Of a stretch of 63,486 bases of DNA, positions 1 to 63,486 are shown piece by piece. Position numbers and translations under genes: made by a program. Origin of the DNA: Paludibacteraceae bacterium. GTDB taxonomy: Bacteria > Bacteroidota > Bacteroidia > Bacteroidales > Paludibacteraceae. Under the pieces are notes generated by a model. The model saw nothing but the letters and a program-made list of their open reading frames with translations. It was not told where the DNA came from and did no database searches. The stretch lies in NCBI GenBank assembly GCA_017551025.1, contig JAFZNG010000022.1, positions 1 to 63,486 on the forward strand, written 5' to 3'. The first letter of the stretch is position 1. Every line of letters begins with the position of its first letter.

Positions 1-87
1 CCGCTTTACTATCCTTTGAAGTCTCTTGCTTTATGAGCTCCGCAAGCTGATTTATGGGAAGAAGGAGCCACGGTATTTTGCATACAT

Positions 88-3000
88 ATGCCCATGCGTC
101 GCGTACTGTACTACATATCGGTTTTCCTGTTCAGCCTGCTGCTCATGTTGGGTATGCTGGTCGCTGCCGTGAGTAGCGAGCAGGTCCAAAATGCCGTGGC
201 GCAACTGGTCACGCAGGAACTGAGTCGCGGCCTGGATGCGGAGGTGAGTATCGGACGGATCGAGTATTCGTTCCCGGTACGGGTACGTATTCATAACATC
301 TGCATGCATGACCAGCAGGGCGATACCCTGGCCTATATCCAGCAGATGTACGCGCGCTTCCGTCCGCTCGCGTTAGCGGATCAGGAGATACGTTTCTCGC
401 GCGTAGATGTGCGTGGTGTTCGCGGGCATATCTATACCCTACCCGACGGCGAGTACAATTTTGCTTTTTTGGCACGTGCTTTCCGGTCGGATAAGGAGTC
501 AGCCCCCTTTGAGGCTCTGCTCTCGATACGGGATATCCACGTAGAGGATGTACAGTTACGATGGGAAGATATGACGCTAAGTCTTATCTCGTCGGACCTG
601 GACCTGAATTACTTTACCCGCGATTCCATCGACGGACAGATACGTCATATGCAAGCGGCTTTGATGCGCGACGGCGAGATGCTGGCGATCCAGGATTTCG
701 AAGCCCATCTGCAGAAGACGGACAGCCTGCTCAGTCTGCCTACGCTTCGATTGCGCTTGCCCCGTTCGGAGGTGGACGCTTCGGGTGTACGCATTACGCT
801 CCCCGGCGGACCTATTACGCGTCACGGAGCGATGCACAACACCTACGTAGACATGACTATTCGTACGGGGCGCATCCAGCCCTCGGATCTGGCGTTGGTA
901 GCACCGGCGCTCAAGCGGCTGGACGGACGGGTATCGCTCACGGGCCGTATCCACGGTGCGGTAGATAGCATTGCGGCTTCGGACTTGCACCTGAGCTATA
1001 ACGACCATTCTATCGTGCGCGGCAACATATCCGCCGTAGGTCTACCCGACCTGGATGCGGCGCGACTACACGTGCATTGCGAGGATATCCATCTCTCGGC
1101 GGCGCTTCTTCACGAGTTTCTCGACGACTGGCACAACGCCCAAACCCAATTACCGGCTATCGTACAACGACTCCAAGACGTACATTTCCGTGGTGACGCC
1201 GACGGACGGATACGTGATTGCCGGTTGAACGGTACGTTTACCACCAGTCTCGGGTCGATGGGTGTGAACGGTCATTTTGCGGCCGACTCCGCTTTCCGGG
1301 CACTGCAATACAATGCCCGGTTTACGGCACAGCAGTTCCGTCTGGGCGAATTACTGGGTACGACAGAGGTAGGTAATCTATCGGGCGACATACAAGCCGA
1401 CGGCACCTATATCGACCATCAGGTCGACACCCGTATGACGGCGGATATCAGCCAGTTGACGCTCCACGGCTATACGTATCAGAATATCCACGTGGACGGA
1501 CATTACTGTCCGAAGCTCTTCGACGGACTACTCACGATGGACGATCCGAACGCACACCTGCGCTTCGACGGACGTGTGGACATGACGGGTCAGTATCCGG
1601 ATATCGACTGTGCGATGCAGATACGTCATCTGGACCTGGCTGCCCTGCATATCTCGGAGAAAGTGCCCGACCTGAAGATGGGTGCGAGGATGCAGATGTG
1701 TCTGAGGGGTTCGGATGTGAATCATATGGCGGGAACGATGACGCTCGATTCGCTCCATTTGTACGACGCGAGTCGTCATCTGCGTATGCATCATCTGGCG
1801 CTGGATGCCCGAGCTGACGGTGCGCAGAAAGCAATCCATCTCAAGAGCGACTATGCGAATGCCGACCTGGAGGGGCAATTCTATTACGAGGACCTCAGTG
1901 CGATTATGCAGCGTGCGGCTAAGCAGTTGTTGCCACCGGCTATGCTGGCGCATGTAGCGCCTAAGGGCGGCTGGACCACCCGCGTACCGAAGGGCAAGCA
2001 ACAGTTGCGGCTCGAGTTGACAGCCGACCGGTTGAGTGATCTGCTGGCGATGTTCGGACTGAACATACCGCTGGGTCAGTCGCAACAGATACAGCTGACG
2101 ATGAACGATGCGGCGGGGCTGTACAGTCTGAGTGCGTATCAGGATTATATGGCGATCGGCAAGGGCAAGGCCTTGCAGTATGCGCACCTGGATATGGATA
2201 ACCTAAGCGGCCAAACACAGTTGAAGGCCTCCGGTGCGGCGATGGGTTATATGGGTGAACTGGAGATGGCGCTCCAGGAGAACGACCTGAGCAGCGACCT
2301 CACGCTCTATTCCGTGAATCCGCTGGCTCCGTTGCAGATAGGTGATTTGCACCTGGATACGCGTTTCCGCACGACACGCGACAAGCCTCAGATAGATATG
2401 CACCTCTCGCCGAGTGAACTGACGCTGGCGGATTCGACCTTCCGATTTGATGATATCCAGGTGAGTTATGTTGCTGCTGACCGGGCATGGCATATCGATC
2501 AGTTGCATGCCTACACCGCGAGCGGTGCGCAGCAACTGGATATCCGCGGTATCGTGTCGCGCAACCTAAGCGACTCGATGGTTGTGGAACTGCACGGTAT
2601 CAATGCCGGTTACCTGATGCCGCTCGTCGTAGAGGAGAAGAGCTTTAAGATGGGCGGTATCGTAGATGGTCGGGCGACGGTATATGCCGTGCTGGACCGT
2701 CCGATGGTGAATGCCGGCGTACATATAGAGGACTATGCGATGGGTGATGAAGTGATTGGTGATGCAGAGGGAAGTATCTCGTTCGACCCCTCGCGCCGAT
2801 TGCTGGAGTTCCGCGCAGAGGTGGCGGATACGATACGTGAGCGCGCCAAGGTATTCGGTGCGGTGAACCTGAGTAACAGTCACTGGGAAGTCAATATCTA
2901 CCCCACCCATATACCACTGGCCTTTATCGGCTATTGGACCAAAGCCTTCATGCCCGAGATCGGCGGTTACGGTACGGGTTATGTGAAGGTATTTGGCTGG

Positions 3001-4623
3001 AAAGGTGCTACGTACGTGCTGACGCGTGCAAAGGCGGAAGATGGTACGATACGCGTGCCCTTCACGGGTTGCAGGTATCATATCAACGATACGATCTATA
3101 TGGATTCATCGGCGATACGGTTCCCCAAGATGATCTTGACCGACGACCTGGGTAACCCGATTGAGTTTGAGGGTATCGTGCGGCATGATCAGTTCCGCAA
3201 CTTCTCGTTCCACTTGAATGCGAAGCCGCATAAGGCGATGGTACTCGACCTGCCGTTTGAGCCGGGCGAGACGGTGCAGGGACGCGTATTTGCCGAGGGC
3301 GAAGCGCGTATCGACGGTAACGACGATCTGATCACCATCAATGCGGATGCTTCGACGAGCAAGAACTCGCAGTTCCGCCTGTCGCTGGGTGGTGCATCGT
3401 CGGAGAGCGAGACCAATTTCGTGCATTTCGTAGATTCGCTGCGTATCCGGTTGCCGGAGCGGCCTATGCCTACGCTCAACGATACCACGGAAGTGGATTC
3501 CGCCGTGCTGGCTCGTATCGATTCGATACGTCAGCGTCATCCGATGGCGGAGACCTCTACGCGTATCAAGCTGGGGCTGAATATAGAGACCACGCCGATG
3601 CTCAACTTCCAGTTGATGCTCGACGAGCGCACGGGCGACATGATCCAGGCGCGTGGCGACGGTGCACTGCGTCTCACGTACGACAGCCACCTGGACGAAT
3701 ATACCCTCATGGGTACGTATACGGCACAGAGCGGTTCGCTGGGCTTCACGCTGGGCAACGTGATACGGCGTAATTTCTCGATAGCTAACGGTAGTACGAT
3801 CGTATGGAACGGTGATCCGGCGAACCCGGATCTGGACGTGACGGCGAAGTACCATGTGACGGCTAATCTGCGCGATTTGTTCGGCGAGGAGATCTCGTCG
3901 GTGGGCGTGACGCGTTCGTCGGTACCGGTGAATACCTGCCTGCATATGACGGGACGGTTGAACAACCCGATGCTACAATTCGGTATCGAACTTCCTATGT
4001 CGGAAGAGGGTATCCAGAACCAGGTACAGGCTATCATCAATACCGAGGAGATGCTGATGCGTCAGGTGGTTTATCTGCTCGTCTTCGGGCGATTCTATAC
4101 GCCGGATTATATGATGACATCGTCGGGCTACGGACTGAACGAGACCTACTCTATTTTGTCCTCGACGATCACGGGCCAGATCAACAGTTGGTTGGGTAAA
4201 CTGACGGATATCTTCACGATGGGTATCCAGGTGCGTGCTGAGGGCGAAGGTGCCACGGCGAGCCAGGAGTATGAGGCCCAATTCCAGTTGCAACCCGTCG
4301 ACCGGCTGGTGATCAACGGCAATGTAGGATACCGGTATAACGATATCAGCAACCGTCCGTTCTTCGGCGATCTGGATGCCGAGGTGATGCTGACCGACGA
4401 CGGCCAGCTACGACTGAAGGCCTACACCCATACGGTAGATAAGTATTCACTGCGCCAGGCCAATACCATACAGGGTATCGGTTTTCTGTGGCGCTATAAT
4501 TTCAATGTTCCGTCGCGCGACCAGCGCAAACAGCTCAAGGCGCAGCGCAAAGCACGCCGCGAAGCGAAGCGCGAAGCCAAAGCCCAAAAGAAAGCCGTGG
4601 CTCGAGAAGCCACGGCAAAATAA
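88..4623 (+). CDS. tamB: TamB-family translocation/assembly module protein (DUF490)
   Basis: This 1,511-residue protein has one N-terminal membrane anchor (about residues 7-28) followed by a long, repetitive beta-rich body. That is the architecture of TamB/AsmA-like proteins, which bridge the periplasm and help deliver lipids or barrels to the outer membrane. The last 400 residues match the DUF490 region in character (for example GRLNNPMLQFGIELP followed by an NQVQAIINTEEMLMRQVVY stretch). The C-terminus is a Lys/Arg/Ala-rich tail from about 1475, partly encoded by a terminator hairpin. Length fits the family. Two in-frame ATGs (codons 1 and 3) could start it. No partner tamA or tsaD is visible because the window begins here. 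Family assignment is confident; the exact substrate is unknown. Confidence 0.9.
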   Translation: MPMRRVLYYISVFLFSLLLMLGMLVAAVSSEQVQNAVAQLVTQELSRGLDAEVSIGRIEYSFPVRVRIHNICMHDQQGDTLAYIQQMYARFRPLALADQEIRFSRVDVRGVRGHIYTLPDGEYNFAFLARAFRSDKESAPFEALLSIRDIHVEDVQLRWEDMTLSLISSDLDLNYFTRDSIDGQIRHMQAALMRDGEMLAIQDFEAHLQKTDSLLSLPTLRLRLPRSEVDASGVRITLPGGPITRHGAMHNTYVDMTIRTGRIQPSDLALVAPALKRLDGRVSLTGRIHGAVDSIAASDLHLSYNDHSIVRGNISAVGLPDLDAARLHVHCEDIHLSAALLHEFLDDWHNAQTQLPAIVQRLQDVHFRGDADGRIRDCRLNGTFTTSLGSMGVNGHFAADSAFRALQYNARFTAQQFRLGELLGTTEVGNLSGDIQADGTYIDHQVDTRMTADISQLTLHGYTYQNIHVDGHYCPKLFDGLLTMDDPNAHLRFDGRVDMTGQYPDIDCAMQIRHLDLAALHISEKVPDLKMGARMQMCLRGSDVNHMAGTMTLDSLHLYDASRHLRMHHLALDARADGAQKAIHLKSDYANADLEGQFYYEDLSAIMQRAAKQLLPPAMLAHVAPKGGWTTRVPKGKQQLRLELTADRLSDLLAMFGLNIPLGQSQQIQLTMNDAAGLYSLSAYQDYMAIGKGKALQYAHLDMDNLSGQTQLKASGAAMGYMGELEMALQENDLSSDLTLYSVNPLAPLQIGDLHLDTRFRTTRDKPQIDMHLSPSELTLADSTFRFDDIQVSYVAADRAWHIDQLHAYTASGAQQLDIRGIVSRNLSDSMVVELHGINAGYLMPLVVEEKSFKMGGIVDGRATVYAVLDRPMVNAGVHIEDYAMGDEVIGDAEGSISFDPSRRLLEFRAEVADTIRERAKVFGAVNLSNSHWEVNIYPTHIPLAFIGYWTKAFMPEIGGYGTGYVKVFGWKGATYVLTRAKAEDGTIRVPFTGCRYHINDTIYMDSSAIRFPKMILTDDLGNPIEFEGIVRHDQFRNFSFHLNAKPHKAMVLDLPFEPGETVQGRVFAEGEARIDGNDDLITINADASTSKNSQFRLSLGGASSESETNFVHFVDSLRIRLPERPMPTLNDTTEVDSAVLARIDSIRQRHPMAETSTRIKLGLNIETTPMLNFQLMLDERTGDMIQARGDGALRLTYDSHLDEYTLMGTYTAQSGSLGFTLGNVIRRNFSIANGSTIVWNGDPANPDLDVTAKYHVTANLRDLFGEEISSVGVTRSSVPVNTCLHMTGRLNNPMLQFGIELPMSEEGIQNQVQAIINTEEMLMRQVVYLLVFGRFYTPDYMMTSSGYGLNETYSILSSTITGQINSWLGKLTDIFTMGIQVRAEGEGATASQEYEAQFQLQPVDRLVINGNVGYRYNDISNRPFFGDLDAEVMLTDDGQLRLKAYTHTVDKYSLRQANTIQGIGFLWRYNFNVPSRDQRKQLKAQRKARREAKREAKAQKKAVAREATAK

Positions 4624-4625
4624 TT
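4594..4625 (+). terminator. Intrinsic terminator overlapping the tamB 3' end
   Basis: A 9-bp perfect stem (GCCGTGGCT at 4594-4602, AGCCACGGC at 4608-4616, loop CGAGA) is followed by an A/T-rich run. It lies inside the last codons of tamB, so the hairpin also encodes the protein's end. Confidence 0.65.
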
Positions 4626-4651
4626 CTTAATTTTTAATTTTTAATTTTTAA
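4624..4651. repeat. TTTTTAA heptamer array (tamB/propeller junction)
   Basis: Four 7-bp units, TTCTTAA then three exact TTTTTAA, fill the gap between two convergent stop codons. This is one of eight arrays of this word in the window. Confidence 0.85.
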
Positions 4652-6144
4652 TTTATCGCATAGTCGATGCGATAAATATCTACGGCATTGCCGCCGCAAT
4701 CGTTGCGGCCTTGCGAGGTGGTGATGAGGTATCGTCCGCAAGCGGAGATATCCATACCTACGGGATAAGAGTCGGCTGGGATCGTAAGGATCATCCGCAT
4801 CGAGCGGGTATCTACGACGGCCAGTTGGGATACGTTGTTGCAAGCCACGAAGGCATAGCGTCCGTCGGGCGAGAGGCAGAGCGTACGTGCACCGGTCAGT
4901 ACGGGGCAACTCTCCAGTCCGTGGAGTCGTGCCGTTGTACCCGAGAGGCGTGAGATAGCGGAATAGATGCTATCGAGCGGTACGCGCTGTACGTAGCCCG
5001 AAGCGTTGACCGAGAGATAGAGGTAGTCGTCGTGGAGCACGAGATGGCGCGTATTCTGCATCATGCCCGTGAGGCGACCGAGGTAGCGGTTCTCGCGGAT
5101 ATCGATGACCGCCAGTCCACCCTCGCCACCCATACAGCCGACGATGAGGTAGCGGTTGTCGGGCGTAAAGATCGTGCCGCGCAGGGCGTATCCGCTGCCC
5201 GAGTCGCGATTGACCGAAACGTCGAGCGGATAGTTGAGCGGCAATTCATAATCGACGATATATTTCCCGGTATAGTGCCAGTCTTTGGGTTCATCGGATG
5301 AGATATCGAGTACGCCGACCGTGTTGTTGCCCCAATGGGCAACGGCGATATGCGTACCGTCGGGGCTGGTCTGCACCATCTTAGGCAGCGGTCCGGTCTC
5401 AAACATACGGATGATACGATCCGTGCGCGTATCAATGACTGCCATGGCCGAGGGGTCTTGGGCGTTGATATCGAAGCTGCGTCGATAGTACGGAATCCAG
5501 AGATAGCGTCCGCCGTGGGAGAAGGTAGACTCGACAGGTTTGCCGGTGAAGGTATTGAATTCGCGTCGCGTGGTATAATGCGTCACGGGCCATAGACCGC
5601 TGGCGGGTGCCCATAGTGCGGCATCGGCCTGGGTGAACTCATGACGGATGACCGATAGGCGACGGTTCGTAACGAAGTCGAAGACCACGGTGGTAGCCCC
5701 TTCCAAGGAATTGATATAGTACTTCGTGCCGTCGGGATGAATATTGGCCGACTTAGGCGAATGGATCATCGGTTCGCGGGTATCGGCAGGTCCGCCGTAG
5801 TTCTGGCGCTTGTCGATAAGCGTGAGGCGGATACGGCCGTCGTCGGACGCGGCGGTGGTGCCGACGGAGGGGTGCGATACGCGCGTAGGACCGCAATAGG
5901 TATCCTGCTCGCGCGTGCGACGCGGTTCGTCCATGTGAGCGGGTGTTGGTGTATGGTGTATGGTGTAGGGTGTATGGTGTAGGGTGTCTGGTGTATGGTG
6001 TATGGTGTCGACATTCGACTCTTGTCGTACGGGTTCGGCGGCTTGGGCGGGGAGGTAGATAAACCATACCGCTACCGCGCCAACCACGAGGGCAAGCACA
6101 GTAGCGGTAATGATTACGGTCAGAATATAGGATATTCGACGCAT
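4648..6144 (-). CDS. Membrane-anchored YVTN/YncE-like beta-propeller protein
   Basis: The 498-residue product starts with a membrane segment (about residues 7-30). From about residue 130 it runs through blade-like repeats of the type DGxY.. VVDTRSM / SPDGRYAFVACN, as in YVTN/YncE beta-propellers. It is probably anchored in the inner membrane with the propeller in the periplasm; its ligand is unknown. Residues 46-69 are a His-Thr-Pro heptad (HHTPYTI-like) made by an in-frame DNA heptamer array, so this linker is low-complexity and possibly length-variable. It lies 25 bp downstream of pnp on the same strand and probably shares its transcript, since no promoter is seen in the gap. No catalytic motif is visible. 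Confidence 0.7.
   Translation of the reverse strand: MRRISYILTVIITATVLALVVGAVAVWFIYLPAQAAEPVRQESNVDTIHHTPDTLHHTPYTIHHTPTPAHMDEPRRTREQDTYCGPTRVSHPSVGTTAASDDGRIRLTLIDKRQNYGGPADTREPMIHSPKSANIHPDGTKYYINSLEGATTVVFDFVTNRRLSVIRHEFTQADAALWAPASGLWPVTHYTTRREFNTFTGKPVESTFSHGGRYLWIPYYRRSFDINAQDPSAMAVIDTRTDRIIRMFETGPLPKMVQTSPDGTHIAVAHWGNNTVGVLDISSDEPKDWHYTGKYIVDYELPLNYPLDVSVNRDSGSGYALRGTIFTPDNRYLIVGCMGGEGGLAVIDIRENRYLGRLTGMMQNTRHLVLHDDYLYLSVNASGYVQRVPLDSIYSAISRLSGTTARLHGLESCPVLTGARTLCLSPDGRYAFVACNNVSQLAVVDTRSMRMILTIPADSYPVGMDISACGRYLITTSQGRNDCGGNAVDIYRIDYAIN
5948..6010. repeat. In-frame GGTGTAT heptamer array inside the propeller gene
   Basis: Nine 7-bp units (GGTGTAT, with GGTGTAG, GGTGTCT and GGTGTCG variants) span exactly 63 bp. 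Read on the minus strand, three DNA units give one 7-residue HHTP repeat. Gain or loss of a single unit would shift the frame. Confidence 0.9.
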
Positions 6145-6169
6145 AACGTACGATATTTACGATTTATGA

Positions 6170-8452
6170 TCAGTGGCGCGGGCCGCGTTGGAGGCGTGCG
6201 CCGTCGGGGTTCTCACCGCGATGCTCAGGACGCGGGCCACGACGCTCGGGACGGGGACCACGGTCGCCACGCTCACCGCGAGCGGGACGCTCCGGCTCTA
6301 CGTAGTCGGCGGGTTTCTCCTTAAGAGCCTTGGCGCTGAGGCGGAACTTACCGGTCTTAGGATCTACCTCCAGGAGCTTGATGCGAATCTTGTCGCCCTC
6401 CTTGATACCGGTCTCTTCCATGGTCTCGTAGCGACGCCAGTCGATCTCCGAAATATGGAGCAAGCCTTCCTTGCCCGGCATGAACTCTACGAAGCAACCA
6501 TACGGCATGACGGACTTAACGACGGAGTCGTACTCCTCGCCTACTTCGGGCAGGGCTACGATAGCCTTGATCTTAGCTACGGCGGCGGCCATCGACTCGC
6601 CGTTGTTGCTGGCTACTTCTACCTTACCACCCTCTTCAATCTCGTCGATCGAGATAACGGCACCGGTCTCAGCCTGGATGCCCTGGATGATCTTACCGCC
6701 AGGACCGATGACAGCACCGATCATATCCTTCGGTATGATGAAGCTGACGATACGCGGAGCGTGGGGTTTGAGATCAGGACGCGGAGCAGGCATGGTCTCC
6801 AAAATCTTGTCGAGGATATACATACGAGCTTCGTGGGCTTGCGCAAGGGCGTTCTCCAGAATCTCGTACGAGAGGCCATCGACCTTGATATCCATCTGGC
6901 AGGCCGTCAGACCATCGCGTGTACCGGTGGTCTTGAAGTCCATATCGCCCAGGTGGTCCTCATCGCCGAGGATATCGGAGAGGATGGCATATTTGGTTCC
7001 CTTGTTCTCAGAGATGAGTCCCATAGCGATACCCGAGACGGGTTTTTTCATCGGGACACCGGCGTCCATCAGCGCGAGCGTGCCGGCGCAGACGGTAGCC
7101 ATAGAGCTGGAGCCGTTGGACTCGAGGATATCCGACACGACGCGTACGCTATAGGGGAAGTCCTCGGGAATCATGTTCTTAAGCGCACGGCAAGCGAGGT
7201 TACCGTGACCGATCTCGCGGCGTCCTACACCACGGCTGGGACGTGCCTCGCCCGTGGAGAACGGCGGGAAGTTATAGTGGAGCAGGAAGCGGTCGGTACC
7301 CTGGATGAGGGCTTCGTCGATCATCTTCTCGTCGCGACTCGTACCGAGCGTAACGGTAGAGAGAGATTGCGTCTCACCACGCGTAAAGATACTCGAACCG
7401 TGAGGTCCGGGCAGCGGACTTACCTCGCACCAGATGGGTCGGATGTCCGTGGTCTTACGACCGTCGAGGCGCTTACCCTCGTCGAGTACGGCGCGGCGCA
7501 TAGCCTCTTTTTCCACATCGTGGTAGTAGCGATCTACCATAGCGGCGATCTCGTCCACCTCGATGCCGAGTGCTTCGGCGCGAGCGGCCATATAGTCGGC
7601 ACGGTCGGTCTTGAAGTCCTCGCGGATCTGGGAGAACATCTCCTCGCGGTGGTGCTTATCGGTGTCGGCAGCGGTAGCCTGGGCGTATGCACGAGCGTAG
7701 CTGTAGTCGTGTACAGCCTGGCGAAGCTCATCGTCGTTGACCTCGTGGCAGTATTCGCGCTTGGTCTGCTTGCCGTATGCACGCATCATCTCGTTGATTG
7801 CCAGACACTGCGGCTTGATAGCCTCGTGAGCGGCCTTGATAGCCTCGAGCATAACCGACTCGGGTACTTCCTTCATCTCGCCCTCGACCATCATGATGTT
7901 ATCATAGGTAGCGGCTACCATCAGCTCGAGGTCGGCGTGCTCGCACTGCTCGAAGGTCGGGTTGATAACCATCTTACCGTCTACGCGGGCTACGCGTACT
8001 TCGCTGACCGGTCCCTCGAAGGGGATGTCCGAACATGCGAGTGCGGCACCGGCAGCCAGTCCGGCGATGGACTCCGGCATATCAATACCGTCGGCGGAAT
8101 ACATGGTCACGTTTACGAACGTGTCGGCATGGTAGTTAGCGGGGAAGAGGGGTCGAAGGGCGCGGTCGATAAGACGTGCAATCAGGATTTCGTAATCCGA
8201 AGCCTTGCCTTCGCGGCGGGTGAAGCCACCCGGGAAGCGTCCTGCGGACGCAAATTTCTCTTTGTACTCAACGGTCAGCGGCATGAAGTCGGTACCGGGA
8301 ACCGCATCTTTGGCGGAGCAGACAGTAGCAAGAATCATCGTGTTGCCGAGCGTTGCCATAACGGCGCCGTCGGCTTGTTTGGCCAGCTTGCCTGTCTCCA
8401 ATTTGATCACTCGTCCATCGGGGAGAGTAATCTCTTTAGTTACAATATTCAT
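6170..8452 (-). CDS. pnp: Polyribonucleotide nucleotidyltransferase (PNPase)
   Basis: This 760-residue phosphorolytic 3'-5' exoribonuclease of the cytoplasm has the full family layout. There are two RNase PH-like domains (about 10-140 and 320-545, joined by a helical linker), a KH domain with the GxxG loop IGPGGK (about 580), and an S1 domain ([12 protein letters not shown], about 650-715). The C-terminal 45 residues are an Arg/Gly/Glu-rich tail ([15 protein letters not shown]), common in Bacteroidetes RNA-binding proteins. A consensus promoter lies at 8518-8551. The leader carries a small hairpin (GGACGC/GCGTCC, 8472-8488), which could serve autoregulation as in other pnp leaders, but this is inference. 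Confidence 0.97.
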
Positions 8453-8517
8453 CTGTTATTTCATCAATTTTGGACGCCGTTTGCGTCCGGTTAATTTTAT
8501 AGACCCACAAAAAGTCG

Positions 8518-8551
8518 TGCAAAGGTACGAAAAAAAATCGGGATATGCAAA
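8518..8551 (-). promoter_or_regulatory. pnp promoter
   Basis: On the minus strand, TTTG (8548-8551) is followed by 20 bases and then TACCTTTGCA (8518-8527). The spacer has a T8 run. This matches the Bacteroidetes -33/-7 consensus. Confidence 0.85.
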
Positions 8552-8743
8552 TTTAAATGTGTTTTTTACCGAAAATCAACTGATTTTTGGTCCAAAACTA
8601 TCTAAAACACCCGAAAACTATTCAAAACCATCCGAAGAATCTAAAATCACGGAATATATACAAAGTATATATAAGGGGTGGTGGGATACGAGATTGACTC
8701 GGTGAAACCAAGCGCGTTACGCGCGAAAACTACATTTCCTGAA
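8552..8743. other. AT-rich gap with hairpins, no gene seen
   Basis: Between pnp and the outer-membrane gene there are three short inverted repeats: AAAATCA-AC-TGATTTT (about 8563-8578), ATATATAC-AAA-GTATATAT (about 8653-8672), and GCGCG-TTA-CGCGC (about 8709-8722). The last two may help end transcription of the minus-strand barrel gene. No coding region or tRNA was recognised. Confidence 0.4.
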
Positions 8744-9883
8744 TCAGTTACGATCGCGGAAGGGGTTGGCCATGTCGGCTTCGGTGAAGGGCGGATTACA
8801 GATGATACATTTCTCCTTGCGCTTCAGGCCGAAGAGACAGGTGAGTTTCACGCCAACGAACATATTACGGAGATAACGAGACTGCATATCGGCGGTAGAA
8901 TAGACATGATGGAACTGGTAGGTCGGGAAGTCCCAACGCGTCTCGTCGGGCGGATAGACCATACGCTTGGTGGTGCCGGGATTGATATTGAGTATACCGA
9001 AGTCGCAGAAAGCCGCGAGACGCAGGCGCATATCAAACGGTCGTGCACCCGGTCCGCCACGCCAGCCACGTTCGGGAGAATAGATGCCGTACTCCCAGCC
9101 TATCTCGGCATGAGCCAGCACGTCCAGCTTGAAGTTCAGCTTCTCGTCCTCGCGCTCGATAGGTACGTTCTTGCGCAGGCCGTGGTTGTCCATCTCGTGG
9201 AAGACGCCGAAGTAGCGATCGTAGATACCGACGGTATTGCCGGTGGCGCGCACGGCAGTGTGTCCCCGCCATGCCCAGTTGAGCTTGACACCCACGAGGT
9301 AGTAGCCCACGCTATGCGCGCGTCCGTTGATCTGCTGACCGAGGTAGAGAGGCAGTTGGAGATAAGTCATCTGCGAGTAGTCGCGACGGTCGTAGAAATC
9401 ATAGACGAGGTCGTAGTAGAACGTATCTATCTGACCGAGCCAGTCGCCGTACTGATGCACCATACTATTGGTCCAGGCATCGGCGGTATGGTACTTGGTG
9501 ATGGTGGTATCCAGGATATCGGTCCAGACGTCCTGACGGGTGATGCCGAAGCCCGTCTGGAGCAGGAAGTTGCTATTCTGGTACTCATACACTACTCCAC
9601 CCCCTATACCGAATCCGCCGGGGGTCATCTTGGCATAAGGCATATTGCTCACAAAGGACGAATACGAGCCCTCGAGATAGGCACCTACGAGGTGGTGTTC
9701 GCCGGAATACTGACCGGTACGCAGACCATTGTTGTCGAGTATCTCCTTGGGGGTCTTGTCCGAGAAATTGGTGCCACCGGCACCGAGCAGGTTCTCGGAC
9801 GAGATACGCGTCTGGGCACGGAGCACGGGTGCTACCAAGAGCAGCACCAGGAGGAGGCCATATGTACGGTATAGATGCTTCAT
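8744..9883 (-). CDS. Outer-membrane beta-barrel protein, partner of the giant surface protein
   Basis: The 379-residue product has a clear signal peptide (residues 1-23, ending VLRAQ) and then alternating aromatic/polar strands typical of a small outer-membrane barrel. It starts 3 bp after the stop codon of the giant surface-protein gene, so the two are almost certainly co-transcribed. In Bacteroidetes, very large T9SS-exported adhesins are often followed by a PorP/SprF-type barrel that helps attach or export them. The position fits that role, but I do not recognise a clear PorP/SprF signature. Function is inferred from context only. Confidence 0.6.
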   Translation of the reverse strand: MKHLYRTYGLLLVLLLVAPVLRAQTRISSENLLGAGGTNFSDKTPKEILDNNGLRTGQYSGEHHLVGAYLEGSYSSFVSNMPYAKMTPGGFGIGGGVVYEYQNSNFLLQTGFGITRQDVWTDILDTTITKYHTADAWTNSMVHQYGDWLGQIDTFYYDLVYDFYDRRDYSQMTYLQLPLYLGQQINGRAHSVGYYLVGVKLNWAWRGHTAVRATGNTVGIYDRYFGVFHEMDNHGLRKNVPIEREDEKLNFKLDVLAHAEIGWEYGIYSPERGWRGGPGARPFDMRLRLAAFCDFGILNINPGTTKRMVYPPDETRWDFPTYQFHHVYSTADMQSRYLRNMFVGVKLTCLFGLKRKEKCIICNPPFTEADMANPFRDRN

Positions 9884-9886
9884 ATG

Positions 9887-12800
9887 TTACAAGTCAGGTT
9901 CGGGGTACGGAGGACGCGGATGGTACTCGCGGTCGCCCTCGGTAACGATCACTTTGATCGTACGGCGCGACTCATCCGGATTGTTAGACGAGAGAACAAC
10001 TATATACATACCCGCAAGCGAGGGCAGCGGAACCTCCTTGGCACTACTGTCAATTGCCGGGTTATACGTCACAGGGCCTACTATTCGATTACCACCCGTA
10101 GTATATACCTCGCATACACATTCGCTGCGACTAAGGATGCTGATGACAGGATTCTTAACGGACACATAGGTAGGAACGACAGACATATAGCCCCTATACG
10201 GCGCGATAGTATCTGTGCCATAGTCATCATAGATACGTATCGGGCAGGTCTGGAAGTCTTGGGTTTCGCCTTCGCGGATGACGCGAACGTAGTATTCCGT
10301 GGTGTCACGCTCCAATTCGCGCGGGATATAGAGGTAGGGCAATACCTCGCCCGGTATGGGTTGGCCGTTGCGGTACCACTGGTAATGGGAGAAGGTATAA
10401 CCGCCGTTGTAGTCGGTAGAGAGGATGGCTATCACGTCACGGAAACGTTGTTCGGTCACCCAGGACGGATAGCTGAGCACGATGGAGGTGTCGGTGCTGC
10501 AGAGGTCGGGATTGGTGCAGACGCCGTTGTCGAGCGTGAGGCGGATAGTATAGTAGTCGGGACGCGGGTAGTTATGGTAGTCTTCGTCGCGCCAAGGCAT
10601 CGGGATGGTGAGCACGTGGAGTTGATCAGGTGTCTCGATGAGTCCGGTAGTATCACGGAAGCCGTAGTAGTGGCCGAAGTCGTCGTAGGTGACGGTAAAG
10701 CCTATCGGGTCGAGGATGCCGGTATAGGTATAGTAGAGTTCGTATGCGTTATCGTCGGCACAGATAGAGTCGGCCCAGGCGGTAGGTACGGTAGGCGGTA
10801 TGACATAGAGGTAGAGGTAGGTGAAGTGGTGGCAGCCCCAGGCGTTGAGGGTTGTATCCTTATAGAAGCCCGGTTCGGAGAGCAGGACACCGTGGAGGTC
10901 GTAGGATTCGCTCAGACAGATCGAGTCGTGGCGCACCTCGTAGGTCGTGTCGAGCACGGTGAGGTAGAGGTGGTAGACGGAGTCGCAACCGTAGTGGACG
11001 GTAGTAAGGCTATCGTAGTAGAAGTGGTCACCCACGGCGATATGATCGAGGTTGAATCCCCGCCATGTGAGGTCTTCGTCGGCGCACTTGGTGATTTGGT
11101 CGACGAAGAGGTAGGTAGGTTGTACGAACAGGTGGAGCTCGTAGATCGAGTCGCAACCGAGGTCGTGGGTCTGGAGCGAGTCGCGGAAGATATGTTCGCC
11201 CGCAGTCAGTCCGTCGCCGAATACATTGCCGAACCAATTGCCCACGTAGTGGTGGTTACGCCAATCGGCCGCCTCGTCGTCGCAGATAGTGATTGTATCG
11301 CGATGGCGGTAGGTAGGATAGATGGTAGCATGGAGGTGATAGATGGAGTCGCAACCGTAGATAGTAGCCAGCGAGTCGATGATCGTCGTATCGTACGGCA
11401 GGACGAAGCGGTCGGTGTCGTACTCGCGTTCGAAGCCGGTATAGGTATGTTCTTCGGTCATATACGGGAAGGCGGAGCATACGGAGGCGGTATCGAAGGT
11501 ACGGTAGGTACGATGGATCTTGAGGTAATAGTGATAGATAATACTATCGCACATGCCATCGGCAGTACGCACGCGAATATGGATAGAATCGGCTCTCGGT
11601 TCACCGGGTTTCCAGACGATATGCTCGGTGGTAGCGAAGCGTTTCTCGTCGTACCAGATGGTATCGACGTGCATGAGGGTCATGTTATCGCAGATGGTAT
11701 CGTGGCGGAACCAGTGCTTGATAGGTCGCTTGAAGAGTTCGAGCACATAGACCGAGTCGCAGTGCCAATGATCAGTCTGCAGGCTATCGAAGAAGACGCC
11801 TGATTTCGCATATATCTTACCGCGCCACTCGTAGGTCTCGTCGTTACAGATCTGGGCACGGGTGATATACTCGTAGGTAGGATGAACGGTAAGATGGTAA
11901 TGCATACGCAGGTCGCATCCGTTAGCCGTACGGACAGCCCGGTCGCGCTCGAAATAGAGCGTATCCTTGCGCGTAGCGTCGAGCATACGGGTGACAGGCG
12001 AGAAGAAGACGGTATCGAGATAGGTGATACCATCCTCGGTGGTAGAAAAGACATAGAAGGAATCCTTGTCGCACGCGGTAGCACTGACCAGAGAGTCACC
12101 TGCGGGGTGAACGATCAGCTTCAGATAATAGATACTATCGCATCCGGCGACGGTAGTATAGCGCGCCGTATCGTAATAGGTGCCGGGTACGAGAATCGAG
12201 TCGCCCGGGATATAATGATGATAAATCGAGTCGCGGTGCTCATCGTAGCGCTCTCCCTCCAGCCGCTCGTAGCCCCAACCGTAGCGATCGCCGGAATAGC
12301 CTCGGCGTTGCCACTCTACCCGATCGTTTTGGCAGATGACGAGCGTCTCCTCCGGGAAGTAGTAGGTAGGCGTCACATGGACACTAATACCGAATATACT
12401 ATCGCAACCGTAGATGGTCTTCATCGTATCGACATAATCGGTCACGCCCGGTTCGGTAATAGAGATCGATATGTTGGTATGGTTTCCGCCAAACTCATCC
12501 GTCCATACCCACTGGCTGTTCTGGCGGTCTTGGCAGACGAAGGTATCCTGGACGAAACGATAGGTAGGATAGACCGTTATCACGTGTGCTACGGCACTAT
12601 CGCAACCGTGGATGGTAGTATCCATACCGGTGAGCACGTAGCGTATGACGGACTTATCCGGGGTAGACCACTCACGATGGATATTATAGACGGTATCTAT
12701 CGTAGCGGTCTTGAAATGATAAGCCGTATCATCACATAGGGGCACATAGGTGGTGTCGCGTACGACAGGATAGGTCGGATAGACGGTCAGGTGCAACTCC

Positions 12801-15800
12801 AGGATACTATCGCAACCGGAGAGATGTGACGGCACCGTATCGTGATATACGCCGGTGGTCATCAATCCGCGTAGCGTATTATTCTCGGTGGGGTGATCAT
12901 ACGGAAGCTGATCGTCGCAAAGCTCGACATATATCGGCGTGAGCAACTTCTCGAGGACCGTCAGATTGACCGTCAGGATACTATCACAACCGTAGTGGTT
13001 GGTCAGGGTATCGTTGTAAACGCTCGTTTCGTAGGCACGTTTGCCGGCAGGATCGGACTGATACGGCAGGTTCTCGTAACACATGACGGGATATATCGTC
13101 CGGTAGGTGGTCGGATGTACCGTAATATGGATGCTCGTGATACTATCGCAATAGAACGGACGCGCGGTATGCAGCGTATCGTAGAGGATGGTATCGAGGA
13201 CTTGTTGGTGCAGGTCGTGCCACGTAAGGGTATGGACATAACTGCCATACGTATCGCGGGTAAGCCAGGTATACTGTTGGTCGCGCTCGCAAAGGATGAC
13301 ATCCGGATCACGACGGTCGTACGTCTCGCCGAAATCTACCGTGACGGTCACGATACTATCGCATTGGACGTGATTGGTGAGGGTCTTGGTATAGACCGTA
13401 TCACGGGTGGCGGTGATAGACGGGAAGTCCTGATCGACATACAGTTCACCATCGCAACGGTAGATCGTGGTGTCGTTCACGGAATGGTTGTTGACCGTGA
13501 GGTGGAGCACGACGGTACTGTCGCATCGACCGTCCGCATGGAAGACATACGGATAATCTCCCGAGGCGGTCAGGTTCTGCCAGGCCGCAACGGCCGTGTT
13601 CTCGTTATTATATGGGAGTTGGTTGTCGCATATCGTGGCGTAGATATCCACAAGTATCTCGTCGCTCACGTGGATGATATAGGTCGTAATACTATCACAG
13701 CCGTATAGGATGCTCGGCACGGTATCGTAATAGGTGCCGGAACCGTTGGCCGTCTTATGATGAGACGGATCGCCATATGCGAACGGCATCATCTCCGGAC
13801 AGAGATTATAGGTAAGCTCTCGCCGCAGCGTAGCGTTGACTGTCAGGTGGAGACGGACGATACTGTCGCAATGCGCAGGGAAGGAAGTATAGAGCGTATC
13901 GTAGAGGACGGTATCGAGGACTTGCTCGTGGAGATCGGTCCAGGTAAAGTCGTGCGGACGCGGGACGTTATCCGGATTACGGGTCTCCCAATGATAGGCA
14001 TGCTCACGTTCGCAAGCAAAGGCATCCGGCAGATCGACAAGGTAGGTACGACCATAACGCACCGTAACGGTCACGATACTATCGCATTGGACGTGATTGG
14101 TGAGGGTCTTGGTATAGACCGTATCGCGGGTGGCGGTGATAGACGGGAAGTCCTGATCGACATACAGTTCACCATCGCAACGGTAGATCGTGGTGTCGTT
14201 CACGGAATGGTTGTTGACCGTAAGGTGGAGCACGACGGTACTGTCGCATCGACCATCCGCGTGGAAGACATACGGATAATCTCCCGAGGCGGTCAGGTTC
14301 TGCCAGGAGGCAACGGCCGTGTTCTCGTTATTGTACGGGAGCTGGTTGTCGCATATCGTGGCATAGATATCCACAAGTATCTCGTCGCTTACGTGGATGA
14401 TATAGGTCGTAATACTATCGCAACCGTACAGGATGCTCGGCACGGTATCGTAATAGGTGCCGGAACCGTTGGCCGTCTTTTGATGAGACGGGTCGCCATA
14501 CGCGAACGGTAGCATCTCCGGACAGAGGTTATGGGTAAGCTGACGGTATAAAGTAGGCCGCACAACCAGGTGGAGACGGACGATACTGTCGCAATGCGCA
14601 GGGAAGGAGGTATAGAGCGTATCGTAGAGGACGGTATCGAGGACTTGCTCGTGGAGATCGGTCCAGCTAAAGTCGTGCGGACGCGGGACGTTATCCGGAT
14701 TGCGGGTCTCCCAATGATAGGTATGCTCACGTTCGCAGGCAAAGGCATCCGGCAGATCGACAAGGTAGGTACGACCATAACGCACCGTGACGGTCACGAT
14801 ACTATCGCATTGGACGTGATTGGTGAGGGTCTTGGTATAGACCGTATCACGGGTGGCGGTGATAGAGGGGAAGTCCTGATCGACATACAGTTCACCATCG
14901 CAACGGTAGATCGTGGTGTCGTTCACGGAATGGTTGTTGACCGTGAGGTGGAGCACGACGGTACTGTCGCATCGACCATCCGCATGGAAGACATACGGAT
15001 AATCTCCCGAGGCGGTCAGGTTCTGCCAGGCAGCAACGGCCGTGTTCTCGTTATTGTACGGGAGTTGGTTGTCGCATATCGTAGCGTAGATATCCACGAG
15101 AATCTCGTCGCTTACGTGGATGATATAGGTCGTAATACTATCACAGCCGTATAGGATACTCGGCACGGTATCGTAATAGGTGCCGGAACCGTTGGCCGTC
15201 TTTTGATGAGACGGGTCGCCATACGCAAACGGCAGCATTTCCGGGCAGAGGTTATGGGTAAGTTCTCGCCGCAGCGTAGGTTTCGCGGTCAGATCCAGAT
15301 GGACGACGCTATCACAGCCGTGGACGGTATGGAGCGTACAACGATCAGTATGATGCCATACCTTACCTGCCTCCGAAGCGGGGAAGGCTATTTGCCGGTC
15401 GTGGTTCCCCTCACTATCGCGGAGCTGCCAGGTATAAGGCATCTCGCTCTCGCAGAGCACGACATAGACGGTGGTATCGAATACGGGATAGATCGTTATG
15501 GGCAGATGGAGCACACTATCGCAAGCGGGTGTGGTACTGGTCTCGAGACGGGCTGTATAGACGGTATCGAAGGGATAGTGGTCCTTAATGGGGAAGACGA
15601 TATTCTGGATGAGTTGCCCGTTATCGGCACGGCGCCAGGTATAGCCGGTCTCCGACTGACAGAACGACAAGCGGTCGAGCGTCTTGTCGTACGAGAAACG
15701 CTGGAAGACGATGAGTTGATAGACCGAATCACGTTCAGGCAGCACTACGGTCTTAAGACTGTCGTAGATCTGAGTGACCGGTGAAGGCGTCAGACGGATA

Positions 15801-18800
15801 TCGTACGGATCGGTGCCCTGCCATTTATAACCCACGATAACCGTATCGCGCCAATGAATAGAATCATCGTCGCACAAATAACCATACTCACGAATCAGGT
15901 ATGTATTCTTGATGGTCAACTCCAGACGATAGATACTGTCACACTGCGTATCGGGATTGACTTGCACCTCGTTATCGTTGTGGAAATAGAGCGTCGTCTC
16001 CTCGGTGATATTGGAGAACGGACCATATACCTTTCCGTGCCAATAATAGGCCTGGTTATTGCCCATCGTATATTGATCGACATGCAGGAAGGGCTCGTAG
16101 TAGATGAGGGTCAGGTGGTAGATCGAGTCACAGCCGAAGCGGGTATGACACGAGTCGTAGTATTCTCCCGGGTTGGGCAGATCGACATACGCCGCGCCGT
16201 TTAGGTGGTGCTCCCAACGATAGACATTCGGTATCTGTGTACGCGTCACCGGATCGTAGGTCCAGGCACATATCTCGACCACCTCATCCCGGTAGAACGG
16301 TTCGGGTATGATGAGCCGGAGCACCTGAATAGAGTCGCATCCCCTACCCTGGTTACACTCCGGACAAGAGGTCGTACGCAGGGTATCGGAGAAATAGCCT
16401 ATCCATGCCCGCAACTTGGCATCGTAGTTCATGCCGGGCGTATTCTTAGAAATACGCAATTCGCCGGTGCCGTTCCGGATAGGCCATACGTACACCGAAT
16501 CCGGATTACGGTTATAGCACATCGTATCTACGATCGTATCGCGGTAGATATCATGCAGGAAGATATGTACTTCGAACAACGAGTCGCATCCCTCGAAGGG
16601 TGGATAACGAGGATCCAGTTGGCAGGGACAGTATTTGGTTTTTGCCTCGATGATATCCACGATATCCTGCGTGACAAGCGTACCGGGGGCAGAAGTCTCA
16701 ATACCGCGGTAGGTCTTGGCATAAGGTGTACCCTCGAGATAGGTTACTTTCTCGTTCTTACATAGATGCAGGGTATCCACCTGGCGGAAGGTATCGCAGA
16801 CGAACAAGAAGAGCGTGAACGTAGAGTCGCAACCGAAACGGGTCTGGTACTCACGACGGTAGATATTCTCACCGGAGCGTGCTTTCCATTGCCAGTCGGT
16901 GGTACTTTCGCCGGGTGTATTGTCACCGATGAAGTAGGTAGAATCCGCATGCGTGCCCTGGATAGTCAGGTTGCCCTGATTCGGCAGACTGTCGTAGAAG
17001 AAGGCAAAGGTGTCGCCCATACATATCTGCCGGAAGATCGTGTCGTGGTAGATACGCGTGACACGAACCACGGTACGTATCGTATCCAGGTCGTCGGGCA
17101 ATTCGCAGAGCAGGTGTTTCTTATGCAGCACGGCATGCACCTCAAAGTCCATAAACGGCTTACGCTCTTTAGGTTCCAAATCGGATTCATCGGGGAGGAT
17201 GAATTGGTGCTGCCAACGGTAATACCAATCGCTCGTTGTGGTACTGTCCGGCTCCGCGCCTACGGAAGAAGCCACCGGATTCTCATAGGGCTTGTAGATG
17301 GTCTGCGGCGTATTCGTCACGTCGTAGATATACCAGTCGACCGTGTCGGCCTGTTTGACAATCGGCGTCCTGGTCAACCAACTGACGATCGAGCTATCGC
17401 AGACGATAGCCGTATCCAGCCGTTCATGTCCTTCCAGCCACTCATCCCACTGACGCTGATACCAGCCGTTGTCGATACGCGGCAGGTCGTAGGACGTCTT
17501 GGACATCACGTTCTCCGGATTCGTCACAAAGAGCGAATCGCGGAAGGGGTCAGGCGTATAACCAAGGGTATATAAGTAACCCTGCGCATCCGTCAAAGCG
17601 TACACCATACCAACAAATCCTTCTCCGGAACTCTCAATAAGGTGGTAATGGGTATCGGGGTTGGTTACTTCTATAGACGCATAGGACATATTCGGTGTCC
17701 CCTGAAAAGCCGTAAAAGACGTATTCGGGACGGCCGTACCATCAATCGATATATTGCCGGTATTGGCTGTAGTAGTAACCAGATAGACAAAATATTTCTT
17801 AGGAGCTTCTGTCTTACCGGGAGCAACGTACGGATCCAAATCATGGGTAAAGAAGTTCATCGACTTCGCCCGATGAGCCCACGACGGAACAAGAGCATTG
17901 GCCGGATCGCCATAGAGCACACAGGTCTGGTTGAATACCGGACCCGAACACTCCTTGTTCTGGCTACCACTCGTGGTGTAGTAATAACACATAATCGGCG
18001 AATTACTACGAACGTACATCTCCGTGATACCCGTAGCATTCAGCGGCAAGGGATCGGTACTTTCACCCTTATTGAGAACAGGAAGCGGATACGTCTCAGC
18101 CGGAGAACCCGGGATATAATAGGTCAGCTCGATTTGCGTGTTGTCGTATGCGGCCGTAAGGATCGTATAGTTATCCGTCGTATTCCCTAACTTAGCCAGG
18201 TAAAACTCTGTACCCCACTGGGTAATCGGGATAATCTGCTCACTCAGGTAGTCTTTGGAGTGCGACTCATGGTAAGGAATACTGGTCTGTTGGTTACCAT
18301 TGAAGACAGCTATCGGCTTGTCGGAACAAATCTTACTACCGGACAGGTCCACATTAGTCACATTGGCTTGGTGCTGCGCGGAGGCCACCAGATAGGCATC
18401 GCCTTTGTTGAGCGTAACGGAGAAAGGAACACCTGCCTGCTTGTTCTGGAAAGTCTTATAGGCAGGCCAGATGGTAATAGAGGTGTTGTTCTCCGTAGCT
18501 ACAATCGCGAACTCGGATGAATACGTATCTTCGTAGTAGGTCTGCACATAATGCTCTTTGCCCAACTCCTCGGTAGGTATGATCAAAGTAGCATCACGAG
18601 AAGACTCTCCGGCCTCACCGTTACGACTATAATTGAAGCAGGAGAATTTCTTTCCGACCTCATCGGTATAGACATGCACGCCCTTGTATCCTTGCGTCTC
18701 ACTAAGCCAGAGATATACTTGGGGATATAAGGCACGGTCAATCGTGATGATTTCGGTCTCATCGGCCGCCACGTACAAGTTGCTGACTATTGTACCGTTC

Positions 18801-19060
18801 ACCTCCACCAGGATATGCGTGCGTTGGCGTGCCGACACGGCCACTTTCAACTCAAACTTGATATCCTGCGTATTCTCTTCGGACGGGTTGAACATCGCAT
18901 TGTTCATGAATGTCAACCAGAAATCATCACTCTCCGTCGTATGGAAGGTTTTAGAGGCACCTATCCAGTACGGATCGCTACTAGTCAGCGTCGTCCCCTG
19001 CCCCCACGAATACGCGGCGGTACAGATTAGCAGTAATATGGCGAGCCAGAGACGTTTCAG
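9887..19060 (-). CDS. Giant IgGFc-binding-like repeat surface protein with apparent CTG start
   Basis: The frame encodes about 3,057 residues when read from CTG at 19058-19060. That start gives an MKRLWLAILLL-type signal peptide ending AYSWGQ. The first in-frame ATG (18905-18907) would remove it. Residues about 60-480 resemble the IgGFc-binding N-terminal domain. About 30 cysteine repeats of the form GCDSIY.L.L.V.PTY, 60-85 residues each, follow. The end (LAGMYIVVLSS, then TIKVIVTEG) looks like a T9SS sorting domain plus a short Pro-rich tail. Three near-identical 241-residue blocks lie at about 13.34-15.29 kb. The likely role is a secreted or surface adhesin exported with the barrel protein encoded next. 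Ligand is unknown. Confidence 0.75.
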   Translation of the reverse strand: MKRLWLAILLLICTAAYSWGQGTTLTSSDPYWIGASKTFHTTESDDFWLTFMNNAMFNPSEENTQDIKFELKVAVSARQRTHILVEVNGTIVSNLYVAADETEIITIDRALYPQVYLWLSETQGYKGVHVYTDEVGKKFSCFNYSRNGEAGESSRDATLIIPTEELGKEHYVQTYYEDTYSSEFAIVATENNTSITIWPAYKTFQNKQAGVPFSVTLNKGDAYLVASAQHQANVTNVDLSGSKICSDKPIAVFNGNQQTSIPYHESHSKDYLSEQIIPITQWGTEFYLAKLGNTTDNYTILTAAYDNTQIELTYYIPGSPAETYPLPVLNKGESTDPLPLNATGITEMYVRSNSPIMCYYYTTSGSQNKECSGPVFNQTCVLYGDPANALVPSWAHRAKSMNFFTHDLDPYVAPGKTEAPKKYFVYLVTTTANTGNISIDGTAVPNTSFTAFQGTPNMSYASIEVTNPDTHYHLIESSGEGFVGMVYALTDAQGYLYTLGYTPDPFRDSLFVTNPENVMSKTSYDLPRIDNGWYQRQWDEWLEGHERLDTAIVCDSSIVSWLTRTPIVKQADTVDWYIYDVTNTPQTIYKPYENPVASSVGAEPDSTTTSDWYYRWQHQFILPDESDLEPKERKPFMDFEVHAVLHKKHLLCELPDDLDTIRTVVRVTRIYHDTIFRQICMGDTFAFFYDSLPNQGNLTIQGTHADSTYFIGDNTPGESTTDWQWKARSGENIYRREYQTRFGCDSTFTLFLFVCDTFRQVDTLHLCKNEKVTYLEGTPYAKTYRGIETSAPGTLVTQDIVDIIEAKTKYCPCQLDPRYPPFEGCDSLFEVHIFLHDIYRDTIVDTMCYNRNPDSVYVWPIRNGTGELRISKNTPGMNYDAKLRAWIGYFSDTLRTTSCPECNQGRGCDSIQVLRLIIPEPFYRDEVVEICAWTYDPVTRTQIPNVYRWEHHLNGAAYVDLPNPGEYYDSCHTRFGCDSIYHLTLIYYEPFLHVDQYTMGNNQAYYWHGKVYGPFSNITEETTLYFHNDNEVQVNPDTQCDSIYRLELTIKNTYLIREYGYLCDDDSIHWRDTVIVGYKWQGTDPYDIRLTPSPVTQIYDSLKTVVLPERDSVYQLIVFQRFSYDKTLDRLSFCQSETGYTWRRADNGQLIQNIVFPIKDHYPFDTVYTARLETSTTPACDSVLHLPITIYPVFDTTVYVVLCESEMPYTWQLRDSEGNHDRQIAFPASEAGKVWHHTDRCTLHTVHGCDSVVHLDLTAKPTLRRELTHNLCPEMLPFAYGDPSHQKTANGSGTYYDTVPSILYGCDSITTYIIHVSDEILVDIYATICDNQLPYNNENTAVAAWQNLTASGDYPYVFHADGRCDSTVVLHLTVNNHSVNDTTIYRCDGELYVDQDFPSITATRDTVYTKTLTNHVQCDSIVTVTVRYGRTYLVDLPDAFACEREHTYHWETRNPDNVPRPHDFSWTDLHEQVLDTVLYDTLYTSFPAHCDSIVRLHLVVRPTLYRQLTHNLCPEMLPFAYGDPSHQKTANGSGTYYDTVPSILYGCDSITTYIIHVSDEILVDIYATICDNQLPYNNENTAVASWQNLTASGDYPYVFHADGRCDSTVVLHLTVNNHSVNDTTIYRCDGELYVDQDFPSITATRDTVYTKTLTNHVQCDSIVTVTVRYGRTYLVDLPDAFACEREHAYHWETRNPDNVPRPHDFTWTDLHEQVLDTVLYDTLYTSFPAHCDSIVRLHLTVNATLRRELTYNLCPEMMPFAYGDPSHHKTANGSGTYYDTVPSILYGCDSITTYIIHVSDEILVDIYATICDNQLPYNNENTAVAAWQNLTASGDYPYVFHADGRCDSTVVLHLTVNNHSVNDTTIYRCDGELYVDQDFPSITATRDTVYTKTLTNHVQCDSIVTVTVDFGETYDRRDPDVILCERDQQYTWLTRDTYGSYVHTLTWHDLHQQVLDTILYDTLHTARPFYCDSITSIHITVHPTTYRTIYPVMCYENLPYQSDPAGKRAYETSVYNDTLTNHYGCDSILTVNLTVLEKLLTPIYVELCDDQLPYDHPTENNTLRGLMTTGVYHDTVPSHLSGCDSILELHLTVYPTYPVVRDTTYVPLCDDTAYHFKTATIDTVYNIHREWSTPDKSVIRYVLTGMDTTIHGCDSAVAHVITVYPTYRFVQDTFVCQDRQNSQWVWTDEFGGNHTNISISITEPGVTDYVDTMKTIYGCDSIFGISVHVTPTYYFPEETLVICQNDRVEWQRRGYSGDRYGWGYERLEGERYDEHRDSIYHHYIPGDSILVPGTYYDTARYTTVAGCDSIYYLKLIVHPAGDSLVSATACDKDSFYVFSTTEDGITYLDTVFFSPVTRMLDATRKDTLYFERDRAVRTANGCDLRMHYHLTVHPTYEYITRAQICNDETYEWRGKIYAKSGVFFDSLQTDHWHCDSVYVLELFKRPIKHWFRHDTICDNMTLMHVDTIWYDEKRFATTEHIVWKPGEPRADSIHIRVRTADGMCDSIIYHYYLKIHRTYRTFDTASVCSAFPYMTEEHTYTGFEREYDTDRFVLPYDTTIIDSLATIYGCDSIYHLHATIYPTYRHRDTITICDDEAADWRNHHYVGNWFGNVFGDGLTAGEHIFRDSLQTHDLGCDSIYELHLFVQPTYLFVDQITKCADEDLTWRGFNLDHIAVGDHFYYDSLTTVHYGCDSVYHLYLTVLDTTYEVRHDSICLSESYDLHGVLLSEPGFYKDTTLNAWGCHHFTYLYLYVIPPTVPTAWADSICADDNAYELYYTYTGILDPIGFTVTYDDFGHYYGFRDTTGLIETPDQLHVLTIPMPWRDEDYHNYPRPDYYTIRLTLDNGVCTNPDLCSTDTSIVLSYPSWVTEQRFRDVIAILSTDYNGGYTFSHYQWYRNGQPIPGEVLPYLYIPRELERDTTEYYVRVIREGETQDFQTCPIRIYDDYGTDTIAPYRGYMSVVPTYVSVKNPVISILSRSECVCEVYTTGGNRIVGPVTYNPAIDSSAKEVPLPSLAGMYIVVLSSNNPDESRRTIKVIVTEGDREYHPRPPYPEPDL
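13340..15290. repeat. Three tandem 723-bp near-identical direct repeats inside the giant gene
   Basis: The landmark CGATACTATCGCATTGGACG recurs at 13351, 14074 and 14797, exactly 723 bp (241 codons) apart. The surrounding sequence is almost unchanged, differing at scattered positions only. The period is a whole number of codons, so unequal recombination would keep the frame. Confidence 0.9.
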
Positions 19061-19085
19061 TTGCGGGCGTATTTACAAAATCGGG

Positions 19086-19118
19086 TGCAAAGGTACGGAA
19101 AAAATTGCATATATGCAA
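19086..19118 (-). promoter_or_regulatory. Promoter of the giant surface-protein gene
   Basis: On the minus strand, TTG (19116-19118) is followed by 20 bases with a T6 run and then TACCTTTGCA (19086-19095). It sits about 26 bp upstream of the proposed CTG start and well upstream of the first ATG, supporting an early start. Confidence 0.85.
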
Positions 19119-19142
19119 GTTTTTCAATTAAAAATTAACAAT

Positions 19143-19835
19143 TTAGTATCCGGAAGTGCGGAGTTGGCGGCGGAGGGATTGCCATTCGGGCAGACGGCGG
19201 GTCATCAGGGCACGGAAGGCAGGACCGTGGTTCTGCACCACGAGATGCGTCAACTCGTGCACCACGACATACTCCACGCAAGCCATCGGCACACGCGCCA
19301 ATTCGACACTGAACACCACCCGGCGCGTACGGGCACGACAATTGCCCCACATACTCCGCATACGGCGCATCGACCAGGTAACAGGCGCTTCGTCCAGCCG
19401 CACCAACCATGCCGCCACGAGACGGTCCAGTTCCGTCCGGAGCACCTCGCGATACCAGGCATACAGCAAGGCCTCACGATTCGCCTCCGAGGCCGAAGCC
19501 CGGCAACGCATCACGAGCGTATCGCCCTCACGGCGCACACTATTCGCACCGGACGTGACATACTCCAACTGCAGGGTACAGGGAGAGCCGAAGACATAAT
19601 GCGTCTCGCCCGATAGATAGCGACGCTCGGGCTTCGCCGGACGACTGAGCACCCGTTCGCGAGCACGACAGATCCACGACCACTTTTGCGTCAGAAACTC
19701 GCGGGCACGACTTTCGGGCATCAGCATCGGCATACGTAGCACCACCCTACCATCGGGCGGATACACCGCCAGACGCATCGAACGTATCCACTTACGCTCG
19801 ACCGTCACAGTTATATCCCCCATAAGGATATCCAT
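19143..19835 (-). CDS. YgjP/WssB-type (DUF45) zinc metallopeptidase
   Basis: This 230-residue protein carries the zinc-protease motif HELTH (residues 193-197) with a further His at 203 (HELTHLVVQNHGPAF). That pattern defines the YgjP-like/DUF45 family of M48-related metallopeptidases. The conserved MRSMWGNCR segment before it is also typical of the family. The start codon overlaps the stop of the upstream permease gene (TGATG), which implies translational coupling. There is no signal peptide, so it is probably cytoplasmic. Its substrate is not known. M5 is an alternative start. Confidence 0.85.
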   Translation of the reverse strand: MDILMGDITVTVERKWIRSMRLAVYPPDGRVVLRMPMLMPESRAREFLTQKWSWICRARERVLSRPAKPERRYLSGETHYVFGSPCTLQLEYVTSGANSVRREGDTLVMRCRASASEANREALLYAWYREVLRTELDRLVAAWLVRLDEAPVTWSMRRMRSMWGNCRARTRRVVFSVELARVPMACVEYVVVHELTHLVVQNHGPAFRALMTRRLPEWQSLRRQLRTSGY

Positions 19836-20686
19836 CAGATCGTATCGATAAAGAACTTCTGCTTGCGATTGAACATCGCAATACCTATAAAGAGCAAAGC
19901 TAAGATAATCAACGCACTATACCCAAGCGCCGTCCACGAGAACTCACCCGCACCGTACGCACCGTACTTAAAGGTCTCGATAATCGCCGTCATCGGGTTG
20001 AGCAGCATGATGCGGTGCAACACGGGATTGGTCACATAACTCAAGGGATAGACGATCGGCGTTGCGTACATCCAGAGCGATACAAAGACTCCGAAGAAAT
20101 TCGTGAGGTCGCGATATTTCGTGGTCAGCGACGAGACGATCAGTCCCAAACCAAGTGCCAGCGACTGGATCATCAGCAGCAACACGGGGAAGAACAGTAA
20201 GTACCAATTGGGACACAGAGGCTTATCCCACATAAAGACCGCCAGCAAGTACACGATCACGAACGTACCCAACTGGAGTGAGAAGCGGAACAACTTACTG
20301 ATAACCACCGATACAGGCGAGACCAGACGCGGGAAATAGACCTTACCGAACAAGCCTGCATTGGTCTGGAAGGTGCCCGAGACGGCCGTGAGGCACTCGG
20401 AGAAATACTCCCAGAGGCAGATACCCGAGAGATAGAAGACCGGTTGCGGCACATCGTCGGTAGGAATCTCGGCGATACGACCGAATACGACGATATACAT
20501 AAACATCGTAAACAGCGGCGAGATAAAGTACCAACCCATACCGAAGATGGTCTGCTTGAACTGCACCGTAATATCACGCTTGATAAACAGCCAAATCAAG
20601 TACTTCTTCTGCCACAACTCCTTCAGTCCAAATCCCTTGGAGAACGTAGTAGGCGATATTTCTGTAGTCCAGTAATCTTGCGTCAT
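19835..20686 (-). CDS. ABC-2 type polysaccharide/O-antigen export permease (second copy)
   Basis: The 283-residue product has about six membrane segments, an N-terminal cytoplasmic region and the TTKYRDL motif seen in Wzm/KpsM/TagG-type ABC-2 permeases. Such proteins export lipid-linked polysaccharides across the inner membrane with a separate ATPase. It overlaps the preceding paralogous permease by 4 bp (ATGA) and the following protease gene by 1 bp. No ATP-binding subunit or glycosyltransferase lies nearby, so the substrate cannot be inferred here. The family is well supported. Confidence 0.88.
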   Translation of the reverse strand: MTQDYWTTEISPTTFSKGFGLKELWQKKYLIWLFIKRDITVQFKQTIFGMGWYFISPLFTMFMYIVVFGRIAEIPTDDVPQPVFYLSGICLWEYFSECLTAVSGTFQTNAGLFGKVYFPRLVSPVSVVISKLFRFSLQLGTFVIVYLLAVFMWDKPLCPNWYLLFFPVLLLMIQSLALGLGLIVSSLTTKYRDLTNFFGVFVSLWMYATPIVYPLSYVTNPVLHRIMLLNPMTAIIETFKYGAYGAGEFSWTALGYSALIILALLFIGIAMFNRKQKFFIDTI

Positions 20687-21537
20687 ACGGTGTCCATAAA
20701 GGATTTCTGAACCTTATTAAAGAGCATAAGGCCGAAGATTAACAATATCAGGGTAAATAGCGTACTATAGCCCAACCAGAGCCAAGAGAACTGCCCCTGA
20801 CCGAGCAAGGAGTACTTGATCGCCTCCATGACCGGCGTGACGGGATTGAGCGACATTGCCAGGTGGAGCTTTTCATTGGTCACCATACTCAGCGGATAGA
20901 TCACCGGCGTCACGTACACCCAAAGCGAGATAATCTTATTGAGCATGATCTGCAGGTCGCGATACTTGGTGGTCATCGACGAGAAGATCATACCGAATCC
21001 CACCGCCATAAGGGCCAACAGCAGTATCAGCAGGGGGAACAGCACGATTTGCCAATGGATCACAAACTCGGTGCCGATCGCCACGTAATAGCAGTAAAAC
21101 GCCGCAAAGATCGCCAACTGGATAGCAAACGACAACAGATTGGTCGTCACCGCCACCAGCGGCATGATGATACGCGGGAAATAGACCTTACCGAAGATAT
21201 CGGCGTTGCTGACAAACGAGTTGGAAGTGGCGCTCAGGCAACTGGAGAAATACCCCCATACCGATATACCGAGCAGGTAGAACAAGATCGGCGGTACGCC
21301 ATCGGTATCGATACCCGCTATGCCTCCGAAGACCGTCACATAGACGATCACCGACAGCACCGGCGTAATCAAAAACCATAACGGACCCAGGATCGTCTGC
21401 TTGTACGCCACGCGAAAAGCACGCGCCACAAACAGCAGAAACATGTCGCGATAACGCCATATTTCCCGCCAATCCAACGCCAAGAGACGGTCTCGCGGCG
21501 TGATGGTCAGATCCCAATGTTGGTCTTGATTACTCAT
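20683..21537 (-). CDS. ABC-2 type polysaccharide/O-antigen export permease (first copy)
   Basis: Starting at ATG 21537, the product has 284 residues, with the same fold and SSMTTKYRDL motif as its neighbour. The two are clearly paralogues and could form a heterodimeric channel. I chose this start because the promoter -7 element ends only 7-10 bases before it. A longer frame upstream would begin inside the aro gene and cross this promoter. No ATPase partner is encoded within the window. Confidence 0.88.
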   Translation of the reverse strand: MSNQDQHWDLTITPRDRLLALDWREIWRYRDMFLLFVARAFRVAYKQTILGPLWFLITPVLSVIVYVTVFGGIAGIDTDGVPPILFYLLGISVWGYFSSCLSATSNSFVSNADIFGKVYFPRIIMPLVAVTTNLLSFAIQLAIFAAFYCYYVAIGTEFVIHWQIVLFPLLILLLALMAVGFGMIFSSMTTKYRDLQIMLNKIISLWVYVTPVIYPLSMVTNEKLHLAMSLNPVTPVMEAIKYSLLGQGQFSWLWLGYSTLFTLILLIFGLMLFNKVQKSFMDTV

Positions 21538-21543
21538 TCGGGC

Positions 21544-21577
21544 TGCAAAATTACAAAAAAAAATCGACATACGCAAA
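21544..21577 (-). promoter_or_regulatory. Promoter of the permease operon
   Basis: TTTG (21574-21577), 20 bases with a T9 run, then TAATTTTGCA (21544-21553) on the minus strand. The ATG at 21537 follows so closely that the transcript should be nearly leaderless. Confidence 0.8.
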
Positions 21578-21594
21578 TGTAGGTCGATTTTTTT
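21558..21594 (-). terminator. Terminator hairpin after the DAHP synthase/chorismate mutase gene
   Basis: An 11-bp stem (AAAAAATCGAC at 21558-21568, GTCGATTTTTT at 21583-21593) gives a minus-strand T run. It overlaps the spacer and -33 region of the permease promoter. Confidence 0.6.
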
Positions 21595-21596
21595 AG

Positions 21597-21640
21597 CTTT
21601 TAGCCATTCGCCTTTAGCCTTTAGCCTTTCATTTTTGCCT
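21597..21640. repeat. CCTTTAG heptamer array after the aro gene
   Basis: Seven-bp units (CTTTTAG, CCATTCG, CCTTTAG twice, CCTTTCA, TTTTTGC) run up to the stop codon of the aro gene. The same word family recurs at 45499-45568. Confidence 0.75.
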
Positions 21641-22660
21641 TTATTGGCGGCGGAGGGATTCCTCGTGGATCGCCGAGAGGATAGTTCGAATCGTCTCGGA
21701 CGAGATACCGTTTGCACTACCCCACTTCAGGCGGTCGCGCACCAATTGCTCGAAGCGCTCCGGCTGGAAAGGTGCAACGGCATTCGCACGCTTCCACTCG
21801 CCGATACGCTCACATACCTCCAATCGGCGCAACAGGATATCCCAGAGCTGGTCGTCCAGTTCATCAATCTCGGCGCGGTACCAGGTGAGGGGGGTTGGTG
21901 TATGGTGTATGGTGTTTGGTGTATGGTGTAGGGTGTATGGTGTATGGTGTAGGGTGTAGAGTGTAGCGTGTAGAGCGGCGGGAGTGATTTGCTGGCGGGC
22001 ATCGGAGAGTGCAGTCTCGGGCGAGCAGTGCACCTCGATCATCGCACCGTCCAGTCCGAGTTCAGCCACCCGGAGCAACATATCCGGCACCAGGGCGGCA
22101 TCACCCGTCAGGTGACTCGGGTCGAGCAGCATCGGGATATCCGGTCGCTCGGTACGTACACGGTGCGCCATGCCCCAACAGGGACGGTGACCGCAACCGC
22201 GATGCACCGCCATGACCGCCACGCCGGCCTGCTCCAGACGGGCGATATTTCCGAGCCAGAGCGCCGCATCTTCGTTGACGGGATTCTTGATGAGGACCGC
22301 CTTCGGCTGTTGGCCCTTAGCTTTTAGCTCATCGGCGATAGCCTGTACGGCGATCGGGTTGGCGGAGGTGCGGGCACCGATCCAGAGATAGTCGATACCT
22401 GCTTCGAGAGCCAGGCGCACATGTTCGGGCGTAGCTACCTCGGTAGCGACAGGCATACCGTAGATGCGCTTCACCTCCGTAAGCCACTGTAAGGCCTCCG
22501 CACCGACGCCCTGGAAAGTGTCGGGACTGGTGCGGGGTTTCCACACGCCCGCGCGATAAATATATAGGTGATCGCCGTCAAGCTGCTCCGAGAGCAGCCT
22601 GGCGGTGGTCATCACCTGGTCGTATGTTTCGGCGGCACAAGGGCCGAGAAAGTATATCAT
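21641..22660 (-). CDS. Bifunctional DAHP synthase / chorismate mutase
   Basis: The 339-residue enzyme (start at 22660, MIYFLGPC) combines a type I-beta (KDO8P-synthase-like) DAHP synthase, residues about 1-228, with an AroQ-type chorismate mutase from about residue 260 (YRAEIDELDDQLWDILLRR). KPRTSP (41-46) binds phosphate, and GPCA, HRGCGH and DPSH supply the metal and substrate sites. It would make the first shikimate-pathway intermediate and convert chorismate to prephenate, so end products could feed back through the fused domain. The linker (about 230-257) is an HHTP repeat coded by an 11-unit heptamer array. No promoter is visible within 40 bp upstream. Confidence 0.93.
   Translation of the reverse strand: MIYFLGPCAAETYDQVMTTARLLSEQLDGDHLYIYRAGVWKPRTSPDTFQGVGAEALQWLTEVKRIYGMPVATEVATPEHVRLALEAGIDYLWIGARTSANPIAVQAIADELKAKGQQPKAVLIKNPVNEDAALWLGNIARLEQAGVAVMAVHRGCGHRPCWGMAHRVRTERPDIPMLLDPSHLTGDAALVPDMLLRVAELGLDGAMIEVHCSPETALSDARQQITPAALHATLYTLHHTPYTLHHTPNTIHHTPTPLTWYRAEIDELDDQLWDILLRRLEVCERIGEWKRANAVAPFQPERFEQLVRDRLKWGSANGISSETIRTILSAIHEESLRRQ
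21897..21973. repeat. In-frame GGTGTAT heptamer array in the enzyme linker
   Basis: Eleven 7-bp units (GGTGTAT/GGTGTAG, ending in AGTGTAG and CGTGTAG) span 77 bp between the two catalytic domains. It is the same unit as at 5948-6010, in an unrelated gene. Confidence 0.9.
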
Positions 22661-22662
22661 TC

Positions 22663-22691
22663 GTAATTCGAAATTTTTAATTTTTAATTTC
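22663..22691. repeat. TTTTTAA heptamer array, giant-2/aro junction
   Basis: Two exact TTTTTAA units (22674-22687) with degenerate flanks occupy the 31-bp gap between the giant repeat gene and the aro gene. Confidence 0.75.
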
Positions 22692-25600
22692 TCAACGGCA
22701 GTACTGGAACTTACCACCCTTCTCTATGCGCTTGGTCTTGGAATTGAAGAAGACATAGAAGAGGTGTTGTCCGGCCGGTGCGTTATATACCAGTCCGGCG
22801 GCAGAGGGCAGTACACGAACGATTCGCTGGTTGCCGTCTTCATCGATAGCCACTTCAACGTCCTGCGGATCAGCCGTAGGTACTTCCTCGATCATGATCA
22901 GATGGCCGAAGAGGTCGTAGATACCGAGTTGGACACCCACACCTATCGTTACGGCCTTGAACACGCCGTTACCCATCGGCACGAAGACATAATCGTCGGT
23001 GTCGATATCCGTCGAAGCGATCCAGGGAGCAAATTGGAAATGGAGCGTATAGATGAGTGTCGTGCCGTCCTCAGCCGTACTGTAGAGTTCGACGCGGTGG
23101 CCATTCTCCACTTCCTGAGGCATACCCTGATCCCATGTAGCCAGGGTATCCATCGTCTCGGCCGTGATCATCGGCAGGTTAGCACCCTGGGGCAGGACGA
23201 TCGTATAGTCGAGCGTATCCGGATGGAAGTCACGCACCTCTACGCCGTCGAGCCATGCCATACGCAGACGAGCCTCCTGAGAGAGCAGTATCTGCTGTTC
23301 GATGACATACACAGCACGCGTACCGTCGGGTGCGGTAACGAGAATCTGAGCCGTCGTTCCCTCCATCGAGATGAGTACGGTAGCATCCGCATCCTCCGGC
23401 GTGGCGGTCACGTCCTCGAGCACGAATAGTGCCGACTCGGGGGTAGCCACCGGATAGGTGATCATATAGGCTACAGAGTCGGGCGAGAAGCCCTCGACGG
23501 TGGTGCCGCGTACCTGCAGGTCGGCCAGACGACAGTTGGACGAGAGCAGATGGAGGAAGGTAAGCGTATATTCTGACACGGTCGTGCCGTCGCCGGCGGT
23601 CACGGTGATAGTGAGCGCCTGATCCCCTACCCACGCGGTATCTACCTGTTGCTGTTCGTCCGCCACGGTCCAGGTGATCTGAGGCATCGGTGCACCGTAG
23701 GCGATCGTATCGGTATATTCAAAATGGTCGGGCTGGTAGCCAGTCTGCTCCGTGCCGTCGAGCATAATCGACAGGAGGTTGGCATTGGTAGAGGGCAGGT
23801 AATGGAACGAAACGGTATAGGTAGCCGTCGTCAGTCCGTCCTCAGCCAGGACGGTAATCGTCTGACCCTCGATGAGCAGCGTAGCCGCCGGATCGGCCGT
23901 AGTAGCCGTGATAACGGGCAGCGAAGCTCCGTACGGGAGATTGATATCATACTGATGCTCATCCGCATAGAACGAGGCGATAGGCGTACCGTCGAGCGAG
24001 ATACTGCTCAGGTCGGCATTGGTGGACTTAGCGATCGTGAAGACGACGCTATAGTCGGTAGTATGGATACCGTCCTCGGCGGTGACGGTCACGGTGACGG
24101 TCATGCCGTTTTGGTTGACGACGGCCGTACTGTTGCGGTCGGTGAGCACGTAATCCACCTCGGGCAGGGCGGTCGTACCGTAGGGCAGTTCAACCGCATA
24201 ACCCGTCTGCGTCGGGTTGAAGCCATCTACCGTAACGCCCGCCACGAACAAATCGCTTAGGGTCGATACATCCGACGGCAACACCTCGACCGTAACGACA
24301 TACTGACGCACCACGGTCTCGTCCTCGGAGGTGACGGTAAAGCTAACGACCGCCGACGAACCGTTCATAACCGTACCGGTCTCTACCGTTGCACCCGGAC
24401 AAGCTACCGACGAGAGCGTCGGGATAGCCGAGTAGGCAGGCAACTGAAGGAGGTACGTATACTGATCGGACGCAAAGTTCTCAAGCAGCACATCATCCGC
24501 ACTGATGGCCGTGAGGTAGGCCTCCTGCGAGAGCGTACGCACGTTAGCCAGTACGGAGTAGCGACGCTGGGTCACGCCGTCGGCCGCCGTGACGAGTACG
24601 TAGATAGCAGAGTACTCGGCATTGATCGGCACGATAGTATAACGCACGTCAGCCTCGGGGTCTTGGGCCGTTGCCGTGAACGACTCGAGCGAGGTGAGCG
24701 AAACGGTATAGTCGAAGGTCTCGCTATAGAAGTCGGGCACCGACTGATGGTTGGTTTCCATCGATGCCAAGAGCGCATTGCCGGACGGATTGCGCGGGAT
24801 AATATAGGTAGTATCCGCGTTCTCGCCATAGACATGCAATGCATACTGCAGGTCGGTCATCACCATACGGACGCTATCCAACGCATATTCGCGATCGTAG
24901 TTGAGTACGGGATCGGTCTCGAGATTGGTAAGACGCGCCGTAGACGTACCGGTGACAAGCGACTCGGCGGGCAGGTCGTGAACGCGTGCCGTCGTGGCTG
25001 CCGACTTATCCCATGCCGCATAATAAACGGCCTCAGCACCCGACTCCGCGGTGACGGTAATGACGTACGCCGTATCGTTTTGCGCAATCGAGACAGTCTG
25101 ATAAGGCGAAGCCTTGGTCACCTTGAGATCGCGACCGCTGAGCATGTAGGTACATGCGGTATTCGTAGATTGCGGACGGGTGACGGTCAGGGTATAGTCG
25201 GTATAACTGAGGTCCTCACCGTAGTTGCGGATCTGGGCTGTACGTACGCCGCCGTTCTCTTCGCTCCAGGTGATGACGGGCATCTGGTCGTAAACGGGGT
25301 GCGTGAACGTAAGTTCGGGCAAGCCGTAGTAGTCGGCATCCACCGAAGCGGCGATCGCGGTACCGGAAGGCGTGAAGGTCGCACCGTTGACCTTGACATT
25401 CGTCAGCGAGGAGTTATACGAGAAGCGCAGGTTATCTACGTACATCTTCGACGTACTACGACTGACACCGAAATTGGTATAGTAGGTCTCCAGTACGGTA
25501 GAAGGTGCCGCGCAAATCAGGATATCCAACGACATAGGAATAAAGTCGTCGGCATACGTCAGGTCCTGGGAATAGGTGTACCATTGCTTCTTGGTCAACT

Positions 25601-28600
25601 TATTGAACGCACCGGCATAATCCACCTGTTTCATACCGTTGGCATTGTAGACGAATTTCCATCCGCTGGCACCGTTTTGATACTCGTACAGGTTGTAATC
25701 CAGCGCCACGTGGTCGGGCGAATTACGGAACGAGATACCGTCGCCAAAAGCGAGCGAGGAGTGGATCACATACACACCCATGAGCCATTTACCCACCGAA
25801 ACGGTCGGTTTGGCCAGTGAGATAAAGCCCGGCATAGACTCGGCGGAAGTCGTCAGGTAGGTGGTGGCCAATTCAGCCGCTGCCGAACCCTGGGTCTTCG
25901 GAGAACTGACGCTCTGGGTTGCATCTTGGGGATAATACGTACCTGCATCGCCGGAGGTCTCGGCATTGATCGGTGCATACCAGCCTACCGGGCACTTACC
26001 GGATGAATTGGTGTTGGAGTTGGTATAGCTCTGCCAGTTTTCGAACCCGAGGTCGAAGGTAAAGTCGCCCGGATAGAAGAAGGTGACGGTATACTTGTGG
26101 GTATATACGCCTTCGGCATCTTCCGACTCGAGGAGCACGAACTTCTCGTTCGCATCCTGGGAGACGAAGCCTCCCTCCTGGGCGGTATAAGTAATCTCGG
26201 GTGCGGTAGTCACGGAGAGCACGTAGTTGTACACATCCGGACGGAACTGCGGCAGGCTTACACCGTCTACCTTGATATCGAGCAGCATCGCCGGATCGTA
26301 GGGATAGACATTGTACGCGATCGTATAGACCTTGTCGGCCTCCGCAGGATCGAGCGAATGCACGCTGATCGTCGTCGGCGTATGTACACCGCCCTGGACG
26401 ATTTCTACCGTCTGCTCGGGATACGACTTGGTATAGGAGATCACGTCCAGTGCCTTGCCGCCGAAGGGCAGGTCGATCAGGAAATCGGGACCGGCCGTGA
26501 GGTCGAGCAGTCCGATACTGTCGAGCACGATCGCCAGCAACTCGTTGGGCTTGTTGGGCAGTGCGACCTGATAGGAGAAGGTATAGGTAGCCTCCGTACC
26601 GTCTTCGGCCGTGACTACGACAGACGAAGTCTGACCAATCGGTGCCTCCGTTATATGGAGGGCCTGAACCGACTCGCTGCGCTCAACGGTGAGCGAAGGC
26701 GAGAGGGTCGTGCCGTAGGGCAACAGGATATTGGTATAGTCGTGTTGCGCCGGGTCGAAATTGATCGTAGCCCCCTCCACTTCCACGGAGAGCAGGTCGG
26801 TATTCGAGGACTTAGCCACGGGGAAGGCAACGGTATAGGTCTCGGCCGTCTGGCCGTCAGCTGCCAGCACATGGATCGTCGTGGTGCGGTCTACGCGGCT
26901 ATGCGCCACGGTAATGGTCTGGGCCATGGTAGCCGAGACGGGCACTACAGCCGGCACCTGGGTCGTACCCTGCGGCAACGGATAGGTATAGTCGTGGGTG
27001 TTCGTATCGAACAGCTCGTAGTTAGCGCCGCCGATATAGAGTCCCAGCAGGCTGGCATCGCTCGAAGCCGGGAACGAATCCATCGGGAAAGCGGGCAACG
27101 TGACCTGGTCGGGCGAGAGGAAATGCAACAGGTAGATATTCGGCGTACCATTCTCGGGCGTCACGACGATACGTGCCGTACCATAGGTAGAGGGTGCGGC
27201 GATCGTAACCGTCTGGCCTTCGTCGGCGAGCACCGTGATATGCGGCATCGTCGCGGTCGGCCAGGTAAGCGTATAATCCAGCGTCGAGGCCTCGAAGCCC
27301 TCGAGCGGCGCAGCGTCCAAGTAGATCATCTGCAAGAAGGCGTTCTCGGATTTCTGCACCTCAAACGTGACGATATACTGGCGCGTCGTGCCGTCGCCTG
27401 CCGTAACGGTCAGTCGGGCGGTCATAAGCGACTGGTTGAGATTGAGGTTAATGGTCTGGTACGCATCGCCCGGGGTATAGCTGATCGCCGGCATCGCGGT
27501 CGTGCCGGACGGTAAGGTCACATGATAGCTGAGCACCTCGGCCTCAAAGCCTTCCAGAGGCTGGCCGTCCAGCATAATGGCCTGGAGCGCATTATTGCCG
27601 GATTTCTCGGTATGGAATTGTAGGCGGTAGGTCGTAGTCGCACCGCTGGCGGCGGTAACCTCGATACGGGTCGTACCGTCTACGCCACCCTCCGTCATAC
27701 GCACCGTCTGGTACGGGTCGCCCTGGGTCCAGCTAATCTGAGGCAACTCCGTAGCCCCCATAGGCAGGGTGAGGCTATAGACCGTCTGCTCGGGCTGGAA
27801 GCCCTCCAGCGGCGTACCGTCGATCGAGATACCGGCCAAAAGGCTATACGAGGAGGCCTCTATCTTGTAGGTCAGTTTATAGGTCTTGCTCAGCGTCGCA
27901 CCCGGGATAGACACCTGGATCTGTGCACCTTGCTCGAGCGAATTTTGGAGTAGCTGAATCGTCTGCGCACCGGCGGGGTAAGCCGACTCCCATGTAACGG
28001 CAGGTGCGGCGGTCGTGCCGAGCGGCAAGGAGACGCTATAGTTGGACTTGGTCGGTTGGAAGCCCGCCAAGGGGTTGCCGTCGATGAAGATATTACGCAG
28101 CGTCACATCCGTCAGCGGCGCCACCGAGAACGAGAGCGTATAGGTCTGGGTGGTCGTGCCGTCACCGGCGGTCACATGGATCGTAGCCGTACCGTTGATC
28201 GCGGTCGGCTGGGTGATCTGTACGCTGGCCGTAGCGTCCTGGGCGGTAGCGGAAACGACAGGTACGTCGGTCGTACCGTACGGCAGGGCGACATTATACG
28301 AAGTGAGATAGGCATTGAAGCCCGAGATACTCTCGCCGTTGACCTTGATATCACTCAGTCGGGCATTGGTAGAAGCCTGGCTGACGAACTTGATGCGGTA
28401 GGTCGTAGTAGACGAACCGTCCTCGGCCGTCACGGTAACCGTTGTCGGCGCACCGTCCACCTGACCGTAAACGATTTGACATTCACTATCGTTCAGTCGG
28501 CGTCCGGGGAAAGTAGTCTTCTTACCACGTACATTGGTGATCGCACCGGCACCACGCACGGCAAACACCTCCGGGATCTCTGTCGCACCGAGACCGAGCG

Positions 28601-29513
28601 AATAAATCTGCTCACCCGTGTTGTCGGGATCAAAGGTCTTCCACTCGCGTCCACCGACATAGATCTTCTGGGCCTTGCTCGAATAGATCAGTTGGATATC
28701 GTCAACGTCCAACGAACTACCGGCATACTGACCGCTGTTAGCGCGGAAGTTAGGATAGTTACCGGCCGAGAGGATGACGTTACATTTCTGAGGCGCATCA
28801 TCGTTGAGATAATAGATAGGCACCACGATACGGGTCCAGTTGGCATACGCTTTCTTCTGATAGATCCAGCCCTCGGCAATCTGCTTGGCCTGCACCGAGG
28901 TCTCGCACTCGTTGCCGTTGGTAGCCTGACGGATATCCGACTCCTCGTCCACACAGTAGGTAGGAGCCGCCGAAGAAAGATCGGTACAGGTCAGGTTCTT
29001 CGCCTTATACGACTTACCCTTGGACGTACCGCTCCAGGAATAGAACAAGAGGTTGAAGTTCTCTTCGTTAATGTGATTGCCGGCGGCATTATCCACACTA
29101 CTGTCATAGTAGCGCTTGACCCACACGACCATCGAGTCCGGACGGTAGGTCCAACTGATACCGCCGTACGTACCGGCCGTAGCATCCTCGATCGTCGTAA
29201 GACTGGACACATACGCCCAGGGATGACCCAGCGCCACGTAACCGGGCGAGGTAGCACCGATACCCATGACACCTACAAATTGGTCCTGGATCTTCAGCGC
29301 CTTACCGCTGCGACCGGTGGTCTGGTGGGCAAAGTTCTTATCGACACCCATTTGAGATACATTGGAGAAATTCCAATATTTCGGCTGGGCATTACCGTCA
29401 AATTGCGTTCCCGACCAATCCTCAAAACCCGGGTCGGGCAACTGTTGAGCATACGTCGCCAATGACATCCCTGCCACCAAAACGACTAATACACGTTGTA
29501 AAAATTTACTCAT
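22692..29513 (-). CDS. Giant cadherin-like beta-sandwich repeat protein with PCMD-like domains
   Basis: The 2,273-residue secreted protein has a signal peptide (residues 1-22, ending ATYAQQ). Two jelly-roll regions resembling the PCMD (putative carbohydrate metabolism) domain lie at about 25-250 and 1180-1400. About 17 repeats of roughly 75-85 residues resemble Pfam cadherin-like beta-sandwich domains, with a core such as LDGTPLEGFQPEQTVYSLTL. The last 100 residues (LGIYDLFGHLI, then AGQHLFYVFF) look like a T9SS sorting domain. It is probably a surface or secreted glycan-binding or structural protein. It has its own promoter at 29576-29608. Ligand is unknown. Confidence 0.8.
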   Translation of the reverse strand: MSKFLQRVLVVLVAGMSLATYAQQLPDPGFEDWSGTQFDGNAQPKYWNFSNVSQMGVDKNFAHQTTGRSGKALKIQDQFVGVMGIGATSPGYVALGHPWAYVSSLTTIEDATAGTYGGISWTYRPDSMVVWVKRYYDSSVDNAAGNHINEENFNLLFYSWSGTSKGKSYKAKNLTCTDLSSAAPTYCVDEESDIRQATNGNECETSVQAKQIAEGWIYQKKAYANWTRIVVPIYYLNDDAPQKCNVILSAGNYPNFRANSGQYAGSSLDVDDIQLIYSSKAQKIYVGGREWKTFDPDNTGEQIYSLGLGATEIPEVFAVRGAGAITNVRGKKTTFPGRRLNDSECQIVYGQVDGAPTTVTVTAEDGSSTTTYRIKFVSQASTNARLSDIKVNGESISGFNAYLTSYNVALPYGTTDVPVVSATAQDATASVQITQPTAINGTATIHVTAGDGTTTQTYTLSFSVAPLTDVTLRNIFIDGNPLAGFQPTKSNYSVSLPLGTTAAPAVTWESAYPAGAQTIQLLQNSLEQGAQIQVSIPGATLSKTYKLTYKIEASSYSLLAGISIDGTPLEGFQPEQTVYSLTLPMGATELPQISWTQGDPYQTVRMTEGGVDGTTRIEVTAASGATTTYRLQFHTEKSGNNALQAIMLDGQPLEGFEAEVLSYHVTLPSGTTAMPAISYTPGDAYQTINLNLNQSLMTARLTVTAGDGTTRQYIVTFEVQKSENAFLQMIYLDAAPLEGFEASTLDYTLTWPTATMPHITVLADEGQTVTIAAPSTYGTARIVVTPENGTPNIYLLHFLSPDQVTLPAFPMDSFPASSDASLLGLYIGGANYELFDTNTHDYTYPLPQGTTQVPAVVPVSATMAQTITVAHSRVDRTTTIHVLAADGQTAETYTVAFPVAKSSNTDLLSVEVEGATINFDPAQHDYTNILLPYGTTLSPSLTVERSESVQALHITEAPIGQTSSVVVTAEDGTEATYTFSYQVALPNKPNELLAIVLDSIGLLDLTAGPDFLIDLPFGGKALDVISYTKSYPEQTVEIVQGGVHTPTTISVHSLDPAEADKVYTIAYNVYPYDPAMLLDIKVDGVSLPQFRPDVYNYVLSVTTAPEITYTAQEGGFVSQDANEKFVLLESEDAEGVYTHKYTVTFFYPGDFTFDLGFENWQSYTNSNTNSSGKCPVGWYAPINAETSGDAGTYYPQDATQSVSSPKTQGSAAAELATTYLTTSAESMPGFISLAKPTVSVGKWLMGVYVIHSSLAFGDGISFRNSPDHVALDYNLYEYQNGASGWKFVYNANGMKQVDYAGAFNKLTKKQWYTYSQDLTYADDFIPMSLDILICAAPSTVLETYYTNFGVSRSTSKMYVDNLRFSYNSSLTNVKVNGATFTPSGTAIAASVDADYYGLPELTFTHPVYDQMPVITWSEENGGVRTAQIRNYGEDLSYTDYTLTVTRPQSTNTACTYMLSGRDLKVTKASPYQTVSIAQNDTAYVITVTAESGAEAVYYAAWDKSAATTARVHDLPAESLVTGTSTARLTNLETDPVLNYDREYALDSVRMVMTDLQYALHVYGENADTTYIIPRNPSGNALLASMETNHQSVPDFYSETFDYTVSLTSLESFTATAQDPEADVRYTIVPINAEYSAIYVLVTAADGVTQRRYSVLANVRTLSQEAYLTAISADDVLLENFASDQYTYLLQLPAYSAIPTLSSVACPGATVETGTVMNGSSAVVSFTVTSEDETVVRQYVVTVEVLPSDVSTLSDLFVAGVTVDGFNPTQTGYAVELPYGTTALPEVDYVLTDRNSTAVVNQNGMTVTVTVTAEDGIHTTDYSVVFTIAKSTNADLSSISLDGTPIASFYADEHQYDINLPYGASLPVITATTADPAATLLIEGQTITVLAEDGLTTATYTVSFHYLPSTNANLLSIMLDGTEQTGYQPDHFEYTDTIAYGAPMPQITWTVADEQQQVDTAWVGDQALTITVTAGDGTTVSEYTLTFLHLLSSNCRLADLQVRGTTVEGFSPDSVAYMITYPVATPESALFVLEDVTATPEDADATVLISMEGTTAQILVTAPDGTRAVYVIEQQILLSQEARLRMAWLDGVEVRDFHPDTLDYTIVLPQGANLPMITAETMDTLATWDQGMPQEVENGHRVELYSTAEDGTTLIYTLHFQFAPWIASTDIDTDDYVFVPMGNGVFKAVTIGVGVQLGIYDLFGHLIMIEEVPTADPQDVEVAIDEDGNQRIVRVLPSAAGLVYNAPAGQHLFYVFFNSKTKRIEKGGKFQYCR

Positions 29514-29575
29514 ATTAAGAATTGTGTAACAAATTTTACGATTTCGGCATTAAAAATTGCATATTTTTAATCGGG

Positions 29576-29608
29576 TGCAAAATTACTGCCTTTTTTGCAC
29601 GTACACAA
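29576..29608 (-). promoter_or_regulatory. Promoter of the giant cadherin-like gene
   Basis: TTG (29606-29608), 20 bases, then TAATTTTGCA (29576-29585) on the minus strand, about 60 bp before the start codon. Confidence 0.8.
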
Positions 29609-29647
29609 TACCCAACATTATGAAAAAAGATACGATTATTAAGAGGC

Positions 29648-30718
29648 CTATTTCTGGCCGAGTCGCTGCAGGTGGCACAGCATGAGGCTACCGTCCTCAC
29701 GACGGAGATGCATACCGTTGCCCTCACAGTACCGGAAAGCCTTGCAATCCTTGCAGGGTTCCAGCTGACGCATCCAACTGCGGTCGCGGTACTGCTTGAA
29801 GCCGTTTTCCCATACCTGCCAGAAGGAGTCGCGATAGATATTCCCCTGGTAGTATTTACCACGTATACTGGTACATGCAGAGATCGAACCGTCGATCAGT
29901 ATCGAGGCAACGCTGATACCTGCAGCACATTGATAGAGATGATCACGCACCTGTCCCTCATACGTCCCCAGATAACCCTCGCAACTATAGGACACATGGC
30001 GTCCGGCTTCGCGTTCAGCCACGATGAAGTCCATCAGATAGCGGAACTGTTCGTCCGTGAGCAACAGTTCCGGATTCTTAGCGGCACGACCCATAGGATC
30101 GATACCAAATACGCGCCAGTCGCGTACACCCATGCTCCAAAGCAAATCGCGTATGGCGGGAAGATGGTCGATGGTACGCTGGTTGACACACGTGACGACG
30201 TCCCAAGCGATCGGTTGCGGGTCATTGGCGATCAGGCGGATCGTACGACACGCACCCTCAAAGGCCAGCGGATGCTGGCGCAACCATACATGGTCTTCTT
30301 CCAGTCCGTCGAGCGAGACGGTGATCGAACGCAGGCCGGCGGCACGCAATTCACGATAACGCGCTTCGGTCATAGCCAGTCCGTTGGTGACCATACCCCA
30401 AGGGTAGCCGCGTTTCTTAAGCTCCGCACCTACCTTAGCCAGGTCCTTGCGCATCAGGGGTTCCCCACCCGATATGATGATCAGCACCGTTGCGGGATCG
30501 ACATGCGGAGTCACCTCGGTATCCAGTACACGCAGAAAGTCCTCAGCACGCATGTCGGGCGTCTCCACCGAAGCCACACAGTCGCTACCGCAATGCAGAC
30601 AATGTACATTGCAGCGGAGCGTCGATTCCCAAAATAGTTGCTGCAGCGGATGGAGCTGCTTGAGGTTCTTGCGCCTAAGGCTCTCGAGCCAAAGGGCTAT
30701 ACGAAGACGTGTTTTCAT
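29648..30718 (-). CDS. Radical SAM/SPASM enzyme of an rSAM/lipoprotein pair
   Basis: This 356-residue enzyme has the radical-SAM cluster motif CNVHCLHC (Cys 36, 40, 43) and the GGEP motif. Its C-terminal Cys-rich SPASM region (CKDCKAFRYC and later CHL) should hold extra Fe-S clusters. It closely follows the pattern of the TIGR04133 family, always described next to a small lipoprotein (TIGR04134-like), as here. By family analogy it may modify that lipoprotein, though no reaction is established. ATG at 30718 overlaps the lipoprotein stop by one base (TGATG), so translation is coupled. An in-frame GTG one codon upstream is less likely. Confidence 0.87.
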   Translation of the reverse strand: MKTRLRIALWLESLRRKNLKQLHPLQQLFWESTLRCNVHCLHCGSDCVASVETPDMRAEDFLRVLDTEVTPHVDPATVLIIISGGEPLMRKDLAKVGAELKKRGYPWGMVTNGLAMTEARYRELRAAGLRSITVSLDGLEEDHVWLRQHPLAFEGACRTIRLIANDPQPIAWDVVTCVNQRTIDHLPAIRDLLWSMGVRDWRVFGIDPMGRAAKNPELLLTDEQFRYLMDFIVAEREAGRHVSYSCEGYLGTYEGQVRDHLYQCAAGISVASILIDGSISACTSIRGKYYQGNIYRDSFWQVWENGFKQYRDRSWMRQLEPCKDCKAFRYCEGNGMHLRREDGSLMLCHLQRLGQK

Positions 30719-30933
30719 CACTCGTTAGGTTGCGCGATAATGTTGTTGGCTGTCGTATCCTCTACCTGCTCAATCGGCGCAGGTCCGTAGAGCACCTGAA
30801 GCGAATCGTAAGGCGCCGGTCCATACATCGGCTCCGGTCCGTACTTGACCATATTACAACCGGCCGTACCGACCAGACTGAATATCACCGAACCCAGCAT
30901 CAGGTTCACACGTGTGAGCAATTTCTTTTTCAT
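30718..30933 (-). CDS. Small YGPxP-repeat lipoprotein, likely radical-SAM partner
   Basis: The 71-residue peptide has a basic start, a hydrophobic segment and a lipobox-like Cys (TAGC, Cys26). A short tail carries three YGPxP units: YGPEP, YGPAP and YGPAP at about 31-53. That tail is the obvious candidate for modification by the radical-SAM enzyme encoded directly downstream. The reading frame extends upstream to 30984, but that would cross the promoter and lose the signal sequence, so I chose ATG 30933. This is a very short version of the lipoproteins seen beside TIGR04133 enzymes. Its modification is inferred. Confidence 0.75.
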   Translation of the reverse strand: MKKKLLTRVNLMLGSVIFSLVGTAGCNMVKYGPEPMYGPAPYDSLQVLYGPAPIEQVEDTTANNIIAQPNE

Positions 30934-30981
30934 AAGGCGCTGATTTATCACCATTTTACGATCTATGACCATTTTACGCCA

Positions 30982-31013
30982 CAAAAGTACTGCTTTTTTT
31001 CCATATACGCAAA
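30982..31013 (-). promoter_or_regulatory. Promoter of the lipoprotein/rSAM operon
   Basis: TTTG (31010-31013), 20 bases with an A7 run, then TACTTTTG (30982-30989) on the minus strand. Confidence 0.8.
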
Positions 31014-31037
31014 TTTTTCTGCATATTCCAATGATTT

Positions 31038-31103
31038 TAGTAGGTTATTAGTAGGTGATTAGTAGGTGATTAGTAGGTTATTAGTAGGTGATTAGTAGGT
31101 TAT
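31038..31103. repeat. TAGTAGGTKAT 11-bp tandem array
   Basis: Six perfect 11-bp units differ only at one T/G position, reading T, G, G, T, G, T. It sits between the lipoprotein promoter and moxR. The word contains TAG, and stops occur in the forward frames. Confidence 0.92.
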
Positions 31104-31234
31104 AATGCTTACAATATATTTTTTTCTGGTTAGCATGTAGTTTGGCACGATTTTTGATACTAGTTTTACTAGTACCGGAGTAGGCTCCGGAGCCGGAAAA
31201 AGGAATAGAGACAAAAAATAAATCACACTATACA
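31104..31234 (+). promoter_or_regulatory. moxR upstream region, probable promoter and small palindromes
   Basis: The region holds ACTAGT-TTT-ACTAGT (about 31159-31173) and CCGGAG-TAGG-CTCCGG (about 31175-31190). A TTTG (about 31141) precedes a TAGTTTTA sequence, but spacing is only about 16 bases, so this is a weak match to the house promoter. No gene is seen here. Confidence 0.35.
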
Positions 31235-32230
31235 ATGCAAACAACTGTTGACATTCGCGAACTCCAAGAACGCATCGAGCGCGAGAGTTCATTTGTAGAT
31301 GCCCTGACAATGGGTATGAATCAAGTTATCGTAGGACAAAAGCACCTGGTAGAGAGCCTGTTGATCGGACTGCTGAGCGACGGACACATCCTCTTGGAAG
31401 GTGTGCCTGGATTGGCGAAGACCCTGGCGGTAAAGACCCTGAGCGACCTGATAAAAGCCAACTTCAGCCGTATTCAGTTCACGCCCGACCTGCTGCCGGC
31501 TGATGTACTGGGTACGCAGATATACAGTCAGAAGGACGAGACCTTCAAGATCAAACGCGGCCCGATATTCGCCAACTTCGTGCTGGCCGACGAGATCAAC
31601 CGTGCACCGGCTAAGGTGCAGTCCGCACTGCTGGAAGCCATGCAGGAACGCCAGATCACGATAGGCGACAAGACCTTCAAACTGGATGACCCGTTCCTGG
31701 TACTCGCTACCCAGAACCCTATCGAGCAGGAAGGTACCTATCCGCTGCCCGAAGCACAGACCGACCGTTTCATGCTCAAGGTAGTAATCGGTTATCCCAA
31801 CAAAGACGAAGAACAACAGATCATTCGTCAGCACATCCAAGCCGAGCAGAAGAAAGTACTCCCTATCCTATCCACCGACGACATACTCAAAGCACGCAAG
31901 ATCGTAGAAGAGGTATATATCGATGAGAAGATCGAGAAATACATCGTAGATATCGTGTTTGCCACCCGTCAGCCCGAGGCGTACGGCATGGAAGAACTGA
32001 AGCCGATGATCCAATTCGGCGGCAGCCCGCGTGCAAGTATCAACCTGGCACTCGCCGCCCGTGCGTATGCCTTCATCCACCGTCGCGGCTACGTAATCCC
32101 TGAGGATGTACGCGCCGTTTGCTACGACGTACTGCGTCACCGTATCGGTCTGACCTACGAGGCCGAGGCCAACAACATGACCACCGAGGACGTCATCACG
32201 GAGATACTGAATAAGGTGCAAGTGCCGTAA
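31235..32230 (+). CDS. moxR: MoxR-family AAA+ ATPase
   Basis: The 331-residue cytoplasmic ATPase has Walker A GVPGLAKT (56-63), Walker B FVLADE (115-120) and the MoxR signature TQNPIEQEGTYPLPEAQ (about 167-183). MoxR proteins act as chaperones that mature partner complexes, typically with VWA-domain proteins. Here it heads a nine-gene cluster with DUF58 and Bat genes, the standard Bacteroidetes aerotolerance arrangement. The gap to the next gene is unusually long (177 bp) and is filled by hairpin arrays. Confidence 0.95.
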   Translation: MQTTVDIRELQERIERESSFVDALTMGMNQVIVGQKHLVESLLIGLLSDGHILLEGVPGLAKTLAVKTLSDLIKANFSRIQFTPDLLPADVLGTQIYSQKDETFKIKRGPIFANFVLADEINRAPAKVQSALLEAMQERQITIGDKTFKLDDPFLVLATQNPIEQEGTYPLPEAQTDRFMLKVVIGYPNKDEEQQIIRQHIQAEQKKVLPILSTDDILKARKIVEEVYIDEKIEKYIVDIVFATRQPEAYGMEELKPMIQFGGSPRASINLALAARAYAFIHRRGYVIPEDVRAVCYDVLRHRIGLTYEAEANNMTTEDVITEILNKVQVP

Positions 32231-32311
32231 GGCGACTTTGTCGCGTTAAAACGTTAAAATGGTCTGCGACGTTAAACGGTTAAAATGGTTTCGTTGCACG
32301 AAACGTTAACC
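32231..32311 (-). repeat. Mini-hairpin array, family A (inverted orientation)
   Basis: Linkers GTTAAAACGTTAAAATGG and GTTAAACGGTTAAAATGG alternate with three hairpins: GCGACTTTGTCGC (32232-32244), GTCTGCGAC (32262-32270) and GTTTCGTTGCACGAAAC (32288-32304). On the minus strand two of the loops read GCA. Confidence 0.8.
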
Positions 32312-32322
32312 ATGCGGCGAGA

Positions 32323-32400
32323 AATCTAACGTGCAGAGCACCATCTTAACAATCTAACGTGCAGAGCACCATCTTAACAATCTAACGTGCCGGAGGCACT
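32323..32400 (+). repeat. Mini-hairpin array, family A (direct orientation)
   Basis: The 28-bp period holds the linker CCATCTTAACAATCTAACGT and three hairpins: GTGCAGAGCAC (32331 and 32359) and GTGCCGGAGGCAC (32387). The last stem is one pair longer, and both arms changed together. It ends 7 bp before the DUF58 start codon. Confidence 0.9.
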
Positions 32401-32407
32401 GATTATT

Positions 32408-33292
32408 ATGACAAGCGAAGAATTACTAAAACGAGTTCGGAAGATAGAGATCAAGACCAGGGGACTGAGTCGGAATATCTTCGCAGGCGAATACCATAGC
32501 CAGTTCAAAGGTCGTGGTATGGCCTTTGCGGAGGTTCGCGAATACGAGCCCGGCGATGATGTGCGCACGATCGACTGGAACGTGACGGCACGACTCAACA
32601 AGCCGTACGTCAAGGTCTTTGAGGAAGAGCGCGAGCTGACCGTCATGCTGCTCATCGACGTAAGCGGTAGCCGCAACTTCGGTACGCTCACCCAGACCAA
32701 GCGCGACATGATGGCCGAGGTGGCCGCTACCCTCGCCTTCTCTACCATAGAGAACAACGACAAAGTCGGCGTACTCTTCTTCTCGGACCAAGTGGAAAAG
32801 TATATCCCGCCCAAGAAGGGTAAGCGCCACGTGCTGCATATCATCCATGAGTTGCTCAGCTTCGAACCCGAGCATACCGGTACGGATATCAACCAGGCGC
32901 TCCACTACTTCCGCAACGCCCAGAAACGCCGCACGACGGCCTTCCTGATTAGCGACCTGCAGGACGACAGGTTTGCCCAAGTACCGGAACGTATCGGTAA
33001 TCTGCCGCTCACGCTCACCGCACGTAAGCACGACATGAACGTCATCCAGATATACGACCTGCACGACGCCGAACTACCGAACCTGGGCCTGATGAAGGTC
33101 AAGGATGCCGAGACCGGCGAACGCCTATGGATCGATACCGCCAGCGAGCGGGTACGCCAACAGTATGCGCACGACTGGCAGGAACGCCAGGCACTGCTCG
33201 ACACCTTATTTACACGTACGGGCGTACGAAACGTCAGCATACGGACGGATGAGGACTACGTGAAAAAGCTCAAAGAGCTGTTTCACAGCTAG
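32408..33292 (+). CDS. DUF58 domain protein of the Bat cluster
   Basis: The 294-residue protein (ATG 32408, MTSEELLKRVRKIEI) has the DUF58 signature, including GRGMAFAEVREYEPGDDVR followed by IDWNVTAR. It also has a VWA-like segment VMLLIDVSGSRNF with a DxSGS metal-site pattern. DUF58 proteins regularly accompany MoxR ATPases. A GTG at 32387 would extend the frame into the hairpin array and is unlikely. The final codons (KELFHS) lie in another mini-hairpin (33276-33290). Confidence 0.9.
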   Translation: MTSEELLKRVRKIEIKTRGLSRNIFAGEYHSQFKGRGMAFAEVREYEPGDDVRTIDWNVTARLNKPYVKVFEEERELTVMLLIDVSGSRNFGTLTQTKRDMMAEVAATLAFSTIENNDKVGVLFFSDQVEKYIPPKKGKRHVLHIIHELLSFEPEHTGTDINQALHYFRNAQKRRTTAFLISDLQDDRFAQVPERIGNLPLTLTARKHDMNVIQIYDLHDAELPNLGLMKVKDAETGERLWIDTASERVRQQYAHDWQERQALLDTLFTRTGVRNVSIRTDEDYVKKLKELFHS

Positions 33293-33350
33293 ACCGCTAA
33301 CGCTGAAAGAATAAAGACCGCAGGTAAACCTGCTGAAAGAATAAAGACAA
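33276..33350 (+). repeat. Mini-hairpin array, family B
   Basis: The linker TGAAAGAATAAAGACC alternates with inverted repeats: AGCTGT-TTC-ACAGCT (33276-33290), a weak GC-TAAC-GC (33296-33303), and GCAGG-TAAA-CCTGC (33320-33333). It ends 2 bp before the next start codon and includes the DUF58 stop. Confidence 0.75.
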
Positions 33351-33352
33351 AA

Positions 33353-34270
33353 ATGCTTAATCTATTTTTAGCCATAGTAGTGAGTGCGTCGATCGATTCG
33401 ACGATGATCATGCTGGGCGATCAGACGGACATGCACCTGCAAGTAGTGTGCGACCCGACAGAACAAGTCCAACTGCCCACGATAGGCGAAGAACTTATCG
33501 AGGGTATCGAGGTGGTCAAAGCCGGTAAGGTGGACACCACCACAACCGCCGATGGTCAACGCCAACTCACCCAGACCCTGACGCTCACCAGTTTCAAGGA
33601 CTCGCTATATGCTATCCCGCCGATAGCGGTCGTAAGCGGCAAGGACACCTTCCGCTCAGAGGCGCTGAGTCTGAACGTCGTGCAACCCTTCGAGATGGAC
33701 ACCACAATGGCCATCACGGATATCAAGCAACGCGAGGACGCACCTATCTGGTGGTGGGGCATCATCCGATGGATACTGCTCGGCCTGCTGATCGCGACGC
33801 TCATAGGCGGTATTGCTTACCTCGTATATAAATACTACCGCGCAAAGCAACACCCTGAACAAGCACCGCAAATCCCGTTGCGTCCGGCCGAAGAGGTGGC
33901 ACTGGAGAAACTGCAGAAGATCGAACAGGAGAAGATCTGGAAAGAAGGCGAAGTAAAAGCCTACCATACGGAACTGACCGGCGTCGTGCGTGAGTATATC
34001 GGTCGCCGCTTCGGCGTGATGTCCACCGAGAAGACCAGCGACGAGACGCTGCGCGAGCTAAAACCGAAACTGATGGCGAAAGGCGAAGGGCTGGAGGCTA
34101 ATGTCGATACAAAACTGCTGTATGAGCAACTCAAGAAGATGCTGCAACTGGCCGACCTGGTGAAGTTCGCCAAGTGGACCACCACGCCCGAAGAGAACGA
34201 AGAAGCCTTGGCTACGGCTTTCGAATTCGTCCAGAAGACGACGCCGAAAGTCGAAGAAATTAAAAATTAA
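33353..34270 (+). CDS. Single-pass membrane protein of the Bat cluster (DUF4381-like)
   Basis: The 305-residue product has an N-terminal, probably signal-like, segment and a beta-rich domain to about residue 135. One strong membrane helix (WIIRWILLGLLIATLIGG region, about 143-168) and a charged cytoplasmic tail follow, with EYIGRRFGV in the tail. Position and shape match the unnamed protein found between DUF58 and BatA in Bacteroidetes, similar to DUF4381. Its role is presumably assembly of the Bat complex. The last codons (EIKN) are encoded by an AAAAATT heptamer array. Confidence 0.65.
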   Translation: MLNLFLAIVVSASIDSTMIMLGDQTDMHLQVVCDPTEQVQLPTIGEELIEGIEVVKAGKVDTTTTADGQRQLTQTLTLTSFKDSLYAIPPIAVVSGKDTFRSEALSLNVVQPFEMDTTMAITDIKQREDAPIWWWGIIRWILLGLLIATLIGGIAYLVYKYYRAKQHPEQAPQIPLRPAEEVALEKLQKIEQEKIWKEGEVKAYHTELTGVVREYIGRRFGVMSTEKTSDETLRELKPKLMAKGEGLEANVDTKLLYEQLKKMLQLADLVKFAKWTTTPEENEEALATAFEFVQKTTPKVEEIKN

Positions 34271-34289
34271 AAATGAAAAATTAAAAATG
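34255..34289 (+). repeat. AAAAATT/AAAAATG heptamer array providing stop and start codons
   Basis: Five 7-bp units (AGAAATT, AAAAATT, AAAAATG, AAAAATT, AAAAATG). The array encodes the end of the upstream protein and its stop. The ATG of the final unit is the batA start codon. Confidence 0.9.
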
Positions 34290-35273
34290 ACATTTGCTAA
34301 TCCTGCATATTTATTTCTGTTGCTGCTTTTGGTGCCGATCGTAGGCTGGTACCTGTACGAGTTGCACAAGGCGGACGCCAGCGTGCAGTTATCGGACACG
34401 GGCAGTATCAAGCGTCAGCAGAAGTCGCTACGGATCTACCTGCTACACGTGCCCTTTGTCCTGCGCACAGCCGTCGTCATACTGCTGACGCTCGCCCTGG
34501 CACGTCCGCAACTCACCAACCGCTACAACAACGAAGATATCGAGGGTATCGATATCATGATGGCCGTAGATATCTCGGGTACGATGCTCGCCGAAGACCT
34601 CAAGCCCAACCGACTGGAGGCCGCCAAGAAGGTGGCGGGCGAGTTTATCCAGAACCGTCCGAACGACCAAATCGGACTCGTCGTCTTTGCGGGTGAGAGT
34701 TTTACGCAATGCCCGTTGACCACCGACCATACTGCCCTCATGAACCTCTTCACGGGCGTACAGTACGGCATGATAGAAGACGGAACGGCCATCGGCCTTG
34801 GACTGGCCAACGCCGTGAACCGTATCAAGGAGTCGCCCACCAAGTCGAAGGTGATTATCCTATTGACAGACGGAAGTAACAACCGCGGTGACATCGCCCC
34901 CAAGACAGCCGCCGATATAGCCAAGTCGCTCGGCATCCGCGTCTATACCATCGGCGTAGGTTCCCACGAACAAGTACGCATACCGATCCAGACCCCCACG
35001 GGCATACAGTACGTAACGATGGATCCGGAGTTTGACGAGACAACACTCAAAGAGATCGCCCAAACCACCGGCGGCACCTATTTCCGCGCCACAGACAACG
35101 CCAGCCTGGAGGAGGTATATCAGCAGATTGACAAGATGGAGAAAACCAAACTCCACGTAAAGCAGTACGCCAAGCATACCGACCACTTCATGCCCTACCT
35201 GATTGCCGCACTGCTCTGCCTGCTACTGGAAGTATTCTTACGTAACTTAGTCCTAAAAACCATAAGTAACTAA
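34287..35273 (+). CDS. batA: BatA, VWA-domain inner-membrane protein
   Basis: The 328-residue protein has two N-terminal membrane helices (about 7-25 and 50-72), a VWA domain (about 88-285) and a C-terminal helix (about 303-325). The metal-ion site reads DISGT (from Asp95), with Thr in place of the usual last Ser. BatA/BatB form membrane complexes linked to oxygen or envelope-stress tolerance in Bacteroides. The stop is directly adjacent to batB (1-bp gap). Confidence 0.95.
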   Translation: MTFANPAYLFLLLLLVPIVGWYLYELHKADASVQLSDTGSIKRQQKSLRIYLLHVPFVLRTAVVILLTLALARPQLTNRYNNEDIEGIDIMMAVDISGTMLAEDLKPNRLEAAKKVAGEFIQNRPNDQIGLVVFAGESFTQCPLTTDHTALMNLFTGVQYGMIEDGTAIGLGLANAVNRIKESPTKSKVIILLTDGSNNRGDIAPKTAADIAKSLGIRVYTIGVGSHEQVRIPIQTPTGIQYVTMDPEFDETTLKEIAQTTGGTYFRATDNASLEEVYQQIDKMEKTKLHVKQYAKHTDHFMPYLIAALLCLLLEVFLRNLVLKTISN

Positions 35274-35274
35274 T

Positions 35275-36315
35275 ATGTTTAGATTTGCAAATATAGAACT
35301 ATTGTGGTTGTTGCTCACGGTGCCGGTACTGGTGATGGGTTATACCCTACTGGTCGTGCACAAACGCAAGCAACTCGCCCGGCTGGGTGACCCGGACCTG
35401 GTAGCCCGATTGATGCCCAACGCTTCGAAGGTGCGTCCTCACCTGAAGTTCGCCCTCCAGATGATGGCCCTCACGATGCTCATTCTTGCCGCTGCCCGTC
35501 CGCAGTACGGCGTACGCGAGGAGACCGTGACGCGCGAAGGCGTAGAGGCGGTCATCACCCTGGATATCTCCAACTCGATGCTCGCCGAGGATGTCAGCGG
35601 ACAGACCAGCCGTCTGGATGCCTCCAAGCAGATGTTAGCCCAACTGATGGACAAGATGGTGGACGATAAAGTGGGACTGGTCGTGTATGCCGGTGACGCC
35701 TTTGTCCAATTGCCTATCACGTGCGACTACGTATCGGCGAAGATGTTTCTCAGTAACATCAAGCCCGACTTGATCCAGACCCAAGGAACCGCCATCGGCA
35801 AGGCCCTACAGACCTCTATCTACGCCTTTGGCGACAAGGAGTCGGCGGCAGGCAGAGCGATTATCCTGCTCACCGACGGAGAGAACTTTGAGGACGATGC
35901 CGTCCAGATGGCCGAGAAAGCCGACAAGGCAGGTATCAAAGTGATCGTAGTAGGTATCGGTAGTACGGACGGCAGTCCGATACCCGTACCCGGCACAACG
36001 GATTATATGAAAGACCGCGAGGGCCAAACCGTCATAAGCCGGCTCAACGAAGATATGTGTCGCGAGATTGCCCAGGCCGGCAACGGCATATACGTGCATT
36101 ACGACAGCAGCAACCTCGCCCTGAAAGCCATTCGCAAAGAGCTGGACAAGCTGGGCAAGGAACAACTGGAGGCCCACGTCTTCCGGGAGTATAACGAGCA
36201 GTATCCGTCGTTTGTGGTCATTGCCCTGCTACTACTCGTGATCGACTTCTTCGTCTTCAACCGCAAGAACAAATCGCTGACACGACTGAATATCTTTAAG
36301 GAGAAACGCGCATGA
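35275..36315 (+). CDS. batB: BatB, VWA-domain inner-membrane protein
   Basis: The 346-residue paralogue of BatA has N-terminal helices (about 8-28 and 58-75), a VWA domain with DISNS (from Asp97), and a C-terminal helix (FVVIALLLLVIDFFVF). It overlaps batC by 4 bp. Partner of BatA in the Bat complex. Confidence 0.95.
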   Translation: MFRFANIELLWLLLTVPVLVMGYTLLVVHKRKQLARLGDPDLVARLMPNASKVRPHLKFALQMMALTMLILAAARPQYGVREETVTREGVEAVITLDISNSMLAEDVSGQTSRLDASKQMLAQLMDKMVDDKVGLVVYAGDAFVQLPITCDYVSAKMFLSNIKPDLIQTQGTAIGKALQTSIYAFGDKESAAGRAIILLTDGENFEDDAVQMAEKADKAGIKVIVVGIGSTDGSPIPVPGTTDYMKDREGQTVISRLNEDMCREIAQAGNGIYVHYDSSNLALKAIRKELDKLGKEQLEAHVFREYNEQYPSFVVIALLLLVIDFFVFNRKNKSLTRLNIFKEKRA

Positions 36316-36914
36316 AAAAGATTGTATTAGCCATACTGAGTGTACTTATCTTAAGTCCGCTCGCCGCCCAAGAGGAATATGCGGATATCCGTCGCGGCAA
36401 CCGTGCCTACGACCGGGAAGATTACCAGGAGGCGGAGGTCAACTACCGCCGTGCGCTGCAGAAGAATCCCAACTCGTTTGCCGCCACCTATAACCTGGGC
36501 AATGCCCTACTCCGTCAGGAGAAATTCGACGAAGCCGCCAAGCAGTATATCCGTGCAACCACGCAAGTCAAAGCCTCGGAAGATGCGCAGCGACTGGCGA
36601 ATGCGTATCATAACTTAGGAAACAGCTTCTTCGCCATGCAAGACTACGACAAAGCCATCGAAGCCTACAAGCAGAGCCTGAGGCTCAACCCTAAAGACAA
36701 CGATACGCGCTACAATCTGGTCAAGGCGATGCAGATGAAAAAACAGCAACAACAGCAACCGCAACCTCAGCCGCAACCGCAACAGCAACAGAACCAGATG
36801 GATCAGCAGACAGCCGAACAATTGTTGCAGGCCCTGGAGCAGGACGAACAAGAGGCGCAAGAGAAAGCGCAACGCCAACAACAAAAGAAGAAAGAATTAG
36901 AAAAAAACTGGTAA
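36312..36914 (+). CDS. batC: BatC, TPR periplasmic protein
   Basis: The 200-residue product has a signal peptide (residues 1-20, ending LAAQ) and three to four TPR units (about 24-140). A Gln/Pro-rich low-complexity stretch follows (about 143-170), then a charged coiled tail. It likely scaffolds the periplasmic side of the BatA/B complex. One bp separates it from the next gene. Confidence 0.88.
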   Translation: MKKIVLAILSVLILSPLAAQEEYADIRRGNRAYDREDYQEAEVNYRRALQKNPNSFAATYNLGNALLRQEKFDEAAKQYIRATTQVKASEDAQRLANAYHNLGNSFFAMQDYDKAIEAYKQSLRLNPKDNDTRYNLVKAMQMKKQQQQQPQPQPQPQQQQNQMDQQTAEQLLQALEQDEQEAQEKAQRQQQKKKELEKNW

Positions 36915-36915
36915 T

Positions 36916-37767
36916 ATGAAACGATTGAGTATTATTCTCGCCGCTGTATGTATCGCATCGGCGGCATGGGCAAAAACCGAAATTCAAGTGCTGACACCCG
37001 ACCGCGTGGTCTTCGGACAGCCCTTTGAAATCGGGTATCTGGTAACGGGTAACGGACAGGAGATCAGCCTGAAGACCAACGACGAATTCGATATCGTAGC
37101 CGGTCCGTATCGTCGGGCGGAGAACTACACCGAACGCGAGAAAGGACGCCTCGTCACCCGCACCCGTACGCTCTACACCTATACCGTCGTACCCCGTGTA
37201 TCGGGCACGGTAAAACTGCCGAAAGCCAAGGTCGTCCTCACCAAAGGAAGCGTGACCAGCAAGGCGGTCAAAATCGAAGTCATGGAACCCCGTACTTGTT
37301 GTGGCGGATTCGGTCCCTTTGATCTATTCTTCGACGGACCGAGAATGCCGATGCCTCCCGCACCGAGAGGTCCTCACCACTGTGGGCATCACGAGATGCA
37401 CATGGACACGATCCGTATGGAGGATATCGATACAACGGGTTGCGCCCTAACTATTTGTGCACCGGACAGTGCCCGGGCAGGCAAGGAGTTTGCCATCCGC
37501 TATTCCATCCCGGCAATGGCCGACAGCATTACGCTGGAAGAAAGTGCGGATTTTGAGGTCCTCAGCGGTCCGATGTATGGCACACAGCGTAACATCACCA
37601 TCACCAACGACCAACGCCAAGTGCGCTATGAGCAGTACTATACATATGTCTTGCGCGCCAAGAAGACCGGCCTGTTGACCCTGCCGAAAGCCGGCGTCAT
37701 GGTCGGCACCACACGCAAAGAATCCGACACGAAGACCATCACCATTCTACCCGCTGAGAACGAATGA
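36916..37767 (+). CDS. Short BatD-like protein with a Cys/His/Met-rich insert
   Basis: The 283-residue secreted protein (signal peptide to about residue 19) consists of two copies of the BatD-type beta domain, each using phrases like FEI.Y.. and SG.. LP.A. Between them, about residues 122-175, is a segment with CC, HHCGHH, MHMD and several MPMP motifs. That could bind a metal such as copper, zinc or iron. It overlaps batD by 4 bp. A two-domain BatD relative directly before BatD is seen in some Bacteroidales; the metal-binding idea is inference from composition. Confidence 0.7.
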   Translation: MKRLSIILAAVCIASAAWAKTEIQVLTPDRVVFGQPFEIGYLVTGNGQEISLKTNDEFDIVAGPYRRAENYTEREKGRLVTRTRTLYTYTVVPRVSGTVKLPKAKVVLTKGSVTSKAVKIEVMEPRTCCGGFGPFDLFFDGPRMPMPPAPRGPHHCGHHEMHMDTIRMEDIDTTGCALTICAPDSARAGKEFAIRYSIPAMADSITLEESADFEVLSGPMYGTQRNITITNDQRQVRYEQYYTYVLRAKKTGLLTLPKAGVMVGTTRKESDTKTITILPAENE

Positions 37768-39590
37768 AACAACGCATCGCATTCATACTATTCCTACTGG
37801 TCAGCGCAGGTCTGTGCCGTGCGGTAGATTTCCGCGCCGTAGGTCCCAGCCAAGTGCCGGCGAATCAACCCTTCCAGATCCAGTATATCCTGGACGAGAA
37901 AGGTGATGATATCCAGCCGCCAGGTATGCCCGGCTTTGAACTGCTGGCTGGTCCCTATACCTCGACCTCGAGTTCGTTCTCGTTCGTCAACGGTAAGCGC
38001 ACCTCGACCTACCAGAAGACCTTTACCTATACCTACCTGGCATCCAAACCCGGTACCTATACCATCGGTGCGGCCACCGTCACGGTAGGCGGACGCAAAT
38101 ACCGCAGCAACGGACTGAAGATAACCGTCGTACGTGAAGAGGCTGCCCCCGCTTCGCAGTCTTCCTCTTCGCATGAACAGCAACAGGAACGCAGTCAGAG
38201 CCGTCAGCAGCGACCGCAAGAGACCAGCATCTTCCTGCGTACCGTACTGAGCAAGAGTCACGTCCACGAACAAGAACCGCTCACCTTGAGCTACAAACTC
38301 TATTTCATCGGTGCGGACAACGTGCAACTGGCGGGCGTAACCAAGATGCCGGACTTCACCGGTTTTCTCAAGCAGGAGAGCGACAACGAACCGCTGCAAG
38401 CGCATATCGAGACCTACAACGGACGCCAGTATAACGTAGCCACAATCTATAAGGTGCTACTCTACCCCCAGCACTCGGGCGAGATCACGATCACGCCGGC
38501 GCAATTCGAGGTAGTATATACCATACCGGGTGACGGTCAGGATCCCTTCGGTCAACTATACGGTTACCAGGCCCACAAGACCCTGAAAGCACCTGCCGCT
38601 ACGGTGCAGGTGGAGGGCCTGCCGCAGGAGAACCGTCCGAAACAATTCTCGGGCGGCGTAGGTCACTTCACGATGACGCCGAGTATCTCGGCTACGGAGG
38701 TGAGTGCCAACCAACCGATCACGCTGCGCCTGGACATCACGGGCAACGGCAACATGAAACTGCTCAAGACCCCGGAGGTCAACTGGCCGGAAGGCTTCGA
38801 CGCCTACGACCCGAAGGTCAACAACTCGTACCAGAACACCGACAGCGGCACGACCGGTACGAAATCCATCGAGTACCTGGCTATCCCGCGCGAACCGGGC
38901 GACTATACCCTACCGCCGGTGACGCTCAGTTACTACGACAGCGAGACCAATAGCTACCGCACCCTCAGTACGCCTTCCTACCAATTGCATATCAAGCGGG
39001 CACAGAAGAGTCAGGACGACGGACAGGTATCGGACTACTCCCAGGAGGATATCCGTCAACTGGCTACCGATATACGGTATATCCACTCGGACGAACCGCA
39101 ACCTACCGCTGACGGCGCTGCACGTGAATCCGTGGTACGGACGGGCTCCCTGGCATGGTGGGCACTATATATCATACCGCTGCTACTCACGATCGTGCTC
39201 ATCATCCTGTTGCGCAAATATATCCGCGACAATGCCGACCTCACGCAAGTACGTTACCGCAAGGCCAATAAGGTAGCACGCCGCCGACTCAAGCGTGCCA
39301 AGACGCTCATGGAAACCGGACAAACTACCGCCTTCTACGAAGAAATAGAACGCGCTGCCCTTAGTTACCTAAGCGACCGACTGACCATCCCTACGGCCGA
39401 ACTAACCAAGGAGACTATCAGTCAGCAATTGCGTGGTCGTGGTGTATCGGAGACGCTGATCCTGGAAACCGATGCGGTACTGAGCGAGGCAGAGTTTGCT
39501 CGCTATGCTCCCTCGTCGGAACAGGACAAGCAGGCTATGTACAACCGTACGGAGGATTTGATTAACCACTTAGAAGCAGAGAAACTATGA
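37764..39590 (+). CDS. batD: BatD, oxygen-tolerance membrane protein
   Basis: The 608-residue protein has a signal peptide (to about residue 19), repeated BatD beta domains, one membrane helix (about 453-475, WWALYIIPLLLTIVLIILL) and a cytoplasmic helical tail. Length and layout match BatD. It overlaps the flanking genes by 4 bp on both sides, so the cluster is a tight operon. Confidence 0.93.
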   Translation: MKQRIAFILFLLVSAGLCRAVDFRAVGPSQVPANQPFQIQYILDEKGDDIQPPGMPGFELLAGPYTSTSSSFSFVNGKRTSTYQKTFTYTYLASKPGTYTIGAATVTVGGRKYRSNGLKITVVREEAAPASQSSSSHEQQQERSQSRQQRPQETSIFLRTVLSKSHVHEQEPLTLSYKLYFIGADNVQLAGVTKMPDFTGFLKQESDNEPLQAHIETYNGRQYNVATIYKVLLYPQHSGEITITPAQFEVVYTIPGDGQDPFGQLYGYQAHKTLKAPAATVQVEGLPQENRPKQFSGGVGHFTMTPSISATEVSANQPITLRLDITGNGNMKLLKTPEVNWPEGFDAYDPKVNNSYQNTDSGTTGTKSIEYLAIPREPGDYTLPPVTLSYYDSETNSYRTLSTPSYQLHIKRAQKSQDDGQVSDYSQEDIRQLATDIRYIHSDEPQPTADGAARESVVRTGSLAWWALYIIPLLLTIVLIILLRKYIRDNADLTQVRYRKANKVARRRLKRAKTLMETGQTTAFYEEIERAALSYLSDRLTIPTAELTKETISQQLRGRGVSETLILETDAVLSEAEFARYAPSSEQDKQAMYNRTEDLINHLEAEKL

Positions 39591-40354
39591 AACGAGTTTA
39601 TACCGTCATCGCCGTGCTCATCGCAGCCTTACTGCCGCTCCAGGCACAAAGCCCGTTTGAGCAGGCCAACACCGCCTACAGCCAGAGCAACTACGCCGAG
39701 GCGATCAGCGGCTACGAGCAGATCCTCCAAGACGCACAGGCACGCGATGCCCTGACGGACGATTACGCCGAAGTATATTACAATCTGGGCAACGCCTACT
39801 ATAAGCAGGGTGAACTGGGTCACGCGATACTCAGTTATGAGCGGGCACTCCGCCTCAAACCCCGTATGCGGGACGCCAAGCAGAACCTGGAATTCGTGGA
39901 GCAACGCATCACCGACCGCATCGACGATACACGTTCGTTCTTCCTGCAGGACTGGTTGATCACGCTGCGCAACAACTTCCGCGAGAGCACCTGGACCTGG
40001 CTCAGTATCGTACTGTTCTGGCTGGTGCTCGCCGGTTTGCTGCTCTTCTTGTTCGGACGCGAAGCCGCACTGCGCAAGGCCGCTTTCCACGTAGCTTGGA
40101 TCAGTCTGCTACTAACGGTCTATACCGGTATCAATGCCGGCACCCTGCATAGCCGCGATGCCGCACAACAAGAGGCCATCATCATGCAGGGCGTCGTCAA
40201 TGCCAAGTCCTCACCCGACCAGTCGGGCACCGACCTCTTCCAACTCCACGAGGGCACCAAGGTGCGCATCACCGACACGCTGGGCGACTGGAGCGAAGTG
40301 CGCGTAGCCGAGTGGCAAGGATGGATCGAGACACGCATGCTCGAACGTATCTAA
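39587..40354 (+). CDS. batE: BatE, TPR and SH3-like protein
   Basis: The 255-residue product has a signal peptide (ending LPLQAQ), TPR units (about 22-105), two membrane helices (about 137-185) and a C-terminal SH3-like domain (about 195-255, including TKVRITDTLGDWSEVR). This is the standard BatE layout and the last gene of the operon. It is followed by a strong terminator. Confidence 0.92.
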   Translation: MKRVYTVIAVLIAALLPLQAQSPFEQANTAYSQSNYAEAISGYEQILQDAQARDALTDDYAEVYYNLGNAYYKQGELGHAILSYERALRLKPRMRDAKQNLEFVEQRITDRIDDTRSFFLQDWLITLRNNFRESTWTWLSIVLFWLVLAGLLLFLFGREAALRKAAFHVAWISLLLTVYTGINAGTLHSRDAAQQEAIIMQGVVNAKSSPDQSGTDLFQLHEGTKVRITDTLGDWSEVRVAEWQGWIETRMLERI

Positions 40355-40371
40355 GACGAGCATATGACAAG

Positions 40372-40403
40372 ACAGTCTGCCAAATTGGCAGATTGTTTTG
40401 TTT
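40372..40403 (+). terminator. Terminator of the Bat operon
   Basis: A 12-bp stem with one G-T pair (ACAGTCTGCCAA at 40372-40383, TTGGCAGATTGT at 40385-40396) has a minimal loop and is followed by TTTGTTTT. Confidence 0.75.
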
Positions 40404-40418
40404 TGGCACAGATTTTGA

Positions 40419-40457
40419 CAAATTAAAAATGAAAAATGAAAAATTAAAAATTAAAAT
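40419..40457 (+). repeat. AAAAATG/AAAAATT heptamer array before groES
   Basis: Four clean 7-bp units, AAAAATG twice then AAAAATT twice, sit just upstream of the groES start. No -7 promoter box is seen in this gap. Confidence 0.85.
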
Positions 40458-40466
40458 CAACATACA

Positions 40467-40742
40467 ATGAGTAAGATTCAACCATTAGCCGATCGCGTGC
40501 TGCTCAAGCCGCAGGCTGCAGAAGAAAAAACCGTAGGCGGTATCATTATTCCTGATAGCGCCAAGGAGAAACCGCTACGTGGCGAGGTGCTCGCCGTAGG
40601 TGAAGGAACCAAAGACGAACAGATGGTACTCAAGGCCGGTGACCAGGTACTGTACGGCAAGTATGCCGGTACGGAGCTGGAACTCGACGGCGAGAAATAC
40701 CTGATCATGCGTCAGAGCGACGTACTGGCGATACTTCGTTAA
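40467..40742 (+). CDS. groES: Co-chaperonin GroES
   Basis: The 91-residue protein has the GroES core ([10 protein letters not shown], then the mobile loop around [15 protein letters not shown], then a [13 protein letters not shown] strand). It caps GroEL during ATP-driven folding in the cytoplasm. It is followed by groEL after 34 bp of mostly heptamer array. No CIRCE-like inverted repeat was found upstream. Confidence 0.97.
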
Positions 40743-40766
40743 ATTAAAAATTAAAAATTAAAAATT
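40741..40766 (+). repeat. AAAAATT heptamer array between groES and groEL
   Basis: The groES stop codon runs into three exact AAAAATT units, followed by ACGAATTGTT and the groEL ATG. Confidence 0.88.
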
Positions 40767-40776
40767 ACGAATTGTT

Positions 40777-42405
40777 ATGGCAAAGAATATCACATACAAT
40801 ACCGAGGCGCGAGAGGCGCTGAAGCGTGGCGTAGACCAATTGGCCAACGCCGTTAAGGTAACCCTGGGTCCGAAGGGCCGCAACGTGATTATTGACAAGA
40901 AGTACGGAGCTCCGCATATTACCAAGGACGGAGTCACCGTAGCCAAGGAAGTGGAACTGGCCGACGCACAGGAGAACCTGGGCGCACAACTGGTAAAAGA
41001 GGTAGCTTCGAAGACCGGCGACCAGGCCGGTGACGGTACAACAACCGCTACCGTGCTGGCACAAGCTATCGTAGGCGTAGGCCTGAAGAACGTGACCGCC
41101 GGTGCCAACCCGATGGATCTCAAGCGCGGTATCGACAAAGCCGTGGCTGCCGTAGTGGGTGAGATCAAGAAGAATGCCGTGGTCGTAGGTAACGACTTCG
41201 ACAAGATCGAACAGGTGGCTACTATCAGCGCCAACAACGACGCTGAGATCGGCCGCCTGATCGCTGACGCGATGCGTAAGGTCAGCAAGGACGGAGTCAT
41301 CACCATCGGCGAAGCCAAGGGTATGGACACCACCATCGAGGTAGTACAAGGTATGCAATTCGACCGCGGCTATATCAGTCCGTACTTCGTCACCAACACC
41401 GAGACCATGGAGGTAGAGATGGAGAAACCGTATATCCTCATCCACGACAAGAAGATCTCCAACCTCAAGGAGTTGCTGCCCGTACTGGAACCCGCCGTAC
41501 AGAGTGGTCGTCCGTTGCTCATCATCGCAGAAGACGTTGATAGCGAGGCACTGACGACGCTGGTTGTCAACCGTCTGCGTGCACAACTCAAGATCTGTGC
41601 CGTCAAGGCTCCGGGCTTCGGTGACCGCCGCAAAGAGATGCTCGAGGATATCGCTATCCTGACCGGTGGCACCGTAATCTCCGAGGAGAAAGGTATCAAA
41701 CTCGAGCAGGCTACCCTGGAGATGCTGGGTACGGCTGAGTCCATCACCGTCAGCAAGGAGAACACCACCATCGTCAACGGTGCCGGCAACAAGGAAGCCA
41801 TCGCCGCTCGTATCGCACAGATCAAGGCACAGATCCAGGCTACCAAGTCCAGTTACGACAAGGAGAAACTCCAAGAGCGTCTGGCTAAACTGGCAGGCGG
41901 CGTAGCCCAACTGAACGTAGGTGCTGCCTCGGAGGTGGAGATGAAGGAGAAGAAAGACCGCGTAGATGACGCTCTGAGTGCTACGCGTGCGGCCGTAGAA
42001 GAAGGTATCGTACCGGGTGGTGGCGTGATGTATATCCGTGCACAGAAAGCCCTGGAAGGCCTCAAGGGTGATAACGAGGACGAACAAACGGGTATCGAGA
42101 TTATCCGTCGTGCCATCGAGGAACCGCTTCGCCAGATCGTGGAGAACGCCGGTAAGGAAGGTGCAGTAGTCGTAGATAAAGTACGTGCCGGTAAGGACGA
42201 CTTCGGCTACAATGCCCGTACCGACGAATACCAGCCGCTGTTTGCTGCAGGCGTTGTAGATCCCGCCAAGGTAGCACGTGTAGCCCTGGAGAACGCCGCT
42301 TCGATTGCCGGTATGTTCCTCACCACGGAGTGCGTCATCGTGGACAAACCCGAGGAGCATCCTGCCCCCGCTATGCCAAATCCCGGGATGGGCGGGATGA
42401 TGTAA
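40777..42405 (+). CDS. groEL: Chaperonin GroEL
   Basis: The 542-residue protein has typical GroEL features: [22 protein letters not shown] near residue 87, and a GGM-type C-terminal tail (GMGGMM). Length fits the family. Its 3' end overlaps the convergent DUF2520 gene by 35 bp, and no terminator lies between them. Confidence 0.98.
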
Positions 42406-43090
42406 TCATCTCGGAAAGCAAGGTATAGACCGCCTGTTGCTCGGAGTTGAGCAAAGACAAGTGGTGCGCCATTACGGCCCGGTCGTCTCGCATGGCCGGG
42501 CCTGTTTGTGCCTCCTCGGGCAAGATGGTATGGATCTTCTGGGCCGTATGGTCGATAAGCGGCAAGAGCACCTGGAACGGAATCGTCGTATCCCGCAGCA
42601 AGTCGGCCGAGATACGATACATCAGATTCGTAAAGTTGTTGGCAAACACCCCCGCTACATGCAATCGTTCGCGGTCGTGCTGCGTGCACTCAAAGATACG
42701 ACTCGTCAGGGTCTGCGCCAGGGTATAGATGGCGGCCAGGTCGTCAATCTGGCGTCCCTCGATAAAGACGGGTATCGTACTCCAGTCGTTGATAAGCGAA
42801 GCCTTGGAGAACGACTGAAAGAAATAAAGTACACCGGCATGCGGTTTGTCCTCACCGAAGACCGAGAGGGGCACCGTACCCGAGGTATGGAGATGGAGCG
42901 CACGCGGGGCATGAACCTGTGCAGCTACCTCCGCCAAGGCCTGATCAGCCACGGCATAGATATAGCAATCCGCCTCCGGCAAGTCGGTCAAGTTGCGTGA
43001 ATTGTGCATCTTCACACGTACATCCCTCTGCTCGAAGCCGTGCACCAAATTCGTGGCTACATTACCCGTTCCCAAAATGACTATTTTCAT
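42371..43090 (-). CDS. Rossmann-fold DUF2520 oxidoreductase-like protein
   Basis: The 239-residue protein begins with a Rossmann dinucleotide motif (ILGTGNVA, residues 5-12). It continues as the Rossmann-like plus DUF2520 two-domain family, with [11 protein letters not shown] and [14 protein letters not shown] as recognisable segments. These proteins resemble ketopantoate/pyrroline-5-carboxylate reductases, but no substrate is established. The C-terminus overlaps the groEL tail-encoding sequence antisense. Its promoter (43112-43143) interlocks with that of queF. Confidence 0.85.
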
Positions 43091-43111
43091 AAATCACAAC
43101 GTTTGAGACTA

Positions 43112-43143
43112 CAAAAGTACAGTTTTTTTTGCATACGTGCAAA
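43112..43143 (-). promoter_or_regulatory. DUF2520 gene promoter
   Basis: TTTG (43140-43143), 20 bases with an A8 run, then TACTTTTG (43112-43119) on the minus strand. The -33 element shares the palindrome TTTGCATACGTGCAAA with the queF promoter. Confidence 0.8.
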
Positions 43144-43161
43144 TTTTTTTGTACCTTTGCA
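43128..43161 (+). promoter_or_regulatory. queF operon promoter
   Basis: TTTG (43128-43131), 20 bases with a T7 run, then TACCTTTGCA (43152-43161). It overlaps the divergent promoter, so the two cannot be bound by polymerase at once. Confidence 0.85.
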
Positions 43162-43171
43162 CCCGATTTGC

Positions 43172-43211
43172 GGAGAGTGCTAGTGTTTTTCCACTCTCCT
43201 TGGTAAAAACA
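43172..43211 (+). ncRNA. Structured leader of the 7-deazaguanine operon, possible H-type pseudoknot
   Basis: An 8-bp stem (GGAGAGTG 43172-43179, CACTCTCC 43192-43199) has a 12-base loop. Its TGTTTTT (43184-43190) can pair with AAAAACA just downstream (43205-43211). A preQ1-type riboswitch would fit the gene content and has a similar fold, with a CTAG loop and A-rich tail. The sequence does not match the class I consensus closely, so this is a hypothesis. Confidence 0.4.
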
Positions 43212-43246
43212 ATAACTGAAAACACGGCTTTACAGCCGCACAACGT

Positions 43247-43723
43247 ATGCGAACAAACGACGAACTGCAGGGCGTAACCCTGCTGGGAAATCAGCACGTA
43301 CAGTACTCGGATCAGTACAATCCAAGCGTGCTGGAGACCTTCCCCAACAAACACCCCGAGAACGAGTATCTGGTGACATTCAACTGTCCCGAGTTTACCA
43401 CTTTGTGCCCTAAGACCGGCCAACCGGATTTCGGACACCTCTACATTAGTTATATCCCGCGCGAAAAGATGGTGGAGAGTAAGAGCCTGAAACTCTACCT
43501 CTTCTCGTTTCGCAACCATGGTGACTTCCACGAGGATTGCGTGAATATCATCATGAAGGACCTGGTCCGACTGATGGATCCCAAGTATCTGGAAGTAACG
43601 GGTTATTTCATGCCCCGAGGCGGTATCTCGATCTATCCCTTCGCCAATTATGCCGACGAAGCGCATCAAGAACTAAAAACACAGCGGCTTCGCGAACAAT
43701 TCAGCAAGGCTTATGAAAGATAG
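43247..43723 (+). CDS. queF: NADPH-dependent 7-cyano-7-deazaguanine reductase QueF
   Basis: The 158-residue unimodular QueF reduces preQ0 to preQ1 in queuosine synthesis. The catalytic Cys is Cys54 ([15 protein letters not shown]), and the family motif [16 protein letters not shown] (78-93) binds NADPH. His91 and Glu96 are present. It opens a four-gene operon containing the whole GTP-derived 7-deazaguanine branch after folE, and overlaps queC by 11 bp. Confidence 0.97.
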
Positions 43724-44348
43724 TCTGATTGTGCTGTCGGGTGGACTGGACTCCACCACCCTGCTCTATGAGTACCGGGAACGTATCGCCCTGGCGGTGT
43801 CGTTCCATTACGGTAGCAACCACAACGACCGCGAGTTGGCCTTTGCCCGTCTGCACTGCGAGCGCCTCGGCATACCGCACAAGGTCGTAGCGCTACCCTT
43901 CTTCAAGCAGTTGTTCCACTCCTCCCTCCTGGAAGGTGCGGACGCTATTCCCGAAGGGAATTACGATGATGACAACATGCGCTCCACCGTGGTGCCCTTC
44001 CGCAACGGCATTATGCTCTCTATTGCGGCAGGCATGGCCGAGAACGAGAAACTGCAGTATATCATGCTGGCCAACCATGCCGGTGACCATACCATCTATC
44101 CCGATTGCCGACCCGAGTTTGTAGAGGCAATGGATAAAGCCGTATGTGCCGGCACATGGAACGGCGTACGGCTACTGACGCCCTATACAAACATCTCTAA
44201 GACAGAGATCGTGCGTCACGGACTCCGTCTCGGCATCAACTACGACGAGACCTGGAGTTGCTACCGCGGGGGCGACAAGCCCTGCGGCGTATGCGGTACG
44301 TGCCGCGAACGTGAAGAAGCCCTCCGCGAAGCCGGCTATAATGCTTAA
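43713..44348 (+). CDS. queC: 7-cyano-7-deazaguanine synthase QueC
   Basis: The 211-residue ATP-dependent enzyme converts CDG to preQ0. The PP-loop SGGLDS (9-14) and the C-terminal zinc site ([15 protein letters not shown], about 188-202) are intact. Its start overlaps the queF end and its stop codon runs into a TTTTTAA heptamer array. Confidence 0.97.
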
Positions 44349-44378
44349 TTTTTAATTTGTAATTTTTAATTTTTAATT
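44346..44378 (+). repeat. TTTTTAA heptamer array between queC and queD
   Basis: About four 7-bp units (TAATTTT/TTTTTAA, one TTTGTAA variant) begin at the queC stop and end 6 bp before the queD ATG. Confidence 0.85.
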
Positions 44379-44384
44379 CCTATA

Positions 44385-44717
44385 ATGTATTACGTTCAGA
44401 AAACAATCACTATCTCGGCAGCGCACAACCTCATGCTGTCCTACGAGAGTAAGTGCGAGAACTTGCACGGCCACAACTGGGTCATCATCGTCTATTGCCG
44501 CGCCCGGGAACTCAACCAAGACGGTATGGTCACCGACTTCACACACATCAAGCGCGTCGTCAAGGAGACCTTCGACCATAAGTATATCAACGAAGTCCTC
44601 GAGGTCAACCCCTCGGCAGAGAATATTGCCCACTGGATATGCGACCATATAGAAAACTGCTACAAGGTCAGCGTCCAGGAATCCGAAGGCAACGTAGCCA
44701 TCTACGAACGCGACTAA
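44385..44717 (+). CDS. queD: 6-carboxytetrahydropterin synthase QueD
   Basis: The 110-residue QueD/PTPS-like enzyme makes CPH4 from dihydroneopterin triphosphate. The zinc ligands appear as His14 and the HGH of CENLHGHNW, with Cys24 the catalytic candidate. Slightly short but complete for the family. It is followed by a hairpin array that reaches the queE start. Confidence 0.93.
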   Translation: MYYVQKTITISAAHNLMLSYESKCENLHGHNWVIIVYCRARELNQDGMVTDFTHIKRVVKETFDHKYINEVLEVNPSAENIAHWICDHIENCYKVSVQESEGNVAIYERD

Positions 44718-44788
44718 CAGTTTAACGTTTTTTCAAAAGAAAAAACCATTTTAACTATTTAACGTTTTTCGTAGAAAAACAATTTAAC
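44718..44788 (+). repeat. Mini-hairpin array, family A, ending at the queE start codon
   Basis: The linker CCATTTTAACTATTTAACGT separates two hairpins: GTTTTTTCAAAAGAAAAAAC (44727-44746) and GTTTTTCGTAGAAAAAC (44764-44780). The last linker ends exactly at the ATG. It covers the whole queD-queE gap. Confidence 0.9.
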
Positions 44789-45475
44789 ATGTATAAAATA
44801 AACGAAGTTTTTTATACATTGCAGGGCGAGGGGGCACACGCCGGCATACCGGCTGTGTTTGTGCGGCTGAGCGGATGCAACCTACGCTGCCCGTGGTGCG
44901 ACACCGAGTTCAAGGAATACCGCGAGATGAGTGCCGCAGCTATCGTAGCGGAGGTGCAGGACCTGTACGACATACCGAACGAGCGCCGCAAGATGGTGGT
45001 GCTCACGGGTGGCGAACCTAGTCTGCAAGTCGATACAGCCCTGATCAACGCCCTGCACGAAGCCGGCTTCTATATCTGTATCGAGACCAACGGTACCCGT
45101 CCCCTACCCGAAGGCATCGACTGGATCACCTGCTCCCCGAAAATGGTCTATCAGTCCGAAGGACGGTCTATCAGTGAAACGGTCTATCAGCGAAGCGGTC
45201 TATCAGCGAAGCGGTCTTCGCTCGCTTTAAAGCGAGTGAATGAAGTGAAAGTAGTTTATACCGGAGAATACGATCCGGAGATTTGGCGCAGCCAACTCGA
45301 AGCCGAACACTGGATGCTGCAACCGCTTCGCTATACCGGAGAGTGGCTACTCCAGAATTGCGACGCCTTTGAGGACGACCGCAACGACAATCTGGACGAT
45401 ACCGTACGGTATATACTATCCCACCCCTTCTGGCGACTGAGCGTACAACTACATAAAATAGTCGGCCTCCGATAA
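44789..45475 (+). CDS. queE: 7-carboxy-7-deazaguanine synthase QueE with in-frame repeat insertion
   Basis: The 228-residue radical-SAM enzyme converts CPH4 to CDG. The cluster motif CNLRCPWC (Cys30, 34, 37) and GGEPSLQ are intact. Between CSPK (about 114-117) and the conserved NEVKVVY lies an extra segment of about 32 residues coded by a mini-hairpin array (45145-45240). Family members I know lack it, and it falls on a surface loop by alignment reasoning. The enzyme is probably still functional because the frame is kept. The stop codon lies in the loop of a terminator hairpin. Confidence 0.93.
   Translation: MYKINEVFYTLQGEGAHAGIPAVFVRLSGCNLRCPWCDTEFKEYREMSAAAIVAEVQDLYDIPNERRKMVVLTGGEPSLQVDTALINALHEAGFYICIETNGTRPLPEGIDWITCSPKMVYQSEGRSISETVYQRSGLSAKRSSLALKRVNEVKVVYTGEYDPEIWRSQLEAEHWMLQPLRYTGEWLLQNCDAFEDDRNDNLDDTVRYILSHPFWRLSVQLHKIVGLR
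45145..45240 (+). repeat. Mini-hairpin array, family C, inside queE
   Basis: Four copies of linker GGTCTATCA are followed by GTCCGAAGGAC, GTGAAAC, GCGAAGC and GCGAAGC. Each is a stem of 2-4 bp closing a GAA loop. A larger near-palindrome, centred on CTCGCTTTAAAGCGAG (45217-45240), follows. Confidence 0.9.
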
Positions 45476-45496
45476 ACGGAAGTCGACTATTTTTTT
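45456..45496 (+). terminator. Terminator of the queFCDE operon
   Basis: A long stem (AAATAGTCGGCCTCCG with CGGAAGTCGACTATTT, two mismatches) is followed by T7. The queE stop codon lies in its loop. Confidence 0.8.
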
Positions 45497-45498
45497 AT

Positions 45499-45568
45499 CC
45501 TTTAGCCTTTAGCCTATAGCCTTTCGCCTATAACCTTTAGCCCTTCGCCTATATCCCTTCGCCTAATA
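45499..45568. repeat. CCTTTAG heptamer array, ten units
   Basis: Ten 7-bp units (CCTTTAG, CCTATAG, CCTTTCG, CCTATAA, CCCTTCG, CCTATAT, CCTAATA variants) span exactly 70 bp. The array contains the stop codon of the convergent DJ-1-like gene. Confidence 0.92.
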
Positions 45569-46090
45569 CTGCGCCGCATCATACACCTGGTCGGCAATCT
45601 CCGACGAGGCGAGGCGCTCGATAAGGCAGAAGGCAAAGTCGGACGAGAGACCCGGTCCCTTGGCCGTGATGATATTCTTGCTCTCTACCACCAGTCCGCC
45701 TACATAACTCTCTCCCAAGTATTTCTCAAAACCCGGATAGCAGGTAGCCTGTTTGCCGGCTAAGATACCCAGTTGTCCCAGCACCGACGGTGCGGCACAA
45801 ATAGCGGCAATCATCTTGTCGGCATTGTTATGCGCCACCAACAGTTCACACAGATTGGCATGTTCGATCAGTTTGGTTGCACCACCTGGCAGGATAAGCA
45901 TTTCGGCGTCCGTGAAGTCGATGTCATCCATCAGTCCGTCTGCCTCCACCGCGATGTTATGGGCTCCCAGCACCAGTGGTTTGCCGGTGAGCGAGACAGT
46001 AGTAACAGCGATGTTTGCACGACGCAACAAATCAATCGTGGTGATGGCCTCTATTTCTTCGAAGCCGTTGTCAAGAAACAAGTAATTCAT
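45563..46090 (-). CDS. DJ-1/PfpI family protein
   Basis: The 175-residue cytoplasmic protein (start 46090, MNYLFLDNGFEEIEA) has the nucleophile-elbow motif AAICAAP with Cys98 and the acidic Glu near residue 12 typical of DJ-1/YajL-type proteins. These include protein/nucleotide deglycases and redox-responsive chaperones; the exact activity here is unknown. A GTG four codons upstream could also start it. It is the last gene of the pdxJ-exbB-exbD-tonB operon. Confidence 0.88.
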   Translation of the reverse strand: MNYLFLDNGFEEIEAITTIDLLRRANIAVTTVSLTGKPLVLGAHNIAVEADGLMDDIDFTDAEMLILPGGATKLIEHANLCELLVAHNNADKMIAAICAAPSVLGQLGILAGKQATCYPGFEKYLGESYVGGLVVESKNIITAKGPGLSSDFAFCLIERLASSEIADQVYDAAQY

Positions 46091-46112
46091 ACGGTTTTTC
46101 ACTAAGTTTGAA

Positions 46113-46979
46113 TTATTCCGGGATTATATACGTTATTTGACCAATCTGGTCCTGTTTCTGTTCACTTGGAGTAAAGCGTGCCTCGCGCGCTTTACGGAGC
46201 ATAGCATCAATCGTAGCCTGGTCGCTGATGTTACCACCCTTGGCCTCACGGGCACTTACCACCTTGCCCTCGGGATTGACACGTATCTCTATGACAATCT
46301 TGCCTGCGGCATACTTACCCTTCTCGGGTTGCGGCAGCGTACCGACGATATCACGGCCCGACAAACTCCAACTACCGTTGCCGCTCCGTCCGCTTCCTTT
46401 ACCCTTGGCGGGATTGTTGCCCGTTCCGCTGTTGCCGGTCGTACCCGAACCGCCCGAACCTCCGGCGCCACCATTGCCTTTACCGAACAAGCTACCCATC
46501 TTCTGGGCCTTCGCTTCGGCTTCGGCACGTGCTTTGGCTTCCGCCTCCGCCTTCGCCTTAGCCGCTGCTTCCGCTTTAGCTCGCGCCTCTTCGGCTGCCT
46601 TGGCCGCCGCATCCTCTTCTATCGTCGGTTCTTGCTTCACGGGCGACTCCGTCTGCTGGGTCATAGGCGGCTTCGTTGCCTCTTGCGGCACCACCGGACG
46701 AGGCGTCTCCGCTGCCGGTGCCGTCGTAGCAGGCGTCTCTGCCGGTTGGGGTTCGCCCTCAGCGGCCGAAGCACCTTCCGCACCTTCTTCCGCTTGGAAC
46801 GGCAAGAGTTCCTCCATCTCGTCCTGCTCCAGGAAGGCGATCTCTACACCCTCATCCAGCAATTCTTTCTCCTCACGGATATGAATCAGAAAGAACCACA
46901 AGAACAGAAAGAGCAAGACCGCTATGACCAGCGTAGCGATAGATGCTATAATATGTGATTTATTCTTCTGTTTCCGCAT
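46113..46979 (-). CDS. TonB-like energy transducer
   Basis: The 288-residue protein (start 46979) has one N-terminal helix (about 11-33), an acidic then Pro/Thr region, an Ala/Lys/Glu coiled stretch (about 120-165) and a Gly/Ser/Asn linker (about 170-205). A TonB-like C-terminal domain follows (about 215-288, KIVIEIRVNPEGKVV). It would transmit inner-membrane proton energy to outer-membrane receptors together with the ExbB/ExbD-like proteins encoded just upstream. The start overlaps the exbD end by 20 bp. Confidence 0.87.
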   Translation of the reverse strand: MRKQKNKSHIIASIATLVIAVLLFLFLWFFLIHIREEKELLDEGVEIAFLEQDEMEELLPFQAEEGAEGASAAEGEPQPAETPATTAPAAETPRPVVPQEATKPPMTQQTESPVKQEPTIEEDAAAKAAEEARAKAEAAAKAKAEAEAKARAEAEAKAQKMGSLFGKGNGGAGGSGGSGTTGNSGTGNNPAKGKGSGRSGNGSWSLSGRDIVGTLPQPEKGKYAAGKIVIEIRVNPEGKVVSAREAKGGNISDQATIDAMLRKAREARFTPSEQKQDQIGQITYIIPE

Positions 46980-47406
46980 CTTCTGTCTGGGTTTGCTCCG
47001 CACGATGCGTAGCCACTACCAGTTTCATATGATTCTCGTTAGCGATATCCAGCACACGCACCACCTCCTTGTAAGCGATGTCCATATCGGCATGCAGGGC
47101 GATAGTGAGCGTCGAATCTTCGCGTTGTAATTGCTGCAGACGCTGCTCCAATGCCTCCGGAGCAATCTCCTCCGGTTGCGCCTCTCCGATAGCCAGGTAG
47201 TACTGACCGAGGTTGTTGATCGACACCTTGGCCATCTGCGGCTTCGTCGTGTCGGTCGAACGCGCTTGCGGCAAGTTGATCTTGATATCGTTGGGGGCCG
47301 ACATCGTGCTCGCCATGATAAAGAACAAGAGGAGCAGGAAGATGAGGTCGGTCATCGACGACATTGCAAAGGTCGCTTCTACTTTATTTCTGCGTTTAAG
47401 AGCCAT
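46960..47406 (-). CDS. exbD: ExbD/TolR-like biopolymer transport protein
   Basis: The 148-residue protein has a single helix (about 19-38) preceded by the conserved MSSMTDLIFLLLLFFIM segment that includes the proton-coupling Asp. Its periplasmic domain is of ExbD/TolR type. It partners the ExbB-like protein and the TonB-like protein in the same operon. Confidence 0.92.
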   Translation of the reverse strand: MALKRRNKVEATFAMSSMTDLIFLLLLFFIMASTMSAPNDIKINLPQARSTDTTKPQMAKVSINNLGQYYLAIGEAQPEEIAPEALEQRLQQLQREDSTLTIALHADMDIAYKEVVRVLDIANENHMKLVVATHRAEQTQTEDAETEE

Positions 47407-47409
47407 AAA

Positions 47410-47479
47410 TTCAGTCTTTTGTCTTTCGACTTTTATCTTTCGACTTTTGTCTTTTGTCTTTTGTCTTTCGACTTTTGTC
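47410..47479. repeat. TTTTGTC/TTTCGAC heptamer array between exbB and exbD
   Basis: Nine 7-bp units from 47417 (TTTTGTC, TTTCGAC, TTTTATC variants) fill the junction. A related fragment, TTTTGTCCTTCGACTT, follows the terminator near 56010. Confidence 0.9.
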
Positions 47480-47483
47480 TCTA

Positions 47484-48149
47484 TTATACCGGTTCGTTCA
47501 AGAGGTCCATAAACTCCAAGGTACGGCCCTCCAAACGACGTACCACGCGGTCGATACGCGACACGAGCAGGTTATAGGCAAACAGGGCGATGATACCTAC
47601 AATCAGACCACCGATCGTGGTCACCATGGCCTGGTACATACCCGTAGAGAGCATCTCCATATCGATCGATCCACCGGCTTTATTCGCCATTTCGAAGAAG
47701 GTCTGCACCATACCCAGCACCGTACCCAGGAAGCCCAACATAGGCGCACCGGCGGCGATAGTAGCCATCAGCACCAGACCTTTCTCCAGTTTGCTGATCT
47801 CCAGGTTGCCCACGTTCTCGATAGCTACCTGTACGTCCTGCATCGGACGACCGATACGGGTAATACCCTTCTCGATCATGCGTGCACTCGGCGTATCCGT
47901 CTGGGTGCAGAGTTTCTGCGCCGACTCGATCTTGCCCTCATGGATGTAATCGCGAATGCGGTTCATGAAGGTCTTGTCTTCCTGCATGGCAGCCTTGAGC
48001 ACTACCAGGCGCTCGATGAAGATATATACTGCGCCCAACAGCAGCAGGGCCAGGATAATCATGATCCATCCACCCAGTTGTGCCATTTCCCACAGGCTAA
48101 TTGTCTTGGTTGTTACGGCCTCCGTAGCCGCTTGAATTTGCAATAACAT
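47484..48149 (-). CDS. exbB: ExbB/TolQ/MotA-family proton channel
   Basis: The 221-residue protein has three helices (about 22-45, 125-150, 170-195). The conserved cytoplasmic and pore segments (APMLGFLGTVLGMVQTF, VTTIGGLIVGIIALFAYN) are those of MotA/TolQ/ExbB proteins. It forms the proton channel that drives the TonB-like partner. Confidence 0.93.
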   Translation of the reverse strand: MLLQIQAATEAVTTKTISLWEMAQLGGWIMIILALLLLGAVYIFIERLVVLKAAMQEDKTFMNRIRDYIHEGKIESAQKLCTQTDTPSARMIEKGITRIGRPMQDVQVAIENVGNLEISKLEKGLVLMATIAAGAPMLGFLGTVLGMVQTFFEMANKAGGSIDMEMLSTGMYQAMVTTIGGLIVGIIALFAYNLLVSRIDRVVRRLEGRTLEFMDLLNEPV

Positions 48150-48171
48150 ACGTCTATTCGTTCTAAATTGT

Positions 48172-48888
48172 TCAATCTACCAATAATGCCCTATACTCCT
48201 TGATCGTCTGCTCGATACCCAGGTACAAGGCATCGGAGATCAAGGCATGACCGATACTCACTTCAGCCGTCCAGGGGAAGGCGTGTACAAAAGCGGCCAG
48301 GTTGTCGCGATTCAGGTCGTGACCGGCATTCATACCCAGACCCAGTTCATGGGCTTTCTCTGCCGCCGGACGGTACATATTGATGGCCGCCTGCGGGTCA
48401 CGCTCATACAGCTGGGCATACGGACCGGTATACAGCTCGATACGGTCGGCACCCGTCTTCTTTGCATACTCCACCGTCTCTACATCCGGGTCCACAAAGA
48501 TGCTCACGCGGATACGCAGCGAGTGAAGGTGGTTGACGATACCCTTCAGGTCGTTCAGGTGGCGCTTTACGTTCCAACCATGGTTGCTGGTCAACTGTTT
48601 CGGATCGTCCGGCACCAGGGTTACCTGCGTCGGTCGCACGTCCGCTACCAGGGCCAAGAACTCCTCCGTGGGGTTACCCTCGATGTTAAACTCGGTACGC
48701 ACCAGTCGCTTCAGGTCATACACGTCCTCCTTACGAATATGCCGCTCATCAGGACGGGGATGCACCGTAATACCTTGTGCTCCAAACTTCTCGCAATTCT
48801 GCGCAAACAACTCTACGTCCGGCATTTTACCGCCGCGCGAGTTACGCAAGGTAGCCACCTTGTTGATGTTAACACTCAGTCTGGTCAT
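48172..48888 (-). CDS. pdxJ: Pyridoxine 5'-phosphate synthase PdxJ
   Basis: The 238-residue TIM-barrel enzyme condenses deoxyxylulose phosphate and aminoacetone phosphate to PNP (vitamin B6 synthesis). Family segments [15 protein letters not shown] (N-terminus), [12 protein letters not shown], and [11 protein letters not shown] are intact. It is first in a five-gene minus-strand operon with a consensus promoter at 48909-48941. Confidence 0.97.
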
Positions 48889-48908
48889 AACTTGAAATAG
48901 TTTTCGGC

Positions 48909-48941
48909 TGCAAAATTACAAAAAAAAATTGATATACGCAA
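48909..48941 (-). promoter_or_regulatory. pdxJ operon promoter
   Basis: TTG (48939-48941), 20 bases with a T9 run, then TAATTTTGCA (48909-48918) on the minus strand. It is nearly identical to the permease promoter at 21544. Confidence 0.85.
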
Positions 48942-48996
48942 GCGCGCATAGACAAAATATTGTAAAAAAGTGTCCAAAGGCCATAAATACGGCTCA

Positions 48997-49025
48997 TTTT
49001 TAATTTTTAATTTTTAATTCTTAAT
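48997..49025. repeat. TTTTTAA heptamer array replacing the -33 region of the acyltransferase promoter
   Basis: Four 7-bp units run directly into the -7 box TACCTTTGCA at 49035-49044. Confidence 0.8.
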
Positions 49026-49034
49026 TAAAAGTCG

Positions 49035-49044
49035 TACCTTTGCA
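49035..49044 (+). promoter_or_regulatory. Acyltransferase gene -7 element
   Basis: A perfect TACCTTTGCA lies 20 bp before the start codon. The expected TTG/TTTG position falls in the TTTTTAA array and no clear -33 box is present. Confidence 0.65.
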
Positions 49045-49064
49045 TTCGATTTCGGTAAACGCGC

Positions 49065-50036
49065 ATGGCTAAGATACAAGATCAAGACCGTCTGTACGCA
49101 TTTTTGCGCCCCTATGTCGATTGGATGTTCCGACGTTCCTATCGGCATTTTCGCTATATCGGTCGGGAAAATATCCCCACCGACGGAGCGGTCATCTTTG
49201 CGCCCAACCATACCAATGCGCTCTGTGACGCCATGGCCATACTGGGTATCGATCGCCGCCAAAAAGTCTTTGTCGCCCGTGCGGACATCTTCCGCCGTCC
49301 GCGTCAGGCCAAGCTGCTCACCTGGCTTAAGATCATGCCTATTCGGCGTATGCGCGACGGCATGGACGAGGTGCGCCACAACGACGAGACCATCCTTCGT
49401 GCCGTTGACACCTTGCACGACGGCATACCCTTCTGTATCCTGCCCGAGGGTACCCACCGACCGATGCACTCCCTGCTGCCGCTGAGCAAAGGCATCTTCC
49501 GTATCGCCTTGCTGGCCAATGATACCTTTGGCAAACAAAAACCCGTCTATATCGTGCCCGTCGGCCTGGAGTACGGCGATTATTTCCACCTCTGGGACGA
49601 CCTGACCGTCACTATCGGCAAACCCATCCATGTGACGCAATTTGCCCACAACCATGCCGAATTAGACCGTCCGCAACTCATCCTCGCCCTTCGCGAGGAA
49701 TTAACCCTGCGCATGCGTGAACTAATTATTTGGGTACCCGACGATGAGCACTATGAACAAAACCTTGCCCGTCTGCTGCCCAAGCCCCAAAAAGCCAACA
49801 TACCGTTCTTGATTCTTACCGCACCACTCGTGCCGGTATGCGCCTTGCTGACAGTGCCGCTCTGGGGTATGTTGCTATGGATTCGCCGTAATGTCAAGGA
49901 CCCGGCTTTCCATAACTCCGTGCAGTACGTATGGCAACTGGTATTCCTAAGCCTTACCCTGCTGCTACCTATGCCGTTTTGGCTGTTTTTACAGGAATAT
50001 GCTTACCAGATGAGGAAATTAAAAATTAAAAATTAA
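49065..50036 (+). CDS. 1-acyl-sn-glycerol-3-phosphate acyltransferase (PlsC-like)
   Basis: The 323-residue protein has the acyltransferase motif NHTNALCD (HX5D, a spacing I associate with Bacteroidetes members) and LPEGTHR further on. Two C-terminal membrane helices follow (about 247-275 and 290-312). It likely acylates lysophosphatidate or a related lipid at the inner membrane. The last residues (RKLKIKN) are read from an AAAAATT heptamer array. Confidence 0.87.
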   Translation: MAKIQDQDRLYAFLRPYVDWMFRRSYRHFRYIGRENIPTDGAVIFAPNHTNALCDAMAILGIDRRQKVFVARADIFRRPRQAKLLTWLKIMPIRRMRDGMDEVRHNDETILRAVDTLHDGIPFCILPEGTHRPMHSLLPLSKGIFRIALLANDTFGKQKPVYIVPVGLEYGDYFHLWDDLTVTIGKPIHVTQFAHNHAELDRPQLILALREELTLRMRELIIWVPDDEHYEQNLARLLPKPQKANIPFLILTAPLVPVCALLTVPLWGMLLWIRRNVKDPAFHNSVQYVWQLVFLSLTLLLPMPFWLFLQEYAYQMRKLKIKN

Positions 50037-50041
50037 AAATT
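50014..50041 (+). repeat. AAAAATT heptamer array at the acyltransferase end
   Basis: Three exact AAAAATT units (50021-50041) after a degenerate one encode the C-terminus and stop of the acyltransferase. ACGAATGATACATG follows, as before groEL. Confidence 0.88.
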
Positions 50042-50052
50042 ACGAATGATAC

Positions 50053-51225
50053 ATGATTAGAGCTTATGTGATTATTGCGTTGTACGTACTGGTGCCGGTG
50101 GTGATCATCGAACTCTTCAAGCGCTTTCGGTGGATGCAGAAGATCGGAACCGTCGTGGCAGCCTATGCCATCGGTATTCTCTTCGCCCTGACGGGACTGG
50201 TGCATTTCGAAGCCGGTTCGGCTGCCGCACTTACCTTCAGCAAACTTCAATCCACGATTATGTCCGTGGCCGTACCGCTGGCTATTCCGCTCATGCTGTT
50301 CAACTGTGATTTCCGTCTCTGGACCAAAGCCCTGCCTAAGACCATCTGGTCGCTCGTAGGCGGACTGACGGCCGTACTGGTGGCGGTAGTAAGCGGCTAT
50401 TTTATCTTCCGCACCCCCGACATACCGGACTTCAACAAGGTGGCGGCGATGATGACCGGTATCTATACCGGCGGCACGATGAACTTCAACGCACTCGGTG
50501 CGTCCCTGGGTGTCGACAAGACGCTCATGGCTATCGTGCTGGCCTTCGAGATGGTACTTACTACGCCGTATATCTTCTTTATCATCGGTGGCGGTTTCCG
50601 GGTATTCCGCAAGATCCTGCCCTACCAGGACGTAACGCGCAAGGGTCGCAAAGACGAGGAGGTCGAGACCAAGGACGTAGAAAACTACCGTGGTATGTTC
50701 CGCCGGGAGAGCGTCGGCGGCATGTTCGCGGGGCTGGGACTGAGCATACTGTTCCTGGCTATCGGTGCCGGACTGGCGTTGTTGCTCACGGGTACGCTCA
50801 ACGAATTGGTAGTCATCCTCACCATCACGACACTTTCCATCATCGCCTCGTTCTTCCGCCGGGTGCGCGAGTTGCCCAAGACCTTCGAACTGGGTATGTT
50901 CTTTATCCTCATCTTCTCGGTCATCGTAGCCTCGCTGTTCGACATCCATAGTGTCAACGGCGGTTCGATGATGATCGGCCTGTTCGTAGCCTGGGTGATG
51001 ATCGTTGCGGCGGTGCTCCATCTGCTGTTCTGCCGTATCGCCCATGTGAGCGGTGATCTGTTCTGCGTGAGCCAGATTGCCCTACTCTGCTCGCCGCCGT
51101 TCGTACCGCCTGTAGTGGGTGCGATGCAAAACAAGAAAGTACTTATCTCCGGTATCGTCATCGGACTCGTCGGGTATGCCGTAGGCACCTACCTCGGCGT
51201 CGCCATCGCGATGATCTTACCCTAG
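50053..51225 (+). CDS. DUF819 family multi-pass membrane protein
   Basis: The 390-residue protein has about ten hydrophobic helices and the glycine-rich GIYTGGTMNFNALG segment typical of the DUF819/YjcL transporters. Substrate is not established. Sixteen bp separate it from the acyltransferase, so co-transcription is likely. Confidence 0.85.
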   Translation: MIRAYVIIALYVLVPVVIIELFKRFRWMQKIGTVVAAYAIGILFALTGLVHFEAGSAAALTFSKLQSTIMSVAVPLAIPLMLFNCDFRLWTKALPKTIWSLVGGLTAVLVAVVSGYFIFRTPDIPDFNKVAAMMTGIYTGGTMNFNALGASLGVDKTLMAIVLAFEMVLTTPYIFFIIGGGFRVFRKILPYQDVTRKGRKDEEVETKDVENYRGMFRRESVGGMFAGLGLSILFLAIGAGLALLLTGTLNELVVILTITTLSIIASFFRRVRELPKTFELGMFFILIFSVIVASLFDIHSVNGGSMMIGLFVAWVMIVAAVLHLLFCRIAHVSGDLFCVSQIALLCSPPFVPPVVGAMQNKKVLISGIVIGLVGYAVGTYLGVAIAMILP

Positions 51226-51226
51226 T

Positions 51227-51258
51227 CGTCATTACGTCATTACGTCATTACATCATTA
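51227..51258 (+). repeat. CGTCATTA octamer array
   Basis: Four 8-bp units (CGTCATTA three times, CATCATTA) begin 2 bp after the DUF819 stop codon and end about 16 bp before the barrel gene start. Confidence 0.92.
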
Positions 51259-51274
51259 CGAAAAATCAAAAACA

Positions 51275-52855
51275 ATGAAAAAATATCTCTCTCTTTTTTT
51301 GATCGCTCTACTGGCCATGCCGCTCGCGGCAGAGGAGGCGGTTGCGGACTCCGTAGCGACGGATTCCATCTCCGCGGACACGATTGCCGTGCCCGTGAAG
51401 AAAAACAAACGCAAGCAAAAACCCCAGGAGGTGGACTCGCTCGGCCGTAAGATCAAGACCGGTTGGAACTTCGGTATCCTGCCGTCCGTAGCCTACGATG
51501 CCGACTACGGTTTCCAGGGCGGTGTGCTCACCAACGTCTATTACTACGGCGACGGCAAGCAGTACCCCGAGTATATCCACTCGCTCTATTTCGAGGGCGC
51601 CTATACCACCAAGCACCACGGTATCTTCCGCTTCAATTACGATAGCAAGTACCTCATCCCCCACCATCGTCTCACGCTCGATGCCACCTACCTACCCGAC
51701 GCCATGTGCGACTTCTACGGCTTTAACGGTTACGACACGCGTTACCATCACGAGTGGTGCGACTGGTCGAAGCACCCCGAGAAGATGGATACGGCGCAAT
51801 ATCGCTCGCGCGTGTTCTATAAATATAAACGCGACCTCATCCGCGTAGCCGGAGATATCGAAGGTACGATCTATAAGGATCTGAAGTGGAACGCCGGCGT
51901 CGGTGTACTCGGCTATATCATCGACGACTGCGATATCAACATGCTCAACGGTAAGAACACCTACGACCCCGCCAAGCAGCATTACGAGCAGAAGCCGCTC
52001 GATCCGAATGTTCAGGGCCTATACGACAAGTACAAACGGTGGGGCATCATTGGCGATGATGAGAAGAACGGTGGCTGGCATCCTTATGCCCGTGTGGGTC
52101 TCACGTACGATACGCGCGACAAGCGCCAGGGACCTAACCGCGGTATCTACACCGATGCATTCTTCACCTACTCCGCCGCCTTCAATGCCGCCTACGGTCA
52201 GCAGGCTACGGCGGGTTACAACCACCTGCAGTTCAACTTCACCTTCCGTCATTATATCCCCTGCTATACCGATAAGAACGGCATCAACCGCATCACCTTT
52301 GCCTACCGTCTCGGCACCCAGAACCTGATTGCCGGACGCTCGCCCTTCTATATGAACAACTACCTCAACACGCTCTTTATCCAGCGCGTCTACTACGAGG
52401 GACTCGGTGGCGGCAATTCGATCCGCGGTATGATGGCCAACCGAATTCTGGCCAACGGCTTTGCCTTCGCCAACGTGGAGTTCCGTTTCCGCGTGGTCAA
52501 CTTCGATATCGGTCGTCAGCACTTCTTCATAGGCCTCAACCCCTTCTTCGACCTGGGCGTCATCACCCAGCCGTATGACCTCAACGAACTGGTCGAACTG
52601 CATACCAACGGCAAGTATCAGGACCTGCTGGCGAGCATGACTGCCTGCGGTGATGACTACGATACCTATTTCGACACCAAGGACCGCAACGCCTGGTGGC
52701 CGCATATGAGTGCCGGCCTGGGACTGAAGATCGGTATGAACGAGAACTTCGTTCTATCTGCCGACTGGGGAATGCCTATCAATCAATACCCATACAACAA
52801 ACAGGACAATCAGAAGTGGGCTAACTTCTACGTAAAGATGGGTTACCTGTTCTAA
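51275..52855 (+). CDS. Omp85/BamA-type outer-membrane barrel protein
   Basis: The 526-residue product has a signal peptide (ending LAAEE), a short Lys-rich linker and a 16-stranded-type barrel of the bacterial surface antigen (Omp85) family. GLGGGNSIRGM (about 378-388) matches the conserved L6 loop R-G motif. It lacks obvious POTRA domains, so it resembles the short Omp85-like proteins common in Bacteroidetes, not BamA itself. Role may be in outer-membrane or lipid assembly. Confidence 0.8.
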   Translation: MKKYLSLFLIALLAMPLAAEEAVADSVATDSISADTIAVPVKKNKRKQKPQEVDSLGRKIKTGWNFGILPSVAYDADYGFQGGVLTNVYYYGDGKQYPEYIHSLYFEGAYTTKHHGIFRFNYDSKYLIPHHRLTLDATYLPDAMCDFYGFNGYDTRYHHEWCDWSKHPEKMDTAQYRSRVFYKYKRDLIRVAGDIEGTIYKDLKWNAGVGVLGYIIDDCDINMLNGKNTYDPAKQHYEQKPLDPNVQGLYDKYKRWGIIGDDEKNGGWHPYARVGLTYDTRDKRQGPNRGIYTDAFFTYSAAFNAAYGQQATAGYNHLQFNFTFRHYIPCYTDKNGINRITFAYRLGTQNLIAGRSPFYMNNYLNTLFIQRVYYEGLGGGNSIRGMMANRILANGFAFANVEFRFRVVNFDIGRQHFFIGLNPFFDLGVITQPYDLNELVELHTNGKYQDLLASMTACGDDYDTYFDTKDRNAWWPHMSAGLGLKIGMNENFVLSADWGMPINQYPYNKQDNQKWANFYVKMGYLF

Positions 52856-52869
52856 CCGATAGTCTATAA

Positions 52870-52902
52870 AGGGTGTTTCTTTAGCATAAACACCTATTTT
52901 TT
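52870..52902 (+). terminator. Terminator after the Omp85-type gene
   Basis: A 7-8 bp stem (GGTGTTT 52872-52878, AAACACC 52888-52894) is followed by TATTTTTT. Confidence 0.7.
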
Positions 52903-52911
52903 GCGTAAATC

Positions 52912-52944
52912 TTGCGGGATTCAGAAAAATGTTGTACCTTTGTA
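52912..52944 (+). promoter_or_regulatory. Promoter of the choice-of-anchor secreted-protein gene
   Basis: TTG (52912-52914), 20 bases, then TACCTTTG (52935-52942), about 40 bp before the ATG. Confidence 0.82.
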
Positions 52945-52982
52945 CGCTCGATTGAAAAACAACCGAAAAAACAGTACAATAC

Positions 52983-55949
52983 ATGAGAAAGATTTTTGCT
53001 TTGTTCTTAGCAGCATTATTCTGCGCGAACATCAGTGCACAGACACTGAACGAGACCTTTGAGGGCGAGGGCTTCCCGCCGGAAGATTGGTCGGTGATCG
53101 ACGGTTATGCCGGTTACGGCTGGAAGAAAGCCGTCAAGGCAGGCACCAACTGCGCCTATATCCAGGAAGTAAGCGGCACCGAAAACTGGCTCATCACGCC
53201 GCAACTGCGTCCCGCTAACGGAGAGTCACTCACTTTTGCTGCCCGTGTAGGTGATTATGCCTCCACCGGACAACTGCGTATCGAAGTGTCACTCAGCGGT
53301 ACCGATGCCGGTTCGTTCGAACTGCTCGACACCTATTACACTTCCCAGAGCCAGGGCGATGCGGCGCATCGTCTCTGGAAAACCGACTGGCAGCAATACA
53401 CGATCGACCTCAGTGCCTATCGCGGACAGGCTATCTATATCGCTTTCCATCAGGCAGGCGGCACCGACGGCATTTACGTCGATAACGTGCGCGGTGTATC
53501 CTTGCTCGGTAATGCCGACTGCGAGAACCCGTCGAATATCGTGCTGAGCGACCTGCAAGCGCACTCCGCTACCTTCACGTGGCAGGGCACAGCTGCGCAG
53601 TATCAGTACCTGCTCATCGAAAATGGTGAGACAGCCGACTGGACCAACGCCACGCTGACTTCGCAGAAGACCGTTACGTTCAGCGATCTGTACGAGGAGA
53701 CGGAGTATGTCTTCTATGTACGTTCCTACTGTAGCGCCACGATGCAGAGTATGGCACCCAAGACTACGTTCCGTACCCCGTGTACGTCGTTCGACGTTCC
53801 CTGGTTGGAGACCTTTACCCGTGATGCTACGGGTGCGGTTGCCCCCGACTGCTGGACCGTTTCGTCCGCTACGCCGCAGGTATGGGTCGTAGCCGACAAG
53901 ACCTACGACGAAGAGGGCAACACCGTGACCGTACAGGGTCAGGCGCACCTCTATGCCACAGGCGGTGGACCCGGCACCGAGCAGGTATTCGCCATGCCGA
54001 TGTTCAACGCACCGCTCAACACCCTGGAAGTGGCGTTCGACTACCGCACCAATATGGTCAGCGACGATTACGCCAAACTGGAAGTGGGTTACATGACCAA
54101 CCCCAACAAGGCATCCACCTTCGTCTCGCTGGTTACCCTACCCCAGACCCTGACCGATGTACACCGGGTAGTTACCTTGGAAGACCTTCCCGCCACGGCT
54201 ACGTTTATCGCCTTCCGCTTTGCAGGAGGTACCAGCAGTTTTGGTAGCGTATCGATGGACAACTTCGTGGTAGCCGCTATCGGTCATTCCGCCGAGGTGG
54301 ATCCGTCGCAAGAAGAGATACCGGATGCAGCCATCTATAGCTTGAGTTACTGCGAAGCCAAGTTCACGTGGTACTCCTACAACACTTCCGCCTTCGCTAT
54401 CGGTTTGGCAGATTCTACCGGTACGCTTATCGCCGGCATCGTAGCCACAACCGACGAGTGCGACCGCTTTGCCTACCAGGATCAGCAGACGGGTGAGTTC
54501 GGCGGGTTCTCCGATCAGGACGACTACGAGAACCATTACTACTGCTCCACCAAGTGGATCCTCAACGTAGACGAAGAAGGTATGCAACGCGGCGCGGCTT
54601 GGGATGCCAGCGTCATCAATGTAGGTACCGCTGTTTCGCCTATCCTGGCACTCCGTCCCGGCACGTATCAGGTACAAGTTCTGGAACTCAACGAGACCGC
54701 TACCGGGTATGCCACCGGCGCCAGCCTGGCTACGTTCTCTTTCACGCTCGTAGAGAAACGCGTAGAGAACCTGCAAGCCGTCGTAGCAGCCGACAAACAG
54801 ACGGCTACCCTCACCTGGACCGATCCCGAGTTCGGTCAGGGCGAGCGTCTCTATGTTCGTGTATGGTCGGGCGAGACCGTGGCTTACGACAACTTCTCGT
54901 CCAAGGACCGTCCTACCAGTCCGCTGACCGTCAGCGTCATCGAGGGCAAGTCCTACACCGCTATCGTACAGGCTGTCGATAAGAACAACAACCCGCTCGG
55001 TCAGGAAGTACAAGTAGGCTTCACCGTAGGCGTCAACCTGTACGAACCGCAGAACCCGCAAGCCGTTGTAGCAGGCGGAGACAACGTGACTTTCTCCTGG
55101 ACCGTAGCCACCGAAGCCGACCGCTATGTGATCGAACTCTATTGCAATGGCGAGTACTACACCTCGCTCACCGTAAGCGGCACCAGCAAGATGACAACGA
55201 TGCCCAAAGATGGCACCTGGACTTGGACCGTACAGGCCTTCAACCGAGGCAGCAACGGCAACTACTTCGAGGCCAGCAATGCTATCCCGGGTAATAGTTT
55301 CGTGAGCAAGGCAGCCGATATCCCGGAAGATGCCATCGTGATGAACGTATGGGGTATGGAAGCCGGTTATCTGGATCAGTACGTAAGTCAGTTCCCCGCA
55401 GGCAAATACGGATGGATGGTGATGTTCGCTACGGGCGAAGAAGGCGGTACGGGCATGCCGATGCCTTCCTTCCTCATCTATACCGATAAGGAGGGGGCTA
55501 TCTCCGGCGTGTATAATACCACCCGCGGCAATATCGATCTGGAGAGCTGCTATATCAATACCAACGGTACGCAAGCCGGTTGTATCATGGCTACCGATGC
55601 CGAAGTGCGCCTCCAGTTCGTAGCGTATGACGACGACAAGGCGGCGCAGGGCGGTTACCGCTACGGCTACTATACCGGTCAGTTCCGCATGGTAGGTACC
55701 GATGGCAACACCTACGTGGGTAAGTTTATGGAACAGTTCTGCAACTCGTACAACTACTCCACCGCCGGTTCGTCTATCCGCGACCATAAGGGTATGTGGG
55801 ACGAAGATCCCGACTATATCGCACCGCAAGGTATCGAAACCGTCACCGGAAATCCGTCACCCGTCACCCGTAAGGTGCTCATCAACGGCCAAATCCTTAT
55901 CCTGCGCGACGGCAAGGCATATACCCTCACCGGTCAGCGCGTAGAATAA
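52983..55949 (+). CDS. Secreted choice-of-anchor J / fibronectin-III protein
   Basis: The 988-residue protein has a signal peptide (ending ANISAQ) and a jelly-roll of the cleaved-adhesin/choice-of-anchor J type (about 22-180). An Fn3-like domain (about 185-265), a second jelly-roll (about 270-440) and more beta domains follow. The short C-terminus (VLINGQILILRDGKAYTLTG) resembles the minimal sorting tails of Bacteroidales secreted proteins. Likely exported and surface-associated; ligand unknown. It is monocistronic, with its own promoter and a strong terminator. Confidence 0.82.
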   Translation: MRKIFALFLAALFCANISAQTLNETFEGEGFPPEDWSVIDGYAGYGWKKAVKAGTNCAYIQEVSGTENWLITPQLRPANGESLTFAARVGDYASTGQLRIEVSLSGTDAGSFELLDTYYTSQSQGDAAHRLWKTDWQQYTIDLSAYRGQAIYIAFHQAGGTDGIYVDNVRGVSLLGNADCENPSNIVLSDLQAHSATFTWQGTAAQYQYLLIENGETADWTNATLTSQKTVTFSDLYEETEYVFYVRSYCSATMQSMAPKTTFRTPCTSFDVPWLETFTRDATGAVAPDCWTVSSATPQVWVVADKTYDEEGNTVTVQGQAHLYATGGGPGTEQVFAMPMFNAPLNTLEVAFDYRTNMVSDDYAKLEVGYMTNPNKASTFVSLVTLPQTLTDVHRVVTLEDLPATATFIAFRFAGGTSSFGSVSMDNFVVAAIGHSAEVDPSQEEIPDAAIYSLSYCEAKFTWYSYNTSAFAIGLADSTGTLIAGIVATTDECDRFAYQDQQTGEFGGFSDQDDYENHYYCSTKWILNVDEEGMQRGAAWDASVINVGTAVSPILALRPGTYQVQVLELNETATGYATGASLATFSFTLVEKRVENLQAVVAADKQTATLTWTDPEFGQGERLYVRVWSGETVAYDNFSSKDRPTSPLTVSVIEGKSYTAIVQAVDKNNNPLGQEVQVGFTVGVNLYEPQNPQAVVAGGDNVTFSWTVATEADRYVIELYCNGEYYTSLTVSGTSKMTTMPKDGTWTWTVQAFNRGSNGNYFEASNAIPGNSFVSKAADIPEDAIVMNVWGMEAGYLDQYVSQFPAGKYGWMVMFATGEEGGTGMPMPSFLIYTDKEGAISGVYNTTRGNIDLESCYINTNGTQAGCIMATDAEVRLQFVAYDDDKAAQGGYRYGYYTGQFRMVGTDGNTYVGKFMEQFCNSYNYSTAGSSIRDHKGMWDEDPDYIAPQGIETVTGNPSPVTRKVLINGQILILRDGKAYTLTGQRVE

Positions 55950-55973
55950 GCCTTACGCATCTTTTATAGCATA

Positions 55974-56012
55974 ATGAAGGCAGGGCATCACGCCCTGCCT
56001 TCATGCATTTTT
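55974..56012 (+). terminator. Strong terminator before the accessory region
   Basis: A perfect 13-bp stem (ATGAAGGCAGGGC 55974-55986, GCCCTGCCTTCAT 55992-56004, loop ATCAC) is followed by GCATTTTTG. Confidence 0.88.
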
Positions 56013-56029
56013 GTCCTTCGACTTCTAGA

Positions 56030-56350
56030 TCATCCGCGGAGGGTAAGGCGGACGGGAGTGTTGCGTTGGAAGGCCTTTTTGAGGCGTTCGTAGAGACGGT
56101 CATAAGTGGTTTGCGAGGCGGTAACTACGCCCGGGAGGAGTTGTTTGCCGACTATTATCTCGCCATGTATGGCGGATAGCGCTCCGTCTCCGTGTCTAAA
56201 CGGATTGTTGTCCAAGCCGATGGAATAGTCACCTTGTTGCAAGTGATGTGTGGGGTGCTCGACCGTATCGCAGATGAGTTTGCGATTGATATATAGGTGA
56301 CCGTCTATTCCCCACGGCTTAGGGTCACCACGTACAATTGTAATTTCCAT
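56030..56350 (-). CDS. DUF5675-like protein
   Basis: The 106-residue protein resembles the DUF5675 family: an N-terminal LxVxR-type strand, CDTVEHP, QQGDYSIGL, then HGEIIVGKQLLPGVVTASQ and a C-terminal helix-strand. Members are frequent in phages and Bacteroidetes mobile regions, with unknown function. It is last of four minus-strand genes that appear co-transcribed from 58466. Confidence 0.65.
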   Translation of the reverse strand: MEITIVRGDPKPWGIDGHLYINRKLICDTVEHPTHHLQQGDYSIGLDNNPFRHGDGALSAIHGEIIVGKQLLPGVVTASQTTYDRLYERLKKAFQRNTPVRLTLRG

Positions 56351-56351
56351 G

Positions 56352-56374
56352 ACTTTTAACTTTTAACTTTTAAC
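56352..56374. repeat. ACTTTTA heptamer array
   Basis: Three exact ACTTTTA units sit between the DUF5675-like start and the OB-fold gene and provide the OB-fold gene's stop codon. Confidence 0.85.
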
Positions 56375-56681
56375 CGCGCATGTTGCCGAGCATGAGACAG
56401 GAGTACTCTTGCAGAAGTGCATCTTGGTAGTAGCGTGTCTCCGGCACATCGCCCGTGGAGTATACGCCTTCGCTTACCCGCATCCTAATCGACGCCGCGA
56501 TACACATACCTTTTGTTAGGTGCGTCAATGGTTCATTACCGAGCCATGTTACCAGGTACGCATCCTCGTACGGTCCACCTTGTTCACGGATTACCAACTG
56601 CTGTTTGATCATCTGAGTGCCGTCACTCTTGGTGATTGTCTGCGGCTCGCAGACGTTCACGATTCGAAATATATTCTTCAT
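56370..56681 (-). CDS. Small OB-fold-like protein, possible single-strand DNA-binding
   Basis: The 103-residue protein has a pattern like DUF3127/SSB-type OB folds: DGTQMIKQQLVIREQGG, LVTWLGNEPLTHLTKGM and ASIRMRVSEG strands, then YYQDALLQEYSCL. Its position after the DUF3987-like ATPase suggests a DNA-replication module of a mobile element. The assignment rests on strand pattern only. Confidence 0.45.
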   Translation of the reverse strand: MKNIFRIVNVCEPQTITKSDGTQMIKQQLVIREQGGPYEDAYLVTWLGNEPLTHLTKGMCIAASIRMRVSEGVYSTGDVPETRYYQDALLQEYSCLMLGNMRG

Positions 56682-56699
56682 AACTATTCGTTTTTTATG

Positions 56700-56728
56700 T
56701 TAGCCATATATGGCTAACTCGCTCTTTG
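56700..56728 (+). repeat. REP element 1
   Basis: The perfect palindrome TTAGCCATATATGGCTAA (56700-56717) is followed by CTCGCTCTTTG. Its tail encodes the last residues and stop codon of the DUF3987-like gene on the other strand. Matches the elements around the RAYT gene. Confidence 0.8.
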
Positions 56729-58054
56729 GATTTTACGATAGACATCTTTCTCGACTTCCTCGATGACGCGGAGTTTCTTCCATTGGGAAAGGAAGACCTT
56801 GACCGGTGTGGCTTTGCCTTGTTGTTCAAGGAGCGCACGCAGTTGTTCGCGGTTGAACGTGTCGGTCAGTTGGTCGTAGAGTATGTTCCTCGGACCGGGA
56901 CGGTTCTCGTTCTCGCGCTTGGTGTTCAGTTCCTCAAAACGTTTACCCCAACGCTCCAACATGCCATCTAAGATGTAGTCTGCCATGAAGAGATAGATAT
57001 GGCGCACACGCTTCTGGATTACCTCCGGAGAAAGGGTGTTCTCCAGTTCGTAGAGGTACTGACAGAGGGCTGCAACACGGAAAGCGGAGACGGATGAACG
57101 TTTACGGAAGACATCGAGCGAGCGACTACCGCTGAGGGATGCTTCCTTACCTTTGGCACGCACCCATGAGCAGACGGTCTTGTCGAGCCAAGCCGTGTCC
57201 AGTTGAACGGTCGGCATCAGTCCTCCATCGGCATCGTAGGTCTCGTCCATCAGCCGTTTGAGCATCCGGTCAATATGTGCCTTTTGCTCCGGCGTGTAGG
57301 GCGTGAAGATAGCTCCGTCTTCGCCTAAGGTTTCGTCCAAACGGCAGAGGATAGTTCGCGTGATGTTACCACCTTCGATGGCTTTCTTGTCGAAATAATC
57401 GTCAATCGCCGAAGGCGTAGCACAGAACATCGAGCAGATGTTGATGTCCACGATGGCGGAGTACGAGTTATCCGACGCGAAGTCAATACCGAACTCACTT
57501 CCGAGATCATAGGCGGTTCGCATGATGGTGCGGAGGTTGGAATAGCCGTTCTTACCGGCATCCGTCACTTGGGCTAACTCTTCCGCGAACATCCAGAAGG
57601 TGAGGGTGTCACCAAAGACTCGTTCGTACATGTCGGCACGCTTGGTGAGAACGGTCTTGGAGATAGTAGGCGGTACGACGCGGATGGTTGTTTCCGGTTC
57701 TTCCTCCAGTTTCTCGTTCGCCTTACGACGTTTCTTCTTGTCTCGGTACTCCTGTTCGAGCCGACGCATAGCTTTGTCGCGTGCTTTGAGGGTATCGTTC
57801 ATGATAAGTCCCTCAATATCGGCAGCAAACGACTTACCCGAACTCTGTGCACCCTCGATGAGCACTTGCAGCAGAAGGGCACTCAGACGCGAATCGAAGA
57901 AGTACTTGAGTCGTACTCGTGGGCACATAGCGCATAGCGGACCCACGGTCGCCATAAACGCAGCCACCTTGCGATTCTTGGGCGCGTTCCCCACGATCTG
58001 CCGGATTATCTCCGGCAATTCGTGGTCCTTAATCAAACTTACAACCTTGTTCAT
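56714..58054 (-). CDS. DUF3987-like P-loop ATPase (mobile-element replication)
   Basis: The 446-residue protein has a Walker A motif GAQSSGKS (68-75) and the general layout of the DUF3987 family. FWMFAEELAQVTDAG is a probable Walker B/sensor segment. In Bacteroidales these sit beside small proteins, HU-like proteins and amidases in a recurrent phage-like module and probably act in DNA replication or primase loading. It overlaps the upstream 109-residue gene by 4 bp. Confidence 0.75.
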   Translation of the reverse strand: MNKVVSLIKDHELPEIIRQIVGNAPKNRKVAAFMATVGPLCAMCPRVRLKYFFDSRLSALLLQVLIEGAQSSGKSFAADIEGLIMNDTLKARDKAMRRLEQEYRDKKKRRKANEKLEEEPETTIRVVPPTISKTVLTKRADMYERVFGDTLTFWMFAEELAQVTDAGKNGYSNLRTIMRTAYDLGSEFGIDFASDNSYSAIVDINICSMFCATPSAIDDYFDKKAIEGGNITRTILCRLDETLGEDGAIFTPYTPEQKAHIDRMLKRLMDETYDADGGLMPTVQLDTAWLDKTVCSWVRAKGKEASLSGSRSLDVFRKRSSVSAFRVAALCQYLYELENTLSPEVIQKRVRHIYLFMADYILDGMLERWGKRFEELNTKRENENRPGPRNILYDQLTDTFNREQLRALLEQQGKATPVKVFLSQWKKLRVIEEVEKDVYRKIQRAS

Positions 58055-58380
58055 AAGCCGATCTCCTTCTTTGCGTTCAACAGATCCGCCAATATCAGAG
58101 CGGCTACTCCTGCCGGAGCCAGACTGCTATCCAAGGTCATCTGATGGAAATTGATACGATACCTACCCTGCTTGTCTTTCGCCACATTGAGCATCCGTCC
58201 TTCAAACACCTTCCCGTTACGCGTCCAACGCTCCGGTACGAGTTCATCGAACTCAAAACGCTCCTGATCATGCGTCATTACCAACATGCCCTTGCGAGCT
58301 TCTCCTACGCGAATGTCGCGCTCTTGCATACGTGCCTTCAAATCGACACAAAAGTAAATTTGTTTTTTAATCTTTGCCAT
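58051..58380 (-). CDS. Hypothetical 109-residue protein heading the DUF3987 operon
   Basis: Not recognised. The start MAKIKKQIYFCVDLKARMQERD is Lys/Arg-rich, and the middle contains RWTRNGKVFEGRMLN. No catalytic or membrane motif is seen. It begins the operon transcribed from 58466-58498 and overlaps the ATPase gene (ATGA), so it is probably part of the same module. Confidence 0.7.
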   Translation of the reverse strand: MAKIKKQIYFCVDLKARMQERDIRVGEARKGMLVMTHDQERFEFDELVPERWTRNGKVFEGRMLNVAKDKQGRYRINFHQMTLDSSLAPAGVAALILADLLNAKKEIGL

Positions 58381-58465
58381 TGTTGTAAAAATTTAGGCAT
58401 TAAACAATAATGGCAAAAGGCCTTTTGCCTCCGCCTGCACCAAGCAGGTCGGATTTGAATTCGAG

Positions 58466-58498
58466 TGCAAAGGTACTGCTTATTTTTAAATTTAGCAA
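58466..58498 (-). promoter_or_regulatory. Promoter of the DUF3987 operon
   Basis: TTG (58496-58498), 20 bases, then TACCTTTGCA (58466-58475) on the minus strand. The sequence AAGCAGTACCTTTGCA is identical to the promoter at 62745. Confidence 0.82.
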
Positions 58499-58532
58499 GG
58501 AATAGAAAGTGCCACTCTCCAAGAAACTACAC

Positions 58533-58562
58533 TACCTCCCTCAATTCCTACGATACCTCCCT
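58533..58562. promoter_or_regulatory. Paired direct repeats upstream of the DUF3987 promoter
   Basis: TACCTCCCT occurs at 58533-58541 and 58554-58562, 21 bp (two helical turns) apart, about 35 bp upstream of the -33 box. This is a possible regulator site. Confidence 0.4.
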
Positions 58563-58567
58563 ATTGA

Positions 58568-58607
58568 GCATAAAAAATCCCTCGCAAACATCTATTGCAA
58601 GGGATTT
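58568..58607 (-). terminator. Terminator of the 382-residue unknown gene
   Basis: A 12-of-13 bp stem (AAATCCCTCGCAA 58575-58587, TTGCAAGGGATTT 58595-58607) has a T6 run on the minus strand. Confidence 0.75.
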
Positions 58608-58624
58608 CACATATCACTTTCGAT

Positions 58625-59773
58625 TTAATGAAAATGCTTATCGAATGTTTTCGCAGTATAGTTCGGTTGGTTCTCATCCGGCAAGCCTAATCTCTCTAAT
58701 TCTGCACGGACAATAGCATGATTGAGTGTCCTATAGTAAATACGATTATCATCTGCCATTTTGCTTAAATGGTTGAAAATTTCAGGAATCGGATAGTTCT
58801 TCACCAAGTTCTTGACTTCTAGATGAACCTTTCTTTTCTCATCCTCATCAATTACAGAAGGATGGATAAAGTGAAAAAGTTCTTCTGTCTGTTGTAAGGA
58901 TGTGTCATCTAAAGTTTTTCCTGTGTCTTGTGCAGAATCTGCTTTCCATATTTTTATATAGCGGTCAAGTTCATCGAATAGAGCCTTGCGTAGATTCTCT
59001 ACCTGATAATCTTCCATGCGATCTATACCAAATAATTTTAACTTAATAATATCAGGCCAATCTTCACGAAAACGTTCCACTATCTCAGCTGCTCTTGCTC
59101 CGCCGCGAGCTTGAACAATCAATTCAAGTTTGTAACGCAAATGATTGGGGTAAAAGTCTTGAAAACTATTTTGCAATAAACGATCCCACAATATCATATC
59201 CGGTGGTAGACTTTCGTCCCAAATACTATAATCTACATCGGTGCTTACGGGTAGAATATCAGCAAACCATAGTAATCCTTTTAGCGTTAATGGTCTGAGG
59301 GCATCATATCTGCCCTCTGAATTGTAATCATCAGGTTGATAAGCCTCTATTGCCACTTTGCCATCAACCAAGCAAATATGTTTAATTTCCTCAGTTGGTA
59401 TCCATACTAATGGATTTGAGATTAGATGGTTGATTTTATCAACAATTCTATATTCATAGCAATTAGTTACGCGTTTCCAATCTACTTGTTTTCTTACGGC
59501 ATATAACTCTTCGGCTACAAGATGGTTACATAGTTTGTCATCGCAATACCGAAAGTCATGATTGGTGTAATACAGCCCCGTGCTTTCATCTTTATGCAGT
59601 TCTACGTCGTATATTATGTGAAAGCCCCATTCCTTGCTACGTTTTTCGTAACAAGCCCGCAATTCATCAAGGCTGAGGATATTACTCTTATAGGCCTCTA
59701 CTCCACCATTTTCAAGCTTTTGGTAGAATTTATACATCTTTTCGTTTAGATACTCTTCATCTATGAAATTCAT
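58625..59773 (-). CDS. Unknown 382-residue protein in an AT-rich island
   Basis: Not recognised. The sequence is mostly helical and charged, with no membrane segment. The last 90 residues (FHFIHPSVIDEDEKRKVHLEVK, then EICxxL-like and TAKTFDKHFH) resemble a C-terminal module I associate with Bacteroidales mobile-element proteins, but I cannot name it. Base composition is markedly more AT-rich than the core genes. It follows the endonuclease gene by 23 bp, so the two may form one cargo operon. Confidence 0.6.
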   Translation of the reverse strand: MNFIDEEYLNEKMYKFYQKLENGGVEAYKSNILSLDELRACYEKRSKEWGFHIIYDVELHKDESTGLYYTNHDFRYCDDKLCNHLVAEELYAVRKQVDWKRVTNCYEYRIVDKINHLISNPLVWIPTEEIKHICLVDGKVAIEAYQPDDYNSEGRYDALRPLTLKGLLWFADILPVSTDVDYSIWDESLPPDMILWDRLLQNSFQDFYPNHLRYKLELIVQARGGARAAEIVERFREDWPDIIKLKLFGIDRMEDYQVENLRKALFDELDRYIKIWKADSAQDTGKTLDDTSLQQTEELFHFIHPSVIDEDEKRKVHLEVKNLVKNYPIPEIFNHLSKMADDNRIYYRTLNHAIVRAELERLGLPDENQPNYTAKTFDKHFH

Positions 59774-59796
59774 ATTATTTTGTTAAATTTTGATGT

Positions 59797-61179
59797 TTAT
59801 TTGTTAGTTTCCCAAATGTATCCGTGATATTCGATGCCTTTATCTATATATCGTCCCAAATGACGATTGCCAATGCCCAAATGTTTGGCAGCTTCCATTG
59901 TTGATGTAAATGTCGCGACCACCTGACCATCACGAATTAACCTTATGGGACGAAGATTTGATTTTGTCCAACCATTCAAAGCATAGAGGTCAATTGAATT
60001 GTGCCAACAATAATTCAAGACCTCTGGATGATTGGCCTTGAGCGTCTCATATGAGCCAGCCTCCTGACAAAGTGCTTTGATTTGCTCGATAGTAAAATGA
60101 TAATGAGGATGGAGTTGCCTCTTTAATGGTAATAGCAAATCCTCCCATCCCCTGCGCTTTATCATTTGATACGCGCCATTATAAGCATCTTTAAACTCTT
60201 TGAGTGTTTTGTATTGACCAATTAGTTCTATTAGAGCCTCTCGTGTCCATTTTACATTTGACGCTCTACATAATTCCGACAATTCTTTATGCCAACCATG
60301 ACGTTTCGCAGCAGCCAAAGCTCCGGGAAACTTATCATGTACCTGCCGGATGCTTTCGCATTGTGAATACGCTTTTCTACATTCCTCATAATTGTCGTAG
60401 ATTTGCCTCATCCTATTGGGAAAGTGCTTATCTAACAAATGGTCGAGTTGGTGCTGTCGTATATATTCGCGATAACTTGAATATGATTTAGCCCAATCAT
60501 CCAATTTATCAAAGCCATGCATAGATTTTTCTATCTTAGCGATATCGTAATCCAGAATCTCTTGACCACCAAGAGAACCGGTCTTGAATCGGTTAAGAAT
60601 AGTCCATCCGGCATCTTTATACTTTTGCAACCAAACTCCTTCTTGGATAGATGCTTCCTCTTGATCCATATAATCTGTTAGAATCTTAGGCTTAGGAATA
60701 TCTAACTGATGTAAATGTGCAAAATCAAATACGGCTCCTTCTTTATGGTGGCGTTTGTTTCTTATCTCCATCTTAAACGTGAGACCAATATACGCAGCAT
60801 GGAAGTCGGTAAATTCATAAGCATATATGATTCTTTGCTTGTTCCCTTTTGTCCCCATGTGGGCACAACACTCCTCGTACCAACCATGTCTTTTTGCACA
60901 ATCCACCATTCCTGGATATTTGTTGATAAATTCCACACGAGAATTACATGTGCGAGCAGTAGCAATACATATTTCTTTGTTGTATTTTGTATTCTTATCT
61001 GCGCGGCACATTATGCACCCGTGGCCTCTAAGGTGGCTACTGGGGACTTGCCAAAAAACGCCATGCTTTGGACAGATGATGCACACCTTGGTCTTAGCAT
61101 TTACATACTCCACCTTGGAATAATCATACTTATCCCCATGAACTTGTTTAGCCCTATGTATGAACTCCTCGGTGGTCAT
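59797..61179 (-). CDS. GIY-YIG-like homing-type endonuclease with NUMOD repeats
   Basis: The 460-residue protein begins with a zinc-binding segment (about 5-60; CPKHG and CIMC supply four Cys). A GIY-YIG-like core (about 118-200, with AYEF and AYIGLT) comes next. Three or four helical repeats built on YPG...AKRHGW follow (about 75, 285, 340). A NUMOD1-like end is seen (about 418-455, STMEAAKHLGIGNRHLGRYI). This looks like a free-standing homing or mobile-element endonuclease. Composition is AT-rich. Confidence 0.75.
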   Translation of the reverse strand: MTTEEFIHRAKQVHGDKYDYSKVEYVNAKTKVCIICPKHGVFWQVPSSHLRGHGCIMCRADKNTKYNKEICIATARTCNSRVEFINKYPGMVDCAKRHGWYEECCAHMGTKGNKQRIIYAYEFTDFHAAYIGLTFKMEIRNKRHHKEGAVFDFAHLHQLDIPKPKILTDYMDQEEASIQEGVWLQKYKDAGWTILNRFKTGSLGGQEILDYDIAKIEKSMHGFDKLDDWAKSYSSYREYIRQHQLDHLLDKHFPNRMRQIYDNYEECRKAYSQCESIRQVHDKFPGALAAAKRHGWHKELSELCRASNVKWTREALIELIGQYKTLKEFKDAYNGAYQMIKRRGWEDLLLPLKRQLHPHYHFTIEQIKALCQEAGSYETLKANHPEVLNYCWHNSIDLYALNGWTKSNLRPIRLIRDGQVVATFTSTMEAAKHLGIGNRHLGRYIDKGIEYHGYIWETNK

Positions 61180-61197
61180 AATTTCTATTGTTTTTAA

Positions 61198-61226
61198 TCA
61201 GCCATGTATGGCTGATACGCTCTTAG
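61198..61226 (+). repeat. REP element 2
   Basis: TCAGCCATGTATGGCTGA (61198-61215, 8-bp arms around GT) is followed by TACGCTCTTAG. It lies 18 bp upstream of the endonuclease start and downstream of the RAYT stop. Confidence 0.85.
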
Positions 61227-61230
61227 TGAT

Positions 61231-61252
61231 TTGTATGGCTGACACGCTCTAT
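61231..61252 (+). repeat. REP element 2b (right half only)
   Basis: TTGTATGGCTGACACGCTCT repeats the 3' half of REP element 2 about 25-26 bp downstream. It includes the RAYT stop codon. Confidence 0.7.
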
Positions 61253-62331
61253 TGGTTACACATCCGGCGGATGAGGGCGTTGAGGGCGAGGAAGCGGTAG
61301 CGCTTGCTATTAGGCGTGCAGCGCGGGTCTTTGCGATAGACCTCATCCGCTATCTCCTTATCCTCAAAAAGGCTAGGACCCGGCTCTATCAGTAGCAGTT
61401 GTCCTGCCGCACAGGCCTCAAAATAGACGCCCTGCGGTTTGTAGTACTTCGCGTGCGGACTATCCGCATCAGGGAATCCCTCATTCAGTAGCACCAACAT
61501 CGGATACCCCGCCTCTCTAATCGCCCTGCAAATTTGTTTCTCTCCTTCCGAAATCCCCGCACTTACCCATACCACGCCGCGCTCTGCCAACCGCAGACAC
61601 TCCGCTTTACGTTTGTCTATTTGAGCTTGCGTAAGCGTACGCGAACATTGGAGCATCTCCCGCATCGGGTCGTCCTTGAGGAACTGGTTGCCTAGCGTCG
61701 TACATTCAAACCCCGCCACCTGCACCTTCTGCCGTAACTTAAACAGTTCCGGGTTCGCCCGCTTGAGCGCCGCCCTCCTGGGATTGTCATGAACGTACCA
61801 GATAGCGTTCTCTAATTGCCCATCGCGAAAACATACGCTGTCGTCATAGTTATCATCAAAGAGGGGCGCTATTCCTATCTTTTTATAATAATCCTCGCGT
61901 TGCCTGCGCGACATATGCGATAGTGACGCCCGTTGTTCATCTGAGAGCGAGGCTCTGTCCCGCATATATGGCCGATTCATTCTTCTCCATTCCTGCGTAC
62001 AAGCGATCTTGAATCCGCGCATGATCTCGCCGAGAGTCACATCCATCTCTGACTCCACGCGTATGATGCCATGAAAATGATCCGGCATTACCTGATGAGC
62101 CAGTACACTTATTTGACGACCGTATTGGTTATGAAAGTCCGGTAACTCCAGCCATTGTTGCTCCATATAGCGACCAAAATCGGTCATCTCTACATATGGA
62201 GCTGGGTTAGTACGTAACTCTCCTAACAACCGCTGGTGGTCATTCACAACGATTGTAATTAGATACGTACCTGTCCAGCGGTAGTTATTCCAGCTGGCAT
62301 GTGGTCTATGTGACGAGCGGTTTGATCCCAT
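61249..62331 (-). CDS. RAYT (REP-associated tyrosine transposase) with C-terminal DprA/LOG-like extension
   Basis: From ATG 62331 the protein has 360 residues. Residues about 20-195 form the Y1/HUH nuclease of RAYTs: VMPDHFHGII carries the His-x-His metal site (85-87), and the catalytic Tyr is Tyr179 in YVHDNPRRAALKR. Residues about 225-330 (VVWVSAGISEGEKQICRAI, LVLLNEGFP, YFEACAAGQLLLIEPGP) look like a truncated DprA/LOG Rossmann domain, an unexpected fusion. Flanking REP palindromes in opposite orientations are the expected substrates. I preferred the start 3' of the promoter at 62362-62393. Confidence 0.88.
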   Translation of the reverse strand: MGSNRSSHRPHASWNNYRWTGTYLITIVVNDHQRLLGELRTNPAPYVEMTDFGRYMEQQWLELPDFHNQYGRQISVLAHQVMPDHFHGIIRVESEMDVTLGEIMRGFKIACTQEWRRMNRPYMRDRASLSDEQRASLSHMSRRQREDYYKKIGIAPLFDDNYDDSVCFRDGQLENAIWYVHDNPRRAALKRANPELFKLRQKVQVAGFECTTLGNQFLKDDPMREMLQCSRTLTQAQIDKRKAECLRLAERGVVWVSAGISEGEKQICRAIREAGYPMLVLLNEGFPDADSPHAKYYKPQGVYFEACAAGQLLLIEPGPSLFEDKEIADEVYRKDPRCTPNSKRYRFLALNALIRRMCNQ

Positions 62332-62361
62332 ATCTTTTCCTGCCCTGCGCCAATTTTGGCG

Positions 62362-62393
62362 CAAAGTTACAAAAATTTTTTGACATGTGCAAA
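62362..62393 (-). promoter_or_regulatory. RAYT gene promoter
   Basis: TTTG (62390-62393), 20 bases, then TAACTTTG (62362-62369) on the minus strand. GCGCCAAAATTGGCGC just downstream can form a hairpin in the leader. Confidence 0.82.
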
Positions 62394-62416
62394 TCTCCGC
62401 TATATATTTCTCTCTA

Positions 62417-62445
62417 AAAGAGCGCACGAGCCATACATGGCTCAT
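62417..62445 (-). repeat. REP element 3 (inverted relative to 1 and 2)
   Basis: On the minus strand, TGAGCCATGTATGGCTCG is followed by TGCGCTCTTTT. The second and penultimate stem positions read G and C here, C and G in element 2, and T and A in element 1. Confidence 0.85.
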
Positions 62446-62821
62446 AATATACCCCGAAGGTTAAAAGTTAAAAGTTAAAAGTCTGCGATTTTTAACTTCC
62501 ACTTTTAACCGATGATGCCTATAGTCCCGAGAAGTTAAGAGTCTCACTCCATAATGATATATCGCGCGCACACGAATTGCATTTGCAAATTCGATAACTT
62601 TTAACTTTTAACTTTTAACCTATTTAACTAATAATATAATAAGAGTTGGAGGTTATAGGTAGTTCTTTCGGGACCATGTTACATGTCGGGGGACAAATGG
62701 CACAACCTAGGGGACAACATATTGCGTATGTCATAAAAAAGCAGTACCTTTGCATCAGATTTGAAAAAGAAAGGTAAATGACAGGTAATTGATACGATAT
62801 TGATACGTTCACACTTTTAAA
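62446..62821. other. Gene-free stretch with opposed heptamer arrays and spaced direct repeats
   Basis: No gene is seen. It holds a large inverted repeat made of ACTTTTA-type heptamers (GGTTAAAAGT... at 62459-62483 facing ...ACTTTTAACC at 62489-62510) and a further ACTTTTA array (62597-62620). GGGAC occurs three times at 62670, 62690 and 62711, about 20-21 bp apart. The promoter at 62722-62754 follows. Confidence 0.7.
62722..62754 (+). promoter_or_regulatory. Promoter of the terminal small-protein module
   Basis: TTG (62722-62724), 20 bases, then TACCTTTGCA (62745-62754). The GGGAC repeats lie just upstream of its -33 box. Confidence 0.83.
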
Positions 62822-63001
62822 ATGAATATGGCAAAAATCCGCATCCCTCCCGGCTATACCTGGCGCCAAATAGCCGACCAACTCGCCTCTATTGGCATCA
62901 CGCTCGACGCACACCAACTGGCAGACGGTTCCTTTCGAGCGTACGTTCGGAAACGCAACCTAAACCTATTTATTAATAACCTAAACCTAACCCAATTATG
63001 A
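62822..63001 (+). CDS. Small hypothetical protein, 59 residues
   Basis: ATG at 62822 opens a 59-codon frame (MNMAKIRIPPGYTWRQIAD, then IGITLDAHQLADGSFRAY). Its stop overlaps the next start (ATGA at 62998), which strongly suggests translational coupling and a real gene. It is the first gene after the promoter at 62722. Product not recognised; the second ATG (62828) is an alternative start. Confidence 0.6.
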   Translation: MNMAKIRIPPGYTWRQIADQLASIGITLDAHQLADGSFRAYVRKRNLNLFINNLNLTQL

Positions 63002-63195
63002 CCAAAGAACAGATCTACAAAATCGTAGCTACTGCCCTGACGGCTATCGTGACCTGCTTGGCGATCGCACTCGGCCTGCAGAGTTGCAACGTGACCAGGA
63101 CCGTGACCACCCAGTCGCAGTACTACCAACGAGGCGACACCTCCGTCGTCATCCAAACCCGCACCATCGAATCGTACGATGGCGTCAAGAAGTAA
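62998..63195 (+). CDS. Small membrane/lipoprotein-like protein, smalltalk-type
   Basis: The 65-residue protein has one hydrophobic segment ending in a Cys (ALGLQSCNVTR, Cys at about 30), consistent with a lipoprotein or short membrane protein. A polar tail QYYQRGDTSVVIQTRTIES follows. It is reminiscent of the tiny smalltalk-like proteins found in the Bacteroidales DUF3987/HU/amidase module, but longer. The family link is from memory and uncertain. Confidence 0.55.
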   Translation: MTKEQIYKIVATALTAIVTCLAIALGLQSCNVTRTVTTQSQYYQRGDTSVVIQTRTIESYDGVKK

Positions 63196-63345
63196 ACGTT
63201 AGACCGTTAGAATGGCGCTTCGCGCGTTATAACGTTCGTAAGGCCTTCGGCGTTAACGTGGCGCAGCCACCATTTTAACCTCTTAACGTTCACATAATGA
63301 ACCTTTTTAACAATTTAACGTTTAACCCCTTAAACCTTAACTATT
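63196..63345. repeat. Mini-hairpin array, family A (both orientations)
   Basis: The whole gap between two module genes is array. The inverted-orientation part has GCGC-TTC-GCGC (63215-63225) and GCC-TTC-GGC (63243-63251). The direct part has GTGGC-GCA-GCCAC (63258-63270) and GTTCA-CATAA-TGAAC (63288-63302), joined by CCATTTTAACCTCTTAACGT and similar linkers. Confidence 0.85.
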
Positions 63346-63486
63346 ATGGCAATTGTAAAATGGAGTGCCGGTATTGATTATGTATCCGGCGCATTGTCGA
63401 AACCGAAGAAAGACGGTCAGCACAAGCACGAGAAGATGCTGCTTGGCACGCACCGCAAGGCTGCAACCAGCAACCCGAATTGTACG
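63346..63486 (+). CDS. Partial conserved phage-module protein (cut by window end)
   Basis: ATG at 63346 opens a frame that runs off the window (47 codons, MAIVKWSAGIDYVSGALSKP...). The start resembles hypothetical proteins of the Bacteroidales phage-like module I have seen near DUF3987 and small lipoproteins; no function is assigned. Only its N-terminus is available. Confidence 0.55.
   Translation, partial: MAIVKWSAGIDYVSGALSKPKKDGQHKHEKMLLGTHRKAATSNPNCT

Follow-up and report, generated by a model that had tools for sequence, protein, structure and literature searches.

Arrays of short linkers and mini-hairpins with covarying stems in a Bacteroidales genus: candidate palindromic DNA repeats recognised by shape

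Short linkers alternate with mini-hairpins in arrays that recur in one Bacteroidales genus, and we put at about 50% the probability that these arrays are small palindromic DNA repeats, resembling REP elements and Rickettsia palindromic elements (RPE), that are recognised by their single-strand shape. Each repeat joins a mini-hairpin to a short linker, and for linker 1 the hairpin is almost always perfectly paired. Three unrelated linkers share this single design, so that architecture is kept and sequence is not, as the original prediction had proposed; linker families are specific to lineages (TTTAAC-, CTGANAGACC- or CTATAGGAC-type), and stem sequence is free provided that pairing holds. We directly observed the recurrence of the units, their shared design and covarying stems, the swap and loss of hairpins, differences between orthologous junctions, and residence in frame within genes; we infer that the units move.

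The DNA analysed is a stretch of 63,486 nucleotides from a Paludibacteraceae bacterium (the window). Hairpins had been predicted at six of its stretches, and these were borne out, with linker 1 well above shuffled sequence. The arrays and their neighbouring genes are as follows.

31235..32230, plus strand: gene for a MoxR-type AAA ATPase (Pfam), left neighbour of the first array
32231..32400, no strand assigned: linker-1 array in the gap between moxR and the DUF58 gene (flanking genes by Pfam), with two minus-strand linkers on the left and two plus-strand linkers on the right; hairpins at 32232-32244, 32262-32270, 32288-32304, 32331-32341, 32359-32369 and 32387-32399
32408..33292, plus strand: DUF58/VWA gene (Pfam), flanked by two arrays
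33291..33349, plus strand: linker-2 array (AGACC-hairpin-TGAAAGA) in the gap between the DUF58 gene and the next gene; hairpins GC-TAAC-GC at 33296-33303 and GCAGG-TAAA-CCTGC at 33320-33333
44718..44788, plus strand: linker-1 array in the queD/queE gap; hairpins GTTTTTTC-AAAA-GAAAAAAC at 44727-44746 and GTTTTTC-GTA-GAAAAAC at 44764-44780
44789..45475, plus strand: queE (radical SAM, 7-carboxy-7-deazaguanine synthase), an array host
45145..45217, minus strand: linker-2 array within queE, in frame; hairpins at 45154-45164, 45174-45180, 45190-45196 and 45206-45212
63196..63345, no strand assigned: linker-1 array, also compared with paralogues; hairpins GCGC-TTC-GCGC at 63215-63225, GCC-TTC-GGC at 63243-63251, GTGGC-GCA-GCCAC at 63258-63270 and GTTCA-CATAA-TGAAC at 63288-63302; GTTTAA-CCCC-TTAAAC at 63320-63335 is linker letters pairing, not an inserted stem

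In this genome, the linker-1 gaps of mixed orientation carry minus-strand units on the left and plus-strand units on the right in 6/6 arrays, three of which are paralogues. Separately, a period of 7 was present in 16 of the 35 tandem-repeat rows of the window.

Linker 1, CCATYTTAACNATYTAACGT, recurs well beyond the six loci originally described. At up to three mismatches, we found 8 matches in the window compared to 0.06 expected (8 was reached in 0/100 shuffles) and 48 in the 1.94-Mb genome, where the reversed control gave 0. The full linker-1 unit is present in 61 of 151 genus genomes, with a single match in one genome for the reversed control. The second and third linkers of the original prediction, TGAAAGAATAAAGACC and GGTCTATCA, turned out to be one family, linker 2 (CTGANAGACC), on opposite strands; hence the window contains two linker families, not three. 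Three unrelated linkers do exist in the genus, as linker 3 (CTATAGGAC), unrelated to linkers 1 and 2, is present elsewhere in it. Flanking letters are TTAAC / CA(T)TTTAAC, NTCA / GGTCT and AGGAC / TATAGG for the three linker types. Inside the window, linker 2 has 2 matches, with as many in 4/100 shuffles, and GGTCTATCAG at one mismatch has 10, with as many in 1/100 shuffles. Linker 2 is thus not clearly above chance in the window alone, and its reality rests on genome-wide counts: its unit occurs in 144/151 genus genomes, with as many as 250 copies in one genome against 0-4 per strand for the controls, while 98 other genomes of the order gave 0-8 matches per genome (controls, 0-10). The linker-3 unit was found in 39 of 178 genus genomes, at up to 34 per genome with controls of up to 3 per strand; 12 genomes carry at least 6 units, and many others are at control level. 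A candidate further family, of the AATGA type, was rejected, with a hairpin in just 1 of 10 matches.

Hairpins adjoin the linkers far more often than shuffled flanks would produce. Taking a perfect hairpin as a stem of at least 4 bp with a loop of 3-8, we examined 47 copies of linker 1 collected from the window and 20 loci of its own genome, of which 29 have such a hairpin abutting them downstream and 35 have one upstream; shuffled flanks gave means of 3.4 and 3.4 and maxima of 8 and 10. At least 5 of those 64 abutting hairpins are the linker's own TTAA letters pairing rather than inserted stems. The claim that both stem arms change together also held, with covariation far above that of shuffled sequence. 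Among 145 linker-1 inserts, 105 are distinct, and 103 of these 105 have at least two stem pairs beyond GT/AC, compared to a shuffle maximum of 20. Non-Watson-Crick pairs make up 4/673 in linker-1 stems, a count that leaves out mismatches adjacent to the loop, and G.T pairs 1/673 (0/271 in an overlapping set). Closed hairpins were found in 57 of 81 linker-2 inserts (shuffles averaged 35.6, with a maximum of 43), part of the remaining 24 being chance matches, and in 62 of 77 linker-3 inserts (shuffle maximum 17); 8 of the 15 unclosed linker-3 inserts have a single mismatch, which is T.G in three. When insert pairs differed at one stem position, both arms had changed in 117 and one arm in 34.

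The loops of linkers 1 and 2 show a strand rule. The GNA triloops described in the linker's own orientation hold as a trend: R-N-A accounts for 54/67 linker-1 triloops and the reverse type for 1, and GNA alone for 35/69. Linker-2 triloops are T-N-Y, which is R-N-A on the other strand, in 26/33, and linker-3 triloops follow no clear strand rule (T-N-Y in 20 and R-N-A in 11; n=40). GNA loops are described as forming unusually stable DNA minihairpins (PMC4686876). Folding with DNA and with RNA parameters gave near-equal means on both strands, so that standard parameters do not discriminate between the strands.

The arrays had been predicted to lie at junctions and to end before start codons. Several in the window do, but the 45145-45217 array lies inside queE, where it codes for most of a 22-residue QueE insert (residues about 119-142), and the arrays are not confined to such junctions because many linker-2 arrays are in frame inside genes. 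Twenty-nine of 62 linker-2 arrays lie at least 20 codons inside an ORF, and in relatives they are also found within RibBA, MurF, MurC and XseA. In genome G114, 10 of the first 15 linker-2 places listed are in the same frame as a Pfam domain. A repeat also lies where the PcrB and TadA domains of one ORF meet. Counted per array, linker-1 arrays have no polarity relative to transcription (18 same, 20 opposite, 4 mixed). Linker-2 arrays are polar in co-directional gaps (16 same, 1 opposite, 2 mixed) and mostly opposite to transcription inside ORFs (24 opposite, 5 same), a polarity that we tentatively ascribe to stop codons on one strand. Mixed orientation, with single units included, was seen in 5/63 linker-1 and 2/62 linker-2 arrays.

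Comparison of the same sites among close relatives revealed different repeats at several orthologous junctions and loops. In the first slot of queD/queE, G000 has GTTTTTTC-AAAA, G117 has GTTTTTC-GCA and G109 has a different stem, GTTTTGAT-GCA, and the stem of the second slot is retained in all three; in G137, this junction consists of heptamers. The QueE loops of G109 and G137 are unrelated inside and about 96% identical outside, and some orthologous junctions are similar between these two genomes. G000 and G109 have an identical queE array even though the genes themselves share about 80% identity; conversion or selection would account for this as well as movement would. At the RibBA linker, 27 readable loci of 30 hold several unrelated repeat types, with linker-2 arrays in 11. 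In a paralogue trio with the same linkers, one hairpin is swapped in one copy and missing in another.

If the arrays are such palindromic DNA repeats, units would spread by copying through a folded single-stranded DNA intermediate, which a putative enzyme would recognise by its shape and not by its stem sequence. Template switching between the arms would restore damaged stems, and we propose that this repair is why both arms change together. Selection would retain copies in junctions and, for the linker with one strand free of stop codons, in protein loops as well. As a mover, the Y1/RAYT transposase was rejected: no Y1_Tnp was found in two array-rich genomes, G114 (131 linker-2 units, 95% complete) and G002 (168 units, 90% complete). 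Across 178 genus genomes, 68 had any Y1_Tnp match and 48 one over the cut-off, G000 included with a weak match of 38.6 bits (37 genomes were also searched). Searches for a carrier gave no linker-2 pattern in viral contigs, no match of the queE array to plasmids and no match of the first array (32231..32400) to phages; 8 linker-1 pattern matches in viral contigs, with stems of 2-5 pairs, look like chance and were set aside.

A less probable account, to which we give perhaps half the weight, is that the arrays are passive filler: wherever a site tolerates it, local replication slippage and template switching would produce both arrays and palindromes, heptamer arrays would arise likewise, and nothing would move. 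Template switching is known to yield perfect palindromes, period 7 is common among the tandem repeats of the window (16/35 rows), and heptamers occupy some of these junctions and loops in relatives. However, slippage leaves unexplained both the reappearance of one linker of 18-20 bases at many unlinked places and the linker-defined strand bias of linker-1 loops (R-N-A 54 versus 1; n=67). It is unlikely that the arrays are RNA elements, intercistronic hairpins under compensatory evolution that act on mRNA stability, on coupling or on the start of translation. Many arrays do lie between co-directional genes, several in the window end near start codons, and stems covary, yet copies of linker 2 reside within coding sequence, non-hairpin repeats may fill orthologous junctions instead, and Rfam gave 0 matches over the gathering score within the window. 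The RNA role raised by the original prediction is not favoured because linker 1 is non-polar and almost free of G.T pairs; linker 2 is polar between genes, and an RNA role may therefore still apply there.

It is quite improbable that the arrays are ordinary REP elements with a RAYT, a Y1 tyrosine transposase, as their mover. REP elements too are small hairpins inside and between genes, and their stems can carry alternative complementary residues (PMC3733652), and Y1_Tnp does exceed the cut-off in 48 of the 178 genomes, but the linkers have no GTAG or CGTC tag, the array-rich G114 and G002 have no Y1_Tnp, and G000 has a weak match. The head-to-head arrangement prevails among REP dimers, whereas mixed orientation is rare here. 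Least credible by far are integron attC sites or CRISPR-like arrays. When folded, attC sites likewise keep structure over sequence, and linker 1 resembles RYYYAAC, both points in favour of attC. An attC site is, however, a hairpin flanked by inverted core boxes in a cassette context; here the hairpins lack such flanks, linkers within a run are direct, the short units follow no spacer logic, and the arrays connect ordinary housekeeping genes, for instance queD and queE, and also lie within genes. RNA function, classical REP/RAYT and attC thus fit worse than a REP/RPE-like DNA repeat.

The absence of GTAG and CGTC tags, and of Y1 in G114 and G002, agrees with the original view that the arrays are not REP. 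The further step, to an element class defined by single-strand DNA shape alone, is a tentative one: a genus-wide system would copy free-stem mini-hairpins into junctions and protein loops, each lineage would overwrite these shared sites in a repeat alphabet of its own, and some proteins would be joined or lengthened. REP and Rickettsia palindromic elements are an existing precedent, so that a wholly new class, while possible, is unproven. Our searches of the open-access literature turned up no paper on these arrays. If the REP/RPE-like reading is true, a repeat is maintained by DNA shape instead of sequence, selfish or mutational DNA resides in the reading frames of RibBA, MurC, MurF and QueE, and a bacterial case extends beyond the groups best known for intragenic palindromes. 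Differing repeats at the same places in close relatives would then be a natural experiment on the origin of non-coding DNA and protein linkers.

Mitochondrial double-hairpin elements are regarded as invasive, and their sequences are unrelated from one lineage to another. Mitochondrial RHE are likewise treated as invasive and unrelated in sequence between lineages (PMC2800124). Both reside in organelle genomes, and sponge RHE have conserved stems and varying loops, whereas the stems here vary and pairing is kept. Intergenic heptamers such as TAACTGA are direct repeats of short length that frequently lie close to start codons and occur also in Bacteroidetes, including Paludibacter; they differ from our arrays in being described there without hairpins or covarying stems (PMC4679880). 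REP elements are multicopy palindromes of 20-40 bases that occur within genes as well as between them and whose stems can carry alternative complementary residues; CGTC-type REP, for which the same account gives no known transposase, are reported in some Bacteroidetes (PMC3733652). Like REP, the arrays are small dispersed palindromes in high copy, intergenic and intragenic. Unlike the GTAG and CGTC types, they carry no unpaired GTAG or CGTC tag at the hairpin end (PMC3733652), and unlike the GTAG type they have no accompanying RAYT in G114 and G002. They also differ from REP in that most linker-1 inserts are distinct, with G.T pairs nearly absent, in that constant linkers connect adjacent units, mostly in the same orientation, and in that one genus uses three unrelated linkers. 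RPE are about 150 bases long, with a conserved peptide, in frame inside functional genes (PMC10969869). Our arrays, unlike RPE, are built of units of about 15-36 bases with free stems that vary between copies and no conserved peptide, but like RPE, the linker-2 arrays lie in frame within conserved protein genes.

The mini-hairpin arrays of the window, which adjoin moxR, a DUF58 gene, queD and queE, lie at the following positions.

32231-32400, array
33291-33349, array
44718-44788, array
45145-45217, array within queE
63196-63345, array

These arrays are real. Linker 1, the TTTAAC-type constant segment between hairpins, matches the window 8 times against 0.06 expected and its source genome (G000; 1.94 Mb in 36 contigs, the window being C17) 48 times against 0 for the reversed pattern. 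We examined 47 linkers, drawn from the window plus 20 loci of the same genome. Downstream, 29 of them directly adjoin a perfect hairpin, and upstream 35 do, far above shuffled flanks of the same copies (mean 3.4, maximum 10); at least 5 of these 64 hairpins are linker letters pairing among themselves. Outside the family, only 1 of 24 genomes had matches (G046, 4 vs control 3). In the named genomes searched, the top matches of the window's DUF58 protein are Paludibacteraceae and other Bacteroidales MAGs, many from the rumen, the best at 89% identity.

Of the three unrelated linkers named in the original prediction, the second and third proved to be one family, GGTCTATCAG being CTGATAGACC when reverse-complemented. 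Within the window by itself this linker 2 is not clearly over chance level. Its unit AGACCG-N3..24-CTGANAGA was counted 44 times in G000, where the control gave 1. Across the genus it is present in 144 of 151 genomes, with up to 250 copies each (controls 0-4 per strand); beyond the genus, 98 genomes of the order gave 0-8 matches per genome, with controls of 0-10. Junctions in named relatives hinted at a third family, TATAGGAC-hairpin-TATAGG. Searched within the genus (178 genomes in the searchable set), linker 3 was present in 39, with a top count of 34 in G014 and controls never exceeding 3 per strand; at least 6 copies were present in 12 genomes, and many of the remaining positives are at control level. 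G000 has 0 copies (control 3). G014 carries 11 linker-2 units and 0 linker-1 units. Because linker 3 has the same hairpin design and is abundant in a genome devoid of linker 1, the architecture outlasts the linker sequence between lineages, bearing out the proposal that architecture, not sequence, is constant.

The predicted covariation of stem arms was confirmed for linker 1. Among the matches listed, 145 typed units from 32 genomes gave 105 distinct inserts, 103 of which have at least two pairs past the constant GT/AC, against a mean of 10.9 and a maximum of 20 in shuffles. Pairing is near perfect: with loop-adjacent mismatches treated as loop, all but 4 of 673 stem pairs among the matches listed are Watson-Crick, the exceptions being one T.G, two A.C and one A.A, and another, overlapping set from the extracted loci gave 269 Watson-Crick variable pairs, two A.C and no G.T. 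Where inserts differ at a single stem position, both arms changed in 117 pairs of inserts and one arm in 34, these pairs being mutually non-independent. Linker-2 pairing is looser: of 81 typed inserts, 57 form closed hairpins, against a mean of 35.6 and at most 43 in shuffles, and the 24 that do not include chance matches. For linker 3, 62 of 77 distinct inserts close (shuffle mean 11, maximum 17).

The original prediction also placed the arrays just before start codons, to which they are not confined. Positions were scored in a non-random sample (the window plus loci L001-L016 and L137-L280) with mechanically called ORFs. There, 29 of the 62 arrays of linker 2 are embedded in an ORF by at least 20 codons, against 0 of 63 for linker 1 (4 of 63 at ORF edges). 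By sequence, four of the six frames of linker 1 contain a stop codon and one strand of linker 2 is free of them, a difference that may account for this split. The queE array is in frame, in a stretch 22 residues longer than in insert-free orthologues, and the predicted QueE structure has pLDDT below 50 solely at residues 125-138. The relative G109 has the same array as G000 in a gene ~80% identical, G117 has a shortened form, and in G137 the site is occupied by GTCGAAA heptamers; outside the loop, G137 and G109 are ~96% identical. Across 30 loci, 11 have a QueE loop insert, of differing sequence and in several cases plainly heptamers (e.g. AATCACA), and 19 have none. In RibBA, a linker-2 array lies in frame between the two domains, where PDB 4i14 has two residues and the query 23; 27 of 30 loci were readable there and show several unrelated repeat types, with linker-2 arrays in 11. 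Further in-frame linker-2 arrays were found in the following.

MurF
Mfd, in a stretch outside alignment coverage
MurC
RadA
XseA
POR-type oxidoreductase
M28 peptidase
L270 742-1950, joint of a PcrB-TadA ORF

Ten of the 15 first-listed linker-2 places in G114 lie in an open reading frame that also encodes a Pfam domain; among these, the matched unit at L263 forms no closed hairpin, and at L268 and L271 the array is just beyond the domain. The other five comprise a chance match (L267) and four places at gene edges, between genes or unassigned. The single L270 ORF encodes both a PcrB/GGGP synthase and a TadA-like deaminase domain, and the array is where they meet, possibly a fusion made by the repeat. 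Another single ORF (L265 267-2213) combines an EPSP synthase domain with a glycosyltransferase family 2 domain; an array lies within the latter. This ORF is either a fusion or a frame artefact.

We compared copies within G000 and orthologous junctions in G109, G117 and G137. The 63 kb array has three paralogous copies (window, C36 and C18), mostly alike save one slot, which holds GTTCA-CATAA-TGAAC in the window and GTTTTTAT-TCA-ATAAAAAC in C36; in C18 the hairpin is absent and both linkers abut. At the queD-queE junction, slot 1 reads GTTTTTTC-AAAA in G000, GTTTTTC-GCA in G117 and, with a different stem, GTTTTGAT-GCA in G109; slot 2 retains its stem, and in G137 the junction contains heptamers of the GACTTTT type in an array. 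At the junction of the DUF58 gene with the next gene (L249-L250, L252), G109 and G117 have a common stem, GTTTTTAT..ATAAAAAC, with loop TTG vs CAA; G000 carries linker-2 units at this site, and in G137 there are short repeats of a different type. TTG and CAA are reverse complements, an apparent loop inversion. G109 and G137 are alike at the queC-queD junction and around a gene that we take to be groES-like; the mean identity of their aligned blocks is 95%, but this applies to the 9.9 kb that match best, other stretches being less similar. The repeat system is real, widespread and different between close relatives, under an unusual rule: pairing is retained and sequence is free. We infer that the repeats move and that an enzyme mobilizes them. 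In G000, near-identical loci L143, L146 and L151 have the same two-hairpin linker-1 array ahead of the same downstream gene start, which suggests a multicopy gene or element taking its own array along.

The window also has many tandem arrays of period 7, which make up 16 of the 35 rows in the tandem-repeat scan. Their units differ (among them AAATTAA, GGTGTAT, TTTAGCC and GTCTTTT), and some of the arrays are within long ORFs. The arrays include the following.

4621-4654
5942-6008
21884-21973
34257-34288
40416-40456
44345-44378
45494-45553
47414-47480
48996-49026
50016-50042

Four other stretches, mostly between genes (30982-31106, 43107-43170, 47413-47489 and 48902-48950), have many extra matches in G109, G117 and G137 at 76-97% identity; additional dispersed repeat families are therefore present.

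Linker-1 triloops are of the R-N-A type in 54 of 67 cases and of its reverse complement in 1. Linker-2 triloops are T-N-Y in 26 of 33, which is R-N-A read on the other strand, and the frequent linker-2 hairpin GCTNCGC reads GCGNAGC on the opposite strand. PMC4686876 describes GCGAAGC and GNA loops as extraordinarily stable DNA minihairpins, melting at ~78 C. Given this stability, the strand-specific loops point to a folded DNA strand dictated by the element itself. Counting against this are linker 3, whose triloops follow no clear rule (T-N-Y 20 of 40, R-N-A 11 of 40), and standard energy parameters, which did not tell the two strands apart. An RNA role is possible for the between-gene linker-2 arrays; relative to transcription, those between co-directional genes run 16 same, 1 opposite and 2 mixed, and those inside ORFs 5 same and 24 opposite, a polarity that stop codons alone could select. 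The corresponding linker-1 arrays between co-directional genes run 18 same, 20 opposite and 4 mixed.

Among known systems, PMC3733652 describes the REP elements (GTAG and CGTC superfamilies) as small inter- and intragenic hairpins with alternative complementary stem residues, the CGTC type being without a dedicated transposase. Our arrays resemble them in occurring as small hairpins both between and inside genes with varying yet complementary stems, but lack the GTAG/CGTC tags that REP carry; in REP, head-to-tail dimers are rare, and G.T pairs are frequent in the GTAG families. Y1_Tnp, the RAYT domain, had 0 matches in the array-rich genomes G114 and G002 and exceeded the cut-off in 48 of 178 genus genomes, G000 among them. 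RPE, which also reside in frame within genes, differ in being ~150 bases long with a conserved peptide (PMC10969869). With no REP tags, a mismatch to RPE in size and peptide, and no Y1_Tnp in G114 or G002, the arrays stand outside those families as defined and are best read as working like a REP/RPE-type palindromic repeat.
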